Positions 1 through 64,000 of a stretch of DNA of 64,000 nucleotides are shown here, in pieces. The notes beneath the pieces were generated by a model. The model was not told the DNA's origin. It saw nothing but the letters and a program-made list of their open reading frames with translations, and did not search any database. The position numbers and the translations under genes were made by a program. This DNA is from an uncultured Oscillospiraceae bacterium (lineage in GTDB: Bacteria; Bacillota; Clostridia; Oscillospirales; Oscillospiraceae), in contig CANRIU010000002.1 in assembly GCA_947630755.1 (NCBI GenBank), positions 46,899 through 110,898 on the forward strand, given 5' to 3'. Numbering within the stretch: the first letter of the stretch is position 1; each line of letters begins with the position of its first letter.

Positions 1-1157
1 TCCCACTTCTCCGGGCCCCACTTTGTGTCCGCCGGGTCCTCGATGCGGGGGTAGATCATCTCCTCGCCGTTTTTGGCGCAGAGCTTCTGCCCAAGCTTCA
101 GCGCCCCCGCTGGGCACTTCTCCACGCACCTGCCGCAGGCCACGCACTTCTCCTTGTCCACATGGGCCACATATGCCGAGCGGGAGAGGTTCGGCGTGTT
201 GAAAAGCTGGGATGTGCGCAGGGCGTTGCATATCTGAACGTTGCAGTTGCAGATGCCGAAAATCTTGTTCTCGCCGTCGATATTCGTTATCTGGTGGACA
301 AAGCCGTTCTCCTCGGCCCTTTTCAGGATCTCCATGGCCTCCTCGTAGGTGATGTCCCGGCCCTTCCCTGTCTCACGGCAGTAGTCGGCAAAATCACCGA
401 CGCCTATGCACCAGCCGTACTGGTCGTCGGCGCAGCCCTCGCCAAGTATCTTCCGGGAGGCGCGGCAGGAGCACTGGCCCACTCCGATGTGGCCCTCGTA
501 CTTCTTGAGCCAGTAGGAGAGGTGCTCCAGGTCCACGGACTTGCTCTCCATGGATATGGCCTTCTCCACGGGGATGACGTGCATACCTATGCCGGAGCCG
601 CCGGGGGGCACCATCTGGGTTATTCCCGCCAGGGGCACATAGGTCATGCGCTCAAAAAAGCTGGCAAGGTCCGGGTGCTCCCGGAGACGAGGGTTGTCCA
701 CGGGTAAACCGTTCTCATCGTGGGCTTCCTCCATGTTGAAGAGCTCCGCAGAGCCGGGCACGAACTGGGGAAGCACATAGCGCTTCTCCGAGGGGGGCGC
801 AGTGCGCCCGTTGTGGTCGTAGTGATAGCCGTAGTCGTACTCCAGAAGGCCGATGTACGCCATCTCCTCAAGGAGCTTCCGGAAGTTCTCCCACTTCTCC
901 TCCGGCACATCGCAAAGCTTCACCATCTCATTGAAGGTGTAGTGTACTCGGACCTTCATCTTGAGGGCCACGTCAGCCATCTCGTCGGTGACTATCTCCG
1001 CAAGACCCCAGTACTCCGCGTCCTCCACCTTTATCCCGGTGACCTTATGGGCCACCACGTCGGTGATTTTCCGCCCGAGCTTAATGATTTTCTCCCTGGC
1101 GGGCTTGTCGTGCTTGTGATTGGCGGGCCAGCTCTGGTAGACCTTTTCCATGTCCAT
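1..1157 (-). CDS. 4Fe-4S ferredoxin-type iron-sulfur binding protein (C-terminus runs off window start)
   Basis: Minus-strand reading frame from ATG at 1157 (RBS GGGAGG) is open to the window edge; contains VDKEKCVACGRCVEKCPAGALK (CxxCxxCxxxCP) and additional Cys clusters. Confidence 0.75.
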   Translation of the reverse strand, partial: MDMEKVYQSWPANHKHDKPAREKIIKLGRKITDVVAHKVTGIKVEDAEYWGLAEIVTDEMADVALKMKVRVHYTFNEMVKLCDVPEEKWENFRKLLEEMAYIGLLEYDYGYHYDHNGRTAPPSEKRYVLPQFVPGSAELFNMEEAHDENGLPVDNPRLREHPDLASFFERMTYVPLAGITQMVPPGGSGIGMHVIPVEKAISMESKSVDLEHLSYWLKKYEGHIGVGQCSCRASRKILGEGCADDQYGWCIGVGDFADYCRETGKGRDITYEEAMEILKRAEENGFVHQITNIDGENKIFGICNCNVQICNALRTSQLFNTPNLSRSAYVAHVDKEKCVACGRCVEKCPAGALKLGQKLCAKNGEEMIYPRIEDPADTKWGPEKW

Positions 1158-1172
1158 AGTGATAACCTCCCT

Positions 1173-1841
1173 TTATTCTCTCCATTTTTTTACCTGCTCC
1201 CGGAGCCATTCGGCCCACTCATCCACGCCCTCCCCGGTTCTGGCGCAGATGGGGATTATTTTCGCGTTGGGGTTGCGCATAAGGATATTTTTTCGGCATT
1301 TTTCCATGTCAAAATCGAAGTACGGCAGCACATCGATCTTGTTTATGAGGACAACATCGCAGAGGGAGAACATCAGCGGGTATTTGAGGGGCTTGTCGTC
1401 CCCCTCCGGCACCGAGAGTATCATGGCGTTTTTTGATGCGCCCGTGTCAAACTCCGCCGGGCAGACGAGGTTCCCCACGTTCTCCAAAATCGCAAGGTCC
1501 AGCTCCCCAGTCTCCAGCCCCTCAAGGCCCTGGGCCGTCATGTCCGCGTCAAGGTGGCACATACCCCCGGTGTGGAGCTGTATCGCCCTGGCGCCCGTCT
1601 TTGATATGCGCTCCGCGTCCACGTCGGAGTCGATGTCCGCCTCCATGACGCCGATGCGAAGCTCGTCACGCAAAAGCTCGATGGTCCTGGTCAGCGTAGT
1701 CGTCTTTCCCGCCCCAGGCGACGACATGAGGTTGAGAAGAAAGAGCTTTCTCTCCCGAAGGCTCTGTCGGAGCTGCGCGGCTCTCCTGTCGTTGTCGGCA
1801 AAAACGCTCTGCTTGACCTCGAGGACCCGAAAATCGCCCAT
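1173..1841 (-). CDS. hypB: HypB-like hydrogenase nickel incorporation GTPase
   Basis: 222 aa; NLMSSPGAGKTTTL P-loop, GDxxSDxDAERI-like region, ENVGNLVCPAEFDTG and NKIDVLPYFDFD typical of HypB. Confidence 0.85.
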   Translation of the reverse strand: MGDFRVLEVKQSVFADNDRRAAQLRQSLRERKLFLLNLMSSPGAGKTTTLTRTIELLRDELRIGVMEADIDSDVDAERISKTGARAIQLHTGGMCHLDADMTAQGLEGLETGELDLAILENVGNLVCPAEFDTGASKNAMILSVPEGDDKPLKYPLMFSLCDVVLINKIDVLPYFDFDMEKCRKNILMRNPNAKIIPICARTGEGVDEWAEWLREQVKKWRE

Positions 1842-2012
1842 ATTTATCCCCTCCCAGCAGGATATTTACTTACAGTTAAAATAAGTATACATTATCGCCC
1901 TACAAATGTCAAATGCTTATAGCTGCTCCACTTGAATTTGTTCCGAATATGTGGTAAAATCCCATAAAAATGGTGAGGTCCACTGCCCTGCCAGCTTTGA
2001 GGAGGAGATATT

Positions 2013-2771
2013 ATGTTAACCGAATTTGAGGCAATGGAAAAGCGCGTCTCCGTCCGCGCCTATGAAAAACGGGCTGTGGAGCCGGAGATAATGCTGGAGC
2101 TCAAGGAGCTTACAGATGAGATAAACGCCTCAGCGGGGCTGCACTTTCAGCTTGTAGATACCCGGGACGCCAATGCCCCGGCGGTGAAGCTCTCGGCGGC
2201 GATGTTCTCCGGCACGGTCAGCGCCTGCGCGCTGCTGGTGGGTCCGGAGGACGAGCTCGGCGGGGAGATGGTCGGATATTACGGCGAAAAGCTCGTGCTG
2301 CGGGCTGTGGCTCTGGGGCTGGGTACCTGCTGGGTCGCCGGGACCTTTGACAGGGGCTCGGTGGACCCGGTGCTGAACGACGGGGAGAAGCTCTGGTGTG
2401 TTGTGCCTCTGGGGTACGCCGCGGAGAAGGTGCCCTTTAAGCAGAGGACCATCCGCGCCGCCATACGGAAAAAGGACAGGAAGCCGGAGGATTTCATCGA
2501 GTCGGACCACGGCCCTGCCTCCCTGCCCAGATGGGTCACCGCGGGGGCGGAGGCGGTGAAGGCCGGGCCCTCCGCGGTAAATCAGCAGCCCGTGAACATA
2601 GTGTACAGGGACGGGCTGGTCATCGCGAGGCTCTGGAAGGAGAAGAAAAACCGGATGATGTACAACGACTTGGGCATAGCCAAGTACCAGTTCCAGGTCG
2701 GCGCGGAGCACGCCGGGGTGCTGGGCTTCTGGAATTTCGGCGATGGCGGGGAATTTATCGCCGACAACTGA
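2013..2771 (+). CDS. nitroreductase family protein
   Basis: 252 aa; N-terminal R-x-S-x-R-x-Y/F (KRVSVRAYEKR), YYGEKLVLRAVALGLGTCWVAG and QQPVNIVYRDG typical of nitroreductases. Confidence 0.8.
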   Translation: MLTEFEAMEKRVSVRAYEKRAVEPEIMLELKELTDEINASAGLHFQLVDTRDANAPAVKLSAAMFSGTVSACALLVGPEDELGGEMVGYYGEKLVLRAVALGLGTCWVAGTFDRGSVDPVLNDGEKLWCVVPLGYAAEKVPFKQRTIRAAIRKKDRKPEDFIESDHGPASLPRWVTAGAEAVKAGPSAVNQQPVNIVYRDGLVIARLWKEKKNRMMYNDLGIAKYQFQVGAEHAGVLGFWNFGDGGEFIADN

Positions 2772-2793
2772 TCTGCCCGGGGGAGAGTACAAA

Positions 2794-3405
2794 ATGAAGG
2801 GTATGACAATAACCTATAAGGTCAAAAACGGCCTGTATGTGAACATGACAAACCGCTGCCCCTGCGCCTGCACCTTCTGCCTCAGGCAAAACGGCGACGG
2901 GGTCTACGGCTCGGACTCGCTGTGGCTCATACGCGAGCCGACCGTGGAGGAGGTGTGCGGGAGCATAGCGGCATATGATGGGCAAAGCTTTGAAGAGCTC
3001 GTTTTCTGCGGCTACGGCGAGCCCACCGAGAGGCTGGACGATCTTTTGAAGGTCGCCTCATGGGTGAAGGCCAGCCGCCCCATGCCCATAAGGATAAACA
3101 CCAACGGGCTTTCGGACCTTATAAACGGCAGGAGGACCGCGCCGGAGCTCTCGGGGCTCATCGACACCGTGTCCATTAGCCTCAACGCCACCAGCGCTGA
3201 GGAGTACAACAGGCTGTGCCGTCCTCGATTCGGTATGCGCTCCTATCAGGCGATGCTGGACTTCACAGGAGACTGCGTCCCATATGTGCCAAACGTAATT
3301 ATGACGGTGGTGGACGTGGTGACGACCCCGGAGCAGCAGGAGCAGAGCCGCCGCATAGCCGAAGGGCTTGGCGCAAGGCTCAGGGTAAGGCCCTTCGAGG
3401 GCTGA
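2794..3405 (+). CDS. TatD-associated type radical SAM protein
   Basis: About 203 aa from ATG 2794; VNMTNRCPCACTFCLRQ (CxxxCxxC), VFCGYGEPTERLDDLL, TNGLSDL. Confidence 0.8.
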   Translation: MKGMTITYKVKNGLYVNMTNRCPCACTFCLRQNGDGVYGSDSLWLIREPTVEEVCGSIAAYDGQSFEELVFCGYGEPTERLDDLLKVASWVKASRPMPIRINTNGLSDLINGRRTAPELSGLIDTVSISLNATSAEEYNRLCRPRFGMRSYQAMLDFTGDCVPYVPNVIMTVVDVVTTPEQQEQSRRIAEGLGARLRVRPFEG

Positions 3406-3510
3406 AGGCGGGGGCGTCGAAATTAGTCGAACGATTTTTCTGGAAATATGTCACAGTTTATGGGATAATAGCCATAGGCATAAAATGACAGTTTTAAGGA
3501 GGAATCGATT

Positions 3511-3777
3511 TTGTCGCCCCAGTATTCAAAGCTCTTTTCCCAGGAGGTCGCGGGAGAGCTGGTGACCTACTATCTCACCGAGAGCCTTGTCCGTGTTGAC
3601 GGTGCGAGCGCCGTGAGGTACGGTGCAGCGCTGTTGAAGTCCGGCGGGGAGTACGCGGAGATCTCGGACATCTTCGGCGACAGGGAGAGCGCCGTTGAGT
3701 TCATCGAGACGCTCTTCCGCGGGCTCGTCACCCCAATGACGCTCCGCGATGTCGTAATGGATGTCATATGCACATGA
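3511..3777 (+). CDS. small conserved hypothetical protein
   Basis: 88 aa ORF with RBS (AGGAGG); reads MSPQYSKLFSQEVAGELVTYYLTES... Confidence 0.55.
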   Translation: MSPQYSKLFSQEVAGELVTYYLTESLVRVDGASAVRYGAALLKSGGEYAEISDIFGDRESAVEFIETLFRGLVTPMTLRDVVMDVICT

Positions 3778-3831
3778 ATGGCAAGGCTCCACGCAAAACC
3801 ACGAACCCGCACATTGGCCGTGCCGACAGCA

Positions 3832-4033
3832 GACGCCCCGGAGGATTATCCTCCGGGGCGTCTCTGTTATGGCACGATTTATACTAAAACCTGTTAAAAA
3901 GTGCAAAGCACTTTTTATAGCGCCGAAGGCGCGTCAGGTTTTGTATGAGACGTCATTTAAGCGCTTCCAGCGCTTAAATGGGCTGTGCGTAGCACGGCCT
4001 TCCCAGATAAAAATTGATATTTTTATCTGGGAA
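3832..4033. repeat. intergenic array of six consecutive hairpins
   Basis: Inverted repeats at 3832-3862, 3896-3916, 3920-3932, 3954-3980, 3981-3999 (one wobble) and 4000-4033, read directly; the first is probably a terminator. Confidence 0.85.
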
Positions 4034-4113
4034 TAGTATTAAATATTATTGTAGATATATCTGAAAAGTTGTGATAAAATGGGTTCAGTCAATGGGCGGA
4101 ACGGAGGCTGCTT

Positions 4114-4863
4114 ATGGAGAGGATAAAAGAGCTTACACGCACTAAAAAGGGCTTTCTTCTGTTCATGCTCGTCATGGTGCTGGTGTTCGTGGTGCTGTAC
4201 CCGGTTACCGTCTCCCGGGTCGGGTACTCATATCACGGGAAAATCTTTGTCCCGGAGGAGACAGCCGGGAGCACTGTGTACTCGGCGCGTCTTTGGGGAA
4301 AGCCCGCGCAGTTTACCGTCTCAGGGGGCAATACCGTGGAGTTTCGCCACGGGGACACGGTCTACGGCCCCTACACAGTGACGAAGGTCCCGGAGGCTGT
4401 CCCGGAGGAGAGCGATATTGCCGAGAATATGACCGGGCTGGAGATTCGCCGTGGGAATGAGCTTATTTTCCGCGGCGGCGTTTTAAAAGTCTCGGACCTC
4501 TATTATCTCTACAATGAGGATGGGAGCCTGTACTCAGGCTTTATCGTCGGCAGCAGCTACAGCGGCGGCGGAAACCGGGAGGCCTCCGTCGAGCCCTCGG
4601 TGCGGAACATACTGGAGCTTGTGGACGGCCCGGCCCTTTCCCACAAGGGCGAGTGGGGCGTCTTTTTCTTCGGGGTCCTTATATGCGCCGTCAACGCCAT
4701 CAGCATCATATTTGAAAAATCGTTATTTTCTTGGAGGATGTCATTCGTTGTGAAAGACCCCGAGGACGCCCGGCCCTCGGAGCTCTATAACCTCACAAGA
4801 TACATCTGCTGGGTAGTCCTTGCGGTTACTGCCGCGGCGGTTTTCATCGCGGGGCTATGGTAA
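4114..4863 (+). CDS. membrane protein of unknown function
   Basis: 249 aa; hydrophobic N-terminal segment and two C-terminal TM segments. Confidence 0.65.
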   Translation: MERIKELTRTKKGFLLFMLVMVLVFVVLYPVTVSRVGYSYHGKIFVPEETAGSTVYSARLWGKPAQFTVSGGNTVEFRHGDTVYGPYTVTKVPEAVPEESDIAENMTGLEIRRGNELIFRGGVLKVSDLYYLYNEDGSLYSGFIVGSSYSGGGNREASVEPSVRNILELVDGPALSHKGEWGVFFFGVLICAVNAISIIFEKSLFSWRMSFVVKDPEDARPSELYNLTRYICWVVLAVTAAAVFIAGLW

Positions 4864-4883
4864 ATAAATTCCCGAAAATCGTC

Positions 4884-4913
4884 AAATCCGCCCCGGCATG
4901 CCGGGGCGGATTT
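4884..4913. terminator. bidirectional terminator-like palindrome
   Basis: aaatccgccccggcatgccggggcggattt is a perfect 30-nt palindrome between convergent genes. Confidence 0.8.
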
Positions 4914-4934
4914 GTCTATAATCTGAGGGACCGC

Positions 4935-6161
4935 TTACTTCCCCAGCTGTCTGTAGAGGAAGGTCAGCATCTGGGCCCGGGTGACGATGCCATTGGGGGA
5001 GAAGTTGCTGTTGCCGGTGCCCTGGGCGATGCCGGTGGTGTAGGCCCAGGCGATGGGGTCGGTGTAGTACTTGCCGGCGGGGACGTCGGCGAAGGACCCG
5101 GCGGCCTGGAACTCGGGTTCATCGGCGGCGCGATAAATGAAGGTCATAGCGTCCCGGCGCAGCACGGTGTCGTTGGCGCCGAAGGTGGTGGGGCTGTTGC
5201 CCGTGGTGATGCCTTTCTCATAGGCCCAGAGGACGGCCTTGTAGTATGGGGCGTCCGTACTCACATCGGTGAAGGGTGCCGAGGTGATGGTGGGCTCGGG
5301 GCAATCCATGGCCTTCCACAGGATGCTCACCACCTCCCAGCGGGGGCAGGGGGTCCTGGCGCCGAAATTGGTGGTACTCTCGGCGTCGGCATACTTGTTG
5401 TCCACGGCCCACTTCACGGCATCCTTATACGCGGCGGCCACATCGGTGAAGTCGTCGACCGAGACAGGGATGGTGTTGAAATGGACGGTGGTGATGCCGG
5501 GGTCATAGCCGGGTCCGGCCCCGTCCCCGGTGATGCGGGCCCACTGGTCCTCGGTGCCGCCGAAGTAGATGTCGGTGAGACTGGAACAGCCCCAGAACGC
5601 CGCCTCCCCAATCTTCACGACGCTGTCGGGGATGGTCACGCTGGTAAGACGGGTACATTCATCGAACACACCATCCCAAATACTCGTGACGCTGTCAAGG
5701 ATAGTCACGCTGGTCAGGTTGGTACAACGACTGAACGCGGCTCTCCCAATACTCGTGACGCTGCCGGGGATGGTCACACTGGTCAGGCTGGTGCAGAACT
5801 GAAACACTTCCCTCTCAATACTCGTGACGCTGTCAGGAATAGTCACGCTGGTCAGGTTGGTACAACGACTGAATGCGGATTCCCCAATACTCGTGACACT
5901 GTCGGGGATAGTCACACTGGTCAGGCTGGTGCAACGATAGAACGCCTCTTTCCCAATTTTCATGATACCGTCGGGGATAACTACTGAGGTGACAGTTTTA
6001 TCCGCGTCGGTGACGGTCTTAGTGGCCTCATCGACGTAGATGCTGCCGCCCTCCACGGAGTAGGCCACATCGTCGTCGTCTTTTACTGTCAGGGCCATGG
6101 CCATGGGGGCAAGGGTCAGCATCAGGGCGAGGGATAACAGTGCTGCGAGAAGCTTTTTCAT
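4935..6161 (-). CDS. secreted leucine-rich-repeat (BspA-type) protein with three C-terminal SLH domains
   Basis: Start ATG 6161 with GGAGG; signal peptide MKKLLAALLSLALMLTLAPMAMA; repeats LTSVTIPDSVTSIGxxAFxxC; SLH repeats (FTDV..., ITTGNSPTTFGANDTVLRRDAMTFIYRA, IAQGTGNSNFSPNGIVTRAQMLTFLYR). Confidence 0.88.
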   Translation of the reverse strand: MKKLLAALLSLALMLTLAPMAMALTVKDDDDVAYSVEGGSIYVDEATKTVTDADKTVTSVVIPDGIMKIGKEAFYRCTSLTSVTIPDSVTSIGESAFSRCTNLTSVTIPDSVTSIEREVFQFCTSLTSVTIPGSVTSIGRAAFSRCTNLTSVTILDSVTSIWDGVFDECTRLTSVTIPDSVVKIGEAAFWGCSSLTDIYFGGTEDQWARITGDGAGPGYDPGITTVHFNTIPVSVDDFTDVAAAYKDAVKWAVDNKYADAESTTNFGARTPCPRWEVVSILWKAMDCPEPTITSAPFTDVSTDAPYYKAVLWAYEKGITTGNSPTTFGANDTVLRRDAMTFIYRAADEPEFQAAGSFADVPAGKYYTDPIAWAYTTGIAQGTGNSNFSPNGIVTRAQMLTFLYRQLGK

Positions 6162-6360
6162 GGGATTTCCTCCTTTTAAAAAAATGTTTTTCTCACGGCG
6201 GGGGCCGGGGGGCTGTAAGGGAGGTGGCGCCCCCGGCCAAAACACGCCGGAGAAAAACAAAATCGCGCGTGGCGGGCAAGGAGAACCCGGCACACACGCG
6301 AACACAGCAAGACAAACCAGATTGTACTTGCAAAAAATGCGAAAGCACTGTTGACAAACA

Positions 6361-6391
6361 CCGCCCCGGAGGGATTGACCCTCCGGGGCGG
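6361..6391 (-). terminator. rho-independent terminator-like hairpin
   Basis: ccgccccggagg-gattgac-cctccggggcgg directly downstream of the minus-strand gene ending at 6396. Confidence 0.7.
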
Positions 6392-6395
6392 TTGC

Positions 6396-7109
6396 TCATC
6401 TCACGCCTATGGATTTTAGATGGCGGACGATCTCTATGTTTGTCATGAAGGCGACATCCGGGGCAGCGGAGACGCGGCGGAAAATGTCCTCCATCCTCCC
6501 CCACATGTTCTCCGCGTCAAGGTCGTAGGAGTGGCCTACTATCTGGCACAGGGCGAGGTCGGTGTCCGTGTCAAGAAAGCCGTCCACAAAACTGTCAAGC
6601 CCCTCGTCAAGGTGGAAGATGCCCGGGCGCCAGTGATACAGGTCCTCCGGCGGAGCATAGGAGAGACTCATCTCGGATATTCTCGCGTACTCAAAGCCGC
6701 ACTCCCTGGCGGCATCCGCCATTTCTGGGCTCCAGTAGTCAAAGGGCGCGGCAAAGCCGCTCACCTCCCGGTCGAAGAGGCCGCGGAGGTTTTCCCGGTC
6801 CTTGCCCATCTCATGGAGTATGAATTCCCGGGGCTTGCCCTCAAAATATGGGTGGGTCAGGCTGTGGCTTGCGACCTCGTGCCCGTCGTAGAGGTGCAGG
6901 ACCGCGCCGGGGGGCAGGCGCTTTATCACCAAGCCGCTCTCGTGGACCCACTCAAACTCCCGGCGCATGAGCTCGGAGTTTAAGTTGAATGTCCCCTTTA
7001 TGCCGTATTTATTTAAAAGCTCCACAAATCTCACGTCCTGAGTGACGCCGTCGTCGTAGGAGACCGTGAAGGCCCTCGCCTTCCCGCCGGGGTATTTCAA
7101 TTTTTCCAT
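6396..7109 (-). CDS. polysaccharide deacetylase family protein
   Basis: 237 aa; AFTVSYDDGVTQD, GHEVASHSLTHPYF and FAAPFDYWSPEM typical of NodB-like deacetylases. Confidence 0.85.
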   Translation of the reverse strand: MEKLKYPGGKARAFTVSYDDGVTQDVRFVELLNKYGIKGTFNLNSELMRREFEWVHESGLVIKRLPPGAVLHLYDGHEVASHSLTHPYFEGKPREFILHEMGKDRENLRGLFDREVSGFAAPFDYWSPEMADAARECGFEYARISEMSLSYAPPEDLYHWRPGIFHLDEGLDSFVDGFLDTDTDLALCQIVGHSYDLDAENMWGRMEDIFRRVSAAPDVAFMTNIEIVRHLKSIGVR

Positions 7110-7112
7110 ATG

Positions 7113-7948
7113 TCACCTCACTATTCCTGAGAGGACGCTCATCACCGCGAAAGCCGCCGCGGAGTAGGCAAGGACGAAGGCGCGGTCCGGCTGCGCAGTG
7201 TCCCCCTCCGCCGCAGGCTCTCCCTGATGTGTTCCGCCCCCATGACGAGCGCCGCTGCCGCCGTTATCGGCAAAAGCCCCGCGAATCTGGCATTTCCCGC
7301 GCCCAGTGCCGCGCTCCCCAGGGCGAAAGCCGCCATCAGGACGAAGGCTGTCCACTGGAGCGCCCGCAGGACACCGCTGTGCCGGGGCGAGTCCGCCATC
7401 TCCCCCGCATCTGATGCCCGGGTAGCCCTCCAAATCCAGAGGGCAAAGGCACACAATTCAATGGCGTAATACAATATGCAAAGCCCGGACACCGCCCCCG
7501 CAAACAGCGCCGTGAGCCCGGAGAGCGTCTCCAGCATGGTCAGCATCACCCCGCAGCCGATGATCATACAAAGCCCAAACGGCAGGATGCTCCGGGCGCA
7601 GGCCGTGAGAACGGACCTCACTCTCAGCGCCGGATCAGTCTCCATGGGCGCGGCGGACATATCGGCGGTGTAAAAAATCTGCATAAACTCCAGCTCCGCG
7701 CACCTTTGCCAGCCTGTATGGTCGGCAAGGTCCGTAAACTCCGCTAACCTCGTTGAGGGACCCGGGTCAAAGCGGGAGGCGTGGGGGAAATACGCGGCGT
7801 GAAACCGGAGCTTTTGCGGCGGTATCGCCCGAAAGGTCCAGAAAAACGGCCCGATTTTCTCCAAAAGCCAGCCCTTTTCCGCCATTTCTTCAAGGTGCTC
7901 CTCTATGGCGGTGTAGTCGAACAGGGAATAAAATTCATACCTCTTCAT
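7113..7948 (-). pseudogene. DUF2812 domain membrane protein, apparent C-terminal frameshift
   Basis: ORF 7142..7948 (MKRYEFYSLFDYTAIEEHLEEMAEKGWLLE) ends in unnatural SRTAPSSLPTPRRLSR; the overlapping frame gives PDRAFVLAYSAAAFAVMSVLSGIVR (TM-like) ending at 7113. One extra base in the CCCCC run at 7202-7206 would join them. Confidence 0.6.
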
Positions 7949-7949
7949 T

Positions 7950-9326
7950 TTAAGCTCCCTTCCCGCCGAGCTTTTCGGCGATAAGCTCCATCTGCGCTTC
8001 CGTGGGCTCCGCGCCCAGCTTCAGGTCCACCACCCTGCCGCCGTAGACGAGAAACCAGCAGTTCATGTACACGGCCCCGTCCTCGCCGCCCCAGCTGTGA
8101 AGCCGCCTGTAAGCCTCATCGGCGTGCCAGGGGCCCGGGTCCACGGGGTCATAGTGGTCTAAGTAAAGGATGCCGTTCTCAAAGGAATCATTCATGTTAT
8201 TGTCCAATAATTCACGGCACACCAGGTCCGCCAAGGCCGGAAACGGGGAGGCGTACACGGTGTAATCCAGGGTCTCGTCACTGTGCCAGGAGGATCTGTC
8301 GGGGCGCTGGTAGCTGTCCACCCGCGACATAAGGAAGGACCCGTCCCGGCGGTTGAGCTCATAAGTCTTCCCCGCCCCGCCGTAGAGCTCCGCGGTCGTC
8401 AGCGGCACGCTGTCAGCGCCACGGAGCCACGCGAGCCTGTCGCTGAACCCCACAATGGTGAATGCGGAAAAGCTCACGACGACAACGCTGAGCACCACCG
8501 CCGTCACAAAGGTCAAGGTCCTGTTTATGCCGCTCGGCACTCTCAGGCGCTTCATAAGCGCCTTCACGCCCCATGTCACCATTGCGGACACCAGTATGAG
8601 GGACATCATCAGCAGCAACGCCATAATGAGAATGCGGTTTCCCCGCGCCGCCATATCCACAAGAAAGAGGGCCAAATCCGCGAAAATGACGGCAAGACAC
8701 GCCTTTTGGAACCGCCGATGGCTCACCGATGCCGTCCACTCCCCCACCTGGGCGGCCCTTCTTGCCCGGCGCAGCCACAAAAAGTAGGAGATGAGCTCCA
8801 CAAGGCTCAACGTCAGCAGTACAGCGGCTGCCGTGACGGTGAAAAAGGAGCTTCCCCGCGAGAGAAAATCCACCACATCCGTAAAAAGCCTCATGCCCAT
8901 AGTGAACATCTCAAAAATCGCAACCGCAAGCAGGAAAAACTGCGCGGGAAGGTAGTTCTTCCACGCGGCGCGGTTTATCGTCTCCACCTCTAAGCCCGGG
9001 TCCGTCTCGATGGGCATGGGATTTTCGCTTTCGTTGTAGAAAATCTGCATCTGTGCCGCCGTCCCGGCAAGGCGCCAGCCCGTGCGCTGGCAGAAATCCA
9101 CAAACTCCAGCTGGGCGTCGCTCAAACCCGGGTCAAACTCCGACGCCTTGGGGAAATAGGACACATGAAAGCTCCGGCGTCTCGGCTCCACGCGCCTGTA
9201 AATCCAGCAGAAGGGGCCCACGCTCTCGAAAAGCCACCCCTTTTCCGACATCCTCTCCATGTGGGCGGTGATGCCGTCATAGTCCAAAAAGGAATATATC
9301 AGATGCTGCCGCTTTTTGTCCTTCAT
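7950..9326 (-). CDS. DUF2812 domain-containing membrane protein
   Basis: 458 aa; N-terminus HLIYSFLDYDGITAHMERMSEKGWLFESVGPFCWIYR resembles the neighbouring paralogue; multiple TM segments. Confidence 0.75.
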   Translation of the reverse strand: MKDKKRQHLIYSFLDYDGITAHMERMSEKGWLFESVGPFCWIYRRVEPRRRSFHVSYFPKASEFDPGLSDAQLEFVDFCQRTGWRLAGTAAQMQIFYNESENPMPIETDPGLEVETINRAAWKNYLPAQFFLLAVAIFEMFTMGMRLFTDVVDFLSRGSSFFTVTAAAVLLTLSLVELISYFLWLRRARRAAQVGEWTASVSHRRFQKACLAVIFADLALFLVDMAARGNRILIMALLLMMSLILVSAMVTWGVKALMKRLRVPSGINRTLTFVTAVVLSVVVVSFSAFTIVGFSDRLAWLRGADSVPLTTAELYGGAGKTYELNRRDGSFLMSRVDSYQRPDRSSWHSDETLDYTVYASPFPALADLVCRELLDNNMNDSFENGILYLDHYDPVDPGPWHADEAYRRLHSWGGEDGAVYMNCWFLVYGGRVVDLKLGAEPTEAQMELIAEKLGGKGA

Positions 9327-9646
9327 TTTACTTCATCCTCCCCGAAGATTTTTCTGTAATCCTCCGCCTGACGGGTGACGCGCATATACTCCCGCCGCAA
9401 AAGCTCCCTTCCGGCATCTGTGAGAATGTAGCTCCGGCGGCGGCCCTCCACCCGCGTCTCCCGGATGTAACCCTCCGTGAGGAACTGGTCAAGGAGAGTG
9501 TACAGCGTCCCGGAGCCCACGGTCACCTCTCCCCCGGTGAGCGCCGGGACACGGTCAAGAATGTCTATCCCGCAGCACTCCTCCCGGAGACACAGGAGAG
9601 TATAGAACATCTGCTCCGTCAGAGTCTGAAATTTCGCTCTCGGCAC
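9323..9646 (-). CDS. PadR family transcriptional regulator
   Basis: 107 aa; LTEQMFYTLLCLREECCGIDILDRV...VGSGTLYTLLDQFLTEGYIRE..GRRRSYILTDAGRELL. Confidence 0.88.
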   Translation of the reverse strand: MPRAKFQTLTEQMFYTLLCLREECCGIDILDRVPALTGGEVTVGSGTLYTLLDQFLTEGYIRETRVEGRRRSYILTDAGRELLRREYMRVTRQAEDYRKIFGEDEVK

Positions 9647-9662
9647 CTGCCCGCCTCCTTAT

Positions 9663-9717
9663 CTCGATATTCGAGTTTTCATGCCCTGATTATAATCTCG
9701 ATAATCGAGATTGTCAA
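9663..9717 (-). promoter_or_regulatory. sigma-A promoter with two palindromic PadR-type operators
   Basis: Minus strand TTGACA (9717-9712), 17-bp spacer, TATAAT (9694-9689); palindrome aatctcgataatcgagatt at 9694-9712 sits in the spacer, second palindrome ctcgatattcgag at 9663-9675. Confidence 0.8.
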
Positions 9718-9776
9718 GATAATTTTTGGACCGCAGGAGAATTTTCCTGCGGTCCAAGTGTGAAAATATTGATTTG

Positions 9777-11738
9777 TCACTCCACGGAAATATTTGTGTT
9801 CATGAAAGCTGCGGCCTCGAGGATTATCATCACCAGGACCGTGCTCCAGAGCGACAGCACCCCGGTCACGGCGAGCACCGCGGCGATGCCCCTCACGACA
9901 GAGGCGCCTATGGCGCTTATGGTCAGCTTCCGGCGGATGTCCTTCGCTATGCGCACGGTGGCGGCGAGCTTGGAAAGCTCCCCGGAGGCAATGACCACAT
10001 CCGGGAAGGTCCCTGTGGCCTCCGGGCCCACGCCCAATGTAACACTGAGGTTTGCAAGCTCCAGAAGCTCCCGGTCGTTCCCGGCGCTGCTGACGAACGC
10101 GGCACGCTCGCCGCCCATCTGGCTCTCCTGAATGTATTGAAGCCGCTCGCTCTTGTCCCTGGGGCGGCAGTCGGAGTAAATCTCCGTTATCCCCACCCGG
10201 CGGCCCAAATTCGTCGCCGAGAGGGCGTTGTCCCCGGTCATGAGCGCCACGTTCGGCACGCCCACATTTTTAAGGTCGTGGACCACGGTGATGGCGTCGC
10301 TTACGATGGTGTCGGAAAAGTCTATCCTGCCGACGCAGGTCCTGCCCACCGCGACAAAGACGCAGGTTTCCCCGGGGATGTACAGGTCCCCCTTGACGCC
10401 CAGCCTCTCCATGAAGTCGATATTTCCAATGGCAACCGCCGTGTCGCCATCAAGCCGCGCCACGCAGCCGTAGCCCTCCTGCGACTTGTGGACGGTTATC
10501 CGGGACTTGTCCGGAGTGAGGCCGGAATACTCCCGTATCGCCCTGTCAAGGGCGTGGTCGGAGTACGCCCCGGCCTGCACGGCGAGATACAAAAGCTGGT
10601 CCTGGCTTATGCGCACAGGGTCCACGGCGGTGACCTTGTACTGGCCCTTTGTCAGCGTCCCTGTCTTGTTGAAAAGCACCGAGGTTATCTCAGACGCCGC
10701 GTAGACCGTCCCGGCGTCGGAGAACCATATGGTGTTGGCGATAGCCGACTCCACGCCGTTAACATATGTCATAAGCGCCCCGGCCTCGCCGGAGAAGACG
10801 CACACCGTGAGCACCACCGCGCCCCGGCCTATCCATTTTAGAAAATCCATTCCGTCAAAAAGCGGCGGAATGACGCTGAAAATAACCGCGGCGCAAAGTG
10901 CCGCCAGCAGCCCTGTCCACTCATACCTGCGAAGGTCCACAACGGGCTTTATCCTGGCGGAGTCAAGCTCCCTGATGGTGACATCCAGCCGCTCCCCGAG
11001 GGGACCCTCGCCGTCGGTGCGAAGGGCGGTTATGCGGCTTTTCACAAAGCTGAGCTCACGCTCTTTTATAACATTGAATATGCCCTTACTCACGTTGTAG
11101 ATAGCCGCGGAGACAGCGGCCTCCACCAGCGCTCCGGAGCAGCCGAAGATAACGGCGGCGGCAAGCATCACAAGCCCCGTTGGCACGCCGTCCCTGTTGC
11201 GGAAAAACCGGAACGTCTCCATCGCCATGGGCACACAGGCTATGACGAGCCCCGCAATGACCATGATGCTCCACGCCGGGTCCTCCAAGTCCGGGAGGAC
11301 GGCGGCGCACACCAGCGCCACGGCGAGGACCATGGACAAAATGAGAAGTACAAGTCCCCGGGGTATGAGGGCGCGCCTCTCCCGGCGGGCGGGCCTCTCC
11401 GCCCTGCCCTCCCGGGGCTTTTCGTCCTCCGGGGCGTCGTCATCACCGTCCATGAGGGCTGTGCTGTCATCGAGATTGGGAAAATCGTCCCCGGAGCTCT
11501 CCCCCGCCTGCTCCTCCGGAGCATCGGGAGCATCGCCGGAGGGGTTCTCGGTCCTCTCCGCCTCCTCCGGGGCAGGCTGCGGGTCCCGGTCCTTCACGGG
11601 CGCGTCCTCACCGCCGCCCTCTGTCCGGGCCCCCTCGGAACCGAATTCACGGAGGATCTGGTCCACGGAGAGCTCGCCGCCCTCAGCCTGAGAGGGCTCC
11701 TGCGCCCTCCCGGCGCGGATGTCTTTATCTCTCATCAG
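9777..11738 (-). CDS. P-type ATPase-like membrane protein with non-canonical catalytic motif (NKTGTLT)
   Basis: SVLFNKTGTLTKGQYKV; ALMTGDNALSATNLGRRVGI; acidic low-complexity N-terminus; multiple TM segments. ORF track starts at 11786; ATG at 11738 is an alternative start. Confidence 0.7.
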   Translation of the reverse strand: MMRDKDIRAGRAQEPSQAEGGELSVDQILREFGSEGARTEGGGEDAPVKDRDPQPAPEEAERTENPSGDAPDAPEEQAGESSGDDFPNLDDSTALMDGDDDAPEDEKPREGRAERPARRERRALIPRGLVLLILSMVLAVALVCAAVLPDLEDPAWSIMVIAGLVIACVPMAMETFRFFRNRDGVPTGLVMLAAAVIFGCSGALVEAAVSAAIYNVSKGIFNVIKERELSFVKSRITALRTDGEGPLGERLDVTIRELDSARIKPVVDLRRYEWTGLLAALCAAVIFSVIPPLFDGMDFLKWIGRGAVVLTVCVFSGEAGALMTYVNGVESAIANTIWFSDAGTVYAASEITSVLFNKTGTLTKGQYKVTAVDPVRISQDQLLYLAVQAGAYSDHALDRAIREYSGLTPDKSRITVHKSQEGYGCVARLDGDTAVAIGNIDFMERLGVKGDLYIPGETCVFVAVGRTCVGRIDFSDTIVSDAITVVHDLKNVGVPNVALMTGDNALSATNLGRRVGITEIYSDCRPRDKSERLQYIQESQMGGERAAFVSSAGNDRELLELANLSVTLGVGPEATGTFPDVVIASGELSKLAATVRIAKDIRRKLTISAIGASVVRGIAAVLAVTGVLSLWSTVLVMIILEAAAFMNTNISVE

Positions 11739-11831
11739 TTCACCTCCCGGATAATTATCGGGAAGCGCTCGAAGCCCCGAAACCACAAGGCCCGATCGCT
11801 TCCCGATTCGGTCTCAGCTTATTTTCTTAAA

Positions 11832-12800
11832 TCACGCTTTGCCGGCGCAGCCGAGGACATCGATGAGCTTGTGGGTGACGATGGCCTTGATGTTGGCGCG
11901 GGCCGGAGTGAGGTACTGGCGCGGGTCGAAGTGGTCAGGATGCTCCGCGAAATACTGGCGGATGGACCCGGTCATGGCAAGACGAAGGTCGGAGTCGATG
12001 TTTATCTTGCACACGGAGAGGGTCGCGGCCTTTCTCAGCTGCTCCTCGGGGATGCCCACGGCGTCGGGCATACGTCCGCCGTTGGCGTTTATCATTCTTA
12101 CATACTCCTGGGGCACGCTGGAGGAGCCGTGGAGGACGATGGGGAATCCGGGCAGACGGCGGGAGACCTCCTCAAGGATGTCGAACCTGAGGGGAGGCGG
12201 GACAAGGACGCCCTGCTCATTGCGGGTGCACTGGGCGGCGGTGAACTTGTAGGCGCCGTGGCTGGTGCCGATGGCGATGGCGAGGGAGTCGCAGCCCGTT
12301 TTGGAGACGAACTCCTCCACCTCCTCGGGGCGGGTGTAGCTGGAATCCTCGGCGGAGACGTTGACCTCGTCCTCCACACCTGCAAGAGAGCCCAGCTCCG
12401 CCTCCACCACCACGCCGTGGTCGTGGGCGTACTCAACGACCCTGCGGGTGAGAGCAATATTCTCGGCGAAGGGCTTGGAGCTGGCGTCGATCATGACGGA
12501 GGTGAAACCGCCGTCGATGCAGGACTTGCAGGTCTCAAAATCCGGGCCGTGGTCCAGGTGAAGGGCAATGGGGATGTCGGGGCACTCGATGACCGCGGCC
12601 TCAACCAGCTTCACAAGGTAGGTGTGGTTGGCGTAGGCGCGGGCGCCCTTGCTGACCTGAAGGATGAGGGGGGCGTGCTGCTCACGGGCGGCCTCGGTGA
12701 TGCCCTGAACTATCTCCATGTTGTTGACGTTGAAAGCGCCCACGGCATATCCGCCGTCATAGGCCTTTTTGAACATTTCAGTCGTTGTTACCAGAGGCAT
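11832..12800 (-). CDS. fba: class II fructose-1,6-bisphosphate aldolase
   Basis: 322 aa; GAFNVNNMEIVQGI, ALHLDHGPDFE, FTSVMIDASSKPFAEN, VEAELGSLAGVED, LVLHGSSSVPQE-type region, KINIDSDLRLAM. Confidence 0.93.
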   Translation of the reverse strand: MPLVTTTEMFKKAYDGGYAVGAFNVNNMEIVQGITEAAREQHAPLILQVSKGARAYANHTYLVKLVEAAVIECPDIPIALHLDHGPDFETCKSCIDGGFTSVMIDASSKPFAENIALTRRVVEYAHDHGVVVEAELGSLAGVEDEVNVSAEDSSYTRPEEVEEFVSKTGCDSLAIAIGTSHGAYKFTAAQCTRNEQGVLVPPPLRFDILEEVSRRLPGFPIVLHGSSSVPQEYVRMINANGGRMPDAVGIPEEQLRKAATLSVCKINIDSDLRLAMTGSIRQYFAEHPDHFDPRQYLTPARANIKAIVTHKLIDVLGCAGKA

Positions 12801-12893
12801 AATAATTCACTCCTAAGTAAAAATTGGGGGTTTACAACTATTTATTATAGCATACTCAAACAGCAATTCAAGTATCAAAATCGTAAAAATATC

Positions 12894-12918
12894 GCGGCGC
12901 GGAAATCCTCCGCGCCGC
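12894..12918 (-). terminator. terminator-like hairpin downstream of aminotransferase gene
   Basis: gcggcgcgga-aatcc-tccgcgccgc. Confidence 0.6.
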
Positions 12919-12929
12919 AGAATATGCAC

Positions 12930-14129
12930 TTATGCCGTGGGCTCGTTGTTGAGGAACCTCTCGAGCCTGTCGAGGCCCTTTTTGATGTTCTCAATGCTCG
13001 TGGCGTAGCTCCAGCGGATGTGGTTCTGGGAGCCGAAGGCCGCACCGGGGACGGTAGCCACAAGGCCGTGCTTCAAAAGCGCCTGGGCAAAGTCGTCGGC
13101 GTTGTCTATTTTCTCCCCGCAGAGGGTGGAGCCGAAAGTTTTGGAGACGTTCATGAAGATGTAGAACGCCCCGTCCGGGGGAAGGCAGCTCACCTTATCC
13201 ATTGCGGCGACACGCTCAAGGAAGTAGGCGCGGCGCTTTGTAAACTCCGCGTGCATTTTGGCGACGCACTCCTGGTCCCCGGCGTAGGCGGCGATGGAGG
13301 CGTACTGGGCGATATTGCTGGCGTTGCCGGTGGAGTGGCTCAGGTATGTGTCCATGAGCTTGATTATCTCCGCAGGTCCCGCGGCAAAGCCGATGCGCCA
13401 TCCGGTCATGGCGTAGGTCTTGGATACGCCGTTGACAATGACAGTGCGCTTTGTAAGCTCCGGGTCGACGGCGGCGGCGGAGACGAACTTCCCCTCATAC
13501 ACCAGCGTGGCGTAGATCTCGTCGTCGATGAGGTAGAGGTCGTTGTCAACTATCACCTTCGCAAGGCCGGAAAGCTCCTCCTCGGAGTAGAGCATACCCG
13601 TGGGGTTGGAGGGGTTTGTGAGAATAACGCACTTCGTCCTCTCCGTCACCGCGGCGGCGAGCTGCTCCGGGGAGATCTTGAAACGGGTGGACTCGTCAGT
13701 GTTCAGGATAACGGGCACCGCGCCGCACATCCTGATGGCCTCCTCATATGTCACCCAGTAGGGCGCCGGGAGGATGACCTCGTCCCCGGGGTTGAGCATT
13801 ACGCGCATGGCTATGTACAGGACGTGCTTCGCGCCGGAGGATACGCAGATGTTTTTGTTCTCATATTTGAGCCCGAAGGTCCTGTCAAGATACCCGCAGA
13901 TGGCGCTCTTCAGGGGCGCAATGCCGGAGGAGGAGGTATAGTAGGACTTGTTCTGCTCAATGGCGGCAATGCCCGCCGCCTTGATGTGGTCCGGGGTGAA
14001 AAAATCAGTCTCACCGGCGCCAAAGCTCACCACGTCGACGCCCTTTGCTTTAAGGTCCTGGCTTATGGCGTTTATTGCGAGCGTTGCGGAGGGCTTTATG
14101 GCGCGTGCCTGGGAGGATAGAGGTTTCAT
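12930..14129 (-). CDS. pyridoxal-phosphate-dependent aminotransferase (class I, AspC-like)
   Basis: 399 aa; NPSNPTGMLYSEEEL, VNGVSKTYAMTGWRIGFAAGP. Confidence 0.92.
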   Translation of the reverse strand: MKPLSSQARAIKPSATLAINAISQDLKAKGVDVVSFGAGETDFFTPDHIKAAGIAAIEQNKSYYTSSSGIAPLKSAICGYLDRTFGLKYENKNICVSSGAKHVLYIAMRVMLNPGDEVILPAPYWVTYEEAIRMCGAVPVILNTDESTRFKISPEQLAAAVTERTKCVILTNPSNPTGMLYSEEELSGLAKVIVDNDLYLIDDEIYATLVYEGKFVSAAAVDPELTKRTVIVNGVSKTYAMTGWRIGFAAGPAEIIKLMDTYLSHSTGNASNIAQYASIAAYAGDQECVAKMHAEFTKRRAYFLERVAAMDKVSCLPPDGAFYIFMNVSKTFGSTLCGEKIDNADDFAQALLKHGLVATVPGAAFGSQNHIRWSYATSIENIKKGLDRLERFLNNEPTA

Positions 14130-14260
14130 GGATCATTGCTCCTTACTTGCTTTTGATTTTACATTCATTATATGCCGAAAAATGCATTTTGGCAAGTGTA
14201 TACTGTGATTTTCATATGATTATGAATTAATTTTTATAAACGTCTTGCAGGTTTTGTGCA

Positions 14261-14334
14261 AATTAACACAACCAACAAATTCTGCTAATTGTAACCATTT
14301 GTTTGTTGTTAATTTTTATATGGCGTATTATAAT
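14261..14334 (+). promoter_or_regulatory. promoter TTGTTA-N17-TATAAT with an imperfect dyad overlapping the -35
   Basis: -35 14306-14311, -10 14329-14334; imperfect inverted repeat aattaacacaaccaacaaa ... tttgtttgttgttaatt (14261-14314). Confidence 0.5.
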
Positions 14335-14382
14335 ATTTTTCAGGAATAAGAATAAATACGACGGCGGAGAGGAGGGTCCGGC

Positions 14383-15027
14383 ATGAGCAGGAAGCATACC
14401 GTTCTGGCATCCATCATCGGATTTCTCGCCGGGGCGCTGGTGTGCCTTCTCGTCATAGTGTTTATTTTCCCCGTGAGGGTCCCGCGGACGGCAAATGTCT
14501 ACAAGGTGGATGAGAGCTCCGGCGTGACCGGGCAGCAGCTCACCGATATGGCGTTGGAGGCGGCGGGGTATCTGAAAACCGGGAACTTTCAGGCATTGTC
14601 GGAGCTGGTGCACCCGGACTACGGGCTCATCTTCTCTCCCTTTGCCACCGTAAACCTGTCCACCAACCTGTGCTTTTCGGTAAAGGAGCTTCCGGGTCTT
14701 GGCGAGAGCACCGAAAAACTCGTCTGGGGCGTCCACACCGACGGGGGCGAGCCGATAAGCATGACGGTGCAGGAATACATGAAGGAGTTTGTTTTTGACC
14801 GGGATTACACCGCGGCGCCCCTAATCGGTGTGAATTACACCATCCGCACGGGAAACGCCCTTGAGAACGTCTCCGACTCCTTCCCCGGAGCGAGCTTCGT
14901 GGACCTGTGCTATCCCGGCACTGCGGAGGCGGAGTACACCGACTGGTCCACCCTGCGGCTTGTATTTGAGGAGCACGACGGGGAGCTTTCGCTCACCTGC
15001 GTCATTCACTCCGAGGCCGTCATTTGA
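14383..15027 (+). CDS. hypothetical membrane-anchored protein
   Basis: 214 aa with N-terminal TM segment; RBS-preceded ATG. Confidence 0.6.
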   Translation: MSRKHTVLASIIGFLAGALVCLLVIVFIFPVRVPRTANVYKVDESSGVTGQQLTDMALEAAGYLKTGNFQALSELVHPDYGLIFSPFATVNLSTNLCFSVKELPGLGESTEKLVWGVHTDGGEPISMTVQEYMKEFVFDRDYTAAPLIGVNYTIRTGNALENVSDSFPGASFVDLCYPGTAEAEYTDWSTLRLVFEEHDGELSLTCVIHSEAVI

Positions 15028-15191
15028 ATTTTTACCACCCCCATCGGCAAATTTGTATTATTATTTTTTAAATAAAAAATAACTTCATGACCATAATTTC
15101 ATATCTCCTTCGCGGAATCAAAGACCCGGCGCGGGCAAATAATAAGCTCCGCACACGAATCTATGGTCTTTGACCTTAAAACGGAGGAATT

Positions 15192-15566
15192 ATGAAAAAA
15201 GCATTATATATCGCGCTGGCACTGGCGCTGACGCTCTCCCTCGCCTCCTGCGGAAATTCCGACGCGGACAGGAGCGACAACACAAAGGACGGGGTCCTTG
15301 GGGACGGCTTTGAGGACGATATGGACGACCTCAAGGACGACATCAAGGACGCGGGCCGTGACCTTAAGGACGCCGGACGGGACATCACCGGGGACGGCAA
15401 CGTGGGCAGCGGAACTCAGGACGGCTCCACAAACGACAATGACACCTCCACCGGAACCGGAAGAGGTACCGCGGGCGGCAGGACCGTCCCCGGCACAGGG
15501 TCGGAGGCTCCCCGGAGCAATATGTCCGGGACCCGCTTCTCCCGCACTGCCAACGCTGTTCGATAA
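15192..15566 (+). CDS. small acidic lipoprotein
   Basis: Signal peptide with lipobox LSLASC; amphipathic DDLKDDIKDAGRDLKDAGRDI. Confidence 0.65.
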   Translation: MKKALYIALALALTLSLASCGNSDADRSDNTKDGVLGDGFEDDMDDLKDDIKDAGRDLKDAGRDITGDGNVGSGTQDGSTNDNDTSTGTGRGTAGGRTVPGTGSEAPRSNMSGTRFSRTANAVR

Positions 15567-15571
15567 TCTAT

Positions 15572-15604
15572 CCCCGGTCCGTCGGACCGGGGTACATATT
15601 TTTT
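15572..15604 (+). terminator. rho-independent terminator
   Basis: ccccggtccg t cggaccgggg followed by a T-rich tract. Confidence 0.7.
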
Positions 15605-15670
15605 CGGCATCTCGGACCGATAGCTTTGCCGCCGGGTTATTTTCATGGCGGGACAGTATCAAAATTAATG

Positions 15671-15699
15671 TTGACAGCGGCGGCAAAAGCAAATATATT
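15671..15699 (+). promoter_or_regulatory. sigma-A-type promoter for folD
   Basis: TTGACA (15671-15676), 17-bp spacer, TATATT (15694-15699). Confidence 0.6.
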
Positions 15700-15756
15700 T
15701 GTTTTATGAAATTTCCCGCCCCAAAGCGCGGCGCGGAGGAGCATGGAGGATGACAA

Positions 15757-16614
15757 ATGGCGCAGTTATTAAAGGGCGCGCCCGTGGCGGCGGCAATCAG
15801 CGAGAGGACAAGGTCAAGGGCCGGCGCCCTTCGGGAGCGCGGCATCGAGCCGACGCTGGTCCTTTTGCGCGTCGGGGAGAACAACGCGGACATATACTAT
15901 GAGCGCGGCGCTGTGAAGCGCTGCGCCGCAGTGGGGGTCGGGGTAAGGCGTGTCGTCCTGCCGGAGGATGTCAGCGAGGGTGAGCTTCTTAAGGTTATCG
16001 ATGGTCTAAACCGGGACAGCGGCGTGCACGGCGTGCTCATCTTCCGCCCCCTGCCCCGGCACATAAGCGACGCCAGAGTGCGGGACGCGCTCTCACCGGA
16101 GAAGGACGTGGACGGAATAACCGACGGCTCCCTCGCCGGAGTCTTTACCGGAGGCGGGCGGGGGTTCTGCCCCTGCACGGCCCAGAGCTGCGCGGAGATC
16201 CTTGACTTCTACGGTGTGGACTGCACCGGAAGGCGGGCCGTGGTGATGGGAAGGAGCCTCGTCATAGGAAAGCCCGTGTCGCAGCTTTTGCTGGCGCGAA
16301 ACGCCACCGTCACAGTCTGCCATACCCGCACCCGGGATTTGCCCGAGGAGACAAGGCGCGCCGACATCATCGTTGCCGCCGTGGGGCACTTAAACGCCCT
16401 CGGGGCGGAGCACGTCTCCCCCGGTCAGATCGTAATCGATGTGGGCATAAACACAAGTCCCGATGGAAAAATGGCGGGCGACGCGGACTTTGGCGCGGTG
16501 GAGCCGATAGTCTCCGCCATAACGCCAGTCCCCGGCGGCGTGGGGAGCGTCACCACCGCGGTGCTCGCCGCCCACACCGTGGAGGCGGCGGAGCGGCAAA
16601 GTCAGACCGTGTAA
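15757..16614 (+). CDS. folD: bifunctional methylenetetrahydrofolate dehydrogenase/cyclohydrolase
   Basis: 285 aa; ALSPEKDVDGI, PCTAQSCAEIL, VVMGRSLVIGKPVSQLLLARNATVTVCHTRT, VPGGVGSVTTAVL. Confidence 0.92.
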   Translation: MAQLLKGAPVAAAISERTRSRAGALRERGIEPTLVLLRVGENNADIYYERGAVKRCAAVGVGVRRVVLPEDVSEGELLKVIDGLNRDSGVHGVLIFRPLPRHISDARVRDALSPEKDVDGITDGSLAGVFTGGGRGFCPCTAQSCAEILDFYGVDCTGRRAVVMGRSLVIGKPVSQLLLARNATVTVCHTRTRDLPEETRRADIIVAAVGHLNALGAEHVSPGQIVIDVGINTSPDGKMAGDADFGAVEPIVSAITPVPGGVGSVTTAVLAAHTVEAAERQSQTV

Positions 16615-16645
16615 TGCTCTTGTATCATAATAATATGACAAAATA

Positions 16646-16673
16646 ACCGGAGGCAGGGTTTCCCGCCTCCGGT
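16646..16673. terminator. terminator-like hairpin between convergent genes
   Basis: accggaggc-agggtttccc-gcctccggt. Confidence 0.65.
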
Positions 16674-16683
16674 CATGCTTATA

Positions 16684-17259
16684 TTACATTTTATTATTAT
16701 CCGTATCGATTCTGTACTTTTCCATCCCCTGGCGGAAAATGTCCCCGCCCTGGGAGTCTATGCCCACTATGATGGGCATTTTTTCAACATAAAGGCGCTT
16801 TACGGACTCGCAGCCCAGCTCCGGGAAGGCTATCTCCTCCATGGATTTTATGGATTTTGCGATGAGCGCCCCGGCTCCGCCCACGGCACACAGGTAAACC
16901 GCGCCGTTCGCGGCTATTGCCCGGCGGACCTCGTCGGAGCGCTGTCCCTTGCCTATCATCCCGGCAAGGCCAAGCTCAAGAAGTCTCGGCGTGAAGCTGT
17001 CCATGCGGCTGGAGGTGGTGGGCCCGCAGGCGCCTGTGGGCATACCGCCATGTCCGGGCGTCGGCCCGGCGTAGTAGATAACGGCGCCGCGGATGTCAAA
17101 GGGCGGCCTCTCCCCCGCGTCAAGAAGGCGGAATATGGCCATATGGGCCTGGTCCCGGGAGGTGTATATCGTCCCCGTCAGCAGCACCCTGTCCCCCACG
17201 CGCATTTCGGGCGAATATTTTCTCAGCTCCTCCGCCCTTATGTCAAAAACCTTCTGCAT
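16684..17259 (-). CDS. Fe-S hydro-lyase / fumarate hydratase beta-type subunit
   Basis: 191 aa; VGDRVLLTGTIYTSRDQAHM, IYYAGPTPGHGGMPTGACGPTTSSRMDSFTPRLLE, MIGKGQ. Confidence 0.88.
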   Translation of the reverse strand: MQKVFDIRAEELRKYSPEMRVGDRVLLTGTIYTSRDQAHMAIFRLLDAGERPPFDIRGAVIYYAGPTPGHGGMPTGACGPTTSSRMDSFTPRLLELGLAGMIGKGQRSDEVRRAIAANGAVYLCAVGGAGALIAKSIKSMEEIAFPELGCESVKRLYVEKMPIIVGIDSQGGDIFRQGMEKYRIDTDNNKM

Positions 17260-17262
17260 GGC

Positions 17263-17652
17263 TCATTCCTCATCCCCGTTAAGCTGTTCCTCTATTGCCC
17301 GGAGCTTCTCCCCCGCCGAGCTCAAGGTGTCGTTTATGCCCGAAAGCCGTGAGGATATGCCCTTGAGCTCCCCATCGGCGTGGGAGGTGTTGATCCTTAT
17401 GTCGGCGCAGAGGGCCTCATACTCCTCCCGAAGGCTCCTCAAAAGCGCCCTGGCCTCCTCCAGGGCCCGCCGGGCCTCCTCGGAGGTGTCGGAGCCGCTC
17501 TCCTCAAGCTCGCTTATGCGCCCGCGGAGCTCGCTGTTCTCCTTGAGAAGGCCGTTGCGCTCCGCCGCCAGCGTCTCGATATAGCCGATAACGTCATGTC
17601 TGTTGAAGCCGCCGAATACACGCCCCCGAAAGTTCCCCTTCTCCTGCTCCAA
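17263..17652 (-). CDS. coiled-coil protein, DivIVA-like N-terminus
   Basis: 129 aa; NFRGRVFGGFNRHDVIGYIETLAAERN followed by coiled coil. Confidence 0.55.
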   Translation of the reverse strand: MEQEKGNFRGRVFGGFNRHDVIGYIETLAAERNGLLKENSELRGRISELEESGSDTSEEARRALEEARALLRSLREEYEALCADIRINTSHADGELKGISSRLSGINDTLSSAGEKLRAIEEQLNGDEE

Positions 17653-17735
17653 GACAAGATCACCGTCCTCTCAATGTATCTCTAACGGATATATTACCAC
17701 ATTCGTCAAAATAAAACAACCTTTGGAGAAAAACA

Positions 17736-17763
17736 TTTTCCGGTCCCGTTGGGGACCGGAAAA
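17736..17763 (-). terminator. rho-independent terminator downstream of leuS
   Basis: ttttccggtccc-gttg-gggaccggaaaa. Confidence 0.75.
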
Positions 17764-17790
17764 TTTAATAATATCACTAAATAATGAGGC

Positions 17791-20316
17791 TTATTTGCCC
17801 TTCCCGCCGGATTCCGGGCGGAGTATGAGGTTCACCAGCTTGTTCTTGACGACTATCGTCTTGACGACGGTCATGCCCTCCATGGCCCGGCGGACCTTCT
17901 CCTGAGCCTTGACTATCTCCAGAACCGTGTCGTCCGGGGCATCCATGGGCACAACGGCGGTGCATCTGAGCTTGCCGTTGACCTGAACGGCGATCTCCCG
18001 CTCGCTCTCGGTCATTTTCGACTCGTCATAGGTCGGCCACGGGCTCCCGGCGGCACGGCCCTCAAAGCCCTGTATCTCCCACAGCTCCTCGGCGATGTGG
18101 GGCGCGAAGGGTGAGAGCATAGTGAGAAGGACCTTGACATCGCCACGGGAGGGGGGATTCTGGGCGAAGGAGTTCAGAAGTCCCATGAGTGCAGCGATGG
18201 CGGTGTTGAATTTCATGGAGTCGATGTCCTCGCCCACCTTCTTGATGGTGCGGTGGATAACGGCCTCATTCGCGTGGCTGAGGCTCTCGTCCCCGGCAAG
18301 GCGGTTCTCCGCCAGATTCCAGATGCGGTCGAGAAAGCGCTTGCAGCCCTTTACGGCGTTGTCCTGCCAGGGGGAGGCCGTCTCAAAGTCGCCCAGGAAC
18401 ATGATGTATGTCCGGAGGGTGTCGGCGCCGTAGGCCTTCACCACGTCGTCGGGGTTCACCACGTTTCCGAGGGACTTGGACATCTTAACGATGGGGTGGG
18501 TAGTCATATCGCCGTAGTGCTCGTAGAGCCACGCCCTGGCGGCCTCCTCGGAGCCGTGCTCGGCTATCATCCGGGCCTGCTCCTCGTCGCTCATGTTGTC
18601 AAAACACCTGGGGTTCATGCCGAGGATCATGCCGTGGCTCGTCCTCTTCTGGTAGGGCTCCTTTGTGGGCACCACGCCGATGTCGTAGAGGAATTTGTGC
18701 CAGAAGCGGCTATAGAGAAGGTGGAGCGTGGTGTGCTCCATGCCGCCGTTGTACCAGTCCACCGGGGACCAGTACTCAAGGGCCTCCCTGGATGCCAGCT
18801 CGTCGTGGTTGTGGGGGTCCATGTAGCGCAGGAAGTACCAGCTGGAGCCGGCCCACTGGGGCATGGTGTCAGTCTCGCGCTTGGCGGGGCCGCCGCAGCA
18901 GGGGCAGGTGGTGTTGACCCAGTCGGTCATCTTGGATATGGGGCTCTCGCCGTCGTCGGTGGGCTCGTAGTTCTCCACCTCGGGAAGGCGCAGAGGCAGC
19001 TCGGACTCAGGCACCGGGACATAGCCGCACTTGTCGCAGTGTACGATGGGTATGGGTTCGCCCCAGTAGCGCTGGCGGGAGAACACCCAGTCACGGAGCT
19101 TGAAGTTGACCTTCTCCTCGCCCACGCCGTTGTCCTCGAGCCACCGGGTTATCTTCTTTTTTGCCTCCTCCACGGAGAGCCCGTCAAGGAAGCCGGAGTT
19201 CACCATTACGCCAGTCTCGCAGTCAGTGAAGGCGGCCTTCTCCACATCGCCGCCCTTGACCACCTCGATAATGGGCAGGCCGAATTTTTTGGCAAACTCC
19301 CAGTCACGCTCGTCATGGGCAGGGACGGCCATTATTGCGCCGGTACCGTAGGTCGCGAGGACGTAGTCGGAGATGTAAATGGGGATCTGGGTGCCTGTCA
19401 CGGGGTTTATGGCACGGATGCCCTTTATCTCAACACCGGTCTTGTCCTTGGCGACCTCGGTACGCTCAAAGTCGGACTTGCGGGCCGCGGCGGCCTGGTA
19501 GGCGGCGATCTCATCCGGGTTCTCAAAGTGGGGCTGCCATTTCTTAAGTATGGCGTGCTCCGGGGATATGACCATGTATGTGGCGCCGAACATGGTGTCC
19601 GGGCGGGTTGTGAAGATGCGCAGCTTGTCCCCCTCGGTGGTGGAGCGGCCTATCCAGTTGCGCTGCTGGGTCTTGACCCGGTCGATGAAGTCCACGTCGT
19701 CCAAATCGTCCAAAAGCCTCTGGGCGTAGGCGGTTATCTTCAGCATCCACTGGCTCTTCTCCCGGCGGACGACCTCGCTTCCGCAACGCTCACACACGCC
19801 GTTGACGACCTCCTCATTGGCGAGGACGCACTTGCAGGAGGTGCACCAGTTCACGGGGATGTGGGCCTTGTAGGCGAGGCCCTTTTTGAACATCTGGATG
19901 AATATCCACTGCGTCCACTTGTAGTACTCCGGGTCAGTGGTGTCAACTACCCTGTCCCAGTCGAAAGAGTAGCCGAGCATCTTGAGCTGCTGGGTGAAGC
20001 GGGCGATGTTCTTTTTCGTCACGTCGTGGGGGTGGACATGGTGCTTTATGGCGAAGTTCTCCGTGGGGAGGCCGAAGGCGTCAAAGCCTATGGGGAAGAG
20101 AACGTTGTAGCCCTCCATCCGCTTCTTGCGGGCAATTATGTCCATTGCGGTGTAGGGGCGGGGGTGTCCCACATGGAGCCCGTCACCGGAGGGGTAAGGA
20201 AACTCGATAAGTCCGTAAAACTTGGGCTTGTCGGAGCCCGTCACCGCCCGGAAGGGCCGCTCCTCCTCCCATATGTCCTGCCATTTCTTCTCTATCCGTG
20301 AAAAGTCGTATTTCAT
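17791..20316 (-). CDS. leuS: leucyl-tRNA synthetase
   Basis: 841 aa; [21 protein letters not shown] (HxGH class) and [13 protein letters not shown] (KMSKS). Confidence 0.97.
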
Positions 20317-20331
20317 TTGGATCGTCTCTCC

Positions 20332-20691
20332 TTAATGGGTCAGAAGTCCGCTAATATCCACCTGGGGCGCGTCGCCCCAGAGGTGCTCAAGGTTATAGAA
20401 TTTCCGTGTCTCATCGGTGAAGATGTGTACCACAAGGCATCCGAAGTCCACAAGTATCCAGCCGCCGCCGTGGTAGCCCTCGGTGCGCAGAGGGGCCTCG
20501 CCCTGGTCGGAGAGGGCCTTGTCCACCTCGTCCGCCAGAGTCTTTATGTGTGTCACGTTCCCGGCGGTGCATATGACGAAGTAGTCCGCCAGCACCGTCA
20601 CATCCTTTGTCTCAAGGACCTTTATGTTTTCCGCCTTCTTGGAGTCAAGGGTCTTGACCGCAATGTCAGCCATCTCTCTCGGTGTAAGCAT
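20332..20691 (-). CDS. rsfS: ribosome silencing factor
   Basis: LADYFVICTAGNVTHIKTLADEVD...EGYHGGGWILVDFGCLVVHIFTDETRKFYNLEHLWGDA; start at ATG 20691. Confidence 0.93.
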   Translation of the reverse strand: MLTPREMADIAVKTLDSKKAENIKVLETKDVTVLADYFVICTAGNVTHIKTLADEVDKALSDQGEAPLRTEGYHGGGWILVDFGCLVVHIFTDETRKFYNLEHLWGDAPQVDISGLLTH

Positions 20692-20729
20692 AGCGTACCT
20701 CCTGTTTTTATATTTATTATAAATTATTC

Positions 20730-22415
20730 TCATTCCTCTGTCCCGCCGTCTCCCGGGTCCTCCCCGCCGAATCCCGGGTCCGGCACATCCGGCGTGTCCG
20801 GTGTATCAGGGGTATCGGGGGTATCGGGCGTATCGGGCGTATCGGGAGTATCGGGCGTGTCGGGGGTATCCGGAGTATCGGGCGTGTCGGGGGTGTCGGG
20901 GGTATCGGGCGTGTCGGGAGTATCGGGAGTGTCCGGCGTGTCGGGATTTTCCGGGTCTTCCGGTGTATCCGGGTCCTCCGGGGCGTCCGGGTCCTCCGGC
21001 GTATCGGGATTTTCCGGCGTGTCCGGGTCTTCCGGGGTATCCGGGGTATCGGGGGTATCGGGAGTGTCCGGCGTATCCGGGGTGTCCGGGGTGTCCGGCG
21101 TATCCGGGGTGTCGGGCGTGTCCGGAGTATCCGGGGTTGACGGGGTCTGCGGCTTTGATGGAGTTGTGGTCTTTCCGCCGCCCTTGGAGTGGCTCGACGC
21201 CCAGGAGGGGTCCTTTATGTTTCCAGTGGTGGCGTAGAATTTGCCGTTGGCGTCCCGGGTCAGGATGTCCACGTTCTTTGTGGTGATGTCCTTGTCGAAG
21301 GGGTTGATGTTCTCGTTTATCATCTCAAGCCACTCGTCAAGGTATATCGTCGGATAGCCGCAGGAGTCGTTGTAATTTCCCGGCATGGTGAAGAAGTGGA
21401 TATTCTCCATATCCATCTTCAGAAGCTCCTTGGCAAACCAGGTGCACTCCGCAACGGTGAGGGAGGTGTTGACCTCATTCATGAATATATCGACGATGGT
21501 GGTGACGGGGATCTTCGACTTGTCCTTCAAGATTTGGGCAGCCATGGTCATGAGGAAGTTGTGCTGGGCTTCTATGCGGCCTATATCCGCGTCGGAGTAG
21601 CCCTTGCGGAAGCGCATATACTCCACGGCCTGCTTGCCGTTGAGGGTCTGGAGTCCGGCCTTGAAGTGGATGTGCAGGTTCTGTATGTCGTCGTCGTAGT
21701 CCATTTTCTGGGGCACGTTGTAGGTGACCCCTCCGATGGAGTCGATGAGCTTCTCGATGGCGCCAAGCTGAATGATGCCGTAGAAGTCCGGGCGGAAGCC
21801 TATGAGATTGGCTATGCCCTGGACCAGTCCCTCCTCCTTGCCGTTGGCGTAGAGGGCGTTGACCCGCTTATTACGCGTCGAGACGTTTACAAGCGTATCT
21901 CTGGGGATGCTCACGGCGTTGAGGGTGTAGTTGTTGGCGTCGAATTTAAGCACCATTATGGCGTCGGTATTGGCGCCCACCTTGTCCTTCGCCACTATGA
22001 GCATGGTGTAAACCCCGTCAACACGGGACGCGGGGCCGTCGCCCTCATCGTCCGGGTCGTCAAGGACGCTGGGGTTTGCCGGGTCAAAATCCGGGTCAAC
22101 AGTCATTCCCGGCGTTGCGGTGCCTGCGTTGTCGTCGGGATTTTCCGGCGTCTGAGGCTGATCATTTTTTGTGGGGTCGTTCAAGGAGTCCGTAATCTTC
22201 GGGGGCTTGACCTTTGTCTTGTACCAGACAACGCCCACCGCCGTCACTGAGACCACCACCGCCAGCACTATGACAATGGCCCTCGCCCAGCCGGGCATAC
22301 CCTTCTTTTTCTTCTTCCTTGAGGCGCCCGAGGAGCCGGAGGAGCTCCTTCTATTGTCGTTTCCCGTGTGCCCGGCCGTATGTCTCGAGCCCTTACTGGA
22401 GCCAAAAAGCTTCAT
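20730..22415 (-). CDS. LytR-CpsA-Psr (LCP) family cell-wall ligase with long PDT-repeat tail
   Basis: VYTMLIVAKDKVGANTDAIMVLKFDANNYTLNAVSIPRDTLVNV, RIEAQHNFLMTM; C-terminal (PDT)n. Confidence 0.88.
   Translation of the reverse strand: MKLFGSSKGSRHTAGHTGNDNRRSSSGSSGASRKKKKKGMPGWARAIVIVLAVVVSVTAVGVVWYKTKVKPPKITDSLNDPTKNDQPQTPENPDDNAGTATPGMTVDPDFDPANPSVLDDPDDEGDGPASRVDGVYTMLIVAKDKVGANTDAIMVLKFDANNYTLNAVSIPRDTLVNVSTRNKRVNALYANGKEEGLVQGIANLIGFRPDFYGIIQLGAIEKLIDSIGGVTYNVPQKMDYDDDIQNLHIHFKAGLQTLNGKQAVEYMRFRKGYSDADIGRIEAQHNFLMTMAAQILKDKSKIPVTTIVDIFMNEVNTSLTVAECTWFAKELLKMDMENIHFFTMPGNYNDSCGYPTIYLDEWLEMINENINPFDKDITTKNVDILTRDANGKFYATTGNIKDPSWASSHSKGGGKTTTPSKPQTPSTPDTPDTPDTPDTPDTPDTPDTPDTPDTPDTPDTPEDPDTPENPDTPEDPDAPEDPDTPEDPENPDTPDTPDTPDTPDTPDTPDTPDTPDTPDTPDTPDTPDTPDTPDTPDTPDTPDVPDPGFGGEDPGDGGTEE
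20780..21140. repeat. 9-bp-type tandem repeat coding for the (PDT)n tail
   Basis: Iterated GTATCGGGG/GTGTCCGGC units on the + strand. Confidence 0.9.
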
Positions 22416-22424
22416 TTTATATCT

Positions 22425-23585
22425 TTATCCTTTCGTTATCCATTGAAGCGCCCCCATGGTCCTCTCATGGGGTACTATTCCCCGGGAGACCATGTCCTCG
22501 ATGCTCATCCGAAATCCCATCTCAAGCGCCCTGTCTATGTTCTCATAGGCGGCCCGGCGGAGCTTGTCCACACCGTCGAAGTCCCTGTTTGGTTCTATGT
22601 AATCTGCCATGTATATGACCTTTTCAAGCAGGCCCATGTCCTCCTTGCCGGTGGTGTGCCAGTAGATAGCGCCGCAGACCTCCTCGTCACAGCCAAACTC
22701 GTACCTGGCTATCCCGGCGCCTGTCTTGGAGTGAAGGAGCTTTCCCTCGCCCCTCTCCACCTCATCAAGCAGGATACCATATTTTGCGCAAAGGCGCAAC
22801 TGTTCGTCGAGCTTTTCTTTTTTTGTTATGTCGTGAAGTATTGCGGCCTCCCGCGCCTTCTCCACATCCGCGCCCCAGCGCCGGGCAAGGCGCACGGCCT
22901 CCTCCTCGCATCCCTTGACATGGGCCACGCGCTTGGGCTCCAGCATGGCGTAGGCTTTTTTTCGCAGCCACTCAAACTCCGGCTTCGCGCCGTACCAGCG
23001 GTGCTTTATTATGAGCGAGTATGTCTCGTCGGTAAGAAGCTCCCTTCCCCGCCGCTCCGGCAAAAGCCGTCTCACGTCGGTGGAGGACGCCTCCAGGGCG
23101 TCAACGCCCACCACCCGGACCGAGGCGTTATACTTGTTTCTCAGATCAGCCGCTGCCCGCTCCACCGCGTTCTCCTCGCCGTCCCGCCTTGCGAAGGCGG
23201 CAAGCGTCGCCATGGAGATTATCTCCCGAAACTCCCGCCACTCCTCAAAGCACATGAGCATATCCGCGCCCATGAGAAGATAGATCCTTGCGTCGGGGAA
23301 TTTCTCCCTCACCCGCCGCAGCGTGTCCACGGTGTAGCTCACGCCGCCCCGGCGTATCTCCATGTCGGAGACGTGGGCGCGCTTCACGCCGGAAAATGCC
23401 AGCTTCGTGAGCTCCAGCCGCGCCTGCTCGTCGGGAGACGGCTCCGCCAGCTCCTTATGGGGCGGGTTGGAGTCCGGTATCACCAGAAGCTTATCCAGGT
23501 CAAGGGTCCGGACGCACTCCCCCGCCGCCCGGACGTGCCCCTTGTGGGGCGGATTGAAGGTCCCTCCAAAAATCCCTATTTTCAT
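22425..23585 (-). CDS. nadD: nicotinate-nucleotide adenylyltransferase (NadD) fused to YqeK-type HD hydrolase
   Basis: GIFGGTFNPPHKGHV (NadD) followed by HVKGCEEEAVRLARRWGADVEKAREAAILHDITKK...WHTTGKEDMGLLEKVIYMADYIEPNRDF (YqeK). Confidence 0.92.
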   Translation of the reverse strand: MKIGIFGGTFNPPHKGHVRAAGECVRTLDLDKLLVIPDSNPPHKELAEPSPDEQARLELTKLAFSGVKRAHVSDMEIRRGGVSYTVDTLRRVREKFPDARIYLLMGADMLMCFEEWREFREIISMATLAAFARRDGEENAVERAAADLRNKYNASVRVVGVDALEASSTDVRRLLPERRGRELLTDETYSLIIKHRWYGAKPEFEWLRKKAYAMLEPKRVAHVKGCEEEAVRLARRWGADVEKAREAAILHDITKKEKLDEQLRLCAKYGILLDEVERGEGKLLHSKTGAGIARYEFGCDEEVCGAIYWHTTGKEDMGLLEKVIYMADYIEPNRDFDGVDKLRRAAYENIDRALEMGFRMSIEDMVSRGIVPHERTMGALQWITKG

Positions 23586-23600
23586 ATCATCCCTGCTTTG

Positions 23601-23897
23601 TCATAGTTTTATCCTTTTTTCATCCGGAAGGTCGGTATTTGGCTTGTAAATCACGAATTTAGACCCTATCGCCTGAACGCCCTCGGCGCCGATGGCGCCG
23701 CATATGGCGTCGCAGGCCTCCCTCGCCGTGGTGAGAGAGGACTCCAGCACCCTGCCCTTCACAAGCTCCCGGGTGCGCAGGGCGTTCTCCGCCTCCGCCG
23801 CAACGGCCTCGGTGACGCCGCCCTTCCCCACGATTATCAACGGCTCCAGCGTATTTGCCAGAGACCTGAGACGCGCTCTGTCCTTGCTCGTAAGCAT
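23601..23897 (-). CDS. YhbY-family (CRM-like) RNA-binding protein
   Basis: MLTSKDRARLRSLANTLEPLIIVGKGGVTEAVAAEAENALRTRELVKGRVLE. Confidence 0.9.
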   Translation of the reverse strand: MLTSKDRARLRSLANTLEPLIIVGKGGVTEAVAAEAENALRTRELVKGRVLESSLTTAREACDAICGAIGAEGVQAIGSKFVIYKPNTDLPDEKRIKL

Positions 23898-23900
23898 ATT

Positions 23901-24503
23901 TTACTCCTTTGTCCCCTGGGACTCAATGTATTTCTTCAATTTCCCCGCAAAATCCCGGAAGGCCCGCCCGCGGTGGGATATGGCGTTCTTCTCCTGGTCC
24001 GTGAGGCACGCCATGGTCCTGCCCATGCCCTCGGGCACGAAGATGGGGTCGTAGCCGAAGCCGTTCTCCCCCTCGTATTTAAGGCCGATGGAGCCCTCTA
24101 TGACCCCCTCGGAGACGATCTCGTCGCCGTTGGGGAACACGCACACCACGGCGCAGCGGAATCTTGCGCCCCGGTCGTCGGAGCAGTTGACTATCTTTAT
24201 GAGCTTCTGGCAGGTCTCGGCGTAGGAGCTGTCCCCGCAGTAGCGGGAGGAGTATATCCCCGGCCCGCCGCCAAGGGCGTTGATCTCGATGCCGGAGTCG
24301 TCGGCGACGCACGCCTCCCCCGTGGCCTCCATCGCCGCCCGGGCCTTTATTCTGGCGTTCTCCACAAAGGTGGAGCCGTTCTCCTCCGCCTCCAGCCGCA
24401 CGCCCGCCTGGCGCTGGGAGATGACCTCGATGCCCAGGGGGGCAAGTATCTCGCTCACCTCCCGGAGCTTATCTTTATTATTTGACGCTAAGATTATTTT
24501 CAT
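23901..24503 (-). CDS. rdgB: XTP/dITP diphosphatase
   Basis: MKIILASNNKDKLREVSEIL, VADDSGIEINALGGGPGIYSSRYCG, FGYDPIFVPEGMG. Confidence 0.93.
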   Translation of the reverse strand: MKIILASNNKDKLREVSEILAPLGIEVISQRQAGVRLEAEENGSTFVENARIKARAAMEATGEACVADDSGIEINALGGGPGIYSSRYCGDSSYAETCQKLIKIVNCSDDRGARFRCAVVCVFPNGDEIVSEGVIEGSIGLKYEGENGFGYDPIFVPEGMGRTMACLTDQEKNAISHRGRAFRDFAGKLKKYIESQGTKE

Positions 24504-24530
24504 ATGCTCACCTCTGAAAAAAGCGGCGGT

Positions 24531-25439
24531 TCACTCACCGAGAAGGGCCGTGGCAAAGTCCATGGGGTCAAATGGTATGAGGTCGTCGGCCTTCTCCCCC
24601 ACTCCCACGAATCTTACGGGGACGCCCAGACGTGAGGCTATGGCAAACACTATCCCGCCCTTCGCAGTGCCGTCGAGCTTCGTCAGCACTATCCCCGTGA
24701 GCCCCGCGTATTTCTTAAATTCCTCCGCCTGCATAAGTCCATTCTGCCCCGTGGTGGCGTCCAGCACAAGGAGCGTCTCCCTGTCCGCCCCGGGGAGCTC
24801 CCGGTCAATGACGCGGCTTATCTTGTTGAGCTCATTCATAAGATTCGACTTGTTGTGGAGCCTCCCGGCGGTGTCAACGATTATCACGTCGGCGCCCCGG
24901 GCCTTCGCCGCGGAAATGGCGTCGAATACCACCGCCGCGGGGTCTGAGCCCTCCTCGTGGCGGACTATGTCCGCGCCGGCCCTCTGGGCCCAGACGCCAA
25001 GCTGCTCCGCAGCGGCGGCGCGGAAGGTGTCCCCGGCGGCGAGGAGGACCTTTTTGCCCTGATTGCGCAGCATGAGGGCAAGCTTTCCGATTGTGGTGGT
25101 CTTGCCCACGCCGTTGACGCCCACTACGAGTATCACCGAGGGCTTTGTGCCGAGGGAGAGCTCCCGGTTCTCCCCGAGCATCCCGGCGAGGATCTGTCCC
25201 AGGGCCCGCTTCACCTGCTCGCTTCCGCGAAGGCCCTCGCTTTTTACCTTCTCCCGAAGCTGCTCCACTGCCTCCATGGACGCCTCGCCCCCCACGTCGG
25301 AGAGGATAAGCACCTCCTCAAGGTCCTCGAAAAACTCCTCGTTCTCCCCGGTGAAGGAGGCGATGGTGGAGTTGATTTTATTGGTCATGCTCTGCTTTGT
25401 GCGGGCAAGACCCTCTTTTATTTTATCAAAAAATCCCAT
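24531..25439 (-). CDS. ftsY: signal recognition particle receptor
   Basis: VVGVNGVGKTTTIGKLA, GDTFRAAAAEQL, DTAGRLHNKSNLMNEL, LTKLDGTAKGG. Confidence 0.95.
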   Translation of the reverse strand: MGFFDKIKEGLARTKQSMTNKINSTIASFTGENEEFFEDLEEVLILSDVGGEASMEAVEQLREKVKSEGLRGSEQVKRALGQILAGMLGENRELSLGTKPSVILVVGVNGVGKTTTIGKLALMLRNQGKKVLLAAGDTFRAAAAEQLGVWAQRAGADIVRHEEGSDPAAVVFDAISAAKARGADVIIVDTAGRLHNKSNLMNELNKISRVIDRELPGADRETLLVLDATTGQNGLMQAEEFKKYAGLTGIVLTKLDGTAKGGIVFAIASRLGVPVRFVGVGEKADDLIPFDPMDFATALLGE

Positions 25440-25487
25440 ATGCCGTACTCCGTTTCTGGTGGTATGTTGTGTAATGAAATGCTCCGT

Positions 25488-28400
25488 TCACTTGCCAATG
25501 GCGCTCTCGGCCTCGTCAAGGTCGATGACAAGCACCTTGCTCACGCCCTGCTCCTGCATGGTTACGCCGTAGAGCACATCGGCCTCCTCCATGGTTCCCC
25601 GGCGGTGGGTGATGGTCAAAAACTGCGTCTTGACCGCAAGGGAGCGCATGTACTCCGCCACCCTCACGACATTAGCGTCGTCAAGGGCCGCCTCTATCTC
25701 GTCCATCACCACGAAGGGCGTGGGCCGGACCTTGAGTATCGCAAAGTAAAGAGCTATGGCGACAAAGGCCTTCTCCCCTCCGGAGAGAAGCGTTATCGTC
25801 TTTAACGTCTTGCCCGGGGGCTGTACCTTTATCTCGATGCCGCTGCCCAGCACATCCTCCGGGTCCTCCAGCGACAGGCTCGCCCGCCCGCCGCCGAAGA
25901 GCTCCAGAAACGTCTGCTGGAAGCCCTGATTTATCTTCTCAAACTCCTCCATGAATATAGTCTCCATGGAGCCCGTGATGTCACGGATTATCCCCAAAAG
26001 CTCCCGGCGGGCCTTGTCGATGTCGTCCCGCTGGTCGGTTAGGTATGTGTAGCGGGAGTTGACCCGCTCAAATTCCTCTATCGCGCCCAGATTCGGCGCG
26101 CCCAGCACCCCCATCTCCCGCTTGAGCTCCCCGGTGCGGCGCTTTGCCTGTGGGATGCTGGAAAGCTGTATGCGCTGCTCCATGGCGGCGGACCTTGTCA
26201 GGTTGTAGCCGTCCCACAGCTTGTCGATTATCTGCTTCTCCTCCATGGCGGCGGCCTCCAGACGGTTATCCAGCCGCGATGCCGCCCGCTCCAGATCAAG
26301 GAGCGCGTTATTTTTCTCCTGAAGGAGCTTATCGCTCTTTGAGCGCTCCGCCTCTATCTTAAGCTTCTCCTCGGTGATGGCAAGGATGCGCTCCCGGAGG
26401 GCCGCGGCTTCGGCGCGAAGGCGCACTGCGGACTCCTCCCTCAGGGCTCTCTCGCCCTCGAGCTCGTCCGCCTTCTCGTGAAGCTGCGTCAGGGCGAGCT
26501 CCTGTGCCTGCCGGTCCCCGGAAAGCTCCTCCCGAAGCCTGCCGAGCTCGTCGACCGTCCTCTCCGCGCCCTCGGCCTCGGAGGTGAGGGACGCGCGCCT
26601 CTCGCGAAGGCCGCTCTCCTCCCGGGCTATCTCCTCACGGCGTGATGTGAGGGCCGCCCGTGCGCTCTCCTCGATGTCGATCTTACTTTGTATCTTCCCC
26701 AGCTCATCCTCGTGCCTGCCTGTCTCCTCCCTTATGGCACGCACTCTGGCCTCGGAGTCCTCCCGCCGTGTGCCCACGGCCTCGTACTCCCGCTCAAGCT
26801 CCTCTATCCGCTGCCGGAGGGAGGACACAAGAAGCTCGTAGTGCCTCGCCTCGGAGGTGAGCTTCAGCACCGTGTTCTCAGCCTCCCGCCTCTCATCCGA
26901 TGCCACCGACAGCTCATAGGATGCGGCGTTAAGGCTGCGCTTCAGCTCCTCGTTTTTCTCCCGCGCAGTGTCAAGCGCCCGGGAGAGCTGCTCCACCTGC
27001 CCGGTGAGCGACTTGAGCTCGCTGGCTCTGGAGAGTATTCCCGTGTTCCTTGAGGCGCTTCCGCCCGTCATGCTGCCCCCGGCGTTTATTACCTGCCCGT
27101 CCAGAGTGACAACGCGGAATTTGTGCCCGAAACGGCGGCTTATCCTGACGGCGGAGTCCAGGGTGTCCGCCACTGCGGTCCTGCCAAGGAGGTTCAGGAA
27201 TATGTCCCTGTACTGCTCGTCAAAGGTCACAAGGTCAATGGCAAGGCCCTCGAAGCCCTCCTCCTCGGATAGTCCCCGCTCGTTGAGCCTTGAGCCGCGT
27301 ATCACGTTCATCGGCAGGAGCGTCACCCGCCCGGCGTCGGTGCGCTTTAGGTGATTTATTACGTTCTTGCCGTCGATGTCAGTTCCCACGACTATATTCT
27401 GCACCGCGCCGCCCAGGGCTGTCTCGATTGCCAGCGCGTACTGGGCCCCGGTGCTCACAAGCTCCCCGGCGGGTCCGTGCACTCCGCGCAGAAGGCCCCG
27501 GTCCGCGTCCCGCATGACCACCTTGACTGCCTTGGAGTAGCCCTCGTACTCCCGCTCCATGTCCTCCAGCATCTGTCGGCGGGAGGCGGCGGCGTTGTAG
27601 TCCATCTGCGCCCGTGTGCACCGCTCCGCAGCCTCCTCGGCCCGGCGGCGAAGACCCTCTGCCCGCAGCTCATAGCCGCGGCAGACGTTTGCAAGTGAGT
27701 CCACGCTCTCCCGGGCCTTTTCAAGGGCGGCGCCGTTCTCCTCCATATCCCGCAGGGCGGCCTTAAGTCTCTCCTTCTCCGCCCCGCTCTCCCCCTCGAG
27801 GGCGGCGCGCCGCTCCTCGATCTCCTGCGCTGAAGCGGTGATGGATGAAAGCTCCAGCCCGAGAGCAGAGAGTCTCCCGTTTATCTCCTCCGCAGATTTG
27901 CGCAGGGCAAAGATGGTCTCCTCCTCCTGCCGTTCGCTGTTTTCCAGCTCCCCGCTCTCCGCCTTCAGCTCGTCGAGCCTTGCGGCGATGGCGGACTGCT
28001 CCTCACGGATCTCGCCGATTCGGCAAAGCCGCTCATCTATCTGCCGGGTGAGCCCGCTGCGCCTGTCCTCCCGGAGCCTGAGCTCATCCTCTATCCTCGC
28101 GATATTCTCCCCGGTGTGCTCGATGCTCGTCCTGATTACGGCGGCGCGGCTCTCCTCCTCGGAGGCCTCCTGCTCAAGGCCCGTGACCTGCTCCCGGACG
28201 CCCTCTGCCTCCATGTCCTTCTCCCGCATACGCTGGGCGAAGAGCTCTCCGGCGGAGTAGAGCTTTTCAAGCTCCGCCTTCGCCCTCTCCAGCTCCCCGG
28301 CGCTGCGCAATGACTCCTCCCGCAGGGCCTTCGTGCGCTCGGCGATGCTCTCAAGGTCGCACATCCACAGTGATATTTCAAGTCCCCGCAGCTCGTCTCT

Positions 28401-29054
28401 CAGAAGGAGGTACTTCTTTGCCACCTCCGACTGCCGCCGCAGCGGCTCCACCTGGAGCTCCAGCTCCGCTATCTTGTCGTTGACCCGAAGAAGGTCCTCG
28501 TCCGCACGCTCAAGCTTGCGCTCCGACTCCTCCTTGCGGTGGCGAAAGCGGGAGATCCCCGCCGCCTCCTCGAATATCTCCCGCCTGTCGGTGCTTCTGG
28601 CGGAGAGGATGGAGTCTATCTTGCCCTGACCGAATATGGAATAGCCGTCCCTGCCAAGTCCGGTGTCCATAAAAAGCTCGTTTATGTCCTTAAGGCGGAC
28701 GGGTTTTTTGTTGATGTAATATTCGCTCTCCCCGGAGCGGTAATACCTGCGGGTGACCTGGACCTCGTCCACGTCCCCGGCAAGGCGCCTGTCGGTGTTG
28801 TCAAGAGTGAGTGACACCTCGGCGTAGCCGACTTGGCCGCGCTTTTCAGTGCCGCCGAATATGACGTCCTCCATCTTCCCGCCCCGGAGGGCCTTTGTGG
28901 ACTGCTCGCCCATCACCCACTGTATGGCGTCGGCTATATTCGATTTTCCGCTCCCGTTGGGCCCAACTATAGCCGTCAGGGGCTTGTCAAAGGTGAGGAC
29001 GGTCCTCTCCGGGAAGGACTTGAACCCCCTCATCTCCAGCGCCTTAAAATACAA
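25488..29054 (-). CDS. smc: chromosome segregation protein SMC
   Basis: 1188 aa; MYFKALEMRGFKSFPERTVLTF, VGPNGSGKSNIADAIQWVMGEQS, LSGGEKAFVAIALYFAIL, DEIEAALDDANV. Confidence 0.96.
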   Translation of the reverse strand: MYFKALEMRGFKSFPERTVLTFDKPLTAIVGPNGSGKSNIADAIQWVMGEQSTKALRGGKMEDVIFGGTEKRGQVGYAEVSLTLDNTDRRLAGDVDEVQVTRRYYRSGESEYYINKKPVRLKDINELFMDTGLGRDGYSIFGQGKIDSILSARSTDRREIFEEAAGISRFRHRKEESERKLERADEDLLRVNDKIAELELQVEPLRRQSEVAKKYLLLRDELRGLEISLWMCDLESIAERTKALREESLRSAGELERAKAELEKLYSAGELFAQRMREKDMEAEGVREQVTGLEQEASEEESRAAVIRTSIEHTGENIARIEDELRLREDRRSGLTRQIDERLCRIGEIREEQSAIAARLDELKAESGELENSERQEEETIFALRKSAEEINGRLSALGLELSSITASAQEIEERRAALEGESGAEKERLKAALRDMEENGAALEKARESVDSLANVCRGYELRAEGLRRRAEEAAERCTRAQMDYNAAASRRQMLEDMEREYEGYSKAVKVVMRDADRGLLRGVHGPAGELVSTGAQYALAIETALGGAVQNIVVGTDIDGKNVINHLKRTDAGRVTLLPMNVIRGSRLNERGLSEEEGFEGLAIDLVTFDEQYRDIFLNLLGRTAVADTLDSAVRISRRFGHKFRVVTLDGQVINAGGSMTGGSASRNTGILSRASELKSLTGQVEQLSRALDTAREKNEELKRSLNAASYELSVASDERREAENTVLKLTSEARHYELLVSSLRQRIEELEREYEAVGTRREDSEARVRAIREETGRHEDELGKIQSKIDIEESARAALTSRREEIAREESGLRERRASLTSEAEGAERTVDELGRLREELSGDRQAQELALTQLHEKADELEGERALREESAVRLRAEAAALRERILAITEEKLKIEAERSKSDKLLQEKNNALLDLERAASRLDNRLEAAAMEEKQIIDKLWDGYNLTRSAAMEQRIQLSSIPQAKRRTGELKREMGVLGAPNLGAIEEFERVNSRYTYLTDQRDDIDKARRELLGIIRDITGSMETIFMEEFEKINQGFQQTFLELFGGGRASLSLEDPEDVLGSGIEIKVQPPGKTLKTITLLSGGEKAFVAIALYFAILKVRPTPFVVMDEIEAALDDANVVRVAEYMRSLAVKTQFLTITHRRGTMEEADVLYGVTMQEQGVSKVLVIDLDEAESAIGK

Positions 29055-29166
29055 ATCCTACACTCCCATTTGCCCTCGGCAACAGTATTCCAGTCTAAAT
29101 ATGAAGTATAACTCCAAAAGAGAGATTTTGCAATAAAATAATTGTTAATAAACTGCTTCACAAAAA

Positions 29167-29195
29167 GCCGCCCCCGGCAAAATTCCGGGGGCGGC
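29167..29195 (-). terminator. rho-independent terminator-like hairpin
   Basis: gccgcccccgg-caaaatt-ccgggggcggc downstream of the ABC exporter gene. Confidence 0.7.
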
Positions 29196-29219
29196 TGCGT
29201 GCGCGCAGGCGCGCCGATA

Positions 29220-31121
29220 TTATCTTGCGTTTTTCTCCGCCAGAGCCCTCTCCTGCTCGTCGAACTGGAGGGTGTACAGCTTGTAGTAGCGGCCCTTTTT
29301 GTGGAGAAGCTCCTGATGGGTGCCCTGCTCCTTTATAACTCCGTGGCTCAGGAGGATGATGTTGTCGGAGTGCTGTATCGTGGAAAGCCTGTGGGCCACG
29401 ATGAGCATGGTGCCGATGTTCTTCATCTTCTCAAGGGAGTCCTGAATCAGAAGCTCCGTCTCCGTGTCGATGTTGGCGGTGGCCTCGTCAAGGATCATCA
29501 CCTCCGGGCGGTGGAGGATCGTGCGGGCAAAGCTTAGAAGCTGGCGCTGTCCGGCGGAGAAGTTGTTTCCGCGCTCCCGGACAGGCTCGTCAAGGCCGCT
29601 GTCCAGCTTGTTTATGAAGTGGTCGGCGTTCACATACCTGCACGCCTGCCACACCTCGTCGTCGGTGAAGGACTCCTCCCGGAGGACGATGTTGGAGCGG
29701 ATGGTGCCTGAGAACAGGAACACATCCTGGAGCATCTGCCCGAAATGGCGGCGGAGGGATGCGATCTTGATTTTCCTTATGTCTATCCCGTCGATGAGGA
29801 TCTGCCCCTTCTGGATGTCGTAGTTACGGCAAATAAGGGACAAAATCGTTGTCTTTCCCGAGCCCGTGGCTCCCACGAAGGCCACTGTCTCCTTTGGTTT
29901 GACGTGAAAGCTCACGCCCTTGAGGACCCACTCCCCGGGGATGTAGCTGAACCACACGTCCTTAAATTCTATCTCGCCTTTTATGTGGTCGAGCTCCATG
30001 GCGTCGGGCTCATCCACAAGCTCCGGCTCCATGTCGAAGATGGAGAATATCTTCTCCGCGGAGGCGAAGGCAGACTGGAGCTGGTTGAACTGCTCCGCCA
30101 GCGTCTGGATGGGGTTGAAGAACTTGGAGATATACATATAGAAGCTTACAAGCGTCTCGCTGGCGATGGTCTGCCCGAGGAAGGTGGTGTCCCGGATATA
30201 CCCCCGCCCGCAGAGATAAAGAAGGCACAGTATGGAGCTGATGTAGAGCATATAGACCATGGGCCTGAAAATGCCGAACACCAGCGTCATGTTCCGCCGG
30301 GCCACCCGGAGCTTGTCGGATTTGTCAAGAAACTCCTCCATCTTCGCGTCCTCGCGGTTGAATATCTGGGTTATCTTTATCCCGGAGAGGTTTTCAGAGA
30401 GGTAGGTATTTATGTCCGTGGTCCGGTCCTTCACCGTGCGGAAGGCCCGGCGGGTGAAGGTTCGGAAGATAACCGTGAAGGCCACGAGGAAGGGTATGAA
30501 GCACAATACCATCAGCGTCAGCTCGTAGTTTAAAAGGAGCATCGCCGCCAGAACGCCCGCAATGACGAACACGTTGCGTATCATGTTCACAAGGATGTTA
30601 GTGAACATCATGGATATGGCGTTTGTGTCGTTGGTGACGCGGGTGACGAGCTTTCCCACGGGTATCTGGTTTAACTGGTTGTGGGAGAGGCTCTCAATGT
30701 GGATAAACAGGTCCTGTCTCAGGGCGGAGAGTATCTTCTGCCCTGTCTTCTGGAGAAGTATGGACTGGAAGTATGTGCTCACAAGTGAGATTATGAGTAT
30801 GGATGCGTAGATGGCGACCCGGATGAAAAGCTCCTTCAGCTCAAAGTCCTCTTTAATTATCTTCTCGATATTGCCCACAAGGAGAGGTGATATTATGTCG
30901 TAGGCAATGGCGAGCATCATCATAAAGAGCACTGCGACGAAGCTTTTCCAGTAGGGCTTGGCGTAGGGCAGCATCCTCGCCATGATCTCCCCGTCAGGGA
31001 CGTTCCTGTCGTAGGTCACGGCGGCCTTGCGGCGCTTTAAGGAGATATACGCCGCGACGAAAATAACGGTGAAGGTGCCGATTATGGCGCCGACGATGTA
31101 GAGCGGTGCAAACTCACCCAT
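29220..31121 (-). CDS. ABC transporter ATP-binding/permease (heterodimeric exporter half)
   Basis: VGATGSGKTTI, SAGQRQLLSFART, DEATANIDTETE; start at ATG 31121. Confidence 0.92.
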   Translation of the reverse strand: MGEFAPLYIVGAIIGTFTVIFVAAYISLKRRKAAVTYDRNVPDGEIMARMLPYAKPYWKSFVAVLFMMMLAIAYDIISPLLVGNIEKIIKEDFELKELFIRVAIYASILIISLVSTYFQSILLQKTGQKILSALRQDLFIHIESLSHNQLNQIPVGKLVTRVTNDTNAISMMFTNILVNMIRNVFVIAGVLAAMLLLNYELTLMVLCFIPFLVAFTVIFRTFTRRAFRTVKDRTTDINTYLSENLSGIKITQIFNREDAKMEEFLDKSDKLRVARRNMTLVFGIFRPMVYMLYISSILCLLYLCGRGYIRDTTFLGQTIASETLVSFYMYISKFFNPIQTLAEQFNQLQSAFASAEKIFSIFDMEPELVDEPDAMELDHIKGEIEFKDVWFSYIPGEWVLKGVSFHVKPKETVAFVGATGSGKTTILSLICRNYDIQKGQILIDGIDIRKIKIASLRRHFGQMLQDVFLFSGTIRSNIVLREESFTDDEVWQACRYVNADHFINKLDSGLDEPVRERGNNFSAGQRQLLSFARTILHRPEVMILDEATANIDTETELLIQDSLEKMKNIGTMLIVAHRLSTIQHSDNIILLSHGVIKEQGTHQELLHKKGRYYKLYTLQFDEQERALAEKNAR

Positions 31122-32895
31122 TGTGCTCGCCTCCCTCCTCCTCGAGCTTCTGGAGGTCCACCATGTGGTGGTACGCCGGGCAGGTATCATAGAGCTGCGC
31201 GTGGGAACCCACCGCGACGAGCTCGCCGTCCTCCAAATAGAGTATCTTGTCCATCCGCTCTATGGTGGATATGCGGTGGGCAATAAGTATGGTGGTCTTG
31301 CCCTCCCGGGAGGAGGCAAGATTGTTGAGTATGGTTTTCTCCGTGTCGGTGTCCACCGCGGAGACGGAGTCGTCAAGTATAAGTATCGGCGCGTCCTTCA
31401 AAAGCGCCCGGGCTATGGATATTCGCTGCTTCTGCCCGCCGGAGACCGTGACTCCCCGCTCGCCGAGGACAGTGCCGTAGCCCTCGGAGAACTCCTTTAT
31501 ATTGTCGTCCACGTCGGAGAGGACCGCCGCATGGACGACCTTCTCCATGTCCGGCTCCCCGGTGGTGAAGGCGATGTTCTTTGCTATGGTGTCGGAGAAA
31601 AGGAAGTTGTCCTGTGGAACATAGGCGCAGGCGGCACGCACGTCGTGGATCTTCACGTCGTTTACGTCGTTTCCGTCCACAAATACAGTCCCGTCGGGCA
31701 CGTTGTAGGTCCTGAGTATCAGGTCCACCAGCGTCGTCTTTCCCGCGCCTGTGCGGCCCACTATCCCCACGCTCTCCCCGGCGTTTATGGTGAAGGAGAC
31801 GTTTTTGAGCACGTCGTACTCCCCGTCGGGGTAGCGGAAGGTGAGGCCGCGAAATTCAATGTCCCCCCGCACATGCTTAAGCTCCCGGGCGCCCTCCCGG
31901 TCCACCACGTCCTGCTTTGCATCCAAAAGCTCCGAAATGCGCTTTAAGGACGCCTTGCCGCGGCTTGTCATGTCGATGAGCTCGGAAACCGCCATTATGG
32001 GCCAGACGATCGCGGTGAAGTAGCCGATATACTCCACCAGCTGCCCCGGGTTGAATACTCCCTTGTGTACGAGATACCCGCCGTAGCCCAGAACCACGCA
32101 TACTACGGACTCCACAAACAGCGTCACAAGTATGTGCAGCAGCACCGATGCCCGGGTGAAGTCCACATTCGCCTTCTCGTTTTCCTGATTGAGCTTTTTA
32201 AATGCCCAGAGCTCCTTTGCCTCCTTGACAAACGCCTTAATAACCGCGATGCCGGAGAAGGACTCCTGAGAGAAATCGGAGAGGCTTGAAAACGCCGCCT
32301 GACGGATGTCCCACTTCTTCTCCATGTAGTTGCCCACGATGGTGGAGATGCAAAAGAGCAGCACCATGGGTATGAGGGAGAGCCCGGTGAGAAGTCCGTC
32401 CATCTGGAACATCTTTCCAATCGACATGATGCCCAGTATGAGCGCGTCAGCCAGCATCAGAAGGCCGTTTCCGTAGCAGTCCTGCACAGTCTCCAGGTCG
32501 TTGGTGAAAAGGCTCATCAGGTTTCCAACCTTGTTCACCTGATAGTACTGCTGGCTCAGGTCCTTTGCGTGGTCGAACATGGCGTTGCGGATGTCGGTCT
32601 CAACCCTTATGGCCGCGCCGAAGAAGCTCACACGCCACAAAAAGCGCCCGAACACCATGGCGACGACAACAACCAGCATGGGGAGGGCTATCTCATCAAG
32701 GAGAAAGTCCATGTCGAAGGTCCTCATCACGCCGTCAAGCATGACCTCGCCGTCGTTCATGCCGTTGACCACCATCTGGTAGAGCCTCGGGACCACAAGC
32801 TGCATATAGTCCACCAGCCCCAGAGCGACAAGCCCAATCAGCAGCCACGGGCCGTACTTTATGTAGTATTTGTTTATATGCTTACCGAAAATCAT
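31114..32895 (-). CDS. ABC transporter ATP-binding/permease (heterodimeric exporter half)
   Basis: VGRTGAGKTTL, VSGGQKQRISIARALLKDAPILILDDSVSAVDTDTE; start at ATG 32895 with GAGG; overlaps partner gene by 8 bp. Confidence 0.92.
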   Translation of the reverse strand: MIFGKHINKYYIKYGPWLLIGLVALGLVDYMQLVVPRLYQMVVNGMNDGEVMLDGVMRTFDMDFLLDEIALPMLVVVVAMVFGRFLWRVSFFGAAIRVETDIRNAMFDHAKDLSQQYYQVNKVGNLMSLFTNDLETVQDCYGNGLLMLADALILGIMSIGKMFQMDGLLTGLSLIPMVLLFCISTIVGNYMEKKWDIRQAAFSSLSDFSQESFSGIAVIKAFVKEAKELWAFKKLNQENEKANVDFTRASVLLHILVTLFVESVVCVVLGYGGYLVHKGVFNPGQLVEYIGYFTAIVWPIMAVSELIDMTSRGKASLKRISELLDAKQDVVDREGARELKHVRGDIEFRGLTFRYPDGEYDVLKNVSFTINAGESVGIVGRTGAGKTTLVDLILRTYNVPDGTVFVDGNDVNDVKIHDVRAACAYVPQDNFLFSDTIAKNIAFTTGEPDMEKVVHAAVLSDVDDNIKEFSEGYGTVLGERGVTVSGGQKQRISIARALLKDAPILILDDSVSAVDTDTEKTILNNLASSREGKTTILIAHRISTIERMDKILYLEDGELVAVGSHAQLYDTCPAYHHMVDLQKLEEEGGEHNG

Positions 32896-33042
32896 AATTA
32901 ACCTCTCGCAGTGAATAAAAATTGCGCGCAACCCATATTTCTCGCAAGGAAATTCATTATAACACAGGGTGATTTAAATTACCACGGGTTTTTATAAATA
33001 TTTGATTGCGATTCTTGCTGAAAAATCACCACAGTCGAAAAA

Positions 33043-33352
33043 GCGCCCGCCTTTGATAAAGGTGGGCGCACAGAGTGTTGAAAAAGCTTCGCAGAATTTC
33101 GCGCCCGCAGGCGCGAAAAAAATTCAATGCAAAATCCGGCGACATGTGCGTCGGATTTTGCCCCATTTAGGTCCCCGGATGTGCGCCCGCAGGCGCCATT
33201 TCGGAGCGCAACCGCCCGTAGGGCGGCTCTTAGCGCGGAGATGTGTGCGGCCCTTCGGGCCGTGCGCGCAGGGGATCGGCAAATTTCTTCCGTCGGCAAA
33301 GGCAAAGCCTTTGTCGACGGCTTGAGCGCCCGCCTTTGATAAAGGCGGGCGC
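33043..33352. repeat. intergenic array of about eight hairpins bounded by two copies of one palindrome
   Basis: Palindromes at 33043-33069 and 33326-33352 (gcgcccgcctttgataaaggYgggcgc), plus 33097-33118, 33129-33161, 33183-33196, 33212-33226, 33248-33262, 33290-33320. Confidence 0.88.
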
Positions 33353-33372
33353 AGGGACCAATTATAAATACC

Positions 33373-34845
33373 TTACGGTTCGTTTACTATCCCGGCGAAC
33401 AGGGGAAGGCCGTTTTGCGTAATGCTGAATATGAAGGGGCGGTCGAATGTTATCTCCACCTCGTCGTCCGGCGGGGGCGCTGCCCCGGGGGCGATTATCA
33501 GGGTGTATGCCGCGGCCTCGCAGCCCTCCTCGTCCACCTTCACTCTCGCCCCGTGGAGAACGGAGGACACCCAGACAGGCACGGAGCTCTCCGGTACTAT
33601 CCGGGAGAAGTCCGCCTCACCCATGTCGAAAATGTCCTTTACCCCGAGGGCGCTCAGCGCCCCGGACAGGTCCGCCTCCCCTGCCACGTCGAATTTCGGC
33701 AGCCGCAGATGGACTCTGAGGCTCTTTTGCTCCACTCCCTCCGGTATCTCCCCGTAGTATGTGAGAAAAGCAAGGGCCGTCTCATCCGACGCCAGCTCCT
33801 CCGGGGACACGCCCTCGTCGGGGAGTATGAGGCGCATCTCGCCGCCGCTCTCAAACCGGATGCTGACGGCGGCAAAATTGTCCGTCCAGTAATAGCTTAG
33901 TTCTCTGAAGGTCTTGCGCATAAAATCCCGCTCCACGTCGCCATTTCGTGCGTGGAAGGTCATGGCCGTCGTCTCCGCCGGGTCAAATTGACTGCCCCAC
34001 ATATCGGAGAAGTAAAGCGTCCCCGCAAGGGCTATCGCGGTGTCCTCCGGAAGGGAGATGCCGCCCGCGCTGTCATCGAGAAGCCCACCTGTGTGGCCGT
34101 TGAGCCAGTCATGGAGCGCGCGGTCCATCCCGGCGGAGCCCATTTTTCCCCGGTAGACGTAGGCGCGAAGGTTTGAGGCCAGCTCATCCACGGTTTGCTG
34201 AGAGTAGTCCCAGTCGTCCCGGAGCCAGAGTGAGCAGGACGCCTCGCTCTTATATGTGCCGTCGGCGTTATATAGGGCGTCCCAGAGCCTCCCGGCGGCC
34301 TCAGTGAGGCTATCAGCGGGGAGGTCGAGGAGGTCTAGTATCTGCCTCTGGCTCTCCCCCGCCGTAGTCTCGGCGAGCATGGCGAGGGTGAGGTAGATGT
34401 TCGCCGGGGAGATAACGCTGTTTCCGTCTCCGGACGATCCAAAAAACGCGGGAAGCGCGGTTTTAGTAAAGTTTGTGATTCTCTCGCGCTCATCGGTGGA
34501 GAGGCGTCTCAGTCTGTTGTCCTCCACCCACTTATCGTAGTCTTTCTCGTTATAATCGATCCCGTTCTTCGTCTCGGGGTACTGTGGACGGTCCGGGTAC
34601 TCGACCCGGACAAGAAGCTCCACACTCTCGTCCGTCGGCTCGTCGCCCGGGTATGGACTCCCCGGCGCCTCCGGGGCGCCACTGGTGTCACGCAGAATGG
34701 CAAAGCCACCGGCAGCTATGGCGAGGACGAGCACCGCCGCCACGGCGCCGCGCCAGACGGACTTTGTTTTCCTTTTCCTTTTTGCTCCATCCACAAGGTC
34801 GTCACGGATGTCGGTGACGCCGTCGAAAAGGTCCTCACTTTTCAT
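33373..34845 (-). CDS. membrane-tethered serpin with cytoplasmic anti-sigma-like N-terminus
   Basis: MKSEDLFDGVTDIRDDLVDGAKRKRK + TM + serpin domain: VISPANIYLTLAMLAETTAGESQRQIL, VKVDEEGCEAAAYT hinge, FDRPFIFSITQNGLPLFAGIV. Confidence 0.85.
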   Translation of the reverse strand: MKSEDLFDGVTDIRDDLVDGAKRKRKTKSVWRGAVAAVLVLAIAAGGFAILRDTSGAPEAPGSPYPGDEPTDESVELLVRVEYPDRPQYPETKNGIDYNEKDYDKWVEDNRLRRLSTDERERITNFTKTALPAFFGSSGDGNSVISPANIYLTLAMLAETTAGESQRQILDLLDLPADSLTEAAGRLWDALYNADGTYKSEASCSLWLRDDWDYSQQTVDELASNLRAYVYRGKMGSAGMDRALHDWLNGHTGGLLDDSAGGISLPEDTAIALAGTLYFSDMWGSQFDPAETTAMTFHARNGDVERDFMRKTFRELSYYWTDNFAAVSIRFESGGEMRLILPDEGVSPEELASDETALAFLTYYGEIPEGVEQKSLRVHLRLPKFDVAGEADLSGALSALGVKDIFDMGEADFSRIVPESSVPVWVSSVLHGARVKVDEEGCEAAAYTLIIAPGAAPPPDDEVEITFDRPFIFSITQNGLPLFAGIVNEP

Positions 34846-35398
34846 TTGTAACTCCTTCCTTCTCAAGCTCCGTCCGGAGCGCGGCGCGCATACGCCGCAG
34901 CCTCTGGGCGAGGGTGTTCGGACGGACAAGCTCGCTTTTTGCGATGGCCTCCACGCTCTCGCAGTACCAGTAGCGGCGGATGAAAATATCTCTGTCCCGC
35001 TTTGGAAGCCCGTCCAGCCATCGGGAGATCAGCTCCGCGAGCTCCCGGCGCTCCATCTCCAGCTCCACGCTGTCCGCCGACGGCAGGCAGTCCGCCAGCT
35101 CCTCAAGCTGCTGCTCGATCCCGGAGTACCGCTTTGAAGCCCGGTTTCTCCTGAAGCGGGAGACGGCCAGATTCCTTGTTATCCTGCCGAGAAACGCCCG
35201 GAGCACCCCAGGTCTCTCCGGCGGGATCCGGTCCCAGGCCGCAAGGTATGTGTCGGAGGCGCACTCCTCCGCGTCCTCCCGCACGCCCAGGAGCCGCAGG
35301 GCAAGCGTCTCGCAGAATACGCCGTATTTCGTTCTCGTCTCCTCGATGGCTCGCTCGTCCCTGGCAAAATACAGTTCTATGATCCCCTCGTCCAGCAT
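34835..35398 (-). CDS. ECF-like sigma-70 family RNA polymerase sigma factor
   Basis: 187 aa; ALRLLGVREDAEECASDTYLAAWDRIPPERPGVLRAFLGRITRNLAVSRFRR and a C-terminal HTH. Confidence 0.85.
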   Translation of the reverse strand: MLDEGIIELYFARDERAIEETRTKYGVFCETLALRLLGVREDAEECASDTYLAAWDRIPPERPGVLRAFLGRITRNLAVSRFRRNRASKRYSGIEQQLEELADCLPSADSVELEMERRELAELISRWLDGLPKRDRDIFIRRYWYCESVEAIAKSELVRPNTLAQRLRRMRAALRTELEKEGVTNEK

Positions 35399-35482
35399 AT
35401 CCCGTCTCCCCTTTATTTGATGGGCCCTTCATAAAATAAGTCGCAAATTTCGGGGCTATGTGACATTCTCGGGAAAATTATA

Positions 35483-35848
35483 TCACACTCCGCCGTCCGC
35501 CTCAAGGAGCGTCTTTAGCTTCACCAGCGCGCGCTTTTCTATTCTTGAAACATACGATCTTGATATACCCAGCCTCTCCGCCGTCTCCCGCTGGGTGAGG
35601 GGCTTGCCTCCCCCGAGGGCGTAGCGCAGCGTCACTATCTCCCGCTCCCGGTCGTCAAGGGCCGTCTCCACATGGCGGCGCAGGTGGAGATATATCTCCT
35701 CGGAGCTCAGGCGCTCAAAAACGTCGTCCTCGGCGCATATCACATCCATCAGCGACAGGCTGTTCCCGTCGCCCTCGGCGTCTATCGTGTCGGAAAGCGA
35801 CAGCTCCCCCGCGCTCTTGCGCTGTGAGCGAAAGTACATAAGTATCTC
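35483..35848 (-). CDS. sigK: RNA polymerase sigma-K, C-terminal half (split gene; regions 3-4)
   Basis: EILMYFRSQRKSAGELSLSDTIDAEGDGNSLSLMDVI...LDDREREIVTLRYAL...LTQRETAERLGISRSYVSRIEKRALVKLKTLL, the SigK/SigE C-terminal signature; lacks regions 1-2. Confidence 0.93.
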   Translation of the reverse strand, partial: EILMYFRSQRKSAGELSLSDTIDAEGDGNSLSLMDVICAEDDVFERLSSEEIYLHLRRHVETALDDREREIVTLRYALGGGKPLTQRETAERLGISRSYVSRIEKRALVKLKTLLEADGGV

Positions 35849-37529
35849 ATTTGCTATCCTTACATAACGTCCCGGAGCTTGTTGGCGGATCTGAGTTTTC
35901 GCCCTTTTCCGCCACTTCAGTACCGCTGTATTTTTCTTTTCCGGCGCCGCGGAAATATACCGTGAGCGCCTCGCCGTCCCACTCGACCCTTCCGATTACG
36001 GCGCGCAGCGCCTCCCGGCGCTCCGGGATCCCGCAGGAGGCGAGGGCCGCGGGGAAGCTCAAAAGCTCCTTAGCTCCCCCGGTCTCATCGGCGGCCTTCT
36101 CCAGCTCAAGGAGTCTCCGGCGCAGCGCGCCCCCCTCGGCGTGGAGCCTGTTTATCCGCTCAAGGAGATACTCCTCCGCGGGGCCCGAGCCGCCTGTTAT
36201 GGCGTTGAGGGCGTTTTCTATCTCCCGCTCGTTCTCCCGTATCCGCTCTCTTAGGGCGCGAAGCCCATCCCCGTCTCCCCCCCGCCCCCGGTCCGCCGCC
36301 TCCAGCATGGCGGCGAGAGCCTCCCGCCCCTGCCCCGAAAGCCTCCCCGCCGCCTCCAGCACCGCCCTGTCGGCCTCCGCCCCGGGGAGGCTCCCCATCC
36401 GGCACAGCGCCCCCCGGCTGCGCTCCCGGGTCTCGCAGATGTATATATATTTTTGCCCGTCCCCGGAGGTGAGCTTCGGGCGCATGAATCCGCCGCAGCA
36501 CCCGCACCTGAGAAGTCCAGATAGCAGCGCGGCGCGGCTGCGCGGCCTTCCCCGCCCGGTGACGGCCCGGCGCTCCAGCATATCCTGCACCCTGGTCCAG
36601 ACATCCCCCGTGACTATCCCCGGGTGCTCGCCCACAGCCACTACCCAGTCGGACATCTGGCGGATGACCGCCCCCTTACCCGGGGTCTGGAGCGTCCTGT
36701 TGTAGGCCATGACGCCGTGCTCCCCGTCAAAGCTCTCCCGCGGCGAGCACAGGTCCGCGCCCCGGGCGGAGAAGTACTCCCAGGTCCAGCCGTCGGCGGC
36801 GGCGTACACCGGGTTTGTCAAAATTGCCCTTATGGCGACCCGGGAGAATGGCTTCCCGGTCCTTGTCACCGCGCCCCGCCTCAAAAGCTCAGCGTCGGTT
36901 CCCGTGAGGGACCCGGTCGCGAGAAAAAGCCTGAATATCTCCCCCACCATCTCCGCCTCCCCCGGCTCCAGAATAAGGCGGCTTAAGCTGCGCGCCCTGC
37001 CGTCCGGGCCTTTGCCTGTCACCCTCTCCGAGCGGTAGCCCGTGGGCGTCACACCCCCCAGCCACCTTCCCGTTCGGGCAAGCAGACGCATATTGTCCCG
37101 TATGCGCTCCGCTATCGTCTCCCGCTCAAGCTGTGAAAATACCGATGCTATGTACATCATCGCCCGGCCCATGGGTGAGGAGGTGTCAAACTGCTCCCGG
37201 ATGGAAATAAAGCCGATTCCCCGCCGCCCAAGCTCCTCAATGAGGCCCGCAAAGTCCCCGATGCTCCTGCTTATCCTGTCAAGGCGGTAGACGACTATCG
37301 CCAGGAATGGGCTTTTTTGCGCGTCGGACATCATCATCTTAAACTGCGGCCTGTCAAGTGTCCCGCCGGAGAAGCCCTCGTCCTCGTAGACCGCAGCCCT
37401 GTCCGACGCCTCCGGCCCGAAGTGCGCCGTCAGATACCCCCGGCACAGGCCGATCTGGTTTTCCACGCTCTCCCCCTTTCCCGTGAACCGGGACTTTCTT
37501 GAGTATATGGCGAATACGCCCTCATCCAT
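35847..37529 (-). CDS. large serine recombinase (SpoIVCA-like), predicted sigK-element excisionase
   Basis: FAIYSRKSRFTGKGESVENQ catalytic N-terminus, VVYRLDRISRSIGDFAGLIEEL, recombinase zinc ribbon LRCGCCGGFMRP..YICETR; start ATG 37529; stop TGA overlaps the recombination core. Confidence 0.93.
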   Translation of the reverse strand: MDEGVFAIYSRKSRFTGKGESVENQIGLCRGYLTAHFGPEASDRAAVYEDEGFSGGTLDRPQFKMMMSDAQKSPFLAIVVYRLDRISRSIGDFAGLIEELGRRGIGFISIREQFDTSSPMGRAMMYIASVFSQLERETIAERIRDNMRLLARTGRWLGGVTPTGYRSERVTGKGPDGRARSLSRLILEPGEAEMVGEIFRLFLATGSLTGTDAELLRRGAVTRTGKPFSRVAIRAILTNPVYAAADGWTWEYFSARGADLCSPRESFDGEHGVMAYNRTLQTPGKGAVIRQMSDWVVAVGEHPGIVTGDVWTRVQDMLERRAVTGRGRPRSRAALLSGLLRCGCCGGFMRPKLTSGDGQKYIYICETRERSRGALCRMGSLPGAEADRAVLEAAGRLSGQGREALAAMLEAADRGRGGDGDGLRALRERIRENEREIENALNAITGGSGPAEEYLLERINRLHAEGGALRRRLLELEKAADETGGAKELLSFPAALASCGIPERREALRAVIGRVEWDGEALTVYFRGAGKEKYSGTEVAEKGENSDPPTSSGTLCKDSK

Positions 37530-37584
37530 TTTACCGCCCCCTCCTGCCAATATAGTCGGCGGGCAGGTCCCATAGAATAGGAAA

Positions 37585-37616
37585 ATGCCGGAGGGGACTG
37601 GGTCCCCCCCGGCAAA
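37585..37616 (-). terminator. terminator-like imperfect hairpin at the 3' end of the cargo operon
   Basis: tgccggaggggac-tgg-gtccccccccggca downstream of the last cargo gene. Confidence 0.5.
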
Positions 37617-37634
37617 GCGGTTTATTGCCGGAAT

Positions 37635-38099
37635 TCAGATTTTTATCCCGTACCTTATCTCGTTTTCATAAAAGGCCGGGTCGTCCGGGTCTTTAAGCTC
37701 CACGGTGTCCTTCGGCTCAAGGACGAGCCCTCTTGCCCCGGCGGCGGAGGTAAATGCCGCGAAGCTCGCCGCGTTATTCTTCGCTATGGTGACCTCTACC
37801 CCGCGCCCGGAGGCGGCGGCGTCGTCAAGGACCCGGTCAATCAGCCTGCGGGAAAGCCCCCTGCCCCGGTACTCGGGGAGGATGCCTATCTGCCAGACAA
37901 ATATCGTCTCCGGTGTCTGGACAGTCATGATATACCCCGCGCATATGCCGTCGTCCTCAAGGATATAGCTCCCGGAGCCGAAATATTCCGCCGCCACCCA
38001 GTAGGTGTAGCTGGTGTGCAGGTCCAGCGGCGGGCAGGACCGGGCCATATGGCGCAGAAGCCCCGCGTCGGAGCCCGCTGCGTTTCTCAGTGTTATCAT
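37635..38099 (-). CDS. GNAT acetyltransferase, EctA-like
   Basis: CPPLDLHTSYTYWVAAEYFGSGSYILEDDGICAGYIMTVQTPETIFVWQIGILPEYRGRGLSRRLID resembles diaminobutyrate acetyltransferase motifs. Confidence 0.75.
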   Translation of the reverse strand: MITLRNAAGSDAGLLRHMARSCPPLDLHTSYTYWVAAEYFGSGSYILEDDGICAGYIMTVQTPETIFVWQIGILPEYRGRGLSRRLIDRVLDDAAASGRGVEVTIAKNNAASFAAFTSAAGARGLVLEPKDTVELKDPDDPAFYENEIRYGIKI

Positions 38100-38103
38100 T
38101 GCT

Positions 38104-40011
38104 TTACCTCAAAGTCTTTCTCACAACGGCTACGGAGAAGTAGCCCACAAGGAATGAGCCGATGGCGTTTTCAAGCACCGACAGCACCGTCACCGACCAG
38201 TGTATCGGCTCAAACTGCGACACGAATGGCACCACATTGCTCAGGCTGAATATGAACGACGGCAGTATGTTTGCCGCCGCGCCCCCGGCCCTGAGGGCGC
38301 TCAGCACCGTTTCTCCCGTGCTGAAGGCCCCGGCGCCCAGCGACATGGCGACGAGCCAGTAGCCCAGGGTAAAGAACAGCACCTCCAGCGCCAGGGAGAC
38401 CACCACCCTCACCGGGGATATGCCGTATCGTCCCACGACCTCAAGAAGGCGGTACATATATTTTGTCCAGGGGTACTCCCTTGGCAGCGCCTTACCCCCT
38501 GCGGGGTGCTGTACGGAGTCGATATACGGCTTATAGTGCATATAGAGGATGAACGCCTCGTCCTCCTCGTCGTACTTTCCGGCGGCGTTGAAGTTCTCCT
38601 TGAGCATCACGAAGTCCTTCGCCTTGGAGTAATTGAGCTCATTCACGGCGTTGGGGCTGTCCGGCTCGTCGGGAGTCGAGTTGTTGTACACCGCCCGGAG
38701 CAGCGGGTCGATTATGTGCTTCCTCCCGCCGGAGGGCGTGACCGCCGTAAAGGCGCCCCAGTTTGACGCCCCCACCACCTTGCCGTAGTTGCTGGTCCGC
38801 AAGAACGACAGTGCGGAGACGTTTCCGATGTGCAGGGTCCTGTCTATCTCGCAGTTTTTGAATTTGAGGAAATTCCCCGGGCACTCGTCCTTCTCCGGCG
38901 CGTCCTCGTATTTTCTCGGCGCCAGAAGCACCCGCGTGAGGGGGATGTTCGGGACGTTCTCAAAGATTATCATGGCGCCGTCTATCTCGGCGTCGGACAT
39001 ATCAATCGACGACTCCTCCGATATGTCCACGTTCACGAACCTCAAAAGCCGCGTGTATCCGTCCTTTTTCGGCGTCTCCGGGCGCTTTATGTACCACACA
39101 AAGTCCCCCAGCACCATCTGGAAAAGGTTCACCGCCGTGTGTCCGAAATCCACGTTTATAAACTCCAGGCTCTCCCCGACTCTGGCGTCCTCAAAGGAGA
39201 TCTCCATGTCCCTTGCCTCTCCCGTGAAGCGCACGTCCCTGAACCGCGCCCCGGCAAAAAACCGCACGTTCCTGAAGTCCGCCTTCGCCGTCTCGTACCC
39301 GTCGTCGAGCACCCCGTCGTCGGAGTCGAAGTCTATCGTCAGATTCCCCACGTCCACGGGCCCGCAGAACGCCGCCTCGCTGAAGCACATGCCCTTTGAA
39401 AACACCGGGGCGAAGGGCACATCCCCGTCCCACCTCAGGCACGCGCCCCGGGTGAACACGACGCCGGAGGCGGTGAATTTCCCGAACCGCGCCTTTGAGC
39501 GCTCCATGGGCGAAAGGTCCGGAAAGCGCCTCAGTAAAAGCCTCGGGATGAGGTTTATGTCAAAGTAGTCCGTCACGACCTCCCGCTCCGCCGGGGCGGA
39601 GATGTCAAGAGTTATCTCCAGCGCCTCCCGGTCAAAGCTCACCGCGCCGGGGCGCTCAATAAGCTCCTCAAACGCCGCCGCGCCGTCCTCAAGGCCCTCC
39701 GGCGGGCAGGGCTCGTACAGATAGCGGTTGTATCTGTATTCCGGGTTTGCCTCCTTGAGACGCCTGTCCAGCTCCCGGCGCTGGCTCGGGACGGTGTAGA
39801 TGCCCCCCGTGACCACGTCCGCCTTCAGATATTTGCCCGTGCCGTTTAACAGGTCCACCACGCCCCGCTCGGTGACCTCGGCGTCCCCGCCGTATTTTTT
39901 GATATTCTCCCGGGTGAGGTTCGTGAGCTGGTCAAGGTATACCTTTCCCGGGACGGTGCGGATGTACTCCATCGTCTCCGTCCACCAGCGTTCATAGCAT
40001 TGCCTGTCCAC
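38104..40011 (-). CDS. beta-helix/pentapeptide-like protein with C-terminal channel-like TM region
   Basis: 635 aa; repeated F.N..F/F.D..F strands (ADFRNVRFFAGARFRDVRFTGEA); C-terminal TM segments ...ENAIGSFLVGYFSVAVVRKTLR as in 2-TM ion channels, without a TVGYG filter. Confidence 0.55.
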   Translation of the reverse strand: MDRQCYERWWTETMEYIRTVPGKVYLDQLTNLTRENIKKYGGDAEVTERGVVDLLNGTGKYLKADVVTGGIYTVPSQRRELDRRLKEANPEYRYNRYLYEPCPPEGLEDGAAAFEELIERPGAVSFDREALEITLDISAPAEREVVTDYFDINLIPRLLLRRFPDLSPMERSKARFGKFTASGVVFTRGACLRWDGDVPFAPVFSKGMCFSEAAFCGPVDVGNLTIDFDSDDGVLDDGYETAKADFRNVRFFAGARFRDVRFTGEARDMEISFEDARVGESLEFINVDFGHTAVNLFQMVLGDFVWYIKRPETPKKDGYTRLLRFVNVDISEESSIDMSDAEIDGAMIIFENVPNIPLTRVLLAPRKYEDAPEKDECPGNFLKFKNCEIDRTLHIGNVSALSFLRTSNYGKVVGASNWGAFTAVTPSGGRKHIIDPLLRAVYNNSTPDEPDSPNAVNELNYSKAKDFVMLKENFNAAGKYDEEDEAFILYMHYKPYIDSVQHPAGGKALPREYPWTKYMYRLLEVVGRYGISPVRVVVSLALEVLFFTLGYWLVAMSLGAGAFSTGETVLSALRAGGAAANILPSFIFSLSNVVPFVSQFEPIHWSVTVLSVLENAIGSFLVGYFSVAVVRKTLR

Positions 40012-40023
40012 TGTGCGCCTCCG

Positions 40024-42174
40024 TCAATGGCTGCTGAATACGATAAGCTTGTCCTGCTCCTCGAGCTCCACATCTATAAGCGACTGGTCGCCCTCGAACA
40101 GCACCGTTTTGCCTCCGGCCTTGACGTAGCCAAGGACCACGGTTGGGTTGCGCACCTCCGGAGGGATGGACTCGTCCATCGACGCTTCGTACACCGCGCG
40201 GATAAGGCTCTCCGCCGTGCACCTGGGCGGCAGCTCCTCGAAGAAGAGCTTCACGCTCTTGATGTATATCTCCTTGCTGTTGTACCCCTCCGACACATCG
40301 GTGTCGTAGGTGAGTATGTCGGAGTAGAAGTCGAAAAGCGCCTCCTTCTCCCCTATCTGAGTTATCATTTTGCTTATGTACCTGTTGCTTATGACCACGT
40401 TGTTGACGCTGTACGTCGTCACGATGTCGTGGTGCTTGGGGTCGATTATCTCCACCACAATGTCCATGCTGTCCCTGTCAAAGCCCGGCTCCGTGCTCAC
40501 CTTGCGGCTGATGATGTCCTGGACATACACAAGGTTCGCCAGCGCCCCGGCGTCGATGTCCTCGTTGAGGGCCGCGTCGTCGGAGAGGATGAGTATGCTG
40601 GTCTCGGAGCCGTGCTCGGAGACTATCCGCTCTATGGTGGAGCATATCAGGTCCTTGTCGTAGATGCTGGCGGACACCGTCTCCGCCACAAAGGGGTAGT
40701 CCCTGTAGTAGTCCATCTTCTCCAGATTCTTCTTGTCGTCGATGACTACAATGCGCAGTATCTCGCTGTCCTCCCGGCTCCACTCGCTGACGAAGGCCGA
40801 AAAGCCCTGCATGATGTCACGGCATTTGCTGTTGTGGCCCAGTATGATGACGCACTTGCTCTCTATCCAGTAGTCACGGTTGAGTCTGGCCTTGAAGGAC
40901 GGCGGGTTAACGGGCCCTGCCGTGTGCACGTCCCTCTCGCTGGCGGAGGAGAAATAGTGGTAGGCAAGGCCGTCGTCGCCCATCATGTAAGTGAGGGGTA
41001 TCGCCCGGCGGTGCTCCCGGAGGTACTCGGGGATGAAATCCTTCCCCTCCATTATCTCAAAGGGCTCGGTGAATATGGCGGAGCCCTTGTTGGAGAAGAG
41101 CTCCTTGTAAACAAGGTTCAGCTCCGGCATGAGGGAGAACTGGGAGAGGAGCTGCCCAAGTATCTGGTTTACACGCACGGGGATGATGTTGCACTTCTCC
41201 CGGACCTGCTTGCAGGCGATGATTTTCTTAACAAGGTCGTCAGTCCAGTCGTCGGTTATCTCCACGATTATCTTCTGGTTGTCGCTGGAATCCTCCGCGG
41301 CGGTGATGTCCGCCACCTGCATCAGCGTCTTGACGGTCTGGGAGTTGCCCCGCTCGCTCTCCGCAGAGCGCTCCATGGTCTCGAACCTGCACACCGAGGC
41401 GTTTATGTCGTTTCCAAGGATTATGACCGTCTTTGCCTGCTCAAGGCAAATGTCGCGGAGCTGCTTTGAGGAGAAGACGTCGCCCTCACGGACAATGACC
41501 GTCACGTTGTCATGCATCTTATCCCGCAGCACGGTGAAAAGCCGCCTGAATACCCCCATCCCCCTGCATGAGCGGCGCAGCTGCTGGTTTTCCCGGGAGA
41601 TGGTGTCGGATATGCGCTCCTTTATCTCCTTTTCTATCTCCGCCTTCCTGGAGCTCACAAGGACCACCACCTTCTGCGGTCCACGGCAGTAAAGAAGGTC
41701 GTTTATTATCTCCGACGCACGGGTGTTCCAGTTTAATATCACCAGGTGCCCCGAGATGTGGAGCTTCCGGGAGCCTGTGTTGGCGTCCTCGATGAAGTTG
41801 GAGATGTAGTTGGTCAAATATCCTATCACGGCGCCCGTGAAGGAGATCATCCCCACGAGGATTATCCCAAGGCATGTGACCACCACGCCGACCCCGGCCC
41901 TTCCGATGTCGGAGACGACGAATTGTATGCACCCCGCGTCAAGTATCATGGTGACGGTGCAGAAGGCCGCCTCCAGAAATCCCATCTGCTCCGTGCCCGA
42001 AAGGGAGAGCTTGCTTATTACTACCGCGGCGAGGAAGAAAAATACCACGTTGAACAGCAGAATAACCGCAAGGACCATCCTGCCGGGGTTCTTTGCCGTC
42101 TCAATGCTTAACCACTGTCTCAGTTTCTTTTTCATCTTTCTACCTCGCTTATTTGTCTTTTTTTCTGCCGCCAT
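40024..42174 (-). CDS. CASTOR/POLLUX-type ion channel-like protein with RCK/TrkA-N domains
   Basis: TM region then GAVIGYLTNYISNFIEDANTGSRKLHISGHLVILNWNTRASEIINDLLYCRGPQKVVVLVSS. Confidence 0.78.
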   Translation of the reverse strand: MAAEKKTNKRGRKMKKKLRQWLSIETAKNPGRMVLAVILLFNVVFFFLAAVVISKLSLSGTEQMGFLEAAFCTVTMILDAGCIQFVVSDIGRAGVGVVVTCLGIILVGMISFTGAVIGYLTNYISNFIEDANTGSRKLHISGHLVILNWNTRASEIINDLLYCRGPQKVVVLVSSRKAEIEKEIKERISDTISRENQQLRRSCRGMGVFRRLFTVLRDKMHDNVTVIVREGDVFSSKQLRDICLEQAKTVIILGNDINASVCRFETMERSAESERGNSQTVKTLMQVADITAAEDSSDNQKIIVEITDDWTDDLVKKIIACKQVREKCNIIPVRVNQILGQLLSQFSLMPELNLVYKELFSNKGSAIFTEPFEIMEGKDFIPEYLREHRRAIPLTYMMGDDGLAYHYFSSASERDVHTAGPVNPPSFKARLNRDYWIESKCVIILGHNSKCRDIMQGFSAFVSEWSREDSEILRIVVIDDKKNLEKMDYYRDYPFVAETVSASIYDKDLICSTIERIVSEHGSETSILILSDDAALNEDIDAGALANLVYVQDIISRKVSTEPGFDRDSMDIVVEIIDPKHHDIVTTYSVNNVVISNRYISKMITQIGEKEALFDFYSDILTYDTDVSEGYNSKEIYIKSVKLFFEELPPRCTAESLIRAVYEASMDESIPPEVRNPTVVLGYVKAGGKTVLFEGDQSLIDVELEEQDKLIVFSSH

Positions 42175-44380
42175 TGAGACGGCGGGGTTTGAGCTTGTCT
42201 CTGCCGAAGAATATCCGCCCCAGCGCGTACACAGCCGTTAAGAGCACAAGGACGAAAAGGCACCGCTGCATTATGTGTATCGCCGCCGGAGGGAAGGTGT
42301 CCGACCAGGTGCCGATGTAGTCGTGCCCGTCTATCCACGCCGAGAACACCGCAAGGAAGGATATGACCGCCAGGGATACGTCCATGCGCTTGGAGTTTCG
42401 CCTGTCCACGATGTCGCTTTTCGTGTCATAGACCGTCTGAAGGTGCTCCCTGCTGCGGTTCAGCGCCTCAAGGAGCTCATCCGTCTTAAAGGCCGTCCTC
42501 AAAAGCGTCAGGGACTTTTGTGATGTGGGGTAATTTACCCTGATGTTCCAGAAATCTATCGTCTTTGAGTAGTCGTCATATATCCGGTCCACGCGCTCGA
42601 GAAACTCGATGGGGTCCCGGGCGCTGTATTCGGAGACGAGCTTCACCATCTGGGAGTTGGCTATCCGTATCGCCGCCTCCTCAAAAAGTATGAGCTCCAT
42701 GTAAAAGAGGGTTATCGCCTCGTCCTCCAGCCTCTGATAGACCGTGCCGATAAGCTCCGGGGAGAACTGGAGCACCACGTTGGTGTAGGCGCAGACATAC
42801 GCCCTGTCGTACTGCCCGAAGCCCTGCTCGGAGCTTGCAAGGGCCACTATCTCCTCATCGATTATCCTCCCGAAGGACTCCCCGTCGGGGTAGATCGTCT
42901 CCGACGCGATGAGGGACGCGAGCTGGTCTGTGGAGAGGCAGCTCTTTTCCCGGGGTATGACAATGAATGACTTTGCCGCGCCCTGCTTTACGATGCCGAA
43001 GCGCTCCTTCAAAAAGTCGAAAAGATTGTACTCCCTCCCGCCGCTGACGGCTGTCAGCTGGTTGCGGGCCACGTTGTCGAGAAAGTGGCTCAGCAGAAAC
43101 GGGCATGACATGGATACAAAGGTCAGCACCCCGCAGCGGCTGCGCTTGTCCACGGAGATATACACATCCACCAGCGCCTCCGGGCCGATGCTGTCCGCCT
43201 CATGCTCGTAGGTGTCCACCGTGGGCTCCTCGAATATTTTCACCGCGAGCTTTCCGAGATAGCTTCGGCTTATGCGCTCCTTGAGCGCCGCAAGGTCGTC
43301 CACGTCGTCCGCCCGGGAGGGTATCCCCGCCTCGTAGTAGGTCCTGTAATCCAGGAGCTTTATCAGCTTTTCCGCCGTGGGGTCGGAGTTTCCCGTGCCG
43401 AGCCTCTCCGGGTCTGAATACTCCACCGGGATGGACACGAAGAGGTCCGGGATAAGCGACCACTCGGCGCTTCGCTTTTTCATCATCTCCCTCAGCGTGT
43501 CGTTGAGGAGCGGCTCGCAGGTGTAGCTCTCAAGCTGTATGTATAAAAGCCTCCCGCCCCGGATCTCCTCCCTGAAGCGGCAGATGTTTATCCGCCGCTG
43601 GTACTCCAGCAGCGCGCCATAGTCTATCGACACAAGGTCCGCCCTTGTCACCGCCCGGTCCTTCTGCCTGAAAAACGTCACGCCGTACTCCTCTCCCTGC
43701 TCCACGCCGATGAGGAATACTCCGCTTCGCACAAGCTCATGCTCAATGCCCCAGCGCCGAAGAAGCCCGCTCTCCGGCAAAAGGAGCATATTGCCCCTGT
43801 TTTGCAGTTCCCCGCCGCCGGGAGGGCCGGGGTCCCGCTTTATGTAGAAATAGCCCTCGTCGAGGGCGGTAATTTCAAAGTCCCTTGCCTTATATATCTC
43901 AAGCGACCCCTCGTTTGAGACGTCGCTTACGATAAACCTGTCGGGGTATGCGGCGATAATGTGGTCCACCAGCGCCGAGGCCATGCCCATGCCCCGGTTT
44001 TCCGGCCTCACGGCGATGGACAAAATGTACATGACCTCGCCATTTAGGCTCTCGATTTTCCCGTGGAGGCCCTTGGCGTAGGGAAGCTCCCCCATGTCCT
44101 CCACGCCGAAGATGGCGCGGAAGGCGTCGGTGTGCTCCCGCCGCAGGCGCTTGTAGTCAAAGCAGAGGATGAACCCCTCCAGCCTCTCGCCGTCAACCAC
44201 GCCAAAGCAGAAGCCGTTCTCAAGGCAGTGGTTCAGCGCCGGAAGAAAAAGCTCCCGCATTTTCTCCCGTGTTGCCTCGCCCTCCATTACCTGGGCGTAG
44301 TAGTGGTCGTCCTTAAAGCAGTTGAAAAAAAGGTCGAATACCGACTCCAAATCGCCGATGCCAAGCTCTGAAAGCTCCAT
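42149..44380 (-). CDS. GNAT acetyltransferase domain fused to a large uncharacterised region with C-terminal TM segments
   Basis: MYILSIAVRPENRGMGMASALVDHIIAAYPDRFIVSDVSNEGSLEIYKARDF; C-terminal hydrophobic segments; start ATG 44380 (RBS GGGAG). Confidence 0.65.
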   Translation of the reverse strand: MELSELGIGDLESVFDLFFNCFKDDHYYAQVMEGEATREKMRELFLPALNHCLENGFCFGVVDGERLEGFILCFDYKRLRREHTDAFRAIFGVEDMGELPYAKGLHGKIESLNGEVMYILSIAVRPENRGMGMASALVDHIIAAYPDRFIVSDVSNEGSLEIYKARDFEITALDEGYFYIKRDPGPPGGGELQNRGNMLLLPESGLLRRWGIEHELVRSGVFLIGVEQGEEYGVTFFRQKDRAVTRADLVSIDYGALLEYQRRINICRFREEIRGGRLLYIQLESYTCEPLLNDTLREMMKKRSAEWSLIPDLFVSIPVEYSDPERLGTGNSDPTAEKLIKLLDYRTYYEAGIPSRADDVDDLAALKERISRSYLGKLAVKIFEEPTVDTYEHEADSIGPEALVDVYISVDKRSRCGVLTFVSMSCPFLLSHFLDNVARNQLTAVSGGREYNLFDFLKERFGIVKQGAAKSFIVIPREKSCLSTDQLASLIASETIYPDGESFGRIIDEEIVALASSEQGFGQYDRAYVCAYTNVVLQFSPELIGTVYQRLEDEAITLFYMELILFEEAAIRIANSQMVKLVSEYSARDPIEFLERVDRIYDDYSKTIDFWNIRVNYPTSQKSLTLLRTAFKTDELLEALNRSREHLQTVYDTKSDIVDRRNSKRMDVSLAVISFLAVFSAWIDGHDYIGTWSDTFPPAAIHIMQRCLFVLVLLTAVYALGRIFFGRDKLKPRRLNGGRKKDK

Positions 44381-44474
44381 TTTATCTCCCTCTTTTAACG
44401 CCCCGCCCCGCGAAAACCGCGGCGCATGGCGGCGCTTCTCCAATAAACTGCCTGCTTTTTATTGGAAAGCAGTA

Positions 44475-46232
44475 TCAAATGTCGTCCTTCGCCTTCTCCT
44501 CCTCGCTGAGCTCATCGTATGGCACAAGGTCGTGGTGGAGCTTCGCAAGGTCGTTGCGGCTGGAGCGGTCCCGGGAGCCGGACCAGCGGTAGCCCTCCGT
44601 CCGCATAAAGGCGTTCCAGCGGCGGTGCTCCACGATCCGAAGCGCCTCCCGCTCCTCGTGTGTGCGCTCCCCCGCGGGCTTTTCCGCCCCGGGTATGCCC
44701 AGCTCCCGGCGGAGCCTGACGTGGAGCGCGGAGGCAACGGACGAGCGGAAATTATACTCAAATTCCCAGAAATCCCGCTCCGTGCCCCACTTTTTATGCC
44801 GGGCCAGCGCCTCCTGCTCCAGCGCGGAGCTCATAACCGTCTCCTCGCGGCAGGCCGAGTCCATGTCCCCGGTGAAAACAATGTTGTAGGGCTGATTTTT
44901 GAAGTTCACGGCGTTTTTAAGGCTTCTCGCCATCCGGGAGCTTCGCACTACGGCCCGCACCACCGGGTCCATGCCCATCCCCGCCGAGAGCTCCCGCGCC
45001 CGCACGGCGGCGGAAAGCGTCTCGCTGTCGTTGTTAAGGTCCGCAAAGACCCATGTCACATATTTAAGCGCCGTAAACTCCCCGGCAAAGCGCCCGGTAT
45101 CGGCGCCCACCCCGGAATGTACGGTTATGAAGTACTCGGCCTCCCCGGATATGCGCACGCCGTTCATCTCCATGAGCTCCGGGCAAAGGGCGGAAAGTCT
45201 GTCCTGCGCGTCCTCACTCCGGTCAAATACATCTATGTGCAGCTCATAGCCCGTCATCTGTCCGTACCAGCAAAGGGCCTTGAAGGCCTCGGTGCCGCAG
45301 CCCTCCAGCCCCAATATAACGGCGCCGATGTACCTCCCGCCGCCGTCCTCCCGGGCGGAGTCAAATATCTCCCGCCCGCTCTCATAGAGCATGGAGTTCA
45401 CTATCGACCGCTTCATGTCCACCCGGCGGACGACCATGCCGCCCTCCCGTGCCGTCTGAAAGAGGAGCTCCGACTGGGTGCTGTCGGAAAAAACGAAAAG
45501 CCGCGTCCCCGGCTTGGAGCCCCAGCGCTCAAAAACCGCCAGTCCCTGGGCGGTATTCTGATCCGTGTCCTCGCCCATGACGATAAACGTGACCCGGTTT
45601 GTGAGCATATGCAGCCCCAGGCGCAGCGCCGCCGCCTCGCGCTGGAAAATAACCGCGCCGAGGCCGCGCACCTGCTGCTCAAGCTCCGTCTCCCGCTCCT
45701 GCTCCTCCACCCCGGCAAACACGATGAGCGCCCGGCGGTGTCCCCGCCTGATGCTCCCCGCCAGGGCGGCGGAGGACTCATTGAGCGCGGAGAATATATA
45801 CGTCTCCGAGAAAAACCGGAGCGCCATCCTCCCCGCGCCGGATATGTTTTTGATAAATGTAAGTACGAAGCTGAAGGTCAGCACCGGGCCCAGCACATAA
45901 AGCGCCACGGCGGCGAGCCTGTAAGCCTCCGCCGCCTCCCCGGCGTTGGAGGCGAAGCTCACCAGCGGGTCCACCTCGCCGTCCATGATAAACACCCGCA
46001 TGGTGTTGTGCAACGACACGAGTATTCCCTTCAGCACGGCGTCGGGCTGGCCTGAGTACGCCTCGTAGTACATCGGGAAGTGCAGTCCCAGCAGCGCCAA
46101 AAACGTGCCCAGAAGCACCGCGCTTCTCAGCGTGAAGCGCCCTCCCCACTGCCCCGCGCCCCTGCACACCGCCCAGAGGGCGACGCAGGCCGCGAAGGCC
46201 GTCAGGGATATGATAAGGAAGCTCGATTCCAT
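44475..46232 (-). CDS. membrane protein with TrkA-like core and C-terminal RyR-type domain
   Basis: ERTHEEREALRIVEHRRWNAFMRTEGYRWSGSRDRSSRNDLAKLHHDLVPYDELSEEEKAKDD matches the RyR-domain pattern; N-terminal TMs. Confidence 0.65.
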   Translation of the reverse strand: MESSFLIISLTAFAACVALWAVCRGAGQWGGRFTLRSAVLLGTFLALLGLHFPMYYEAYSGQPDAVLKGILVSLHNTMRVFIMDGEVDPLVSFASNAGEAAEAYRLAAVALYVLGPVLTFSFVLTFIKNISGAGRMALRFFSETYIFSALNESSAALAGSIRRGHRRALIVFAGVEEQERETELEQQVRGLGAVIFQREAAALRLGLHMLTNRVTFIVMGEDTDQNTAQGLAVFERWGSKPGTRLFVFSDSTQSELLFQTAREGGMVVRRVDMKRSIVNSMLYESGREIFDSAREDGGGRYIGAVILGLEGCGTEAFKALCWYGQMTGYELHIDVFDRSEDAQDRLSALCPELMEMNGVRISGEAEYFITVHSGVGADTGRFAGEFTALKYVTWVFADLNNDSETLSAAVRARELSAGMGMDPVVRAVVRSSRMARSLKNAVNFKNQPYNIVFTGDMDSACREETVMSSALEQEALARHKKWGTERDFWEFEYNFRSSVASALHVRLRRELGIPGAEKPAGERTHEEREALRIVEHRRWNAFMRTEGYRWSGSRDRSSRNDLAKLHHDLVPYDELSEEEKAKDDI

Positions 46233-46283
46233 AGCCTTGTTCCTCCAAAATCGGCGCCTGTCTGCTCCGGAGCGCGCCGCCCG

Positions 46284-46495
46284 TCACCTTAAGGCGGGAG
46301 AGCCGTCGGATTTCCTGTATGCCCCGTATACCGTCTGCTCTATCCGGCGGGTAAACTCCTTCTTCTTATCCGGAAAATGGTGCTGTCGCCGCCCTTTTTC
46401 AGGGCGGCGATGGCATCCTGTGTCTCGCATATGCGGCTGCTGGCAGCCGAGGTCCTTGAGAGGAGCCGATCGTACTCCTCGACCGAAACGCTCAT
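46284..46495 (-). pseudogene. small cargo ORF, apparently frameshifted
   Basis: Frame 46495->46340 MSVSVEEYDRLLSRTSAASSRICETQDAIAALKKGGDSTIF..., then alternative frame PDKKKEFTRRIEQTVYGAYRKSDGSPALR ending at 46284; one base missing in the AAAA run at 46374-46377 would explain the break. Confidence 0.45.
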
Positions 46496-46519
46496 TTCTC
46501 CCTGCCTGCCTCCGCGGCA

Positions 46520-49500
46520 TCAGCAGCGGCAGTGCTTGTTCTGGCACTGCCCCCGGACTGCCTCCTTCACCTTCTCGGGGTCTATGGTGGGGAAATCCCT
46601 GTAAGGGGAGCTCCTGATTATCGACATGTCCTTCACCAGCGGGTACTGCTCCCGGTAGAGCCGGAAGCCCACGCCGTAAACGTCGCTGCGCTGGGCCGTC
46701 TCCTCCTCCTGCTGGGAGGCATAGTACGTCTCGCCTATCTGATAAAGGTACTGGATTGCCGCCCACATCGCCATGCCCTCGTAGACTATGTCCCGGGCAG
46801 TGGCTGTGCACTCTCTGCGCCCCATGCCGTAGACCCGGCGTACAAGGCCGTCGTCCCAGTTGAGGTACTGCCAGATGTGCGTAAGCTCATGCACCATGGT
46901 GTCCACAGTGGCGAGCCTCGGGCTGCCGTTCTCCATTATTACGCTGTACTTCCCGAACCTGCGCTGGGCGTAACCCAGTGTCCTCGCCGCCACCTCGGTG
47001 GAGGGCTTGAACACCGACCCGGAACCCTTCGCCACGGTCCTGGCGTCAGCCATTCTGACGGTTATGGGCACATGGAAGGTGACCTCATAGAACATCTCCA
47101 TGAGCTCCAGCGCTTTGTAGAACACCTCGGTGAATTCCTCCACCGTGACGATGGCGCTGGATGAGCAGTCGTTGCACCTGACCCGCCCGTCGGAGAGCAC
47201 GTCGTAGCTCACGCCGCTCAGAGCCTTTCCGCAGAAGTCGCAGTGGTTCACGGCCTCAAGGTCCGTCTCCGGCTGCCTGCCGCCCCTGCGCGCACGGGTG
47301 AGGGCATTGTCGGAGTAGCCCCGCAGGTGCAGATACCTGCGCACGTCCTCAATCCTCAGGTGCCCGTCTATCTCGTCAAAGCCGTATTTAAGGTAGCACT
47401 CCCGCTGATAGCGCGTCTGCTCCGCCGGGGCTATCCCCGCGGCCTTGAAGGCGTCCTCCAGCCACAGCCCGTCGCCGGGCATTGTCTCGTCCTCGAATAC
47501 GCCCGTGCCGTCGATGTGAACAGGCTCCGCCTCGCCCCCGCTGCCGTCGGGAAGCTCCTTCGCGGGCTTATCCTCCCCGGTGTCTGCGGCGCCAGGCCCA
47601 TAGCCGCCTTCCCCGGCGGCGGGACGGTCCTCCGCGCCGCTTTCCGGCGCTGCCTCTCCGGGCATCTCATTACCCGGCGCGCCGCTCCCGCCGGAGAGCT
47701 CCGCCTCCCCGGGCGTTCCGATATGCGGCTCGTCCTCGTGCTTTTTCCGGGAGAAGATGCTCCGTATCCTGTCCGCCATGCGCAGGAACACGTTCCGCCG
47801 CTTTACGGCCTCCTCGGGCATCTTCACCTTCTCCGGCACCGGGTCCTCCATCTCGGGCTCACACATCTTCTCAAAGTGCCAGTCCAAAAAGTCGGCGATG
47901 ATCTCCAGCAGCCTTGGGAGGTTCCTGTTCACCGCGTCCAGCAGCCCCAGATCTATGCTGCTGTCCTCGGCGATGTATATGTACTCGTCGCCGATGTTCC
48001 CGTCGGCGGCGTACACGGCGTAATTGAGCACGCCCTCTATGTCATCCGGTCTCTTCGCCAGCACAGCCAGATACTGCCAGGCGTCCGGGAAGACGCTGTG
48101 GAACAGCTCCGACAGCAACAGGCACATCGTGAAGCGTATCCTCTCGTCGGTCTCCGGGAGCTTTATCCGCAGAACGTTCTTGCTGCGGTACTCCCTGTCG
48201 TAGTCGCCGCTGTTCGGGTCGCCCTCGTAGCCCACGAGCTTCGCCGAACGCAGGTCGTGCATATCGCCCATGTCCAGATACCCCGTGGTTGTGACGGTGA
48301 AATCCGCGCAGACAACGCTGACCTCCACATCCATCACCGTGCGGGAATACTTGACCTCGCTCCAGTCCTCGTCGCCGAAGTGGTATGTCCGGAGCTGCCT
48401 GTAATAGCGCCTGCCGTTATAAAGGTCGGAGGCCCTTCGCAGTATTATCCCGTTCACGGGGGAGACCATCTTGACCTGATAGTACTTGCCGAAATATGTG
48501 ACGAACTGCCCGGGCAGCACCGTCTGGGCCACATGGCCGAACATCTTGGCGTCGATGTACTCCGTCTCCCGCTTCTCGTCCTCCACGATGTAGTAGGCGG
48601 TCTTCAGGGTCCTGGCAAAATTTTTGTCAAACGCCCCCCGGGAGATGCCGTAGTAGTTTGTCATCCGGACGCTCATTTTCTCGTCGCCGCCCGTGACGCT
48701 GCGTATCTCCAGTATAGTGCCGTCCACGCCCGTGTACTTGAGCATGAGGCCGGAGAAGGTGTCCAGCACGTCGTCCACCCTGCACCCCACCAGCAAAAGC
48801 TCGCTCATTATCTCGTCCTCCGCTATGGGCGCCACCGCCATCTTCAATATGAGCTTCAATACGGTGTTGCGCTCCGTCTTCGCGTAGTCGGGGACGATGG
48901 AGGGTATAGCGTTGGGGTTTGACAAAAACATCTGCTGGTTGCAGCGCATATAGTCCCGCAGAAGGTAGTTTTCCGAGAGGACGTTGACAAACGAGCTCTC
49001 CGAGCCCCGGGACAAAAACGCCCGCATGGTGCTGAATATGTTGCAGAACTCATCCTCCACAATAATGAACTGTTCCTTCTCCGGAACGGTGCTCCATAGC
49101 GTGGAGACGAATCTTATCCGCTCATAGAGCGACTTCTGGTGGGAGGGTATGCCCATGTAGCGGCAGATGGAGGAGTAATACTGCCCCGCTATCCACTTTA
49201 TGTCCCGCAGGGGCGCCTTTCTCTCCCCGTACCAGGTGACGAGCGGCACCTGATTCTTCACCGCCACTGCCGCCAGCTCCACTCCGTTTCCAAGGAACCT
49301 CACCTGCTTGTCGAAGAGGTCCTGCCGGATGAAGTCCCCGTCGGCGTTGAAGGCCATGCCGGAGTATGTGCTCCTTGGCGTGGGGGCCGCGACGACGTCG
49401 GTTATCTCCGTGCGCAGAAGGTGCGACATGGTGTCCACAAGGCCGTCGGTGTACCTGTCGCAGATGCAGTAGACGGGCTTGTCTCCGAAGCGGCTGGACT

Positions 49501-50728
49501 CCTCGCATATGACGCTCAGGCCCACCTGCCCGGTGTTCACCATTACCGACGGCTCCAGCAGAAGTATGAAGCCCACCCGGTTGAAAAACTCCCTGTTCGC
49601 CGCCAGCACGTCCACATCGTAGAGCTCCCGGAAGCTGAGCACCCCGACCTCGCAGTCGGGCTTTGCGTTGGTAAGCCCCCTCACCCGCCAGAGCGAGCGG
49701 ACGTGGGAGTAGTCCTTCAGCGTCTCCTCCAGCCACGCCGCGGCGTCCTCCCCGGTGGAGCCCCGCCCCGCGATAACAAGGCAGCGCTTCCCATGAAGGA
49801 GAGTATTTACCAGCGGCAGTGTGAGATACGCCGTCAGGTCCCGGTAGAAGGGGTTGAAGAACACAACGCTCCTGCCCTCCAGAAGGCTCACTGTGGCCTG
49901 AATGCTGTCGTTGTCAAAGGCCCTGCCGTCGTCGTAGGTGTTGAAGTATTCCGCGACGCTCTTTTTTATCCCGTCGTCGCTGCCGGAGAGCTCCTGGAGC
50001 GTCTGGGTGCTGCCGGACCTCGCGGCAAACTCGCTCCCGGTGTGGGAGGCCAGAACGTTGGGCTCAAAGAGCTTTTCATAGATCTCGCGTATCTTGTAGT
50101 AATTCTTTATCCGCCTGGAGTCTGACTCCACGCCGCCCACGTCGTGGGAGAACTCCTCCCGTGTCTTGCCGTTTAAAAACCCGTAGATCTCAACGGCGGG
50201 GATGAGCACCGCGGCTGGGAAAACGTACGCCCACATGGCGCTGTCCTCCCCCGCGCACCATACGACCGCCAGCACCGCGAAGGTTCCCGCGGCGGCGGCG
50301 AGCATGACGCCAAGGGCCACGGACCTCAGGTCTGCGGTCTTTTTCCTCAAAAACCACTGCCTGTAGCGCTCGTCAAGCTCATAGTATCTCCCGCTCCACC
50401 GCTCTATCCGCTCATCGTCGGACCATATGCCAAGGACGATCGGCAGCGCCACGGTCTTCAGGGCGATGAACCCGCCCAGAAGCAGCAGATTGAGTATCGG
50501 CACCTCCCCGTCCGCCAAAATCGGCAGGAGAGTGCATATCACCGACACCAGCTTCCTCTTCACCGTGAGGAACACCGTCCCCGCCACGGCGTAGACCAGG
50601 GCAAGTATGGGCATGAAGGGCAGCCGCGCACGGTTGAGGCGCTTTGCGCTGATAAGATAATCGATAAACGTAAGCGCCGCGATGGCCCCGAGAACCACCA
50701 GAGCGCGTATGGCGTCACCGTGCGTCAT
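46520..50728 (-). CDS. giant membrane protein with degenerate helicase-like middle region and C-terminal DA1-like Zn-finger/HExxH peptidase
   Basis: 1402 aa; N-terminal TMs; CDFCGKALSGVSYDVLSDGRVRCNDCSSSAIVTVEEFTEVFYKALELMEMFYEV...TMVHELTHIWQYLN...YEGMAMW. Confidence 0.7.
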   Translation of the reverse strand: MTHGDAIRALVVLGAIAALTFIDYLISAKRLNRARLPFMPILALVYAVAGTVFLTVKRKLVSVICTLLPILADGEVPILNLLLLGGFIALKTVALPIVLGIWSDDERIERWSGRYYELDERYRQWFLRKKTADLRSVALGVMLAAAAGTFAVLAVVWCAGEDSAMWAYVFPAAVLIPAVEIYGFLNGKTREEFSHDVGGVESDSRRIKNYYKIREIYEKLFEPNVLASHTGSEFAARSGSTQTLQELSGSDDGIKKSVAEYFNTYDDGRAFDNDSIQATVSLLEGRSVVFFNPFYRDLTAYLTLPLVNTLLHGKRCLVIAGRGSTGEDAAAWLEETLKDYSHVRSLWRVRGLTNAKPDCEVGVLSFRELYDVDVLAANREFFNRVGFILLLEPSVMVNTGQVGLSVICEESSRFGDKPVYCICDRYTDGLVDTMSHLLRTEITDVVAAPTPRSTYSGMAFNADGDFIRQDLFDKQVRFLGNGVELAAVAVKNQVPLVTWYGERKAPLRDIKWIAGQYYSSICRYMGIPSHQKSLYERIRFVSTLWSTVPEKEQFIIVEDEFCNIFSTMRAFLSRGSESSFVNVLSENYLLRDYMRCNQQMFLSNPNAIPSIVPDYAKTERNTVLKLILKMAVAPIAEDEIMSELLLVGCRVDDVLDTFSGLMLKYTGVDGTILEIRSVTGGDEKMSVRMTNYYGISRGAFDKNFARTLKTAYYIVEDEKRETEYIDAKMFGHVAQTVLPGQFVTYFGKYYQVKMVSPVNGIILRRASDLYNGRRYYRQLRTYHFGDEDWSEVKYSRTVMDVEVSVVCADFTVTTTGYLDMGDMHDLRSAKLVGYEGDPNSGDYDREYRSKNVLRIKLPETDERIRFTMCLLLSELFHSVFPDAWQYLAVLAKRPDDIEGVLNYAVYAADGNIGDEYIYIAEDSSIDLGLLDAVNRNLPRLLEIIADFLDWHFEKMCEPEMEDPVPEKVKMPEEAVKRRNVFLRMADRIRSIFSRKKHEDEPHIGTPGEAELSGGSGAPGNEMPGEAAPESGAEDRPAAGEGGYGPGAADTGEDKPAKELPDGSGGEAEPVHIDGTGVFEDETMPGDGLWLEDAFKAAGIAPAEQTRYQRECYLKYGFDEIDGHLRIEDVRRYLHLRGYSDNALTRARRGGRQPETDLEAVNHCDFCGKALSGVSYDVLSDGRVRCNDCSSSAIVTVEEFTEVFYKALELMEMFYEVTFHVPITVRMADARTVAKGSGSVFKPSTEVAARTLGYAQRRFGKYSVIMENGSPRLATVDTMVHELTHIWQYLNWDDGLVRRVYGMGRRECTATARDIVYEGMAMWAAIQYLYQIGETYYASQQEEETAQRSDVYGVGFRLYREQYPLVKDMSIIRSSPYRDFPTIDPEKVKEAVRGQCQNKHCRC

Positions 50729-52655
50729 CGTACAGCTCCTCCCTCTCTATTTTTAGCTTCCTCACAAAGATGAAGGGGCTCTCCACGCTGTCCCCCGTGG
50801 AGTTCACGTCCGCGGGCCAGCTCCCCGAGTCGTTGAAGGTGTATAGCGGATTTAAATGCGGCGGCACGGCGGTGTCGAAGGACAGGTCCTCCTGGAGCTC
50901 CGCGGACTCCAGATGCACCGGAAGGTGGAAGGCCACCGTCCACTCCTTGAGCTTCGCCAAAAAGGCGTTCAGCGCCGCGATGTGGTTGCGCTTGAAATAC
51001 TGCGCCTCGTCCTTCATGAAGTTTTTACGGCTCAGCTCGTCAAGGTATGACTGCCCGTGGGCATAGGACGCAAGGTCGCTCATGTATTCCGAGTACCTCG
51101 AGGAGTTCTCCGCCACCCGGAGCACAAGCGCCCCCACGGCGCCGTTATAATCACTGAGTTCCGCGCGAAGGGCGCCGCGCTTTAAAAGCAGCACAAGGAG
51201 TATCGCCCCGGACAGCACCGCCCCGAGGCCCGCCGCCAGAGCGACTCCGCCCCAGCCGCCGGGCTCTCCCGTCAGCAGCAGCACCGCGCCGGGGATTCCC
51301 GTGAGGATCGACGCCCCCGCGCAAATAAGGCACATCCTCACTGCCTGACGCCGTGTCAGTCGGCGCACGAGCTTCTCCCTGACGCTCTCCTCCAGCTCGT
51401 CCATCCTCCCGGTGTCCTTGCCGCTGTCCTTCGGAAGCTGCCTGCGGCGCTCGAATATGCTCTCGCGCACCTCCCCGAGGGAGGTGTTGAAATCCTCCAG
51501 CTGGTAGGCGTCCAGGGGCATTATCTCGTCGGGAGTGTAGGTGCAGTAGTCCCGCATCCTGTCGGCTGTCCTGTCAAGGGCCCGCTCCGCCGTGATGGCG
51601 GAGTCCCTCACCGCCCTGCGGGCGCGCTCCCGGGCGGCTTCCCAGTTCTCCATGTCCGACGTCGACGTGGAGGAGGTGAGCTTAAACTCCTCCGGCGTCA
51701 CCTGAAAATTCTGCTTTTTCGGAAGGTCCACCACCACGGGAGCCTTTAGCTTGTAGTTTGGGACCACGGTCTTTTCGTTTATCTTCTGCTCCAGCTCCCG
51801 CTCGATGCTCTTGGTTATGAAGTCTCTGGCGCTGATGACCTTTCCGGCGGTGGCCTCCATGTTCTCGGTCATCTTCGTCCTGTCTATCTCCACGTCGAGC
51901 CTGTGGAGCTTATACGCCTGAAGGGTGCTGGCGTCGATGTCGTTTGTCGCCAGTAGCAGCACGCACAGCCACACCTTGAACATATCCGCGACGTGCTGCA
52001 CCGGGCCCTGGCGCGACAGCTCATAGAAGCAGAACCTGCATGAGCTGGGGTAGCCGTTGCGCTTCCAAAACCCGGAGCTGTCTATCTCCTTGTGCTGGGA
52101 CCAGACGCTGGAGACGTTCTCCACCCGGGTGTCCTGCCGCTGGGTGAGGGAGATAAGTATTATCTCCGTTGGCGGCGTGGAGCTCAGGTGGTATTTCTCG
52201 CTCAGGCGCCTGTACTCCTCCTGGTCCTCCTCCCTCACCGAGGGAACGTAGACCATTTTCGGGAGCTTATTCTCCTCGCGGACAAGCTCCGGCTTGAACA
52301 CCACGTTTGGCGAGGGCATACCGCCCAACATATGGGTGAGGCGTATGAGGGGGATGTCGCTCTCCCTCATATGCGTGTCATCGCCGATGTTCTCCACAAA
52401 ATCGTAGGGGTTGTCGGGGAATGTCTCAAACCCCGCCATGGGAGCCTCGTCCTCCACGCGGACAATGACGGCGCGCCACTCCTCCTTGTCGTTGACCTGG
52501 CTGTAAAGCTCAGGCACGGCGGTCTCTATGCTCATGCCCGATTCAAACCACTGGCACACGCCGATACGCCCCGAGTTGAGGGCGTCCATGAACAGCGGGT
52601 GGAACTGGTTGAAGCTGTCCATCGTCTTTTGATTCTGGATCAATACGGAGTACAA
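50715..52655 (-). CDS. uncharacterised cargo protein with central coiled coil and two TM segments
   Basis: 646 aa; TM region ICAGASILTGIPGAVLLL...VALAAGLGAVLSGAILLVLLL; overlaps the 46520-50728 gene by 14 bp. Confidence 0.6.
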   Translation of the reverse strand: MYSVLIQNQKTMDSFNQFHPLFMDALNSGRIGVCQWFESGMSIETAVPELYSQVNDKEEWRAVIVRVEDEAPMAGFETFPDNPYDFVENIGDDTHMRESDIPLIRLTHMLGGMPSPNVVFKPELVREENKLPKMVYVPSVREEDQEEYRRLSEKYHLSSTPPTEIILISLTQRQDTRVENVSSVWSQHKEIDSSGFWKRNGYPSSCRFCFYELSRQGPVQHVADMFKVWLCVLLLATNDIDASTLQAYKLHRLDVEIDRTKMTENMEATAGKVISARDFITKSIERELEQKINEKTVVPNYKLKAPVVVDLPKKQNFQVTPEEFKLTSSTSTSDMENWEAARERARRAVRDSAITAERALDRTADRMRDYCTYTPDEIMPLDAYQLEDFNTSLGEVRESIFERRRQLPKDSGKDTGRMDELEESVREKLVRRLTRRQAVRMCLICAGASILTGIPGAVLLLTGEPGGWGGVALAAGLGAVLSGAILLVLLLKRGALRAELSDYNGAVGALVLRVAENSSRYSEYMSDLASYAHGQSYLDELSRKNFMKDEAQYFKRNHIAALNAFLAKLKEWTVAFHLPVHLESAELQEDLSFDTAVPPHLNPLYTFNDSGSWPADVNSTGDSVESPFIFVRKLKIEREELYDDAR

Positions 52656-52689
52656 ATTATCACCCCCTGGATGTCCTCCGTCAGGGAAA

Positions 52690-55600
52690 TCACTTGCTCA
52701 GCTCCCTGGCCCTGGATTGGACATCCTTTGCCTCTTTGATAAGGCCCAGGTCCTCATAGGCCTTGGCAATGATACTGCATGTGCGGCTGAAGAGGTAATC
52801 CTTGTAAATGTTCCTGTTGTGCTCGGCCTCTATCTCCATGGAGCCCATGAACAGCTTGAACTGCTCTGTGAGTATGCTTCCCATGGCGTCGGGGAGGTCC
52901 TTCCCGGAGCAGAAGCGCAGCAGGTATCTCTTTATCTCGCCTATCTCCGCCTTGAGTATCTGGAGGATGCTCTCCTCGTTATAGGCGTCGGACTTCACGG
53001 ACTTGCTCATAAGATACGGGATGTCGAAGATGCTCCTCACCCTGTTGTCCTCGCCCAGGGGGTACTCCTTGACCCTGAACTCCCGGAGGTTGGTGAGCAG
53101 CAGGCCGTCCTCCAGCTTCACCGCCCTGTCGATGTCCGCTCCCGTGAGCAGCTCCACCCTCGAGAGCACCTTGTTCACAAGCTCCGGATAAATGGCGAAG
53201 GCGTCCAGCACCTCATAGAGCCTGTCGCAGGGCGTGCCGTTGCTGACGACGAGCCTCTCGTCGTCAAGGCCCAGCTCGTCGATGTTGAGAAGGTACGCCT
53301 TCTCGTCGCTGCGCACGTCGTAGAGGTCCACATATCTGCCCAGCAGCCCCCAGAAGAACGCGGCGTAGATTCGCTGCTCCTGCGCGGCCTGGCTGCCCTC
53401 GTCAAGGTCGGGCATCTTCGTGACGATGTGCCACCATCTGTCGATGTGGGGCGTTATGGCCTTGCTCATGTGCGCCACGGGGTGGACGCTGGAGATGAGC
53501 TCGTAGTACGCCTTATAATACTCTCCGCCGTCCCTGGAGGATGTGATGGTGCGCTCCGGCGGCGCGAACTTGCTAAGCTCGTTGGCGCGCAGCCCGTAGA
53601 AGGACTGGTAGAACAGTATCATGTTCTTGCTGATGTCGTCGTCGGCCACGCCTCCGTTGTTGCGAAGCTCCCTGTCCACAAGCTTGCTGCGGGGCGACTC
53701 GTCCTCGGTGATGAGCTGCGGGTTGAAGGCGCAGGCGTAGATGGGCTGCTTCTCCATGCCCAGCGGCTTTTCGATGAAGGGGCAGGACAGCGCCCGGGAG
53801 TTGCGTATGGCCTTCTCCACATAGGCGTTGATGGTGCTGCTGTCGTACTCGAATTTCTTGCTCCTCGAGGACGCCCTCCGGGCCTCCTCCTCAAGCTCTA
53901 TCTCCGCCTCCGTCTCAAGGGCGGTGATGATGTCCATGTCCACCTCATTTGAGTATGTGCGCATCACTGCGCCCTTGAAGTAGCCAAGTATCCCGTCCTC
54001 AAACAGCTCGTTGAAATACCCGCTGTTCTGGGGCTTTGTGAGCAGCAGCGAGTACTTGCGCACCTTGCTGTAAATGTCCTCCGCCAGCTTGTCGTCGATT
54101 GTTATGGAGCTGCCCATGTAGATGAGCTTGCCCGCCATATACTCAAGGCACAGTCTGGAGGCGCACACATACCTTGCGGTGGTGCCCTTGGTGTTGCCGT
54201 ATTTCTTGGCGATCTCGGCGATGCGCTTCTCGATGTCGGAAACGCGGCTGTCGAAGGTGGCGAAGAAATTCATGAACGCCTCGCACAGCCCCGTGACGTA
54301 GGCGATGCCCTCCTCGTACACCAGCGCCAGAACGGCGTTGACCCTGTACTCGTTGCACTTCGTCAGATAGTTGGTGTAGGCGCTCTTCAGGTCCTGCTGC
54401 TCCCCGGAGAGCTTCCCGGTGAGCCTGTTTATGAGGGCGAGCTTGCGCTCGGTGAGGTTCTCCACAGTCTCGACCTCGTCGGTCTCGGTGTCGTCGAAAT
54501 GCGCCTTCGCGAAGTTATCGAAGAACTTCACGGCGTCGGAGTTTTTCTTGTCCACCATCTGCTTCTCCTCCTTCAGGGCGTCGAGAGCCTTGTAAAGGAA
54601 GTACCTGACGGCGTTGGGGTGCATGAACTTGCCCTCGCTGTCGCGAAGGTGCGTCTCTATCCTGTACGCCAGCTTGTCGGAGGTGGCGGTTTCCGTGGGT
54701 GCGCGGAACATGGTGTAGGCTATGGTCCGGGCGGTGTCCTCGGTGCGCTTGTTTATCATGGCGCGGTATTTTTCCATCTCCCGGTAGGTCCCCTGGAACG
54801 CCTCCCAGGAGTCCCTGCCGCCCTCGATGCCGGCGATGTTTATCATCACCTGCTGCCTCTGGGCGTCAAGGTCGCTCTGCCCGGAGGACTCGTCGTCGGT
54901 GATTTTCTTCTTCAGCGCGTCGACATAGTCGTCCCACTTGTCTGAGACCTTTGAGAGCCCGTCCCCGTCGTAGGTGGCGCAGGCGTTGACTATGGCTCTG
55001 GCGAAGGGGTCCTTGTTCTTCGCCATGGACTCCACGGTGTTTATGTAGCTCCTTGCCGGGTCGGTCTCGGCAACGGACAGGCCCTGGGCCCTCATGGCGG
55101 CGTCCCGGCGCTTTATGTCCTTATAGACGTTGTCAAAAACCAGCCACTGCTTGGAGACGCACTCCTTGGCCCAGTTTAACGCGATATACTCCTTCACGTC
55201 CTCCACGGGGTAGATGAGCATGGATGAGCCGGCCCCGGCGTAGCGGTTGCGCCCGCGCTCCGCGGCGAGGCGCCGTATGGTGTTGTCCTCGGAGGAGTTG
55301 CTGCGCTTGTTCATTGGCCCGATGGACTGGGCGTAGATGCAGTTTGCCGCGTGGTCCAGATACTGGTTGAAGGAGTTGAGCTTGCTGCCTTCGGCGTTCT
55401 GAGCGTCAAAGAGGAAGCAGAAGTCATAGGGCCGCACGTCGTACTCGTCGTAGCCCTCGGAGCTGACACGGGGGAACTCTATCTTCACGGAGTCCTTGTA
55501 CTGCCGCGGCAGGGTGGCGTCGCCCTTCATGAGGAAGGCGTCCAGCTCCCGCAGCGTCGCGTAGGCGTTGGAGCGCAGGCTGTTGCGCTCCGCCTGACCG

Positions 55601-56175
55601 GGTATGACCTGGTCGAATACCTCGGGCAGGATGAAAAAGCCTCTCGTAATATTCGCGCTCTGGCGGAAGTGGGTAGCAAGGTAATTTTTAATATACAGCG
55701 CCACGGGCAGAATGAGCCCGGAGCCCGTGCCTCCGGCAAGGGAGCTGACGATAATGACCCTCAGCGCCTGCTCGGCCTGGCCCTCCTCCAGCTTGTAGAG
55801 GTCCTGTATCGCCTCGTGGAGCTGCTCCATCTTCCCCGCCCTTATGGCCGTGTCAAAGGCAAGGCGTGAGATGGCCCTGACCTGCCCCGCGCCCTCCGTC
55901 AGCGTCTTGCTGTTGAGGATGGCGTTCACCGGGAACCAGGAGTCCCTCGCGTGGGTGTCGATGTTCAGGTACTCGCCGACAGAGAGCTTTGTGGAGGTCT
56001 GGATGATTTTGATAAAGGGGTTTTCACGCTGGATCTCCCGCAGCTCGTTGATGTCCGTGTCAAACACGGCGAAGCCCAGGTGGTCCCTCTGCTCCTCGCT
56101 GACAAGCTTAGAGACCTTCGTTACGATTTTTGAGCCTGTTCCGCCCAGACCGACAAGTAATGTTGGAGCTATCAT
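52690..56175 (-). CDS. tubulin/FtsZ-like GTPase superfamily protein (Tubulin_2 type)
   Basis: 1161 aa; MIAPTLLVGLGGTGSKIVTKV and IVSSLAGGTGSGLILPVALYIKN (GGTGSG tubulin signature). Confidence 0.82.
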   Translation of the reverse strand: MIAPTLLVGLGGTGSKIVTKVSKLVSEEQRDHLGFAVFDTDINELREIQRENPFIKIIQTSTKLSVGEYLNIDTHARDSWFPVNAILNSKTLTEGAGQVRAISRLAFDTAIRAGKMEQLHEAIQDLYKLEEGQAEQALRVIIVSSLAGGTGSGLILPVALYIKNYLATHFRQSANITRGFFILPEVFDQVIPGQAERNSLRSNAYATLRELDAFLMKGDATLPRQYKDSVKIEFPRVSSEGYDEYDVRPYDFCFLFDAQNAEGSKLNSFNQYLDHAANCIYAQSIGPMNKRSNSSEDNTIRRLAAERGRNRYAGAGSSMLIYPVEDVKEYIALNWAKECVSKQWLVFDNVYKDIKRRDAAMRAQGLSVAETDPARSYINTVESMAKNKDPFARAIVNACATYDGDGLSKVSDKWDDYVDALKKKITDDESSGQSDLDAQRQQVMINIAGIEGGRDSWEAFQGTYREMEKYRAMINKRTEDTARTIAYTMFRAPTETATSDKLAYRIETHLRDSEGKFMHPNAVRYFLYKALDALKEEKQMVDKKNSDAVKFFDNFAKAHFDDTETDEVETVENLTERKLALINRLTGKLSGEQQDLKSAYTNYLTKCNEYRVNAVLALVYEEGIAYVTGLCEAFMNFFATFDSRVSDIEKRIAEIAKKYGNTKGTTARYVCASRLCLEYMAGKLIYMGSSITIDDKLAEDIYSKVRKYSLLLTKPQNSGYFNELFEDGILGYFKGAVMRTYSNEVDMDIITALETEAEIELEEEARRASSRSKKFEYDSSTINAYVEKAIRNSRALSCPFIEKPLGMEKQPIYACAFNPQLITEDESPRSKLVDRELRNNGGVADDDISKNMILFYQSFYGLRANELSKFAPPERTITSSRDGGEYYKAYYELISSVHPVAHMSKAITPHIDRWWHIVTKMPDLDEGSQAAQEQRIYAAFFWGLLGRYVDLYDVRSDEKAYLLNIDELGLDDERLVVSNGTPCDRLYEVLDAFAIYPELVNKVLSRVELLTGADIDRAVKLEDGLLLTNLREFRVKEYPLGEDNRVRSIFDIPYLMSKSVKSDAYNEESILQILKAEIGEIKRYLLRFCSGKDLPDAMGSILTEQFKLFMGSMEIEAEHNRNIYKDYLFSRTCSIIAKAYEDLGLIKEAKDVQSRARELSK

Positions 56176-56197
56176 TTTTCTGTCCTCCCTTTATTTG

Positions 56198-58672
56198 TTA
56201 GGAATTTGGTATGCAGGTATAGGTGAATTCCTTTGTGTCCACTGTGATCAATGTGCCGGCGGAGATGGGATAGGGCTTTGTGCGCCCCTCCTCAAGGGGT
56301 GAGCCGTTAAACTGTACGTTGTCCTTCCCGGCGTAGGACTTGACGTTCATTATGAGCATCCCCGAGCCGCCCGCGGCCTTGACCTGGAGCTGCGCCACGC
56401 CCGGCGCGCCCTGGGGCACGAACTTTATGGTGCCCCGCTCCGCCTTGTAGGGGATGATTGTGCTGGAGAGCTTCTTGACGTACTTGCCGTTTGCCGTCGC
56501 CGCGTGGACGCCCCGCTTGTTGGGCGAGCAGTCTATCGTCGGGCGGCGCTTCAGAGATTTCGGCAGGTATTTCTTGAAAGGCGGTATGTACCCCAGTATC
56601 AGAAGCACGATCGCCGCGATTATCAAAATCCTTATGACGAGCTGGAGGTTTCTCTCAAGCCATGTGCGGTTGTCGGTGACGCGCACAGACCCCTCGGCGC
56701 TACCGTCATAGCCCAGCAGCCCCTCCCCTCCCGGGTAGGAGACTGTGAAATCGTAGCCGTCATATATATCGTAGCTCATGAGCCCCGTGCGCAGGTTGGG
56801 ATAGAGCCTGTATTCTCCGATCTCCGAGCCCTTCTTCACTGTGAAGTCGCCGTACCTGGAGCTTCCGTCCCCATCGACGATCTCCACGTCCAGCAGCGGC
56901 ATCCTCTCCCAGTAGTCCGCGTCCGGCGCGTCGCCCTCAAAGCCCACCTTCACCGTTATGGCCTCGGAGTTGTCAAGCCCCTCTGTGGTGACGCTGTAAT
57001 CTGGGCTGTCGCCGACGGTGATGGATGTAACTCTCGTGCGCGAGTCGTTGACCTCGGCGTGGCCCTGCACCTCGCCGGCCCAGCTCGCCTCGCCCACCCT
57101 GGTGTCGAGCTTCACGGTGTAGTCAAAGCCCGTGTACTTCTCGTCGCTCAGTCCCCCGTCGGGTTCGGTGGGATAGATGAGGTAAACTCCCGGCTCGGGG
57201 CTCTTCTCCACCCGGGGCTGCCCGAACATATACGCGTTCTCCCCGGTTATGGCGACCTCCGGCAGCTCCAGCTGCGCCCACTGCTCCTCGGTGATGCCGC
57301 CGCTCACGTCCATTGTGAGCTCAATGGGCTCGCCGAAGCCCGCGCCGCCGTTGGAGACGGTGTAGGCCTTCTCCCCTACGCCGCCGCTGACATTAAAGCC
57401 CACGGCCTTGTCCTCGAAGATGCTGTAGGACAGGTGCGTTGAGACTGTGTGGTACTCAAGGTACCTGGCCTCGGCGTCTATCTCCAGCTCGCCCTCGGTG
57501 ATATGTATCCTGTCACCGGAGTGCACGTCCGTCAGCTCCTCGCCGTTGTTGGAGATAACGGCGGAGTATGTGACCTCCCCCAGAAGCTCGGACTCGTTCA
57601 CCCTCCTGTCGGTGCCCGCCTTCACGAGGCCGAAGGTTATGGTGTAGTCCCCGGTCTTGAGGTTCGTCATGCTCGTGACCTCCGCCCCGGTCATATCCTG
57701 CAAATAGGCGGCGATCTGGACGTTCGGCTTGTAGTAGACCTCTATCGTGTCCGCCCCGGACACATCCAGCGTGTATTTTCCGGAGTCAAAGTCGTCCTTG
57801 AAGGTCGCGATGCTCCCCTTAAGGTCCCGGGCCACGGTAAAGTCCGTCCTGTTTGTCGCCGCCTGCTCGGAATACTGGACGGTGACGGGCTGGGTGGAGC
57901 ACAGGTACTCCTTCCCGTTCTCCCCGGTTATCTTATTTACCGTCACGTTCGCGCCCTGGGCAAACACCACAAGCTCCCCCATGGGCACGTCAAACTCCAC
58001 TGTCCTGGCGGAGACGTTGACCTCCAGGCGGTGGCTGTTGAAGATCTGAGTGCAGATCTCGGTTATCTCGTGGAGGATCTCCCTGTTCGTCTCCGCCTTT
58101 TTGAAGAATATCCCGGCGGAGGTGTTCTCGGTTATGGCGTCGGCGTCCGGCCCCATTCCCAGGAACATCACGTTCACGTCCGCCGCCTTCTGGGCGAAGA
58201 AGCCGTCGATGTCGTTCACGTTCTGGAATTCTCCGTCGGTGAGCACCACCAGCCACTTCTCATCCGCCTTCAGCGCCTCAAGGTCCGAGTAGGCCTTCCT
58301 CACGGCGCCGAAGGGCGTGTTCCCCGCCCGGGACACGGTGTCGTGTATCTTTGAGACGTTCGTCTGCTGGCTGTCGGAACCCGAGAGGACCAGCTTCGGC
58401 CCCGCGGATGCGTTGGAGTCAAAGTCGCTCATGTAGTAGATGTTCATGGTGTCGTGCTCCCCAAGCAGCGCCGCGAACACCTCCATGGCGTACTTCGCCT
58501 GACACCATGTGTCCACGAGCTGCCCGCCGGAGGAGATCATGCTGCCGGAGTCGTCATAGACGAGATTTATCACCCTGTCAGGCTCGCTGGAGACAGCGGC
58601 GTTCACAGGCACGCAGCCTATCACCACCGCCGCGGCGAGGGCAAGGATCAGCAGGACTCTTTTTCTTCTCAT
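56198..58672 (-). CDS. secreted/membrane von Willebrand factor A domain protein
   Basis: Signal peptide MRRKRVLLILALAAAVVIGCVPVNAA; MIDAS VINLVYDDSGSM; WLVVLTDGEFQNV; TM near C-terminus. ATG 58687 is an alternative start. Confidence 0.8.
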   Translation of the reverse strand: MRRKRVLLILALAAAVVIGCVPVNAAVSSEPDRVINLVYDDSGSMISSGGQLVDTWCQAKYAMEVFAALLGEHDTMNIYYMSDFDSNASAGPKLVLSGSDSQQTNVSKIHDTVSRAGNTPFGAVRKAYSDLEALKADEKWLVVLTDGEFQNVNDIDGFFAQKAADVNVMFLGMGPDADAITENTSAGIFFKKAETNREILHEITEICTQIFNSHRLEVNVSARTVEFDVPMGELVVFAQGANVTVNKITGENGKEYLCSTQPVTVQYSEQAATNRTDFTVARDLKGSIATFKDDFDSGKYTLDVSGADTIEVYYKPNVQIAAYLQDMTGAEVTSMTNLKTGDYTITFGLVKAGTDRRVNESELLGEVTYSAVISNNGEELTDVHSGDRIHITEGELEIDAEARYLEYHTVSTHLSYSIFEDKAVGFNVSGGVGEKAYTVSNGGAGFGEPIELTMDVSGGITEEQWAQLELPEVAITGENAYMFGQPRVEKSPEPGVYLIYPTEPDGGLSDEKYTGFDYTVKLDTRVGEASWAGEVQGHAEVNDSRTRVTSITVGDSPDYSVTTEGLDNSEAITVKVGFEGDAPDADYWERMPLLDVEIVDGDGSSRYGDFTVKKGSEIGEYRLYPNLRTGLMSYDIYDGYDFTVSYPGGEGLLGYDGSAEGSVRVTDNRTWLERNLQLVIRILIIAAIVLLILGYIPPFKKYLPKSLKRRPTIDCSPNKRGVHAATANGKYVKKLSSTIIPYKAERGTIKFVPQGAPGVAQLQVKAAGGSGMLIMNVKSYAGKDNVQFNGSPLEEGRTKPYPISAGTLITVDTKEFTYTCIPNS

Positions 58673-58704
58673 CTCTTTATCCCCCATTTCAAAATGAAAA
58701 CGGC

Positions 58705-58734
58705 AAATAGCCGCCCTCTCCGGGCGCGCTATTT
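58705..58734 (-). promoter_or_regulatory. leader hairpin of the cargo operon
   Basis: aaatagccgccc-tctcc-gggcg(c)gctattt lies between the promoter and the vWA start codon. Confidence 0.55.
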
Positions 58735-58753
58735 TGACAAAAAACTACATACC

Positions 58754-58782
58754 AGTATAACAAGCTTTGTTGCGATTATCAA
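58754..58782 (-). promoter_or_regulatory. sigma-A-type promoter of the cargo operon
   Basis: Minus strand TTGATA (58782-58777), 17-bp spacer, TATACT (58759-58754). Confidence 0.65.
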
Positions 58783-58857
58783 GCAAAAAATGCATCCCCG
58801 GGCCGTCTTTTTTCTGCTAAAGTATTATGTAAACGTACCTTTCCGCCTTCCGCCCCG

Positions 58858-58886
58858 GAATTATCCGCATTTTTACAGCATATTAT
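58858..58886 (+). promoter_or_regulatory. possible sigma-E-type promoter for the small element ORF
   Basis: GAATTAT (58858-58864), 14-bp spacer, CATATTAT (58879-58886), compared with the remembered consensus KMATATT / CATACANT. Confidence 0.35.
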
Positions 58887-58915
58887 CCGCAATGCCCCTT
58901 GAGAGGAGGTGTAAT

Positions 58916-59095
58916 ATGGAAATAAAGACCGTGCTCCCCGAGGGAGATAAAGGGGAGCTTGAGCGCGCCGTCACAATGGTCCACTCCCGGCTCATCGTGT
59001 CAAAGGTCGCCTCCCTGCCCCTCCCAGCGGCGGAGAAACGAAAGCTCCTTAAAAGGCTCGCCCGCGCCCTCAGGAGCGAGCCCGGCAGGCCGTAA
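58916..59095 (+). CDS. small basic protein at element end, candidate recombination directionality factor
   Basis: 59 aa MEIKTVLPEGDKGELERAVTMVHSRLIVSKVASLPLPAAEKRKLLKRLARALRSEPGRP with strong RBS (GAGAGGAGGT); lies 66 bp from the attachment core. Confidence 0.55.
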   Translation: MEIKTVLPEGDKGELERAVTMVHSRLIVSKVASLPLPAAEKRKLLKRLARALRSEPGRP

Positions 59096-59154
59096 GCCCG
59101 TTTCCCCAAAGGCTCGGAAGGAGCTTTCGCCGCAGGACAGGGGCCGTAAAGAGA

Positions 59155-59172
59155 GTATAGCATTTTCTATAC
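59155..59172. other. attachment site at the sigK N-half junction (palindrome around core)
   Basis: gtatag-catttt-ctatac, perfect 6-bp inverted repeat flanking the core. Confidence 0.75.
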
Positions 59173-59485
59173 ATCTGCTGGCGTAGGTAGCCAGCCTCAC
59201 CCCCTTGTCCGGGCGGTAGGTGGATATGCCCTTTATGAGCCCGATGGTCCCTATGGAGATGAGATCGTCCTGGTCCCGGGTGCGGGTGTAGTATTTTTTG
59301 ATTATGTGGGCCACAAGGCGCAGGTTGTGCTCTATGAGCTTAGCCCGGGCCTCCTCGTCGCCCCGGGCGGCCCGCTCCACGCACTCCCTCTCCTCCGCCG
59401 CGGTGAGGGGTCTGGGGAAGGACCCCACGGGGTTTGCTATGCGTAAAAGCAGCAGCGGATAGGCGACGAGCGCCGCGAATGTCAT
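59162..59485 (-). CDS. sigK: RNA polymerase sigma-K, N-terminal half (split gene)
   Basis: MTFAALVAYPLLLLRIANPVGSFPRPLTAAEERECVERAARGDEEARAKLIEHNLRLVAHIIKKYY...DLISIGTIGLIKGISTYRPDKGVRLATYASRCIEN, SigK regions 1.2-2; the ORF then runs into unrelated sequence. Confidence 0.93.
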
Positions 59486-59585
59486 TGTGAGCAGAAGTCA
59501 TTCCTCCTTTAAAGCAGTATCTCAAAAACTTTATTCCGCCGCGATTTGTCCATATTCTTGTTTTTTATTTGATTTTTTTAAAAAT

Positions 59586-59908
59586 AACTTCCCCGACGGT
59601 GGAAGATTGCGCAGATTTCATGGAAATTCCGCCCGTTGACGTCCAAATTACGATTTTGATTTTTTGAAAATAACTCCCCGACGGTGGAAGATTGCGCAAA
59701 TTTCATGGAAATTCCGCCCGTTGACGTCCAAATTACGATTTTGATTTTTTTGAAAATAACTCCCCGACGGTGGAAGATTGCGCAGATTTCATGGAAATTC
59801 CGCCCGTTGACGTCCAAATTACGATTTTGATTTTTTGAAAATAACTCCCCGACGGTGGAAGATTGCGCAAATTTCATGGAAATTCCGCCCGTTGACGTCC
59901 AAATTACG
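59586..59908. repeat. four tandem copies of an 85/86-bp repeat
   Basis: gacggtggaagattgcgc starts at 59595, 59680, 59766, 59851 (spacing 85, 86, 85). Confidence 0.95.
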
Positions 59909-59921
59909 ATGGTGCTATAAT
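59892..59921 (+). promoter_or_regulatory. sigma-A-type promoter using the last repeat's TTGACG as -35
   Basis: TTGACG 59892-59897, 18-bp spacer, TATAAT 59916-59921. Confidence 0.6.
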
Positions 59922-59972
59922 AATTTTGGGGTAGAATATCCCAAAACCTTTAAATAAATCGGAGGTTTTTCC

Positions 59973-60956
59973 ATGAAAATTGCCATGCTTCTTGACAAAA
60001 TCATCTATAATCAGGTAATAAATCCGAAGACCGAAAAAAAGCTCTCGGACCTCGCCGTCCTCTCCTTCAACGAGACCCGTGAGAACGCCCCCGAGACCGT
60101 GAAGGCCGTGCTCCGCGACGCGGATTTCGCCATAACAAGCTGGGGCTGCCCGAAGCTCACCGCGGATATTCTCGACGAGGCGCCGAACCTCAGGCTCATC
60201 GCCCACGCCGCCGGCAGCGTCAAGGGCTTTGTCACCGACGAGCTTTACGACCGCGGCATAAAGGTCGTCTCCTCCGCCAAGATCCTCAGCACCGGGGTGT
60301 CGGAGACAGCGCTGGGGCTCACCATCGCCTCGGCGAAGAACTTCTTCCTTCTCAATGACGAGATACGCTCCGGCGGCTGGTCCCACACTGGCATCACGGA
60401 GCTCTACGACATAACCATCGGCATCGTGGGCTTCGGCTTTGCCGGGCTTCACTACGCGGAGCTGCTCCGGGCCTTTGAGGTGGAGGTCATAGCCTACGAC
60501 CCCGGTGTCAGCGCGGAGAAAATGGCACAGTACGGGGTCAAAAAGGTGGAGCTTGACGAGCTTTTCCGCCGCAGCCACATCGTCTCCCTCCACGCCCCCG
60601 AGCTGCCCTCCACCTACCACATGGTGGACGCGGCGCGGCTTGACTCCATGCGCGACGGGGCCATACTCATAAATACCGCCCGGGGCTCCCTTGTGGATGA
60701 GGACGCCCTCGCCGCGGCCCTCAGGTCCGGGAAGCTCAAGTGCGCCTGCCTCGATGTGACGAACCCCGAGCCCCCCGCCGCCGACAGCCCCCTGCGCTCC
60801 CTCCCCAACTGCTTTGTGACGCCGCACCTTGCCGGGCAGGCAAGCAACGGCCTCATGCGCCTTGGGGACCACTGCCACAGGCAGATAGTCAACCTTATAG
60901 AGGGCAAGCCCCTTGAGGGAGAGGTCACAAAAGAGATGCTCTCCACCATAGCGTAA
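59973..60956 (+). CDS. D-2-hydroxyacid dehydrogenase family protein
   Basis: 327 aa; ITIGIVGFGFAGLHYAELLRAFEVEVIAYDPG, SLHAPELPSTYHMVDAARLDSMRDGAILINTARGSLVDEDAL. Confidence 0.9.
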   Translation: MKIAMLLDKIIYNQVINPKTEKKLSDLAVLSFNETRENAPETVKAVLRDADFAITSWGCPKLTADILDEAPNLRLIAHAAGSVKGFVTDELYDRGIKVVSSAKILSTGVSETALGLTIASAKNFFLLNDEIRSGGWSHTGITELYDITIGIVGFGFAGLHYAELLRAFEVEVIAYDPGVSAEKMAQYGVKKVELDELFRRSHIVSLHAPELPSTYHMVDAARLDSMRDGAILINTARGSLVDEDALAAALRSGKLKCACLDVTNPEPPAADSPLRSLPNCFVTPHLAGQASNGLMRLGDHCHRQIVNLIEGKPLEGEVTKEMLSTIA

Positions 60957-62218
60957 TGTCGGTCATAGCTGATGCCGCCCTGGACTGGCGGCGGGAACCG
61001 CTGAACACGGGCTTCGGCTTCAAGGGCGGGGCGCTGACGGAGCTCTGGCAGGTGAAGTGCACGCTGAAAACCGACACCGGGCTTTCCGCCCGGGGGGAGA
61101 GCGTCCAGAGCGTGCTCTGGAGCGACGCCGCAGTCTACTCCATCTTCGGTCAGGAGGAGGGCAACTGCCTCATGCTGTTCCTCACCCGCTACGCACTCTC
61201 CCTTCTGCGGGGGATGGAGCTCACCGACCCCACGGAGATGCTCCGGGCAATACTGCCCTCCGTGCTCGAATACGGGCGGAGCATCACAGGGCTTTCCGCC
61301 TTAAGGGAGACCTTCGCCCTCAACGCCCTCACGGGCCTGGACTGGGCAATCTGGAGGCTTTACAGGATGGAGCGCGGCTTTCCCGACTTTGACGCTCTGA
61401 CGCGCCCCTTTACAGGGTATCTTCAGGGGCGCCAGCGGGCGCTGGGGAGCATACCCCTCATATCCTACGACACCTCCGACGAGGTAATAAGGGAGCTTGC
61501 CGGGACGGGCAGGTTCATATTCAAAATAAAGACAGGCTCCAACCCGGGAGGGCGCGGGGATCTCAGTGAGATGCTCCGCTGGGACATCGAAAGGCTCTCC
61601 CACATCCACTCCATCCTCGGCGGCATCGACACGCCCTGGACGGACAGCGGCCACCCCGCCTACTACCTGGACGCCAACGGCCGATACGACACCACGGAGC
61701 GGGTAATGGAGCTGCTTGACGCGGCCGGGAGCATGGGCGCACTTGACAGAATAGTACTTCTTGAGGAGCCCTTCGGCGAGGACAACCTTCAGGATGTCCG
61801 CTCCCTCCCCGTGCGCGTCGCCGGGGACGAGAGCGCCCACTCCGCCGCCGACGCGGTGCGCCTCATGGACGACTTCGGCTACTCGGCGATGGCCTTAAAG
61901 CCCATAGCAAAGACCCTGTCAGTCTCCCTGGAGGTGCTGGAGGCCGCGGGCAGGCGCGGCGTGCCCTGCTTTTGCGCGGACCTGACGGTGAATCCGGCGA
62001 TGGTGGAGGAGAACAGGCGCTTTGCCGCGGGGCTCAGCCCCATTCCCGGACTTCGCGCCGGGGCATTTGAGACAAACGGCGGGCAGAATTACCGAAACTG
62101 GGACAGGCTCTGCCGGGAAAGCCCCTCCTTCGGGCGGGACTGGACGGAGCTTCGCGGCGGGTTTTATCCGCTGTCCGATGAATATTACAAGCTTGACGGA
62201 ATGATTTGGAGTGATTAA
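60956..62218 (+). CDS. enolase-superfamily (mandelate racemase/muconate lactonizing type) enzyme
   Basis: 420 aa; FIFKIKTGS (KxK), YYLDANGRYD, VLLEEPFGED, VAGDESAHS, ALKP; start overlaps previous stop. Confidence 0.78.
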   Translation: MSVIADAALDWRREPLNTGFGFKGGALTELWQVKCTLKTDTGLSARGESVQSVLWSDAAVYSIFGQEEGNCLMLFLTRYALSLLRGMELTDPTEMLRAILPSVLEYGRSITGLSALRETFALNALTGLDWAIWRLYRMERGFPDFDALTRPFTGYLQGRQRALGSIPLISYDTSDEVIRELAGTGRFIFKIKTGSNPGGRGDLSEMLRWDIERLSHIHSILGGIDTPWTDSGHPAYYLDANGRYDTTERVMELLDAAGSMGALDRIVLLEEPFGEDNLQDVRSLPVRVAGDESAHSAADAVRLMDDFGYSAMALKPIAKTLSVSLEVLEAAGRRGVPCFCADLTVNPAMVEENRRFAAGLSPIPGLRAGAFETNGGQNYRNWDRLCRESPSFGRDWTELRGGFYPLSDEYYKLDGMIWSD

Positions 62219-63236
62219 GGTGGAAAAGGTGCGCTTTGCCGTTGTCGGCTGCGGGCAAATATCGAGCTTTCATACCGGAGCCATAGCCTCCTGTCCCGAC
62301 GCCGTTCTCTCCGGCGTCTACGACGCCCTCCCCGGTCGGGCGGAGGAGCTTGCCCGGCGTCTTGGCATCGCCGCCTTCCCCACGCTCGAGGCCATAGCCG
62401 GGAGCCCAGATGTGGACGCGGTCTGCGTCTGCACGCCCAGCGGCCTTCACGCCCCCGTGGCCCTTCAGATGCTCGCCGCCGGGAAGCACGTCCTTGTGGA
62501 AAAGCCCCTCGCCCTGACGGAGAGCGACTGCGACAGGCTCATCGACGCGGCCCGGCAAGGCGGCTTAAGGCTCGGCGTCATAAGCCAGCTCCGCTTCTCC
62601 CTCGCCGTCCGGCAGGTGAAGCGCGCCATGGACGCCGGGGCCATAGGAAGGCTCGTCAGCGCGGACCTCTACATGAAATACCACCGCAGCCAGAGCTACT
62701 ACGACAGCTCCGCCTGGCGCGGGACCCGGGCCATGGACGGCGGCGGGGCGCTTATGAATCAGGGCATCCACGGGGTGGACCTTCTCCAGTACCTGGCGGG
62801 ACCTGTGGAGAGCATCTTCGCACGCTCCGCGACACTGGCGCGGAATATCGAGGTGGAGGACACCATAAGTTGCGTCACCTCCTTCAAATCCGGGGCGCTG
62901 GGCGTTATCGAGGCCGCCACCTCCCTCCACAGCGGCTTTCCCCGGAGGCTGGAGCTTCTTGGGGACGCCGGGACCATAGTTTTGGAGGAGGACCGCATCG
63001 TCCACTGGGACGTGGACGGTCACGCCATTCCGGAGCTCACTCTGGAGGGGCTTCACGGAAGCTCCGACCCCATGAACATAAGCCGCGAGGGGCATGAGCG
63101 CCAGATAGCCAACTTCGCCGCCGCGATTCTTGGGCGGGAGGAGCTTCTGATCGACGGCGCGGAGGGCAAAAAGGCCGTGAAGCTCATCCTCTCCGCCTAC
63201 CGCTCCGCCTCCCTCGGCCTCCCGGTGAAGCTGTGA
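62211..63236 (+). CDS. Gfo/Idh/MocA family oxidoreductase
   Basis: 341 aa; FAVVGCGQISSFH, VDAVCVCTPSGLHAPVALQMLAAGKHVLVEKPLALTESDCD. Confidence 0.92.
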   Translation: MIKVEKVRFAVVGCGQISSFHTGAIASCPDAVLSGVYDALPGRAEELARRLGIAAFPTLEAIAGSPDVDAVCVCTPSGLHAPVALQMLAAGKHVLVEKPLALTESDCDRLIDAARQGGLRLGVISQLRFSLAVRQVKRAMDAGAIGRLVSADLYMKYHRSQSYYDSSAWRGTRAMDGGGALMNQGIHGVDLLQYLAGPVESIFARSATLARNIEVEDTISCVTSFKSGALGVIEAATSLHSGFPRRLELLGDAGTIVLEEDRIVHWDVDGHAIPELTLEGLHGSSDPMNISREGHERQIANFAAAILGREELLIDGAEGKKAVKLILSAYRSASLGLPVKL

Positions 63237-63345
63237 CCGCCCCGTAAGCCATTAAGCGTTATTCATTATAATTTAAAAATAATCTTGTGCAGTATTGAGC
63301 GGTTGACTGTTCGGCAAATCGGGAGTTGAAGGAGAAAAATACACA

Positions 63346-63861
63346 TTGCTTTTTATAAAGAGCTTAGAAACGCCAAGATTGTTTATTCGTTCCTGGCAGA
63401 AGTCCGATAAGGACTTTACGCTGTCTCTATGGGGAGACAAAGAAAACGGAAAATACATGATCGACCCTGTCCGTGAGAACATGGATGAAGCGTATCTCAA
63501 ATGTGTCGATGAGATGGAGGACAACCCCGAGGGATATTATCTGATTGTTGAATGGAAAGAGGACAGTACGCCTGTCGGTACCTGCTGCATATTCCCTGAA
63601 AACGGGAATTACGACATCGGGTACTGCATCTCAAAAGATCATTGGAGGGAAGGCCTCGGAACCGAAGTGGTTGATGCTGTCATTCGCTGGCTCAAGGCAG
63701 AGGGCGGCAAGTCTGTCACGGGAGAAGTGGCAGATGCCAATATTGCGTCGGTTTCGCTTCTTCACAAATTCGGGTTTTCGGAGGACAGAAAAACGCGATA
63801 TAAAAAATGGGGAGAAGAGACCTGGTTTGATGCCCATTATTTTAAGCTGAACATAGAGTGA
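63346..63861 (+). CDS. GNAT family N-acetyltransferase (RimJ/RimL-like)
   Basis: 171 aa, TTG start with GGAG; LETPRLFIRSWQKSD, IGYCISKDHWREGLGTEVVDAVIRWL. Confidence 0.85.
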   Translation: MLFIKSLETPRLFIRSWQKSDKDFTLSLWGDKENGKYMIDPVRENMDEAYLKCVDEMEDNPEGYYLIVEWKEDSTPVGTCCIFPENGNYDIGYCISKDHWREGLGTEVVDAVIRWLKAEGGKSVTGEVADANIASVSLLHKFGFSEDRKTRYKKWGEETWFDAHYFKLNIE

Positions 63862-63920
63862 GCATCCTGCTCTGCACAACCGGATTTCCGAATTATCGCA
63901 GCATTACAAATCCATTAGTG

Positions 63921-63982
63921 AAAAAAGGGGCTGTGAAAAAAAGAGCATCAACAAGTTCAGCTTTTCACAGCCCCTGTTTTTT
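63921..63982 (+). terminator. terminator-like long inverted repeat
   Basis: aggggctgtgaaaa ... ttttcacagcccct followed by a T tract. Confidence 0.6.
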
Positions 63983-64000
63983 GTGTGGAAAAATAACCGT

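Follow-up and report, generated by a model that had tools for sequence, protein, structure and literature searches.

The window analysed here, a stretch of 64,000 nucleotides from an uncultured Oscillospiraceae bacterium (assembly GCA_947630755.1, contig CANRIU010000002.1, positions 46,899 to 110,898), takes in a contig end of a genome of 2.19 Mb in 98 contigs. Within it, sigK is split by an insert of approximately 23.3 kb, which consists of a serine recombinase gene beside the C-terminal half of sigK and of nine co-directional cargo genes. The features of the element are listed below in their order on the minus strand.

59161..59485, minus strand: N-terminal half of sigK, with sigma region 2 (Sigma70_r2, E 7.5e-16), ending at the AAATG core and in frame with the C-terminal half
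56198..58687, minus strand: vWA protein, 829 aa, with a TM segment near each end and a MIDAS motif (DxSxS/T/D; VWA_2, E 1e-3)
52690..56175, minus strand: Tubulin_2/FtsZl1 GTPase-like protein, 1161 aa (PF13809, E 2.4e-59)
50715..52655, minus strand: core gene 3, 646 aa, two adjacent TM segments (position conserved in 71/82 loci; weak PspM-like match, E 0.004)
46520..50728, minus strand: multi-TM protein, 1402 aa, with a DUF1998/MrfA-like pseudo-helicase region, a Zn ribbon and a predicted HExxH peptidase (model, Foldseek and motifs)
44475..46232, minus strand: protein with TM region, RCK-type gating ring and RyR domain, 585 aa (RyR profile, E 1.7e-16 to solved RyR domains)
42149..44443, minus strand: GNAT-domain protein, 764 aa, with a C-terminal TM segment (Acetyltransf_1, E 1.3e-6; no full-length homologue found)
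40024..42174, minus strand: CASTOR/POLLUX-type channel, 716 aa (gating-ring profile, E 5e-6 to LjCASTOR and 1e-5 to MtDMI1)
38104..40011, minus strand: weak pentapeptide-repeat-like protein, 635 aa, with C-terminal TM segments (Pentapeptide_3, E 0.011)
37635..38099, minus strand: EctA-like GNAT acetyltransferase, 154 aa (TIGR02406, 85 bits)
35847..37550, minus strand: large serine recombinase of the element (Resolvase, E 6.5e-32; Recombinase, E 1.5e-16; Zn ribbon, E 3.6e-13)
35483..35846, minus strand: C-terminal half of sigK, with sigma region 4 (Sigma70_r4, E 2.7e-18), a copy of the core just upstream, and in frame with the N-terminal half

The anatomy of the element is secure. The sequence AAATG is common to both sigK junctions, and joining the two halves there in silico produces a single continuous SigK frame (...YASRCIENEILMYFRSQRK...). 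The window therefore holds a real skin-like sigK-intervening element, the cargo of which is unusual but not unique. The order and common direction of the cargo genes are those given in a first-pass annotation of this DNA, whose vWA, tubulin-like GTPase, RyR, CASTOR-type and GNAT-plus-TM assignments also agree with profiles and motifs; none of the nine frames is interrupted over the 21 kb and most of the products carry TM segments. Neighbouring genes are separated by -26 to +34 bp; only the interval from the peptidase gene to the RyR gene is longer, at 287 bp, and it offers no support for the small ORF proposed earlier, as it holds only a 51-aa frame. Two of the minor assignments hold in part. 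The C-terminal TM segments of the protein formerly described as a beta-helix are confirmed, whereas the beta-helix itself amounts at best to the weak pentapeptide-repeat match, and a single partial homologue of this protein was found among 391 genomes. Likewise, the 154-aa protein is indeed a GNAT and resembles EctA, but it is not named EctA here because its score lies below the cut-off of 120.6 for that family. Just upstream of the N-terminal half of sigK, an 85-bp tandem repeat is present in four copies (59568-59910), and downstream of sigK a serpin gene adjoins an ECF-type sigma factor gene (33373-35398); a similar ECF gene adjoins the C-terminal half of sigK in genome G032.

In the genus to which the organism belongs, sigK is intact in about 31 of 34 genomes, which thus present the empty site. 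It is clearly split in the window's genome and in G032, broken by contig ends in G017 and ambiguous in G023. Nine relatives of the element recombinase were found in the order, most of them on the same contig as a sigK half. The cargo of the sigK-element loci of relatives (L131-L137) differs widely; going by gene names read from the sequence by eye, it includes genes of a phage-tail type, a relaxase resembling MobA, ABC-transporter genes and metabolic genes. Conversely, the other 81 loci that hold the operon, for most of which the flanks extend to at most 10 kb, yielded no recombinase homologue. We therefore reject the proposal that the sigK setting is a trait of the operon system, and regard the case of the window as one landing event at a site that serves different cargoes. 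By split-gene logic, the element would be excised in the mother cell, and the operon would consequently be lost from it. The varied cargo of these elements could also be taken to mean that the operon is decaying or miscellaneous, acquired by a selfish sigK element and of no present function, and for three of the cargo genes homologues are almost absent, both near other cores and among the 391 genomes. Yet nine frames remain intact, and catalytic and ligand positions are kept, so that we deem this explanation improbable.

A phage origin of the cargo is likewise rejected. PHROGs searches detected no structural or lysis family, the only matches being that of the recombinase to an integrase and generic acetyltransferase matches. 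This bears out the earlier description of a sigK element with a non-phage membrane operon and speaks against the cargo being divergent phage structural proteins. No relative was found in 2.9 million viral contigs by a pattern-based scan, which distant ones could escape. The one record labelled as a phage, MT836542.1 (L249), is an UNVERIFIED scaffold bearing chromosome-type genes together with a vWA-tubulin pair, and its bacteriophage label is probably an error. Spread by plasmids was also dismissed, since only distant Tubulin_2 proteins were found.

The comparative analysis is based on 82 loci, comprising 79 obtained with a profile of the tubulin-like protein, the window itself and two from other genomes. 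Most of the profile-derived loci come from MAGs of gut Clostridia; a small number are from isolates, and some lie in bins that bear the label Treponema, Myxococcales or Proteobacteria. The succession of vWA protein, tubulin-like protein, two-TM protein and large TM protein is complete in 71 of these loci, and most of the remaining 11 are cut by contig ends; the expectation that core genes recur together in other genomes is thereby borne out. The MIDAS of the vWA protein is complete, with its D, S, S, T and D residues invariant across 70 homologues, and the GGTGSG loop of the tubulin-like protein is invariant across 77. A PDB profile search with the tubulin-like protein returned nothing significant. 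Its closest relative is found in L090 (75% identity). The distribution of the operon is patchy: out of 99 genomes, any match was present in 8, a count that includes the window's own, and only one other was close. Judged by sequence, the cargo exemplifies an operon that is widespread in Clostridia and represents a variant of the vWA-FtsZl1 operons that is new in composition. To call the operon undescribed was only partly correct, for vWA-FtsZl1 operons (PMC2875224) and predicted tubulin/vWA conflict systems (PMC7159879) had been reported earlier. The label of eukaryote-like, in turn, is misleading because all the cargo families have prokaryotic members.

The fourth core protein, of 1402 aa, had been read as a TM protein with a DA1-like peptidase. 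The TM segments stand, and the C-terminus carries a Zn ribbon and a HELTH...E (HExxH..E) motif; DA1 is matched in neither Pfam nor PDB profiles, and a central region resembling SF2 helicases had been missed. Residues 205-965 have no Pfam match, and PDB profile searches with the helicase and peptidase sequences gave nothing significant. However, an AlphaFold2 model of this region built from 26 relatives (pLDDT 87.7) matches MrfA, a DUF1998 SF2 helicase, over its whole 761 residues (Foldseek E 9.5e-23, TM 0.54). The Walker A (GKT) and DExH residues are replaced, with NPFYRD at the position of motif I and LEPS at that of motif II, as assigned by sequence order and not by residue-by-residue superposition. 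Since P293, F294 and E392-P393-S394 are invariant across 60 homologues, the site is conserved, but not as an ATPase. In L107, L113, L122, L125 and L130 the peptidase part is a separate ORF after the pseudo-helicase.

Beyond the core, the loci differ in an accessory slot that is occupied in the 82 loci by RyR (16), CASTOR (15), FtsK-like ATPase (18) or transglutaminase-like (7) genes. The RyR domain of the window forms the C-terminal part of its protein, the model of which shows TM helices and a CASTOR/TrkA-type RCK ring (Foldseek 1.7e-5 to the LjCASTOR gating ring and 1.3e-4 to TrkA). The CASTOR-like protein combines TM segments with an invariant ILDAGCI segment, and its homologues above 60% identity (62-71%) number four others in 394 genomes of the order, all of them beside the core. 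The window CASTOR shares about 70% identity with its counterparts in G243 and G446, yet the tubulins of these genomes are only about 28% identical to that of the window, which indicates that accessories move between cores. Congruently, L090 bears an FtsK-like gene in the slot where the window has CASTOR, despite its 75% tubulin identity. Both channels may be regarded as putative ion-conducting gated effectors. The recurrent F5 accessory, which occurs in 18 of the 82 loci and matches FtsK_SpoIIIE (E 8.4e-17), invites a reading as a secretion or DNA/protein translocation machine, in which FtsK/HerA-like ATPases would pump a substrate through the TM complex and the vWA protein and peptidase would process it. 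We attach little credence to this reading, given that the ATPase is missing from most loci, among them the window, that neither a secretion substrate nor a pore family could be recognised and that the channel accessories are ion-channel-like.

None of the nine proteins is recognised by PADLOC as part of a known defence system, and defence families are no more numerous in the flanks than in control regions (26 against 68, the latter count being inflated by a CRISPR locus), so that a general defence island is also rejected. TIR genes follow a different pattern. Counting TIR_2 genome-wide in 50 operon-holding genomes gave 162 matches, and the expectation was derived from these same genomes' own TIR numbers. 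In the operon flanks, 15 TIR proteins were counted, spread over 11 of the 50 loci, against 1.34 proteins and 1.31 loci expected (Poisson P 1.4e-7), although the effective number of loci is smaller than 11 because some share neighbours and are not fully independent. Half of the flanking TIR genes are encoded on the opposite strand, which weakens the case for a defence role. In L062, L124 and L098 a TIR gene is directly 3' of the RyR gene. TIR proteins were seen beside RyR/CASTOR-bearing operons in L098 (2473-5082), where the protein is a TIR-LRR, and in G446 (L033). Among RyR channels elsewhere in the order, TIR genes adjoin 6 of 30 loci and the tubulin core adjoins 4 of 30. The RyR-RCK channels of L184, L186, L191, L194, L195 and L207 adjoin TIR genes without a recognised tubulin core, and it is possible that such loci constitute a minimal TIR-channel module. 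The window operon itself contains no TIR or other signal-producing gene, and its genome encodes two TIR genes outside the operon.

The RyR domain points in the same direction. Phage RyR-domain proteins bind or cleave 2'/3'cADPR by means of H75, W78, H100 and D117 (2026 preprint, PMC13232231). Residues H536, W539, H566 and D583 of the window RyR correspond to these RyDEP residues in type and in two spacings (3 and 17), matched by motif and spacing and not by superposition, and all four ligand-type residues are kept in 39 of 45 channels. The conflict or surveillance role put forward in the first-pass annotation hence gains independent support from TIR enrichment and from the conserved signal-binding residues. 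Given that the operon is common in gut bacteria and that TIR adjacency is far above chance, it may be an uncharacterised defence or membrane-surveillance machine, and we infer that surveillance or defence is its best-supported function. The alternative, in line with the proposal of 2010 for FtsZl1 systems by Makarova and Koonin (PMC2875224), is a housekeeping membrane-remodelling or envelope/ion-homeostasis machine, in which a tubulin-like polymer would shape or repair the membrane, with the channels and the peptidase serving to restore ion balance and to turn over proteins. The TM segments in most products, the weak similarity of core gene 3 to PspM (envelope stress) and the absence of defence-island enrichment in the flanks are in keeping with such a machine. 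Its patchy distribution, the swapping of accessories between loci, the TIR enrichment and the retention of the RyR residues argue against it, and we consider it possible but somewhat doubtful.

The interpretation we tentatively prefer, with a likelihood approaching even, is that of a skin-like sigK element whose cargo is a four-protein FtsZl1 membrane core with exchangeable effectors, operating as membrane-anchored, GTP-driven surveillance with gated channel effectors. The signal flow, the gating of the channels and the defence outcome would then be as follows. The TM-anchored vWA protein would sense a change in the envelope, and the tubulin-like protein would polymerise or switch with GTP at the membrane, together with the two-TM protein. 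The TM-anchored pseudo-helicase, though devoid of the usual ATPase residues, might retain nucleic-acid binding or serve as a scaffold, and would relay the state to its own Zn-peptidase. Finally, the RyR-RCK and CASTOR-like channels would open on a nucleotide or ion signal, altering cation flux and leading to growth stop or a halt of infection. The nucleotide might be provided in relatives by the neighbouring TIR protein, and in the window's genome it would need a TIR encoded elsewhere. The GNAT-TM, pentapeptide-like and EctA-like proteins find no explanation in this surveillance model, which counts against it. A stricter version strikes us as rather unlikely. In it, infection would be detected by the membrane-bound tubulin-like GTPase together with the pseudo-helicase/peptidase as receptor, and the RyR-RCK cation channel of this immune machine would be opened by a nucleotide of the cyclic-ADP-ribose type. 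The window would then hold, within an element under sporulation control, the prokaryotic equivalent of ryanodine receptors regulated by nucleotides. Animals use the RyR domain in calcium-release channels. If a TIR-made nucleotide gates the RyR channel, bacterial immune signalling would be joined to this domain.

The operon shares with the FtsZl1/vWA operons described in 2010 as membrane-remodelling systems a Tubulin_2 protein with a vWA neighbour of intact MIDAS, surrounding membrane proteins and occurrence in diverse bacteria (PMC2875224). That paper gives P-loop GTPase, protein kinase and OmpA genes as frequent, though not universal, partners, whereas the window operon has none of the three in a Pfam scan; conversely, the constant pseudo-helicase/peptidase and the RCK-type channels are not named in the main text of the paper. 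In the literature searched, no experimental function was found for FtsZl1 proteins, known since 2010. A concrete, testable hypothesis for them now arises from their constant pseudo-helicase/peptidase partner, from the channels among the accessories and from the linkage to TIR genes. Other tubulin/vWA systems, centred on the GAP1-N2 GTPase, were predicted in 2020 to be conflict systems (Kaur et al., PMC7159879). They also combine tubulin-domain and TM vWA proteins in Firmicutes, with variable components and a membrane location, but the window operon has no GAP1/TRAFAC GTPase (Pfam) and possesses one tubulin and one vWA protein instead of two each. The DUF1998 SF2 helicases represented by MrfA share their fold with the whole model; in contrast to MrfA, the core protein family lacks the ATPase motif residues, is membrane-anchored and is fused to a predicted Zn-peptidase. 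With Thoeris-type TIR/cyclic-ADP-ribose signalling and RyDEP (PMC13232231), the common ground is the same four RyR ligand residues and TIR genes near relatives, although the RyR domain is here C-terminal in a TM/RCK protein and the window operon is without a TIR gene. The CASTOR/POLLUX/DMI1 channels are related through gating-ring homology by profile, but the window's CASTOR-like protein is prokaryotic and encoded in an operon with Tubulin_2. Finally, skin elements and the non-phage gin element (PMC5595907) likewise feature a split sporulation gene, their own recombinase and exact rejoining, and gin is also devoid of phage genes. The window differs from them in that its cargo is a membrane/channel operon and its excision is predicted from the sequence, and its sigK context shows that developmentally split genes can host varied non-phage cargo.
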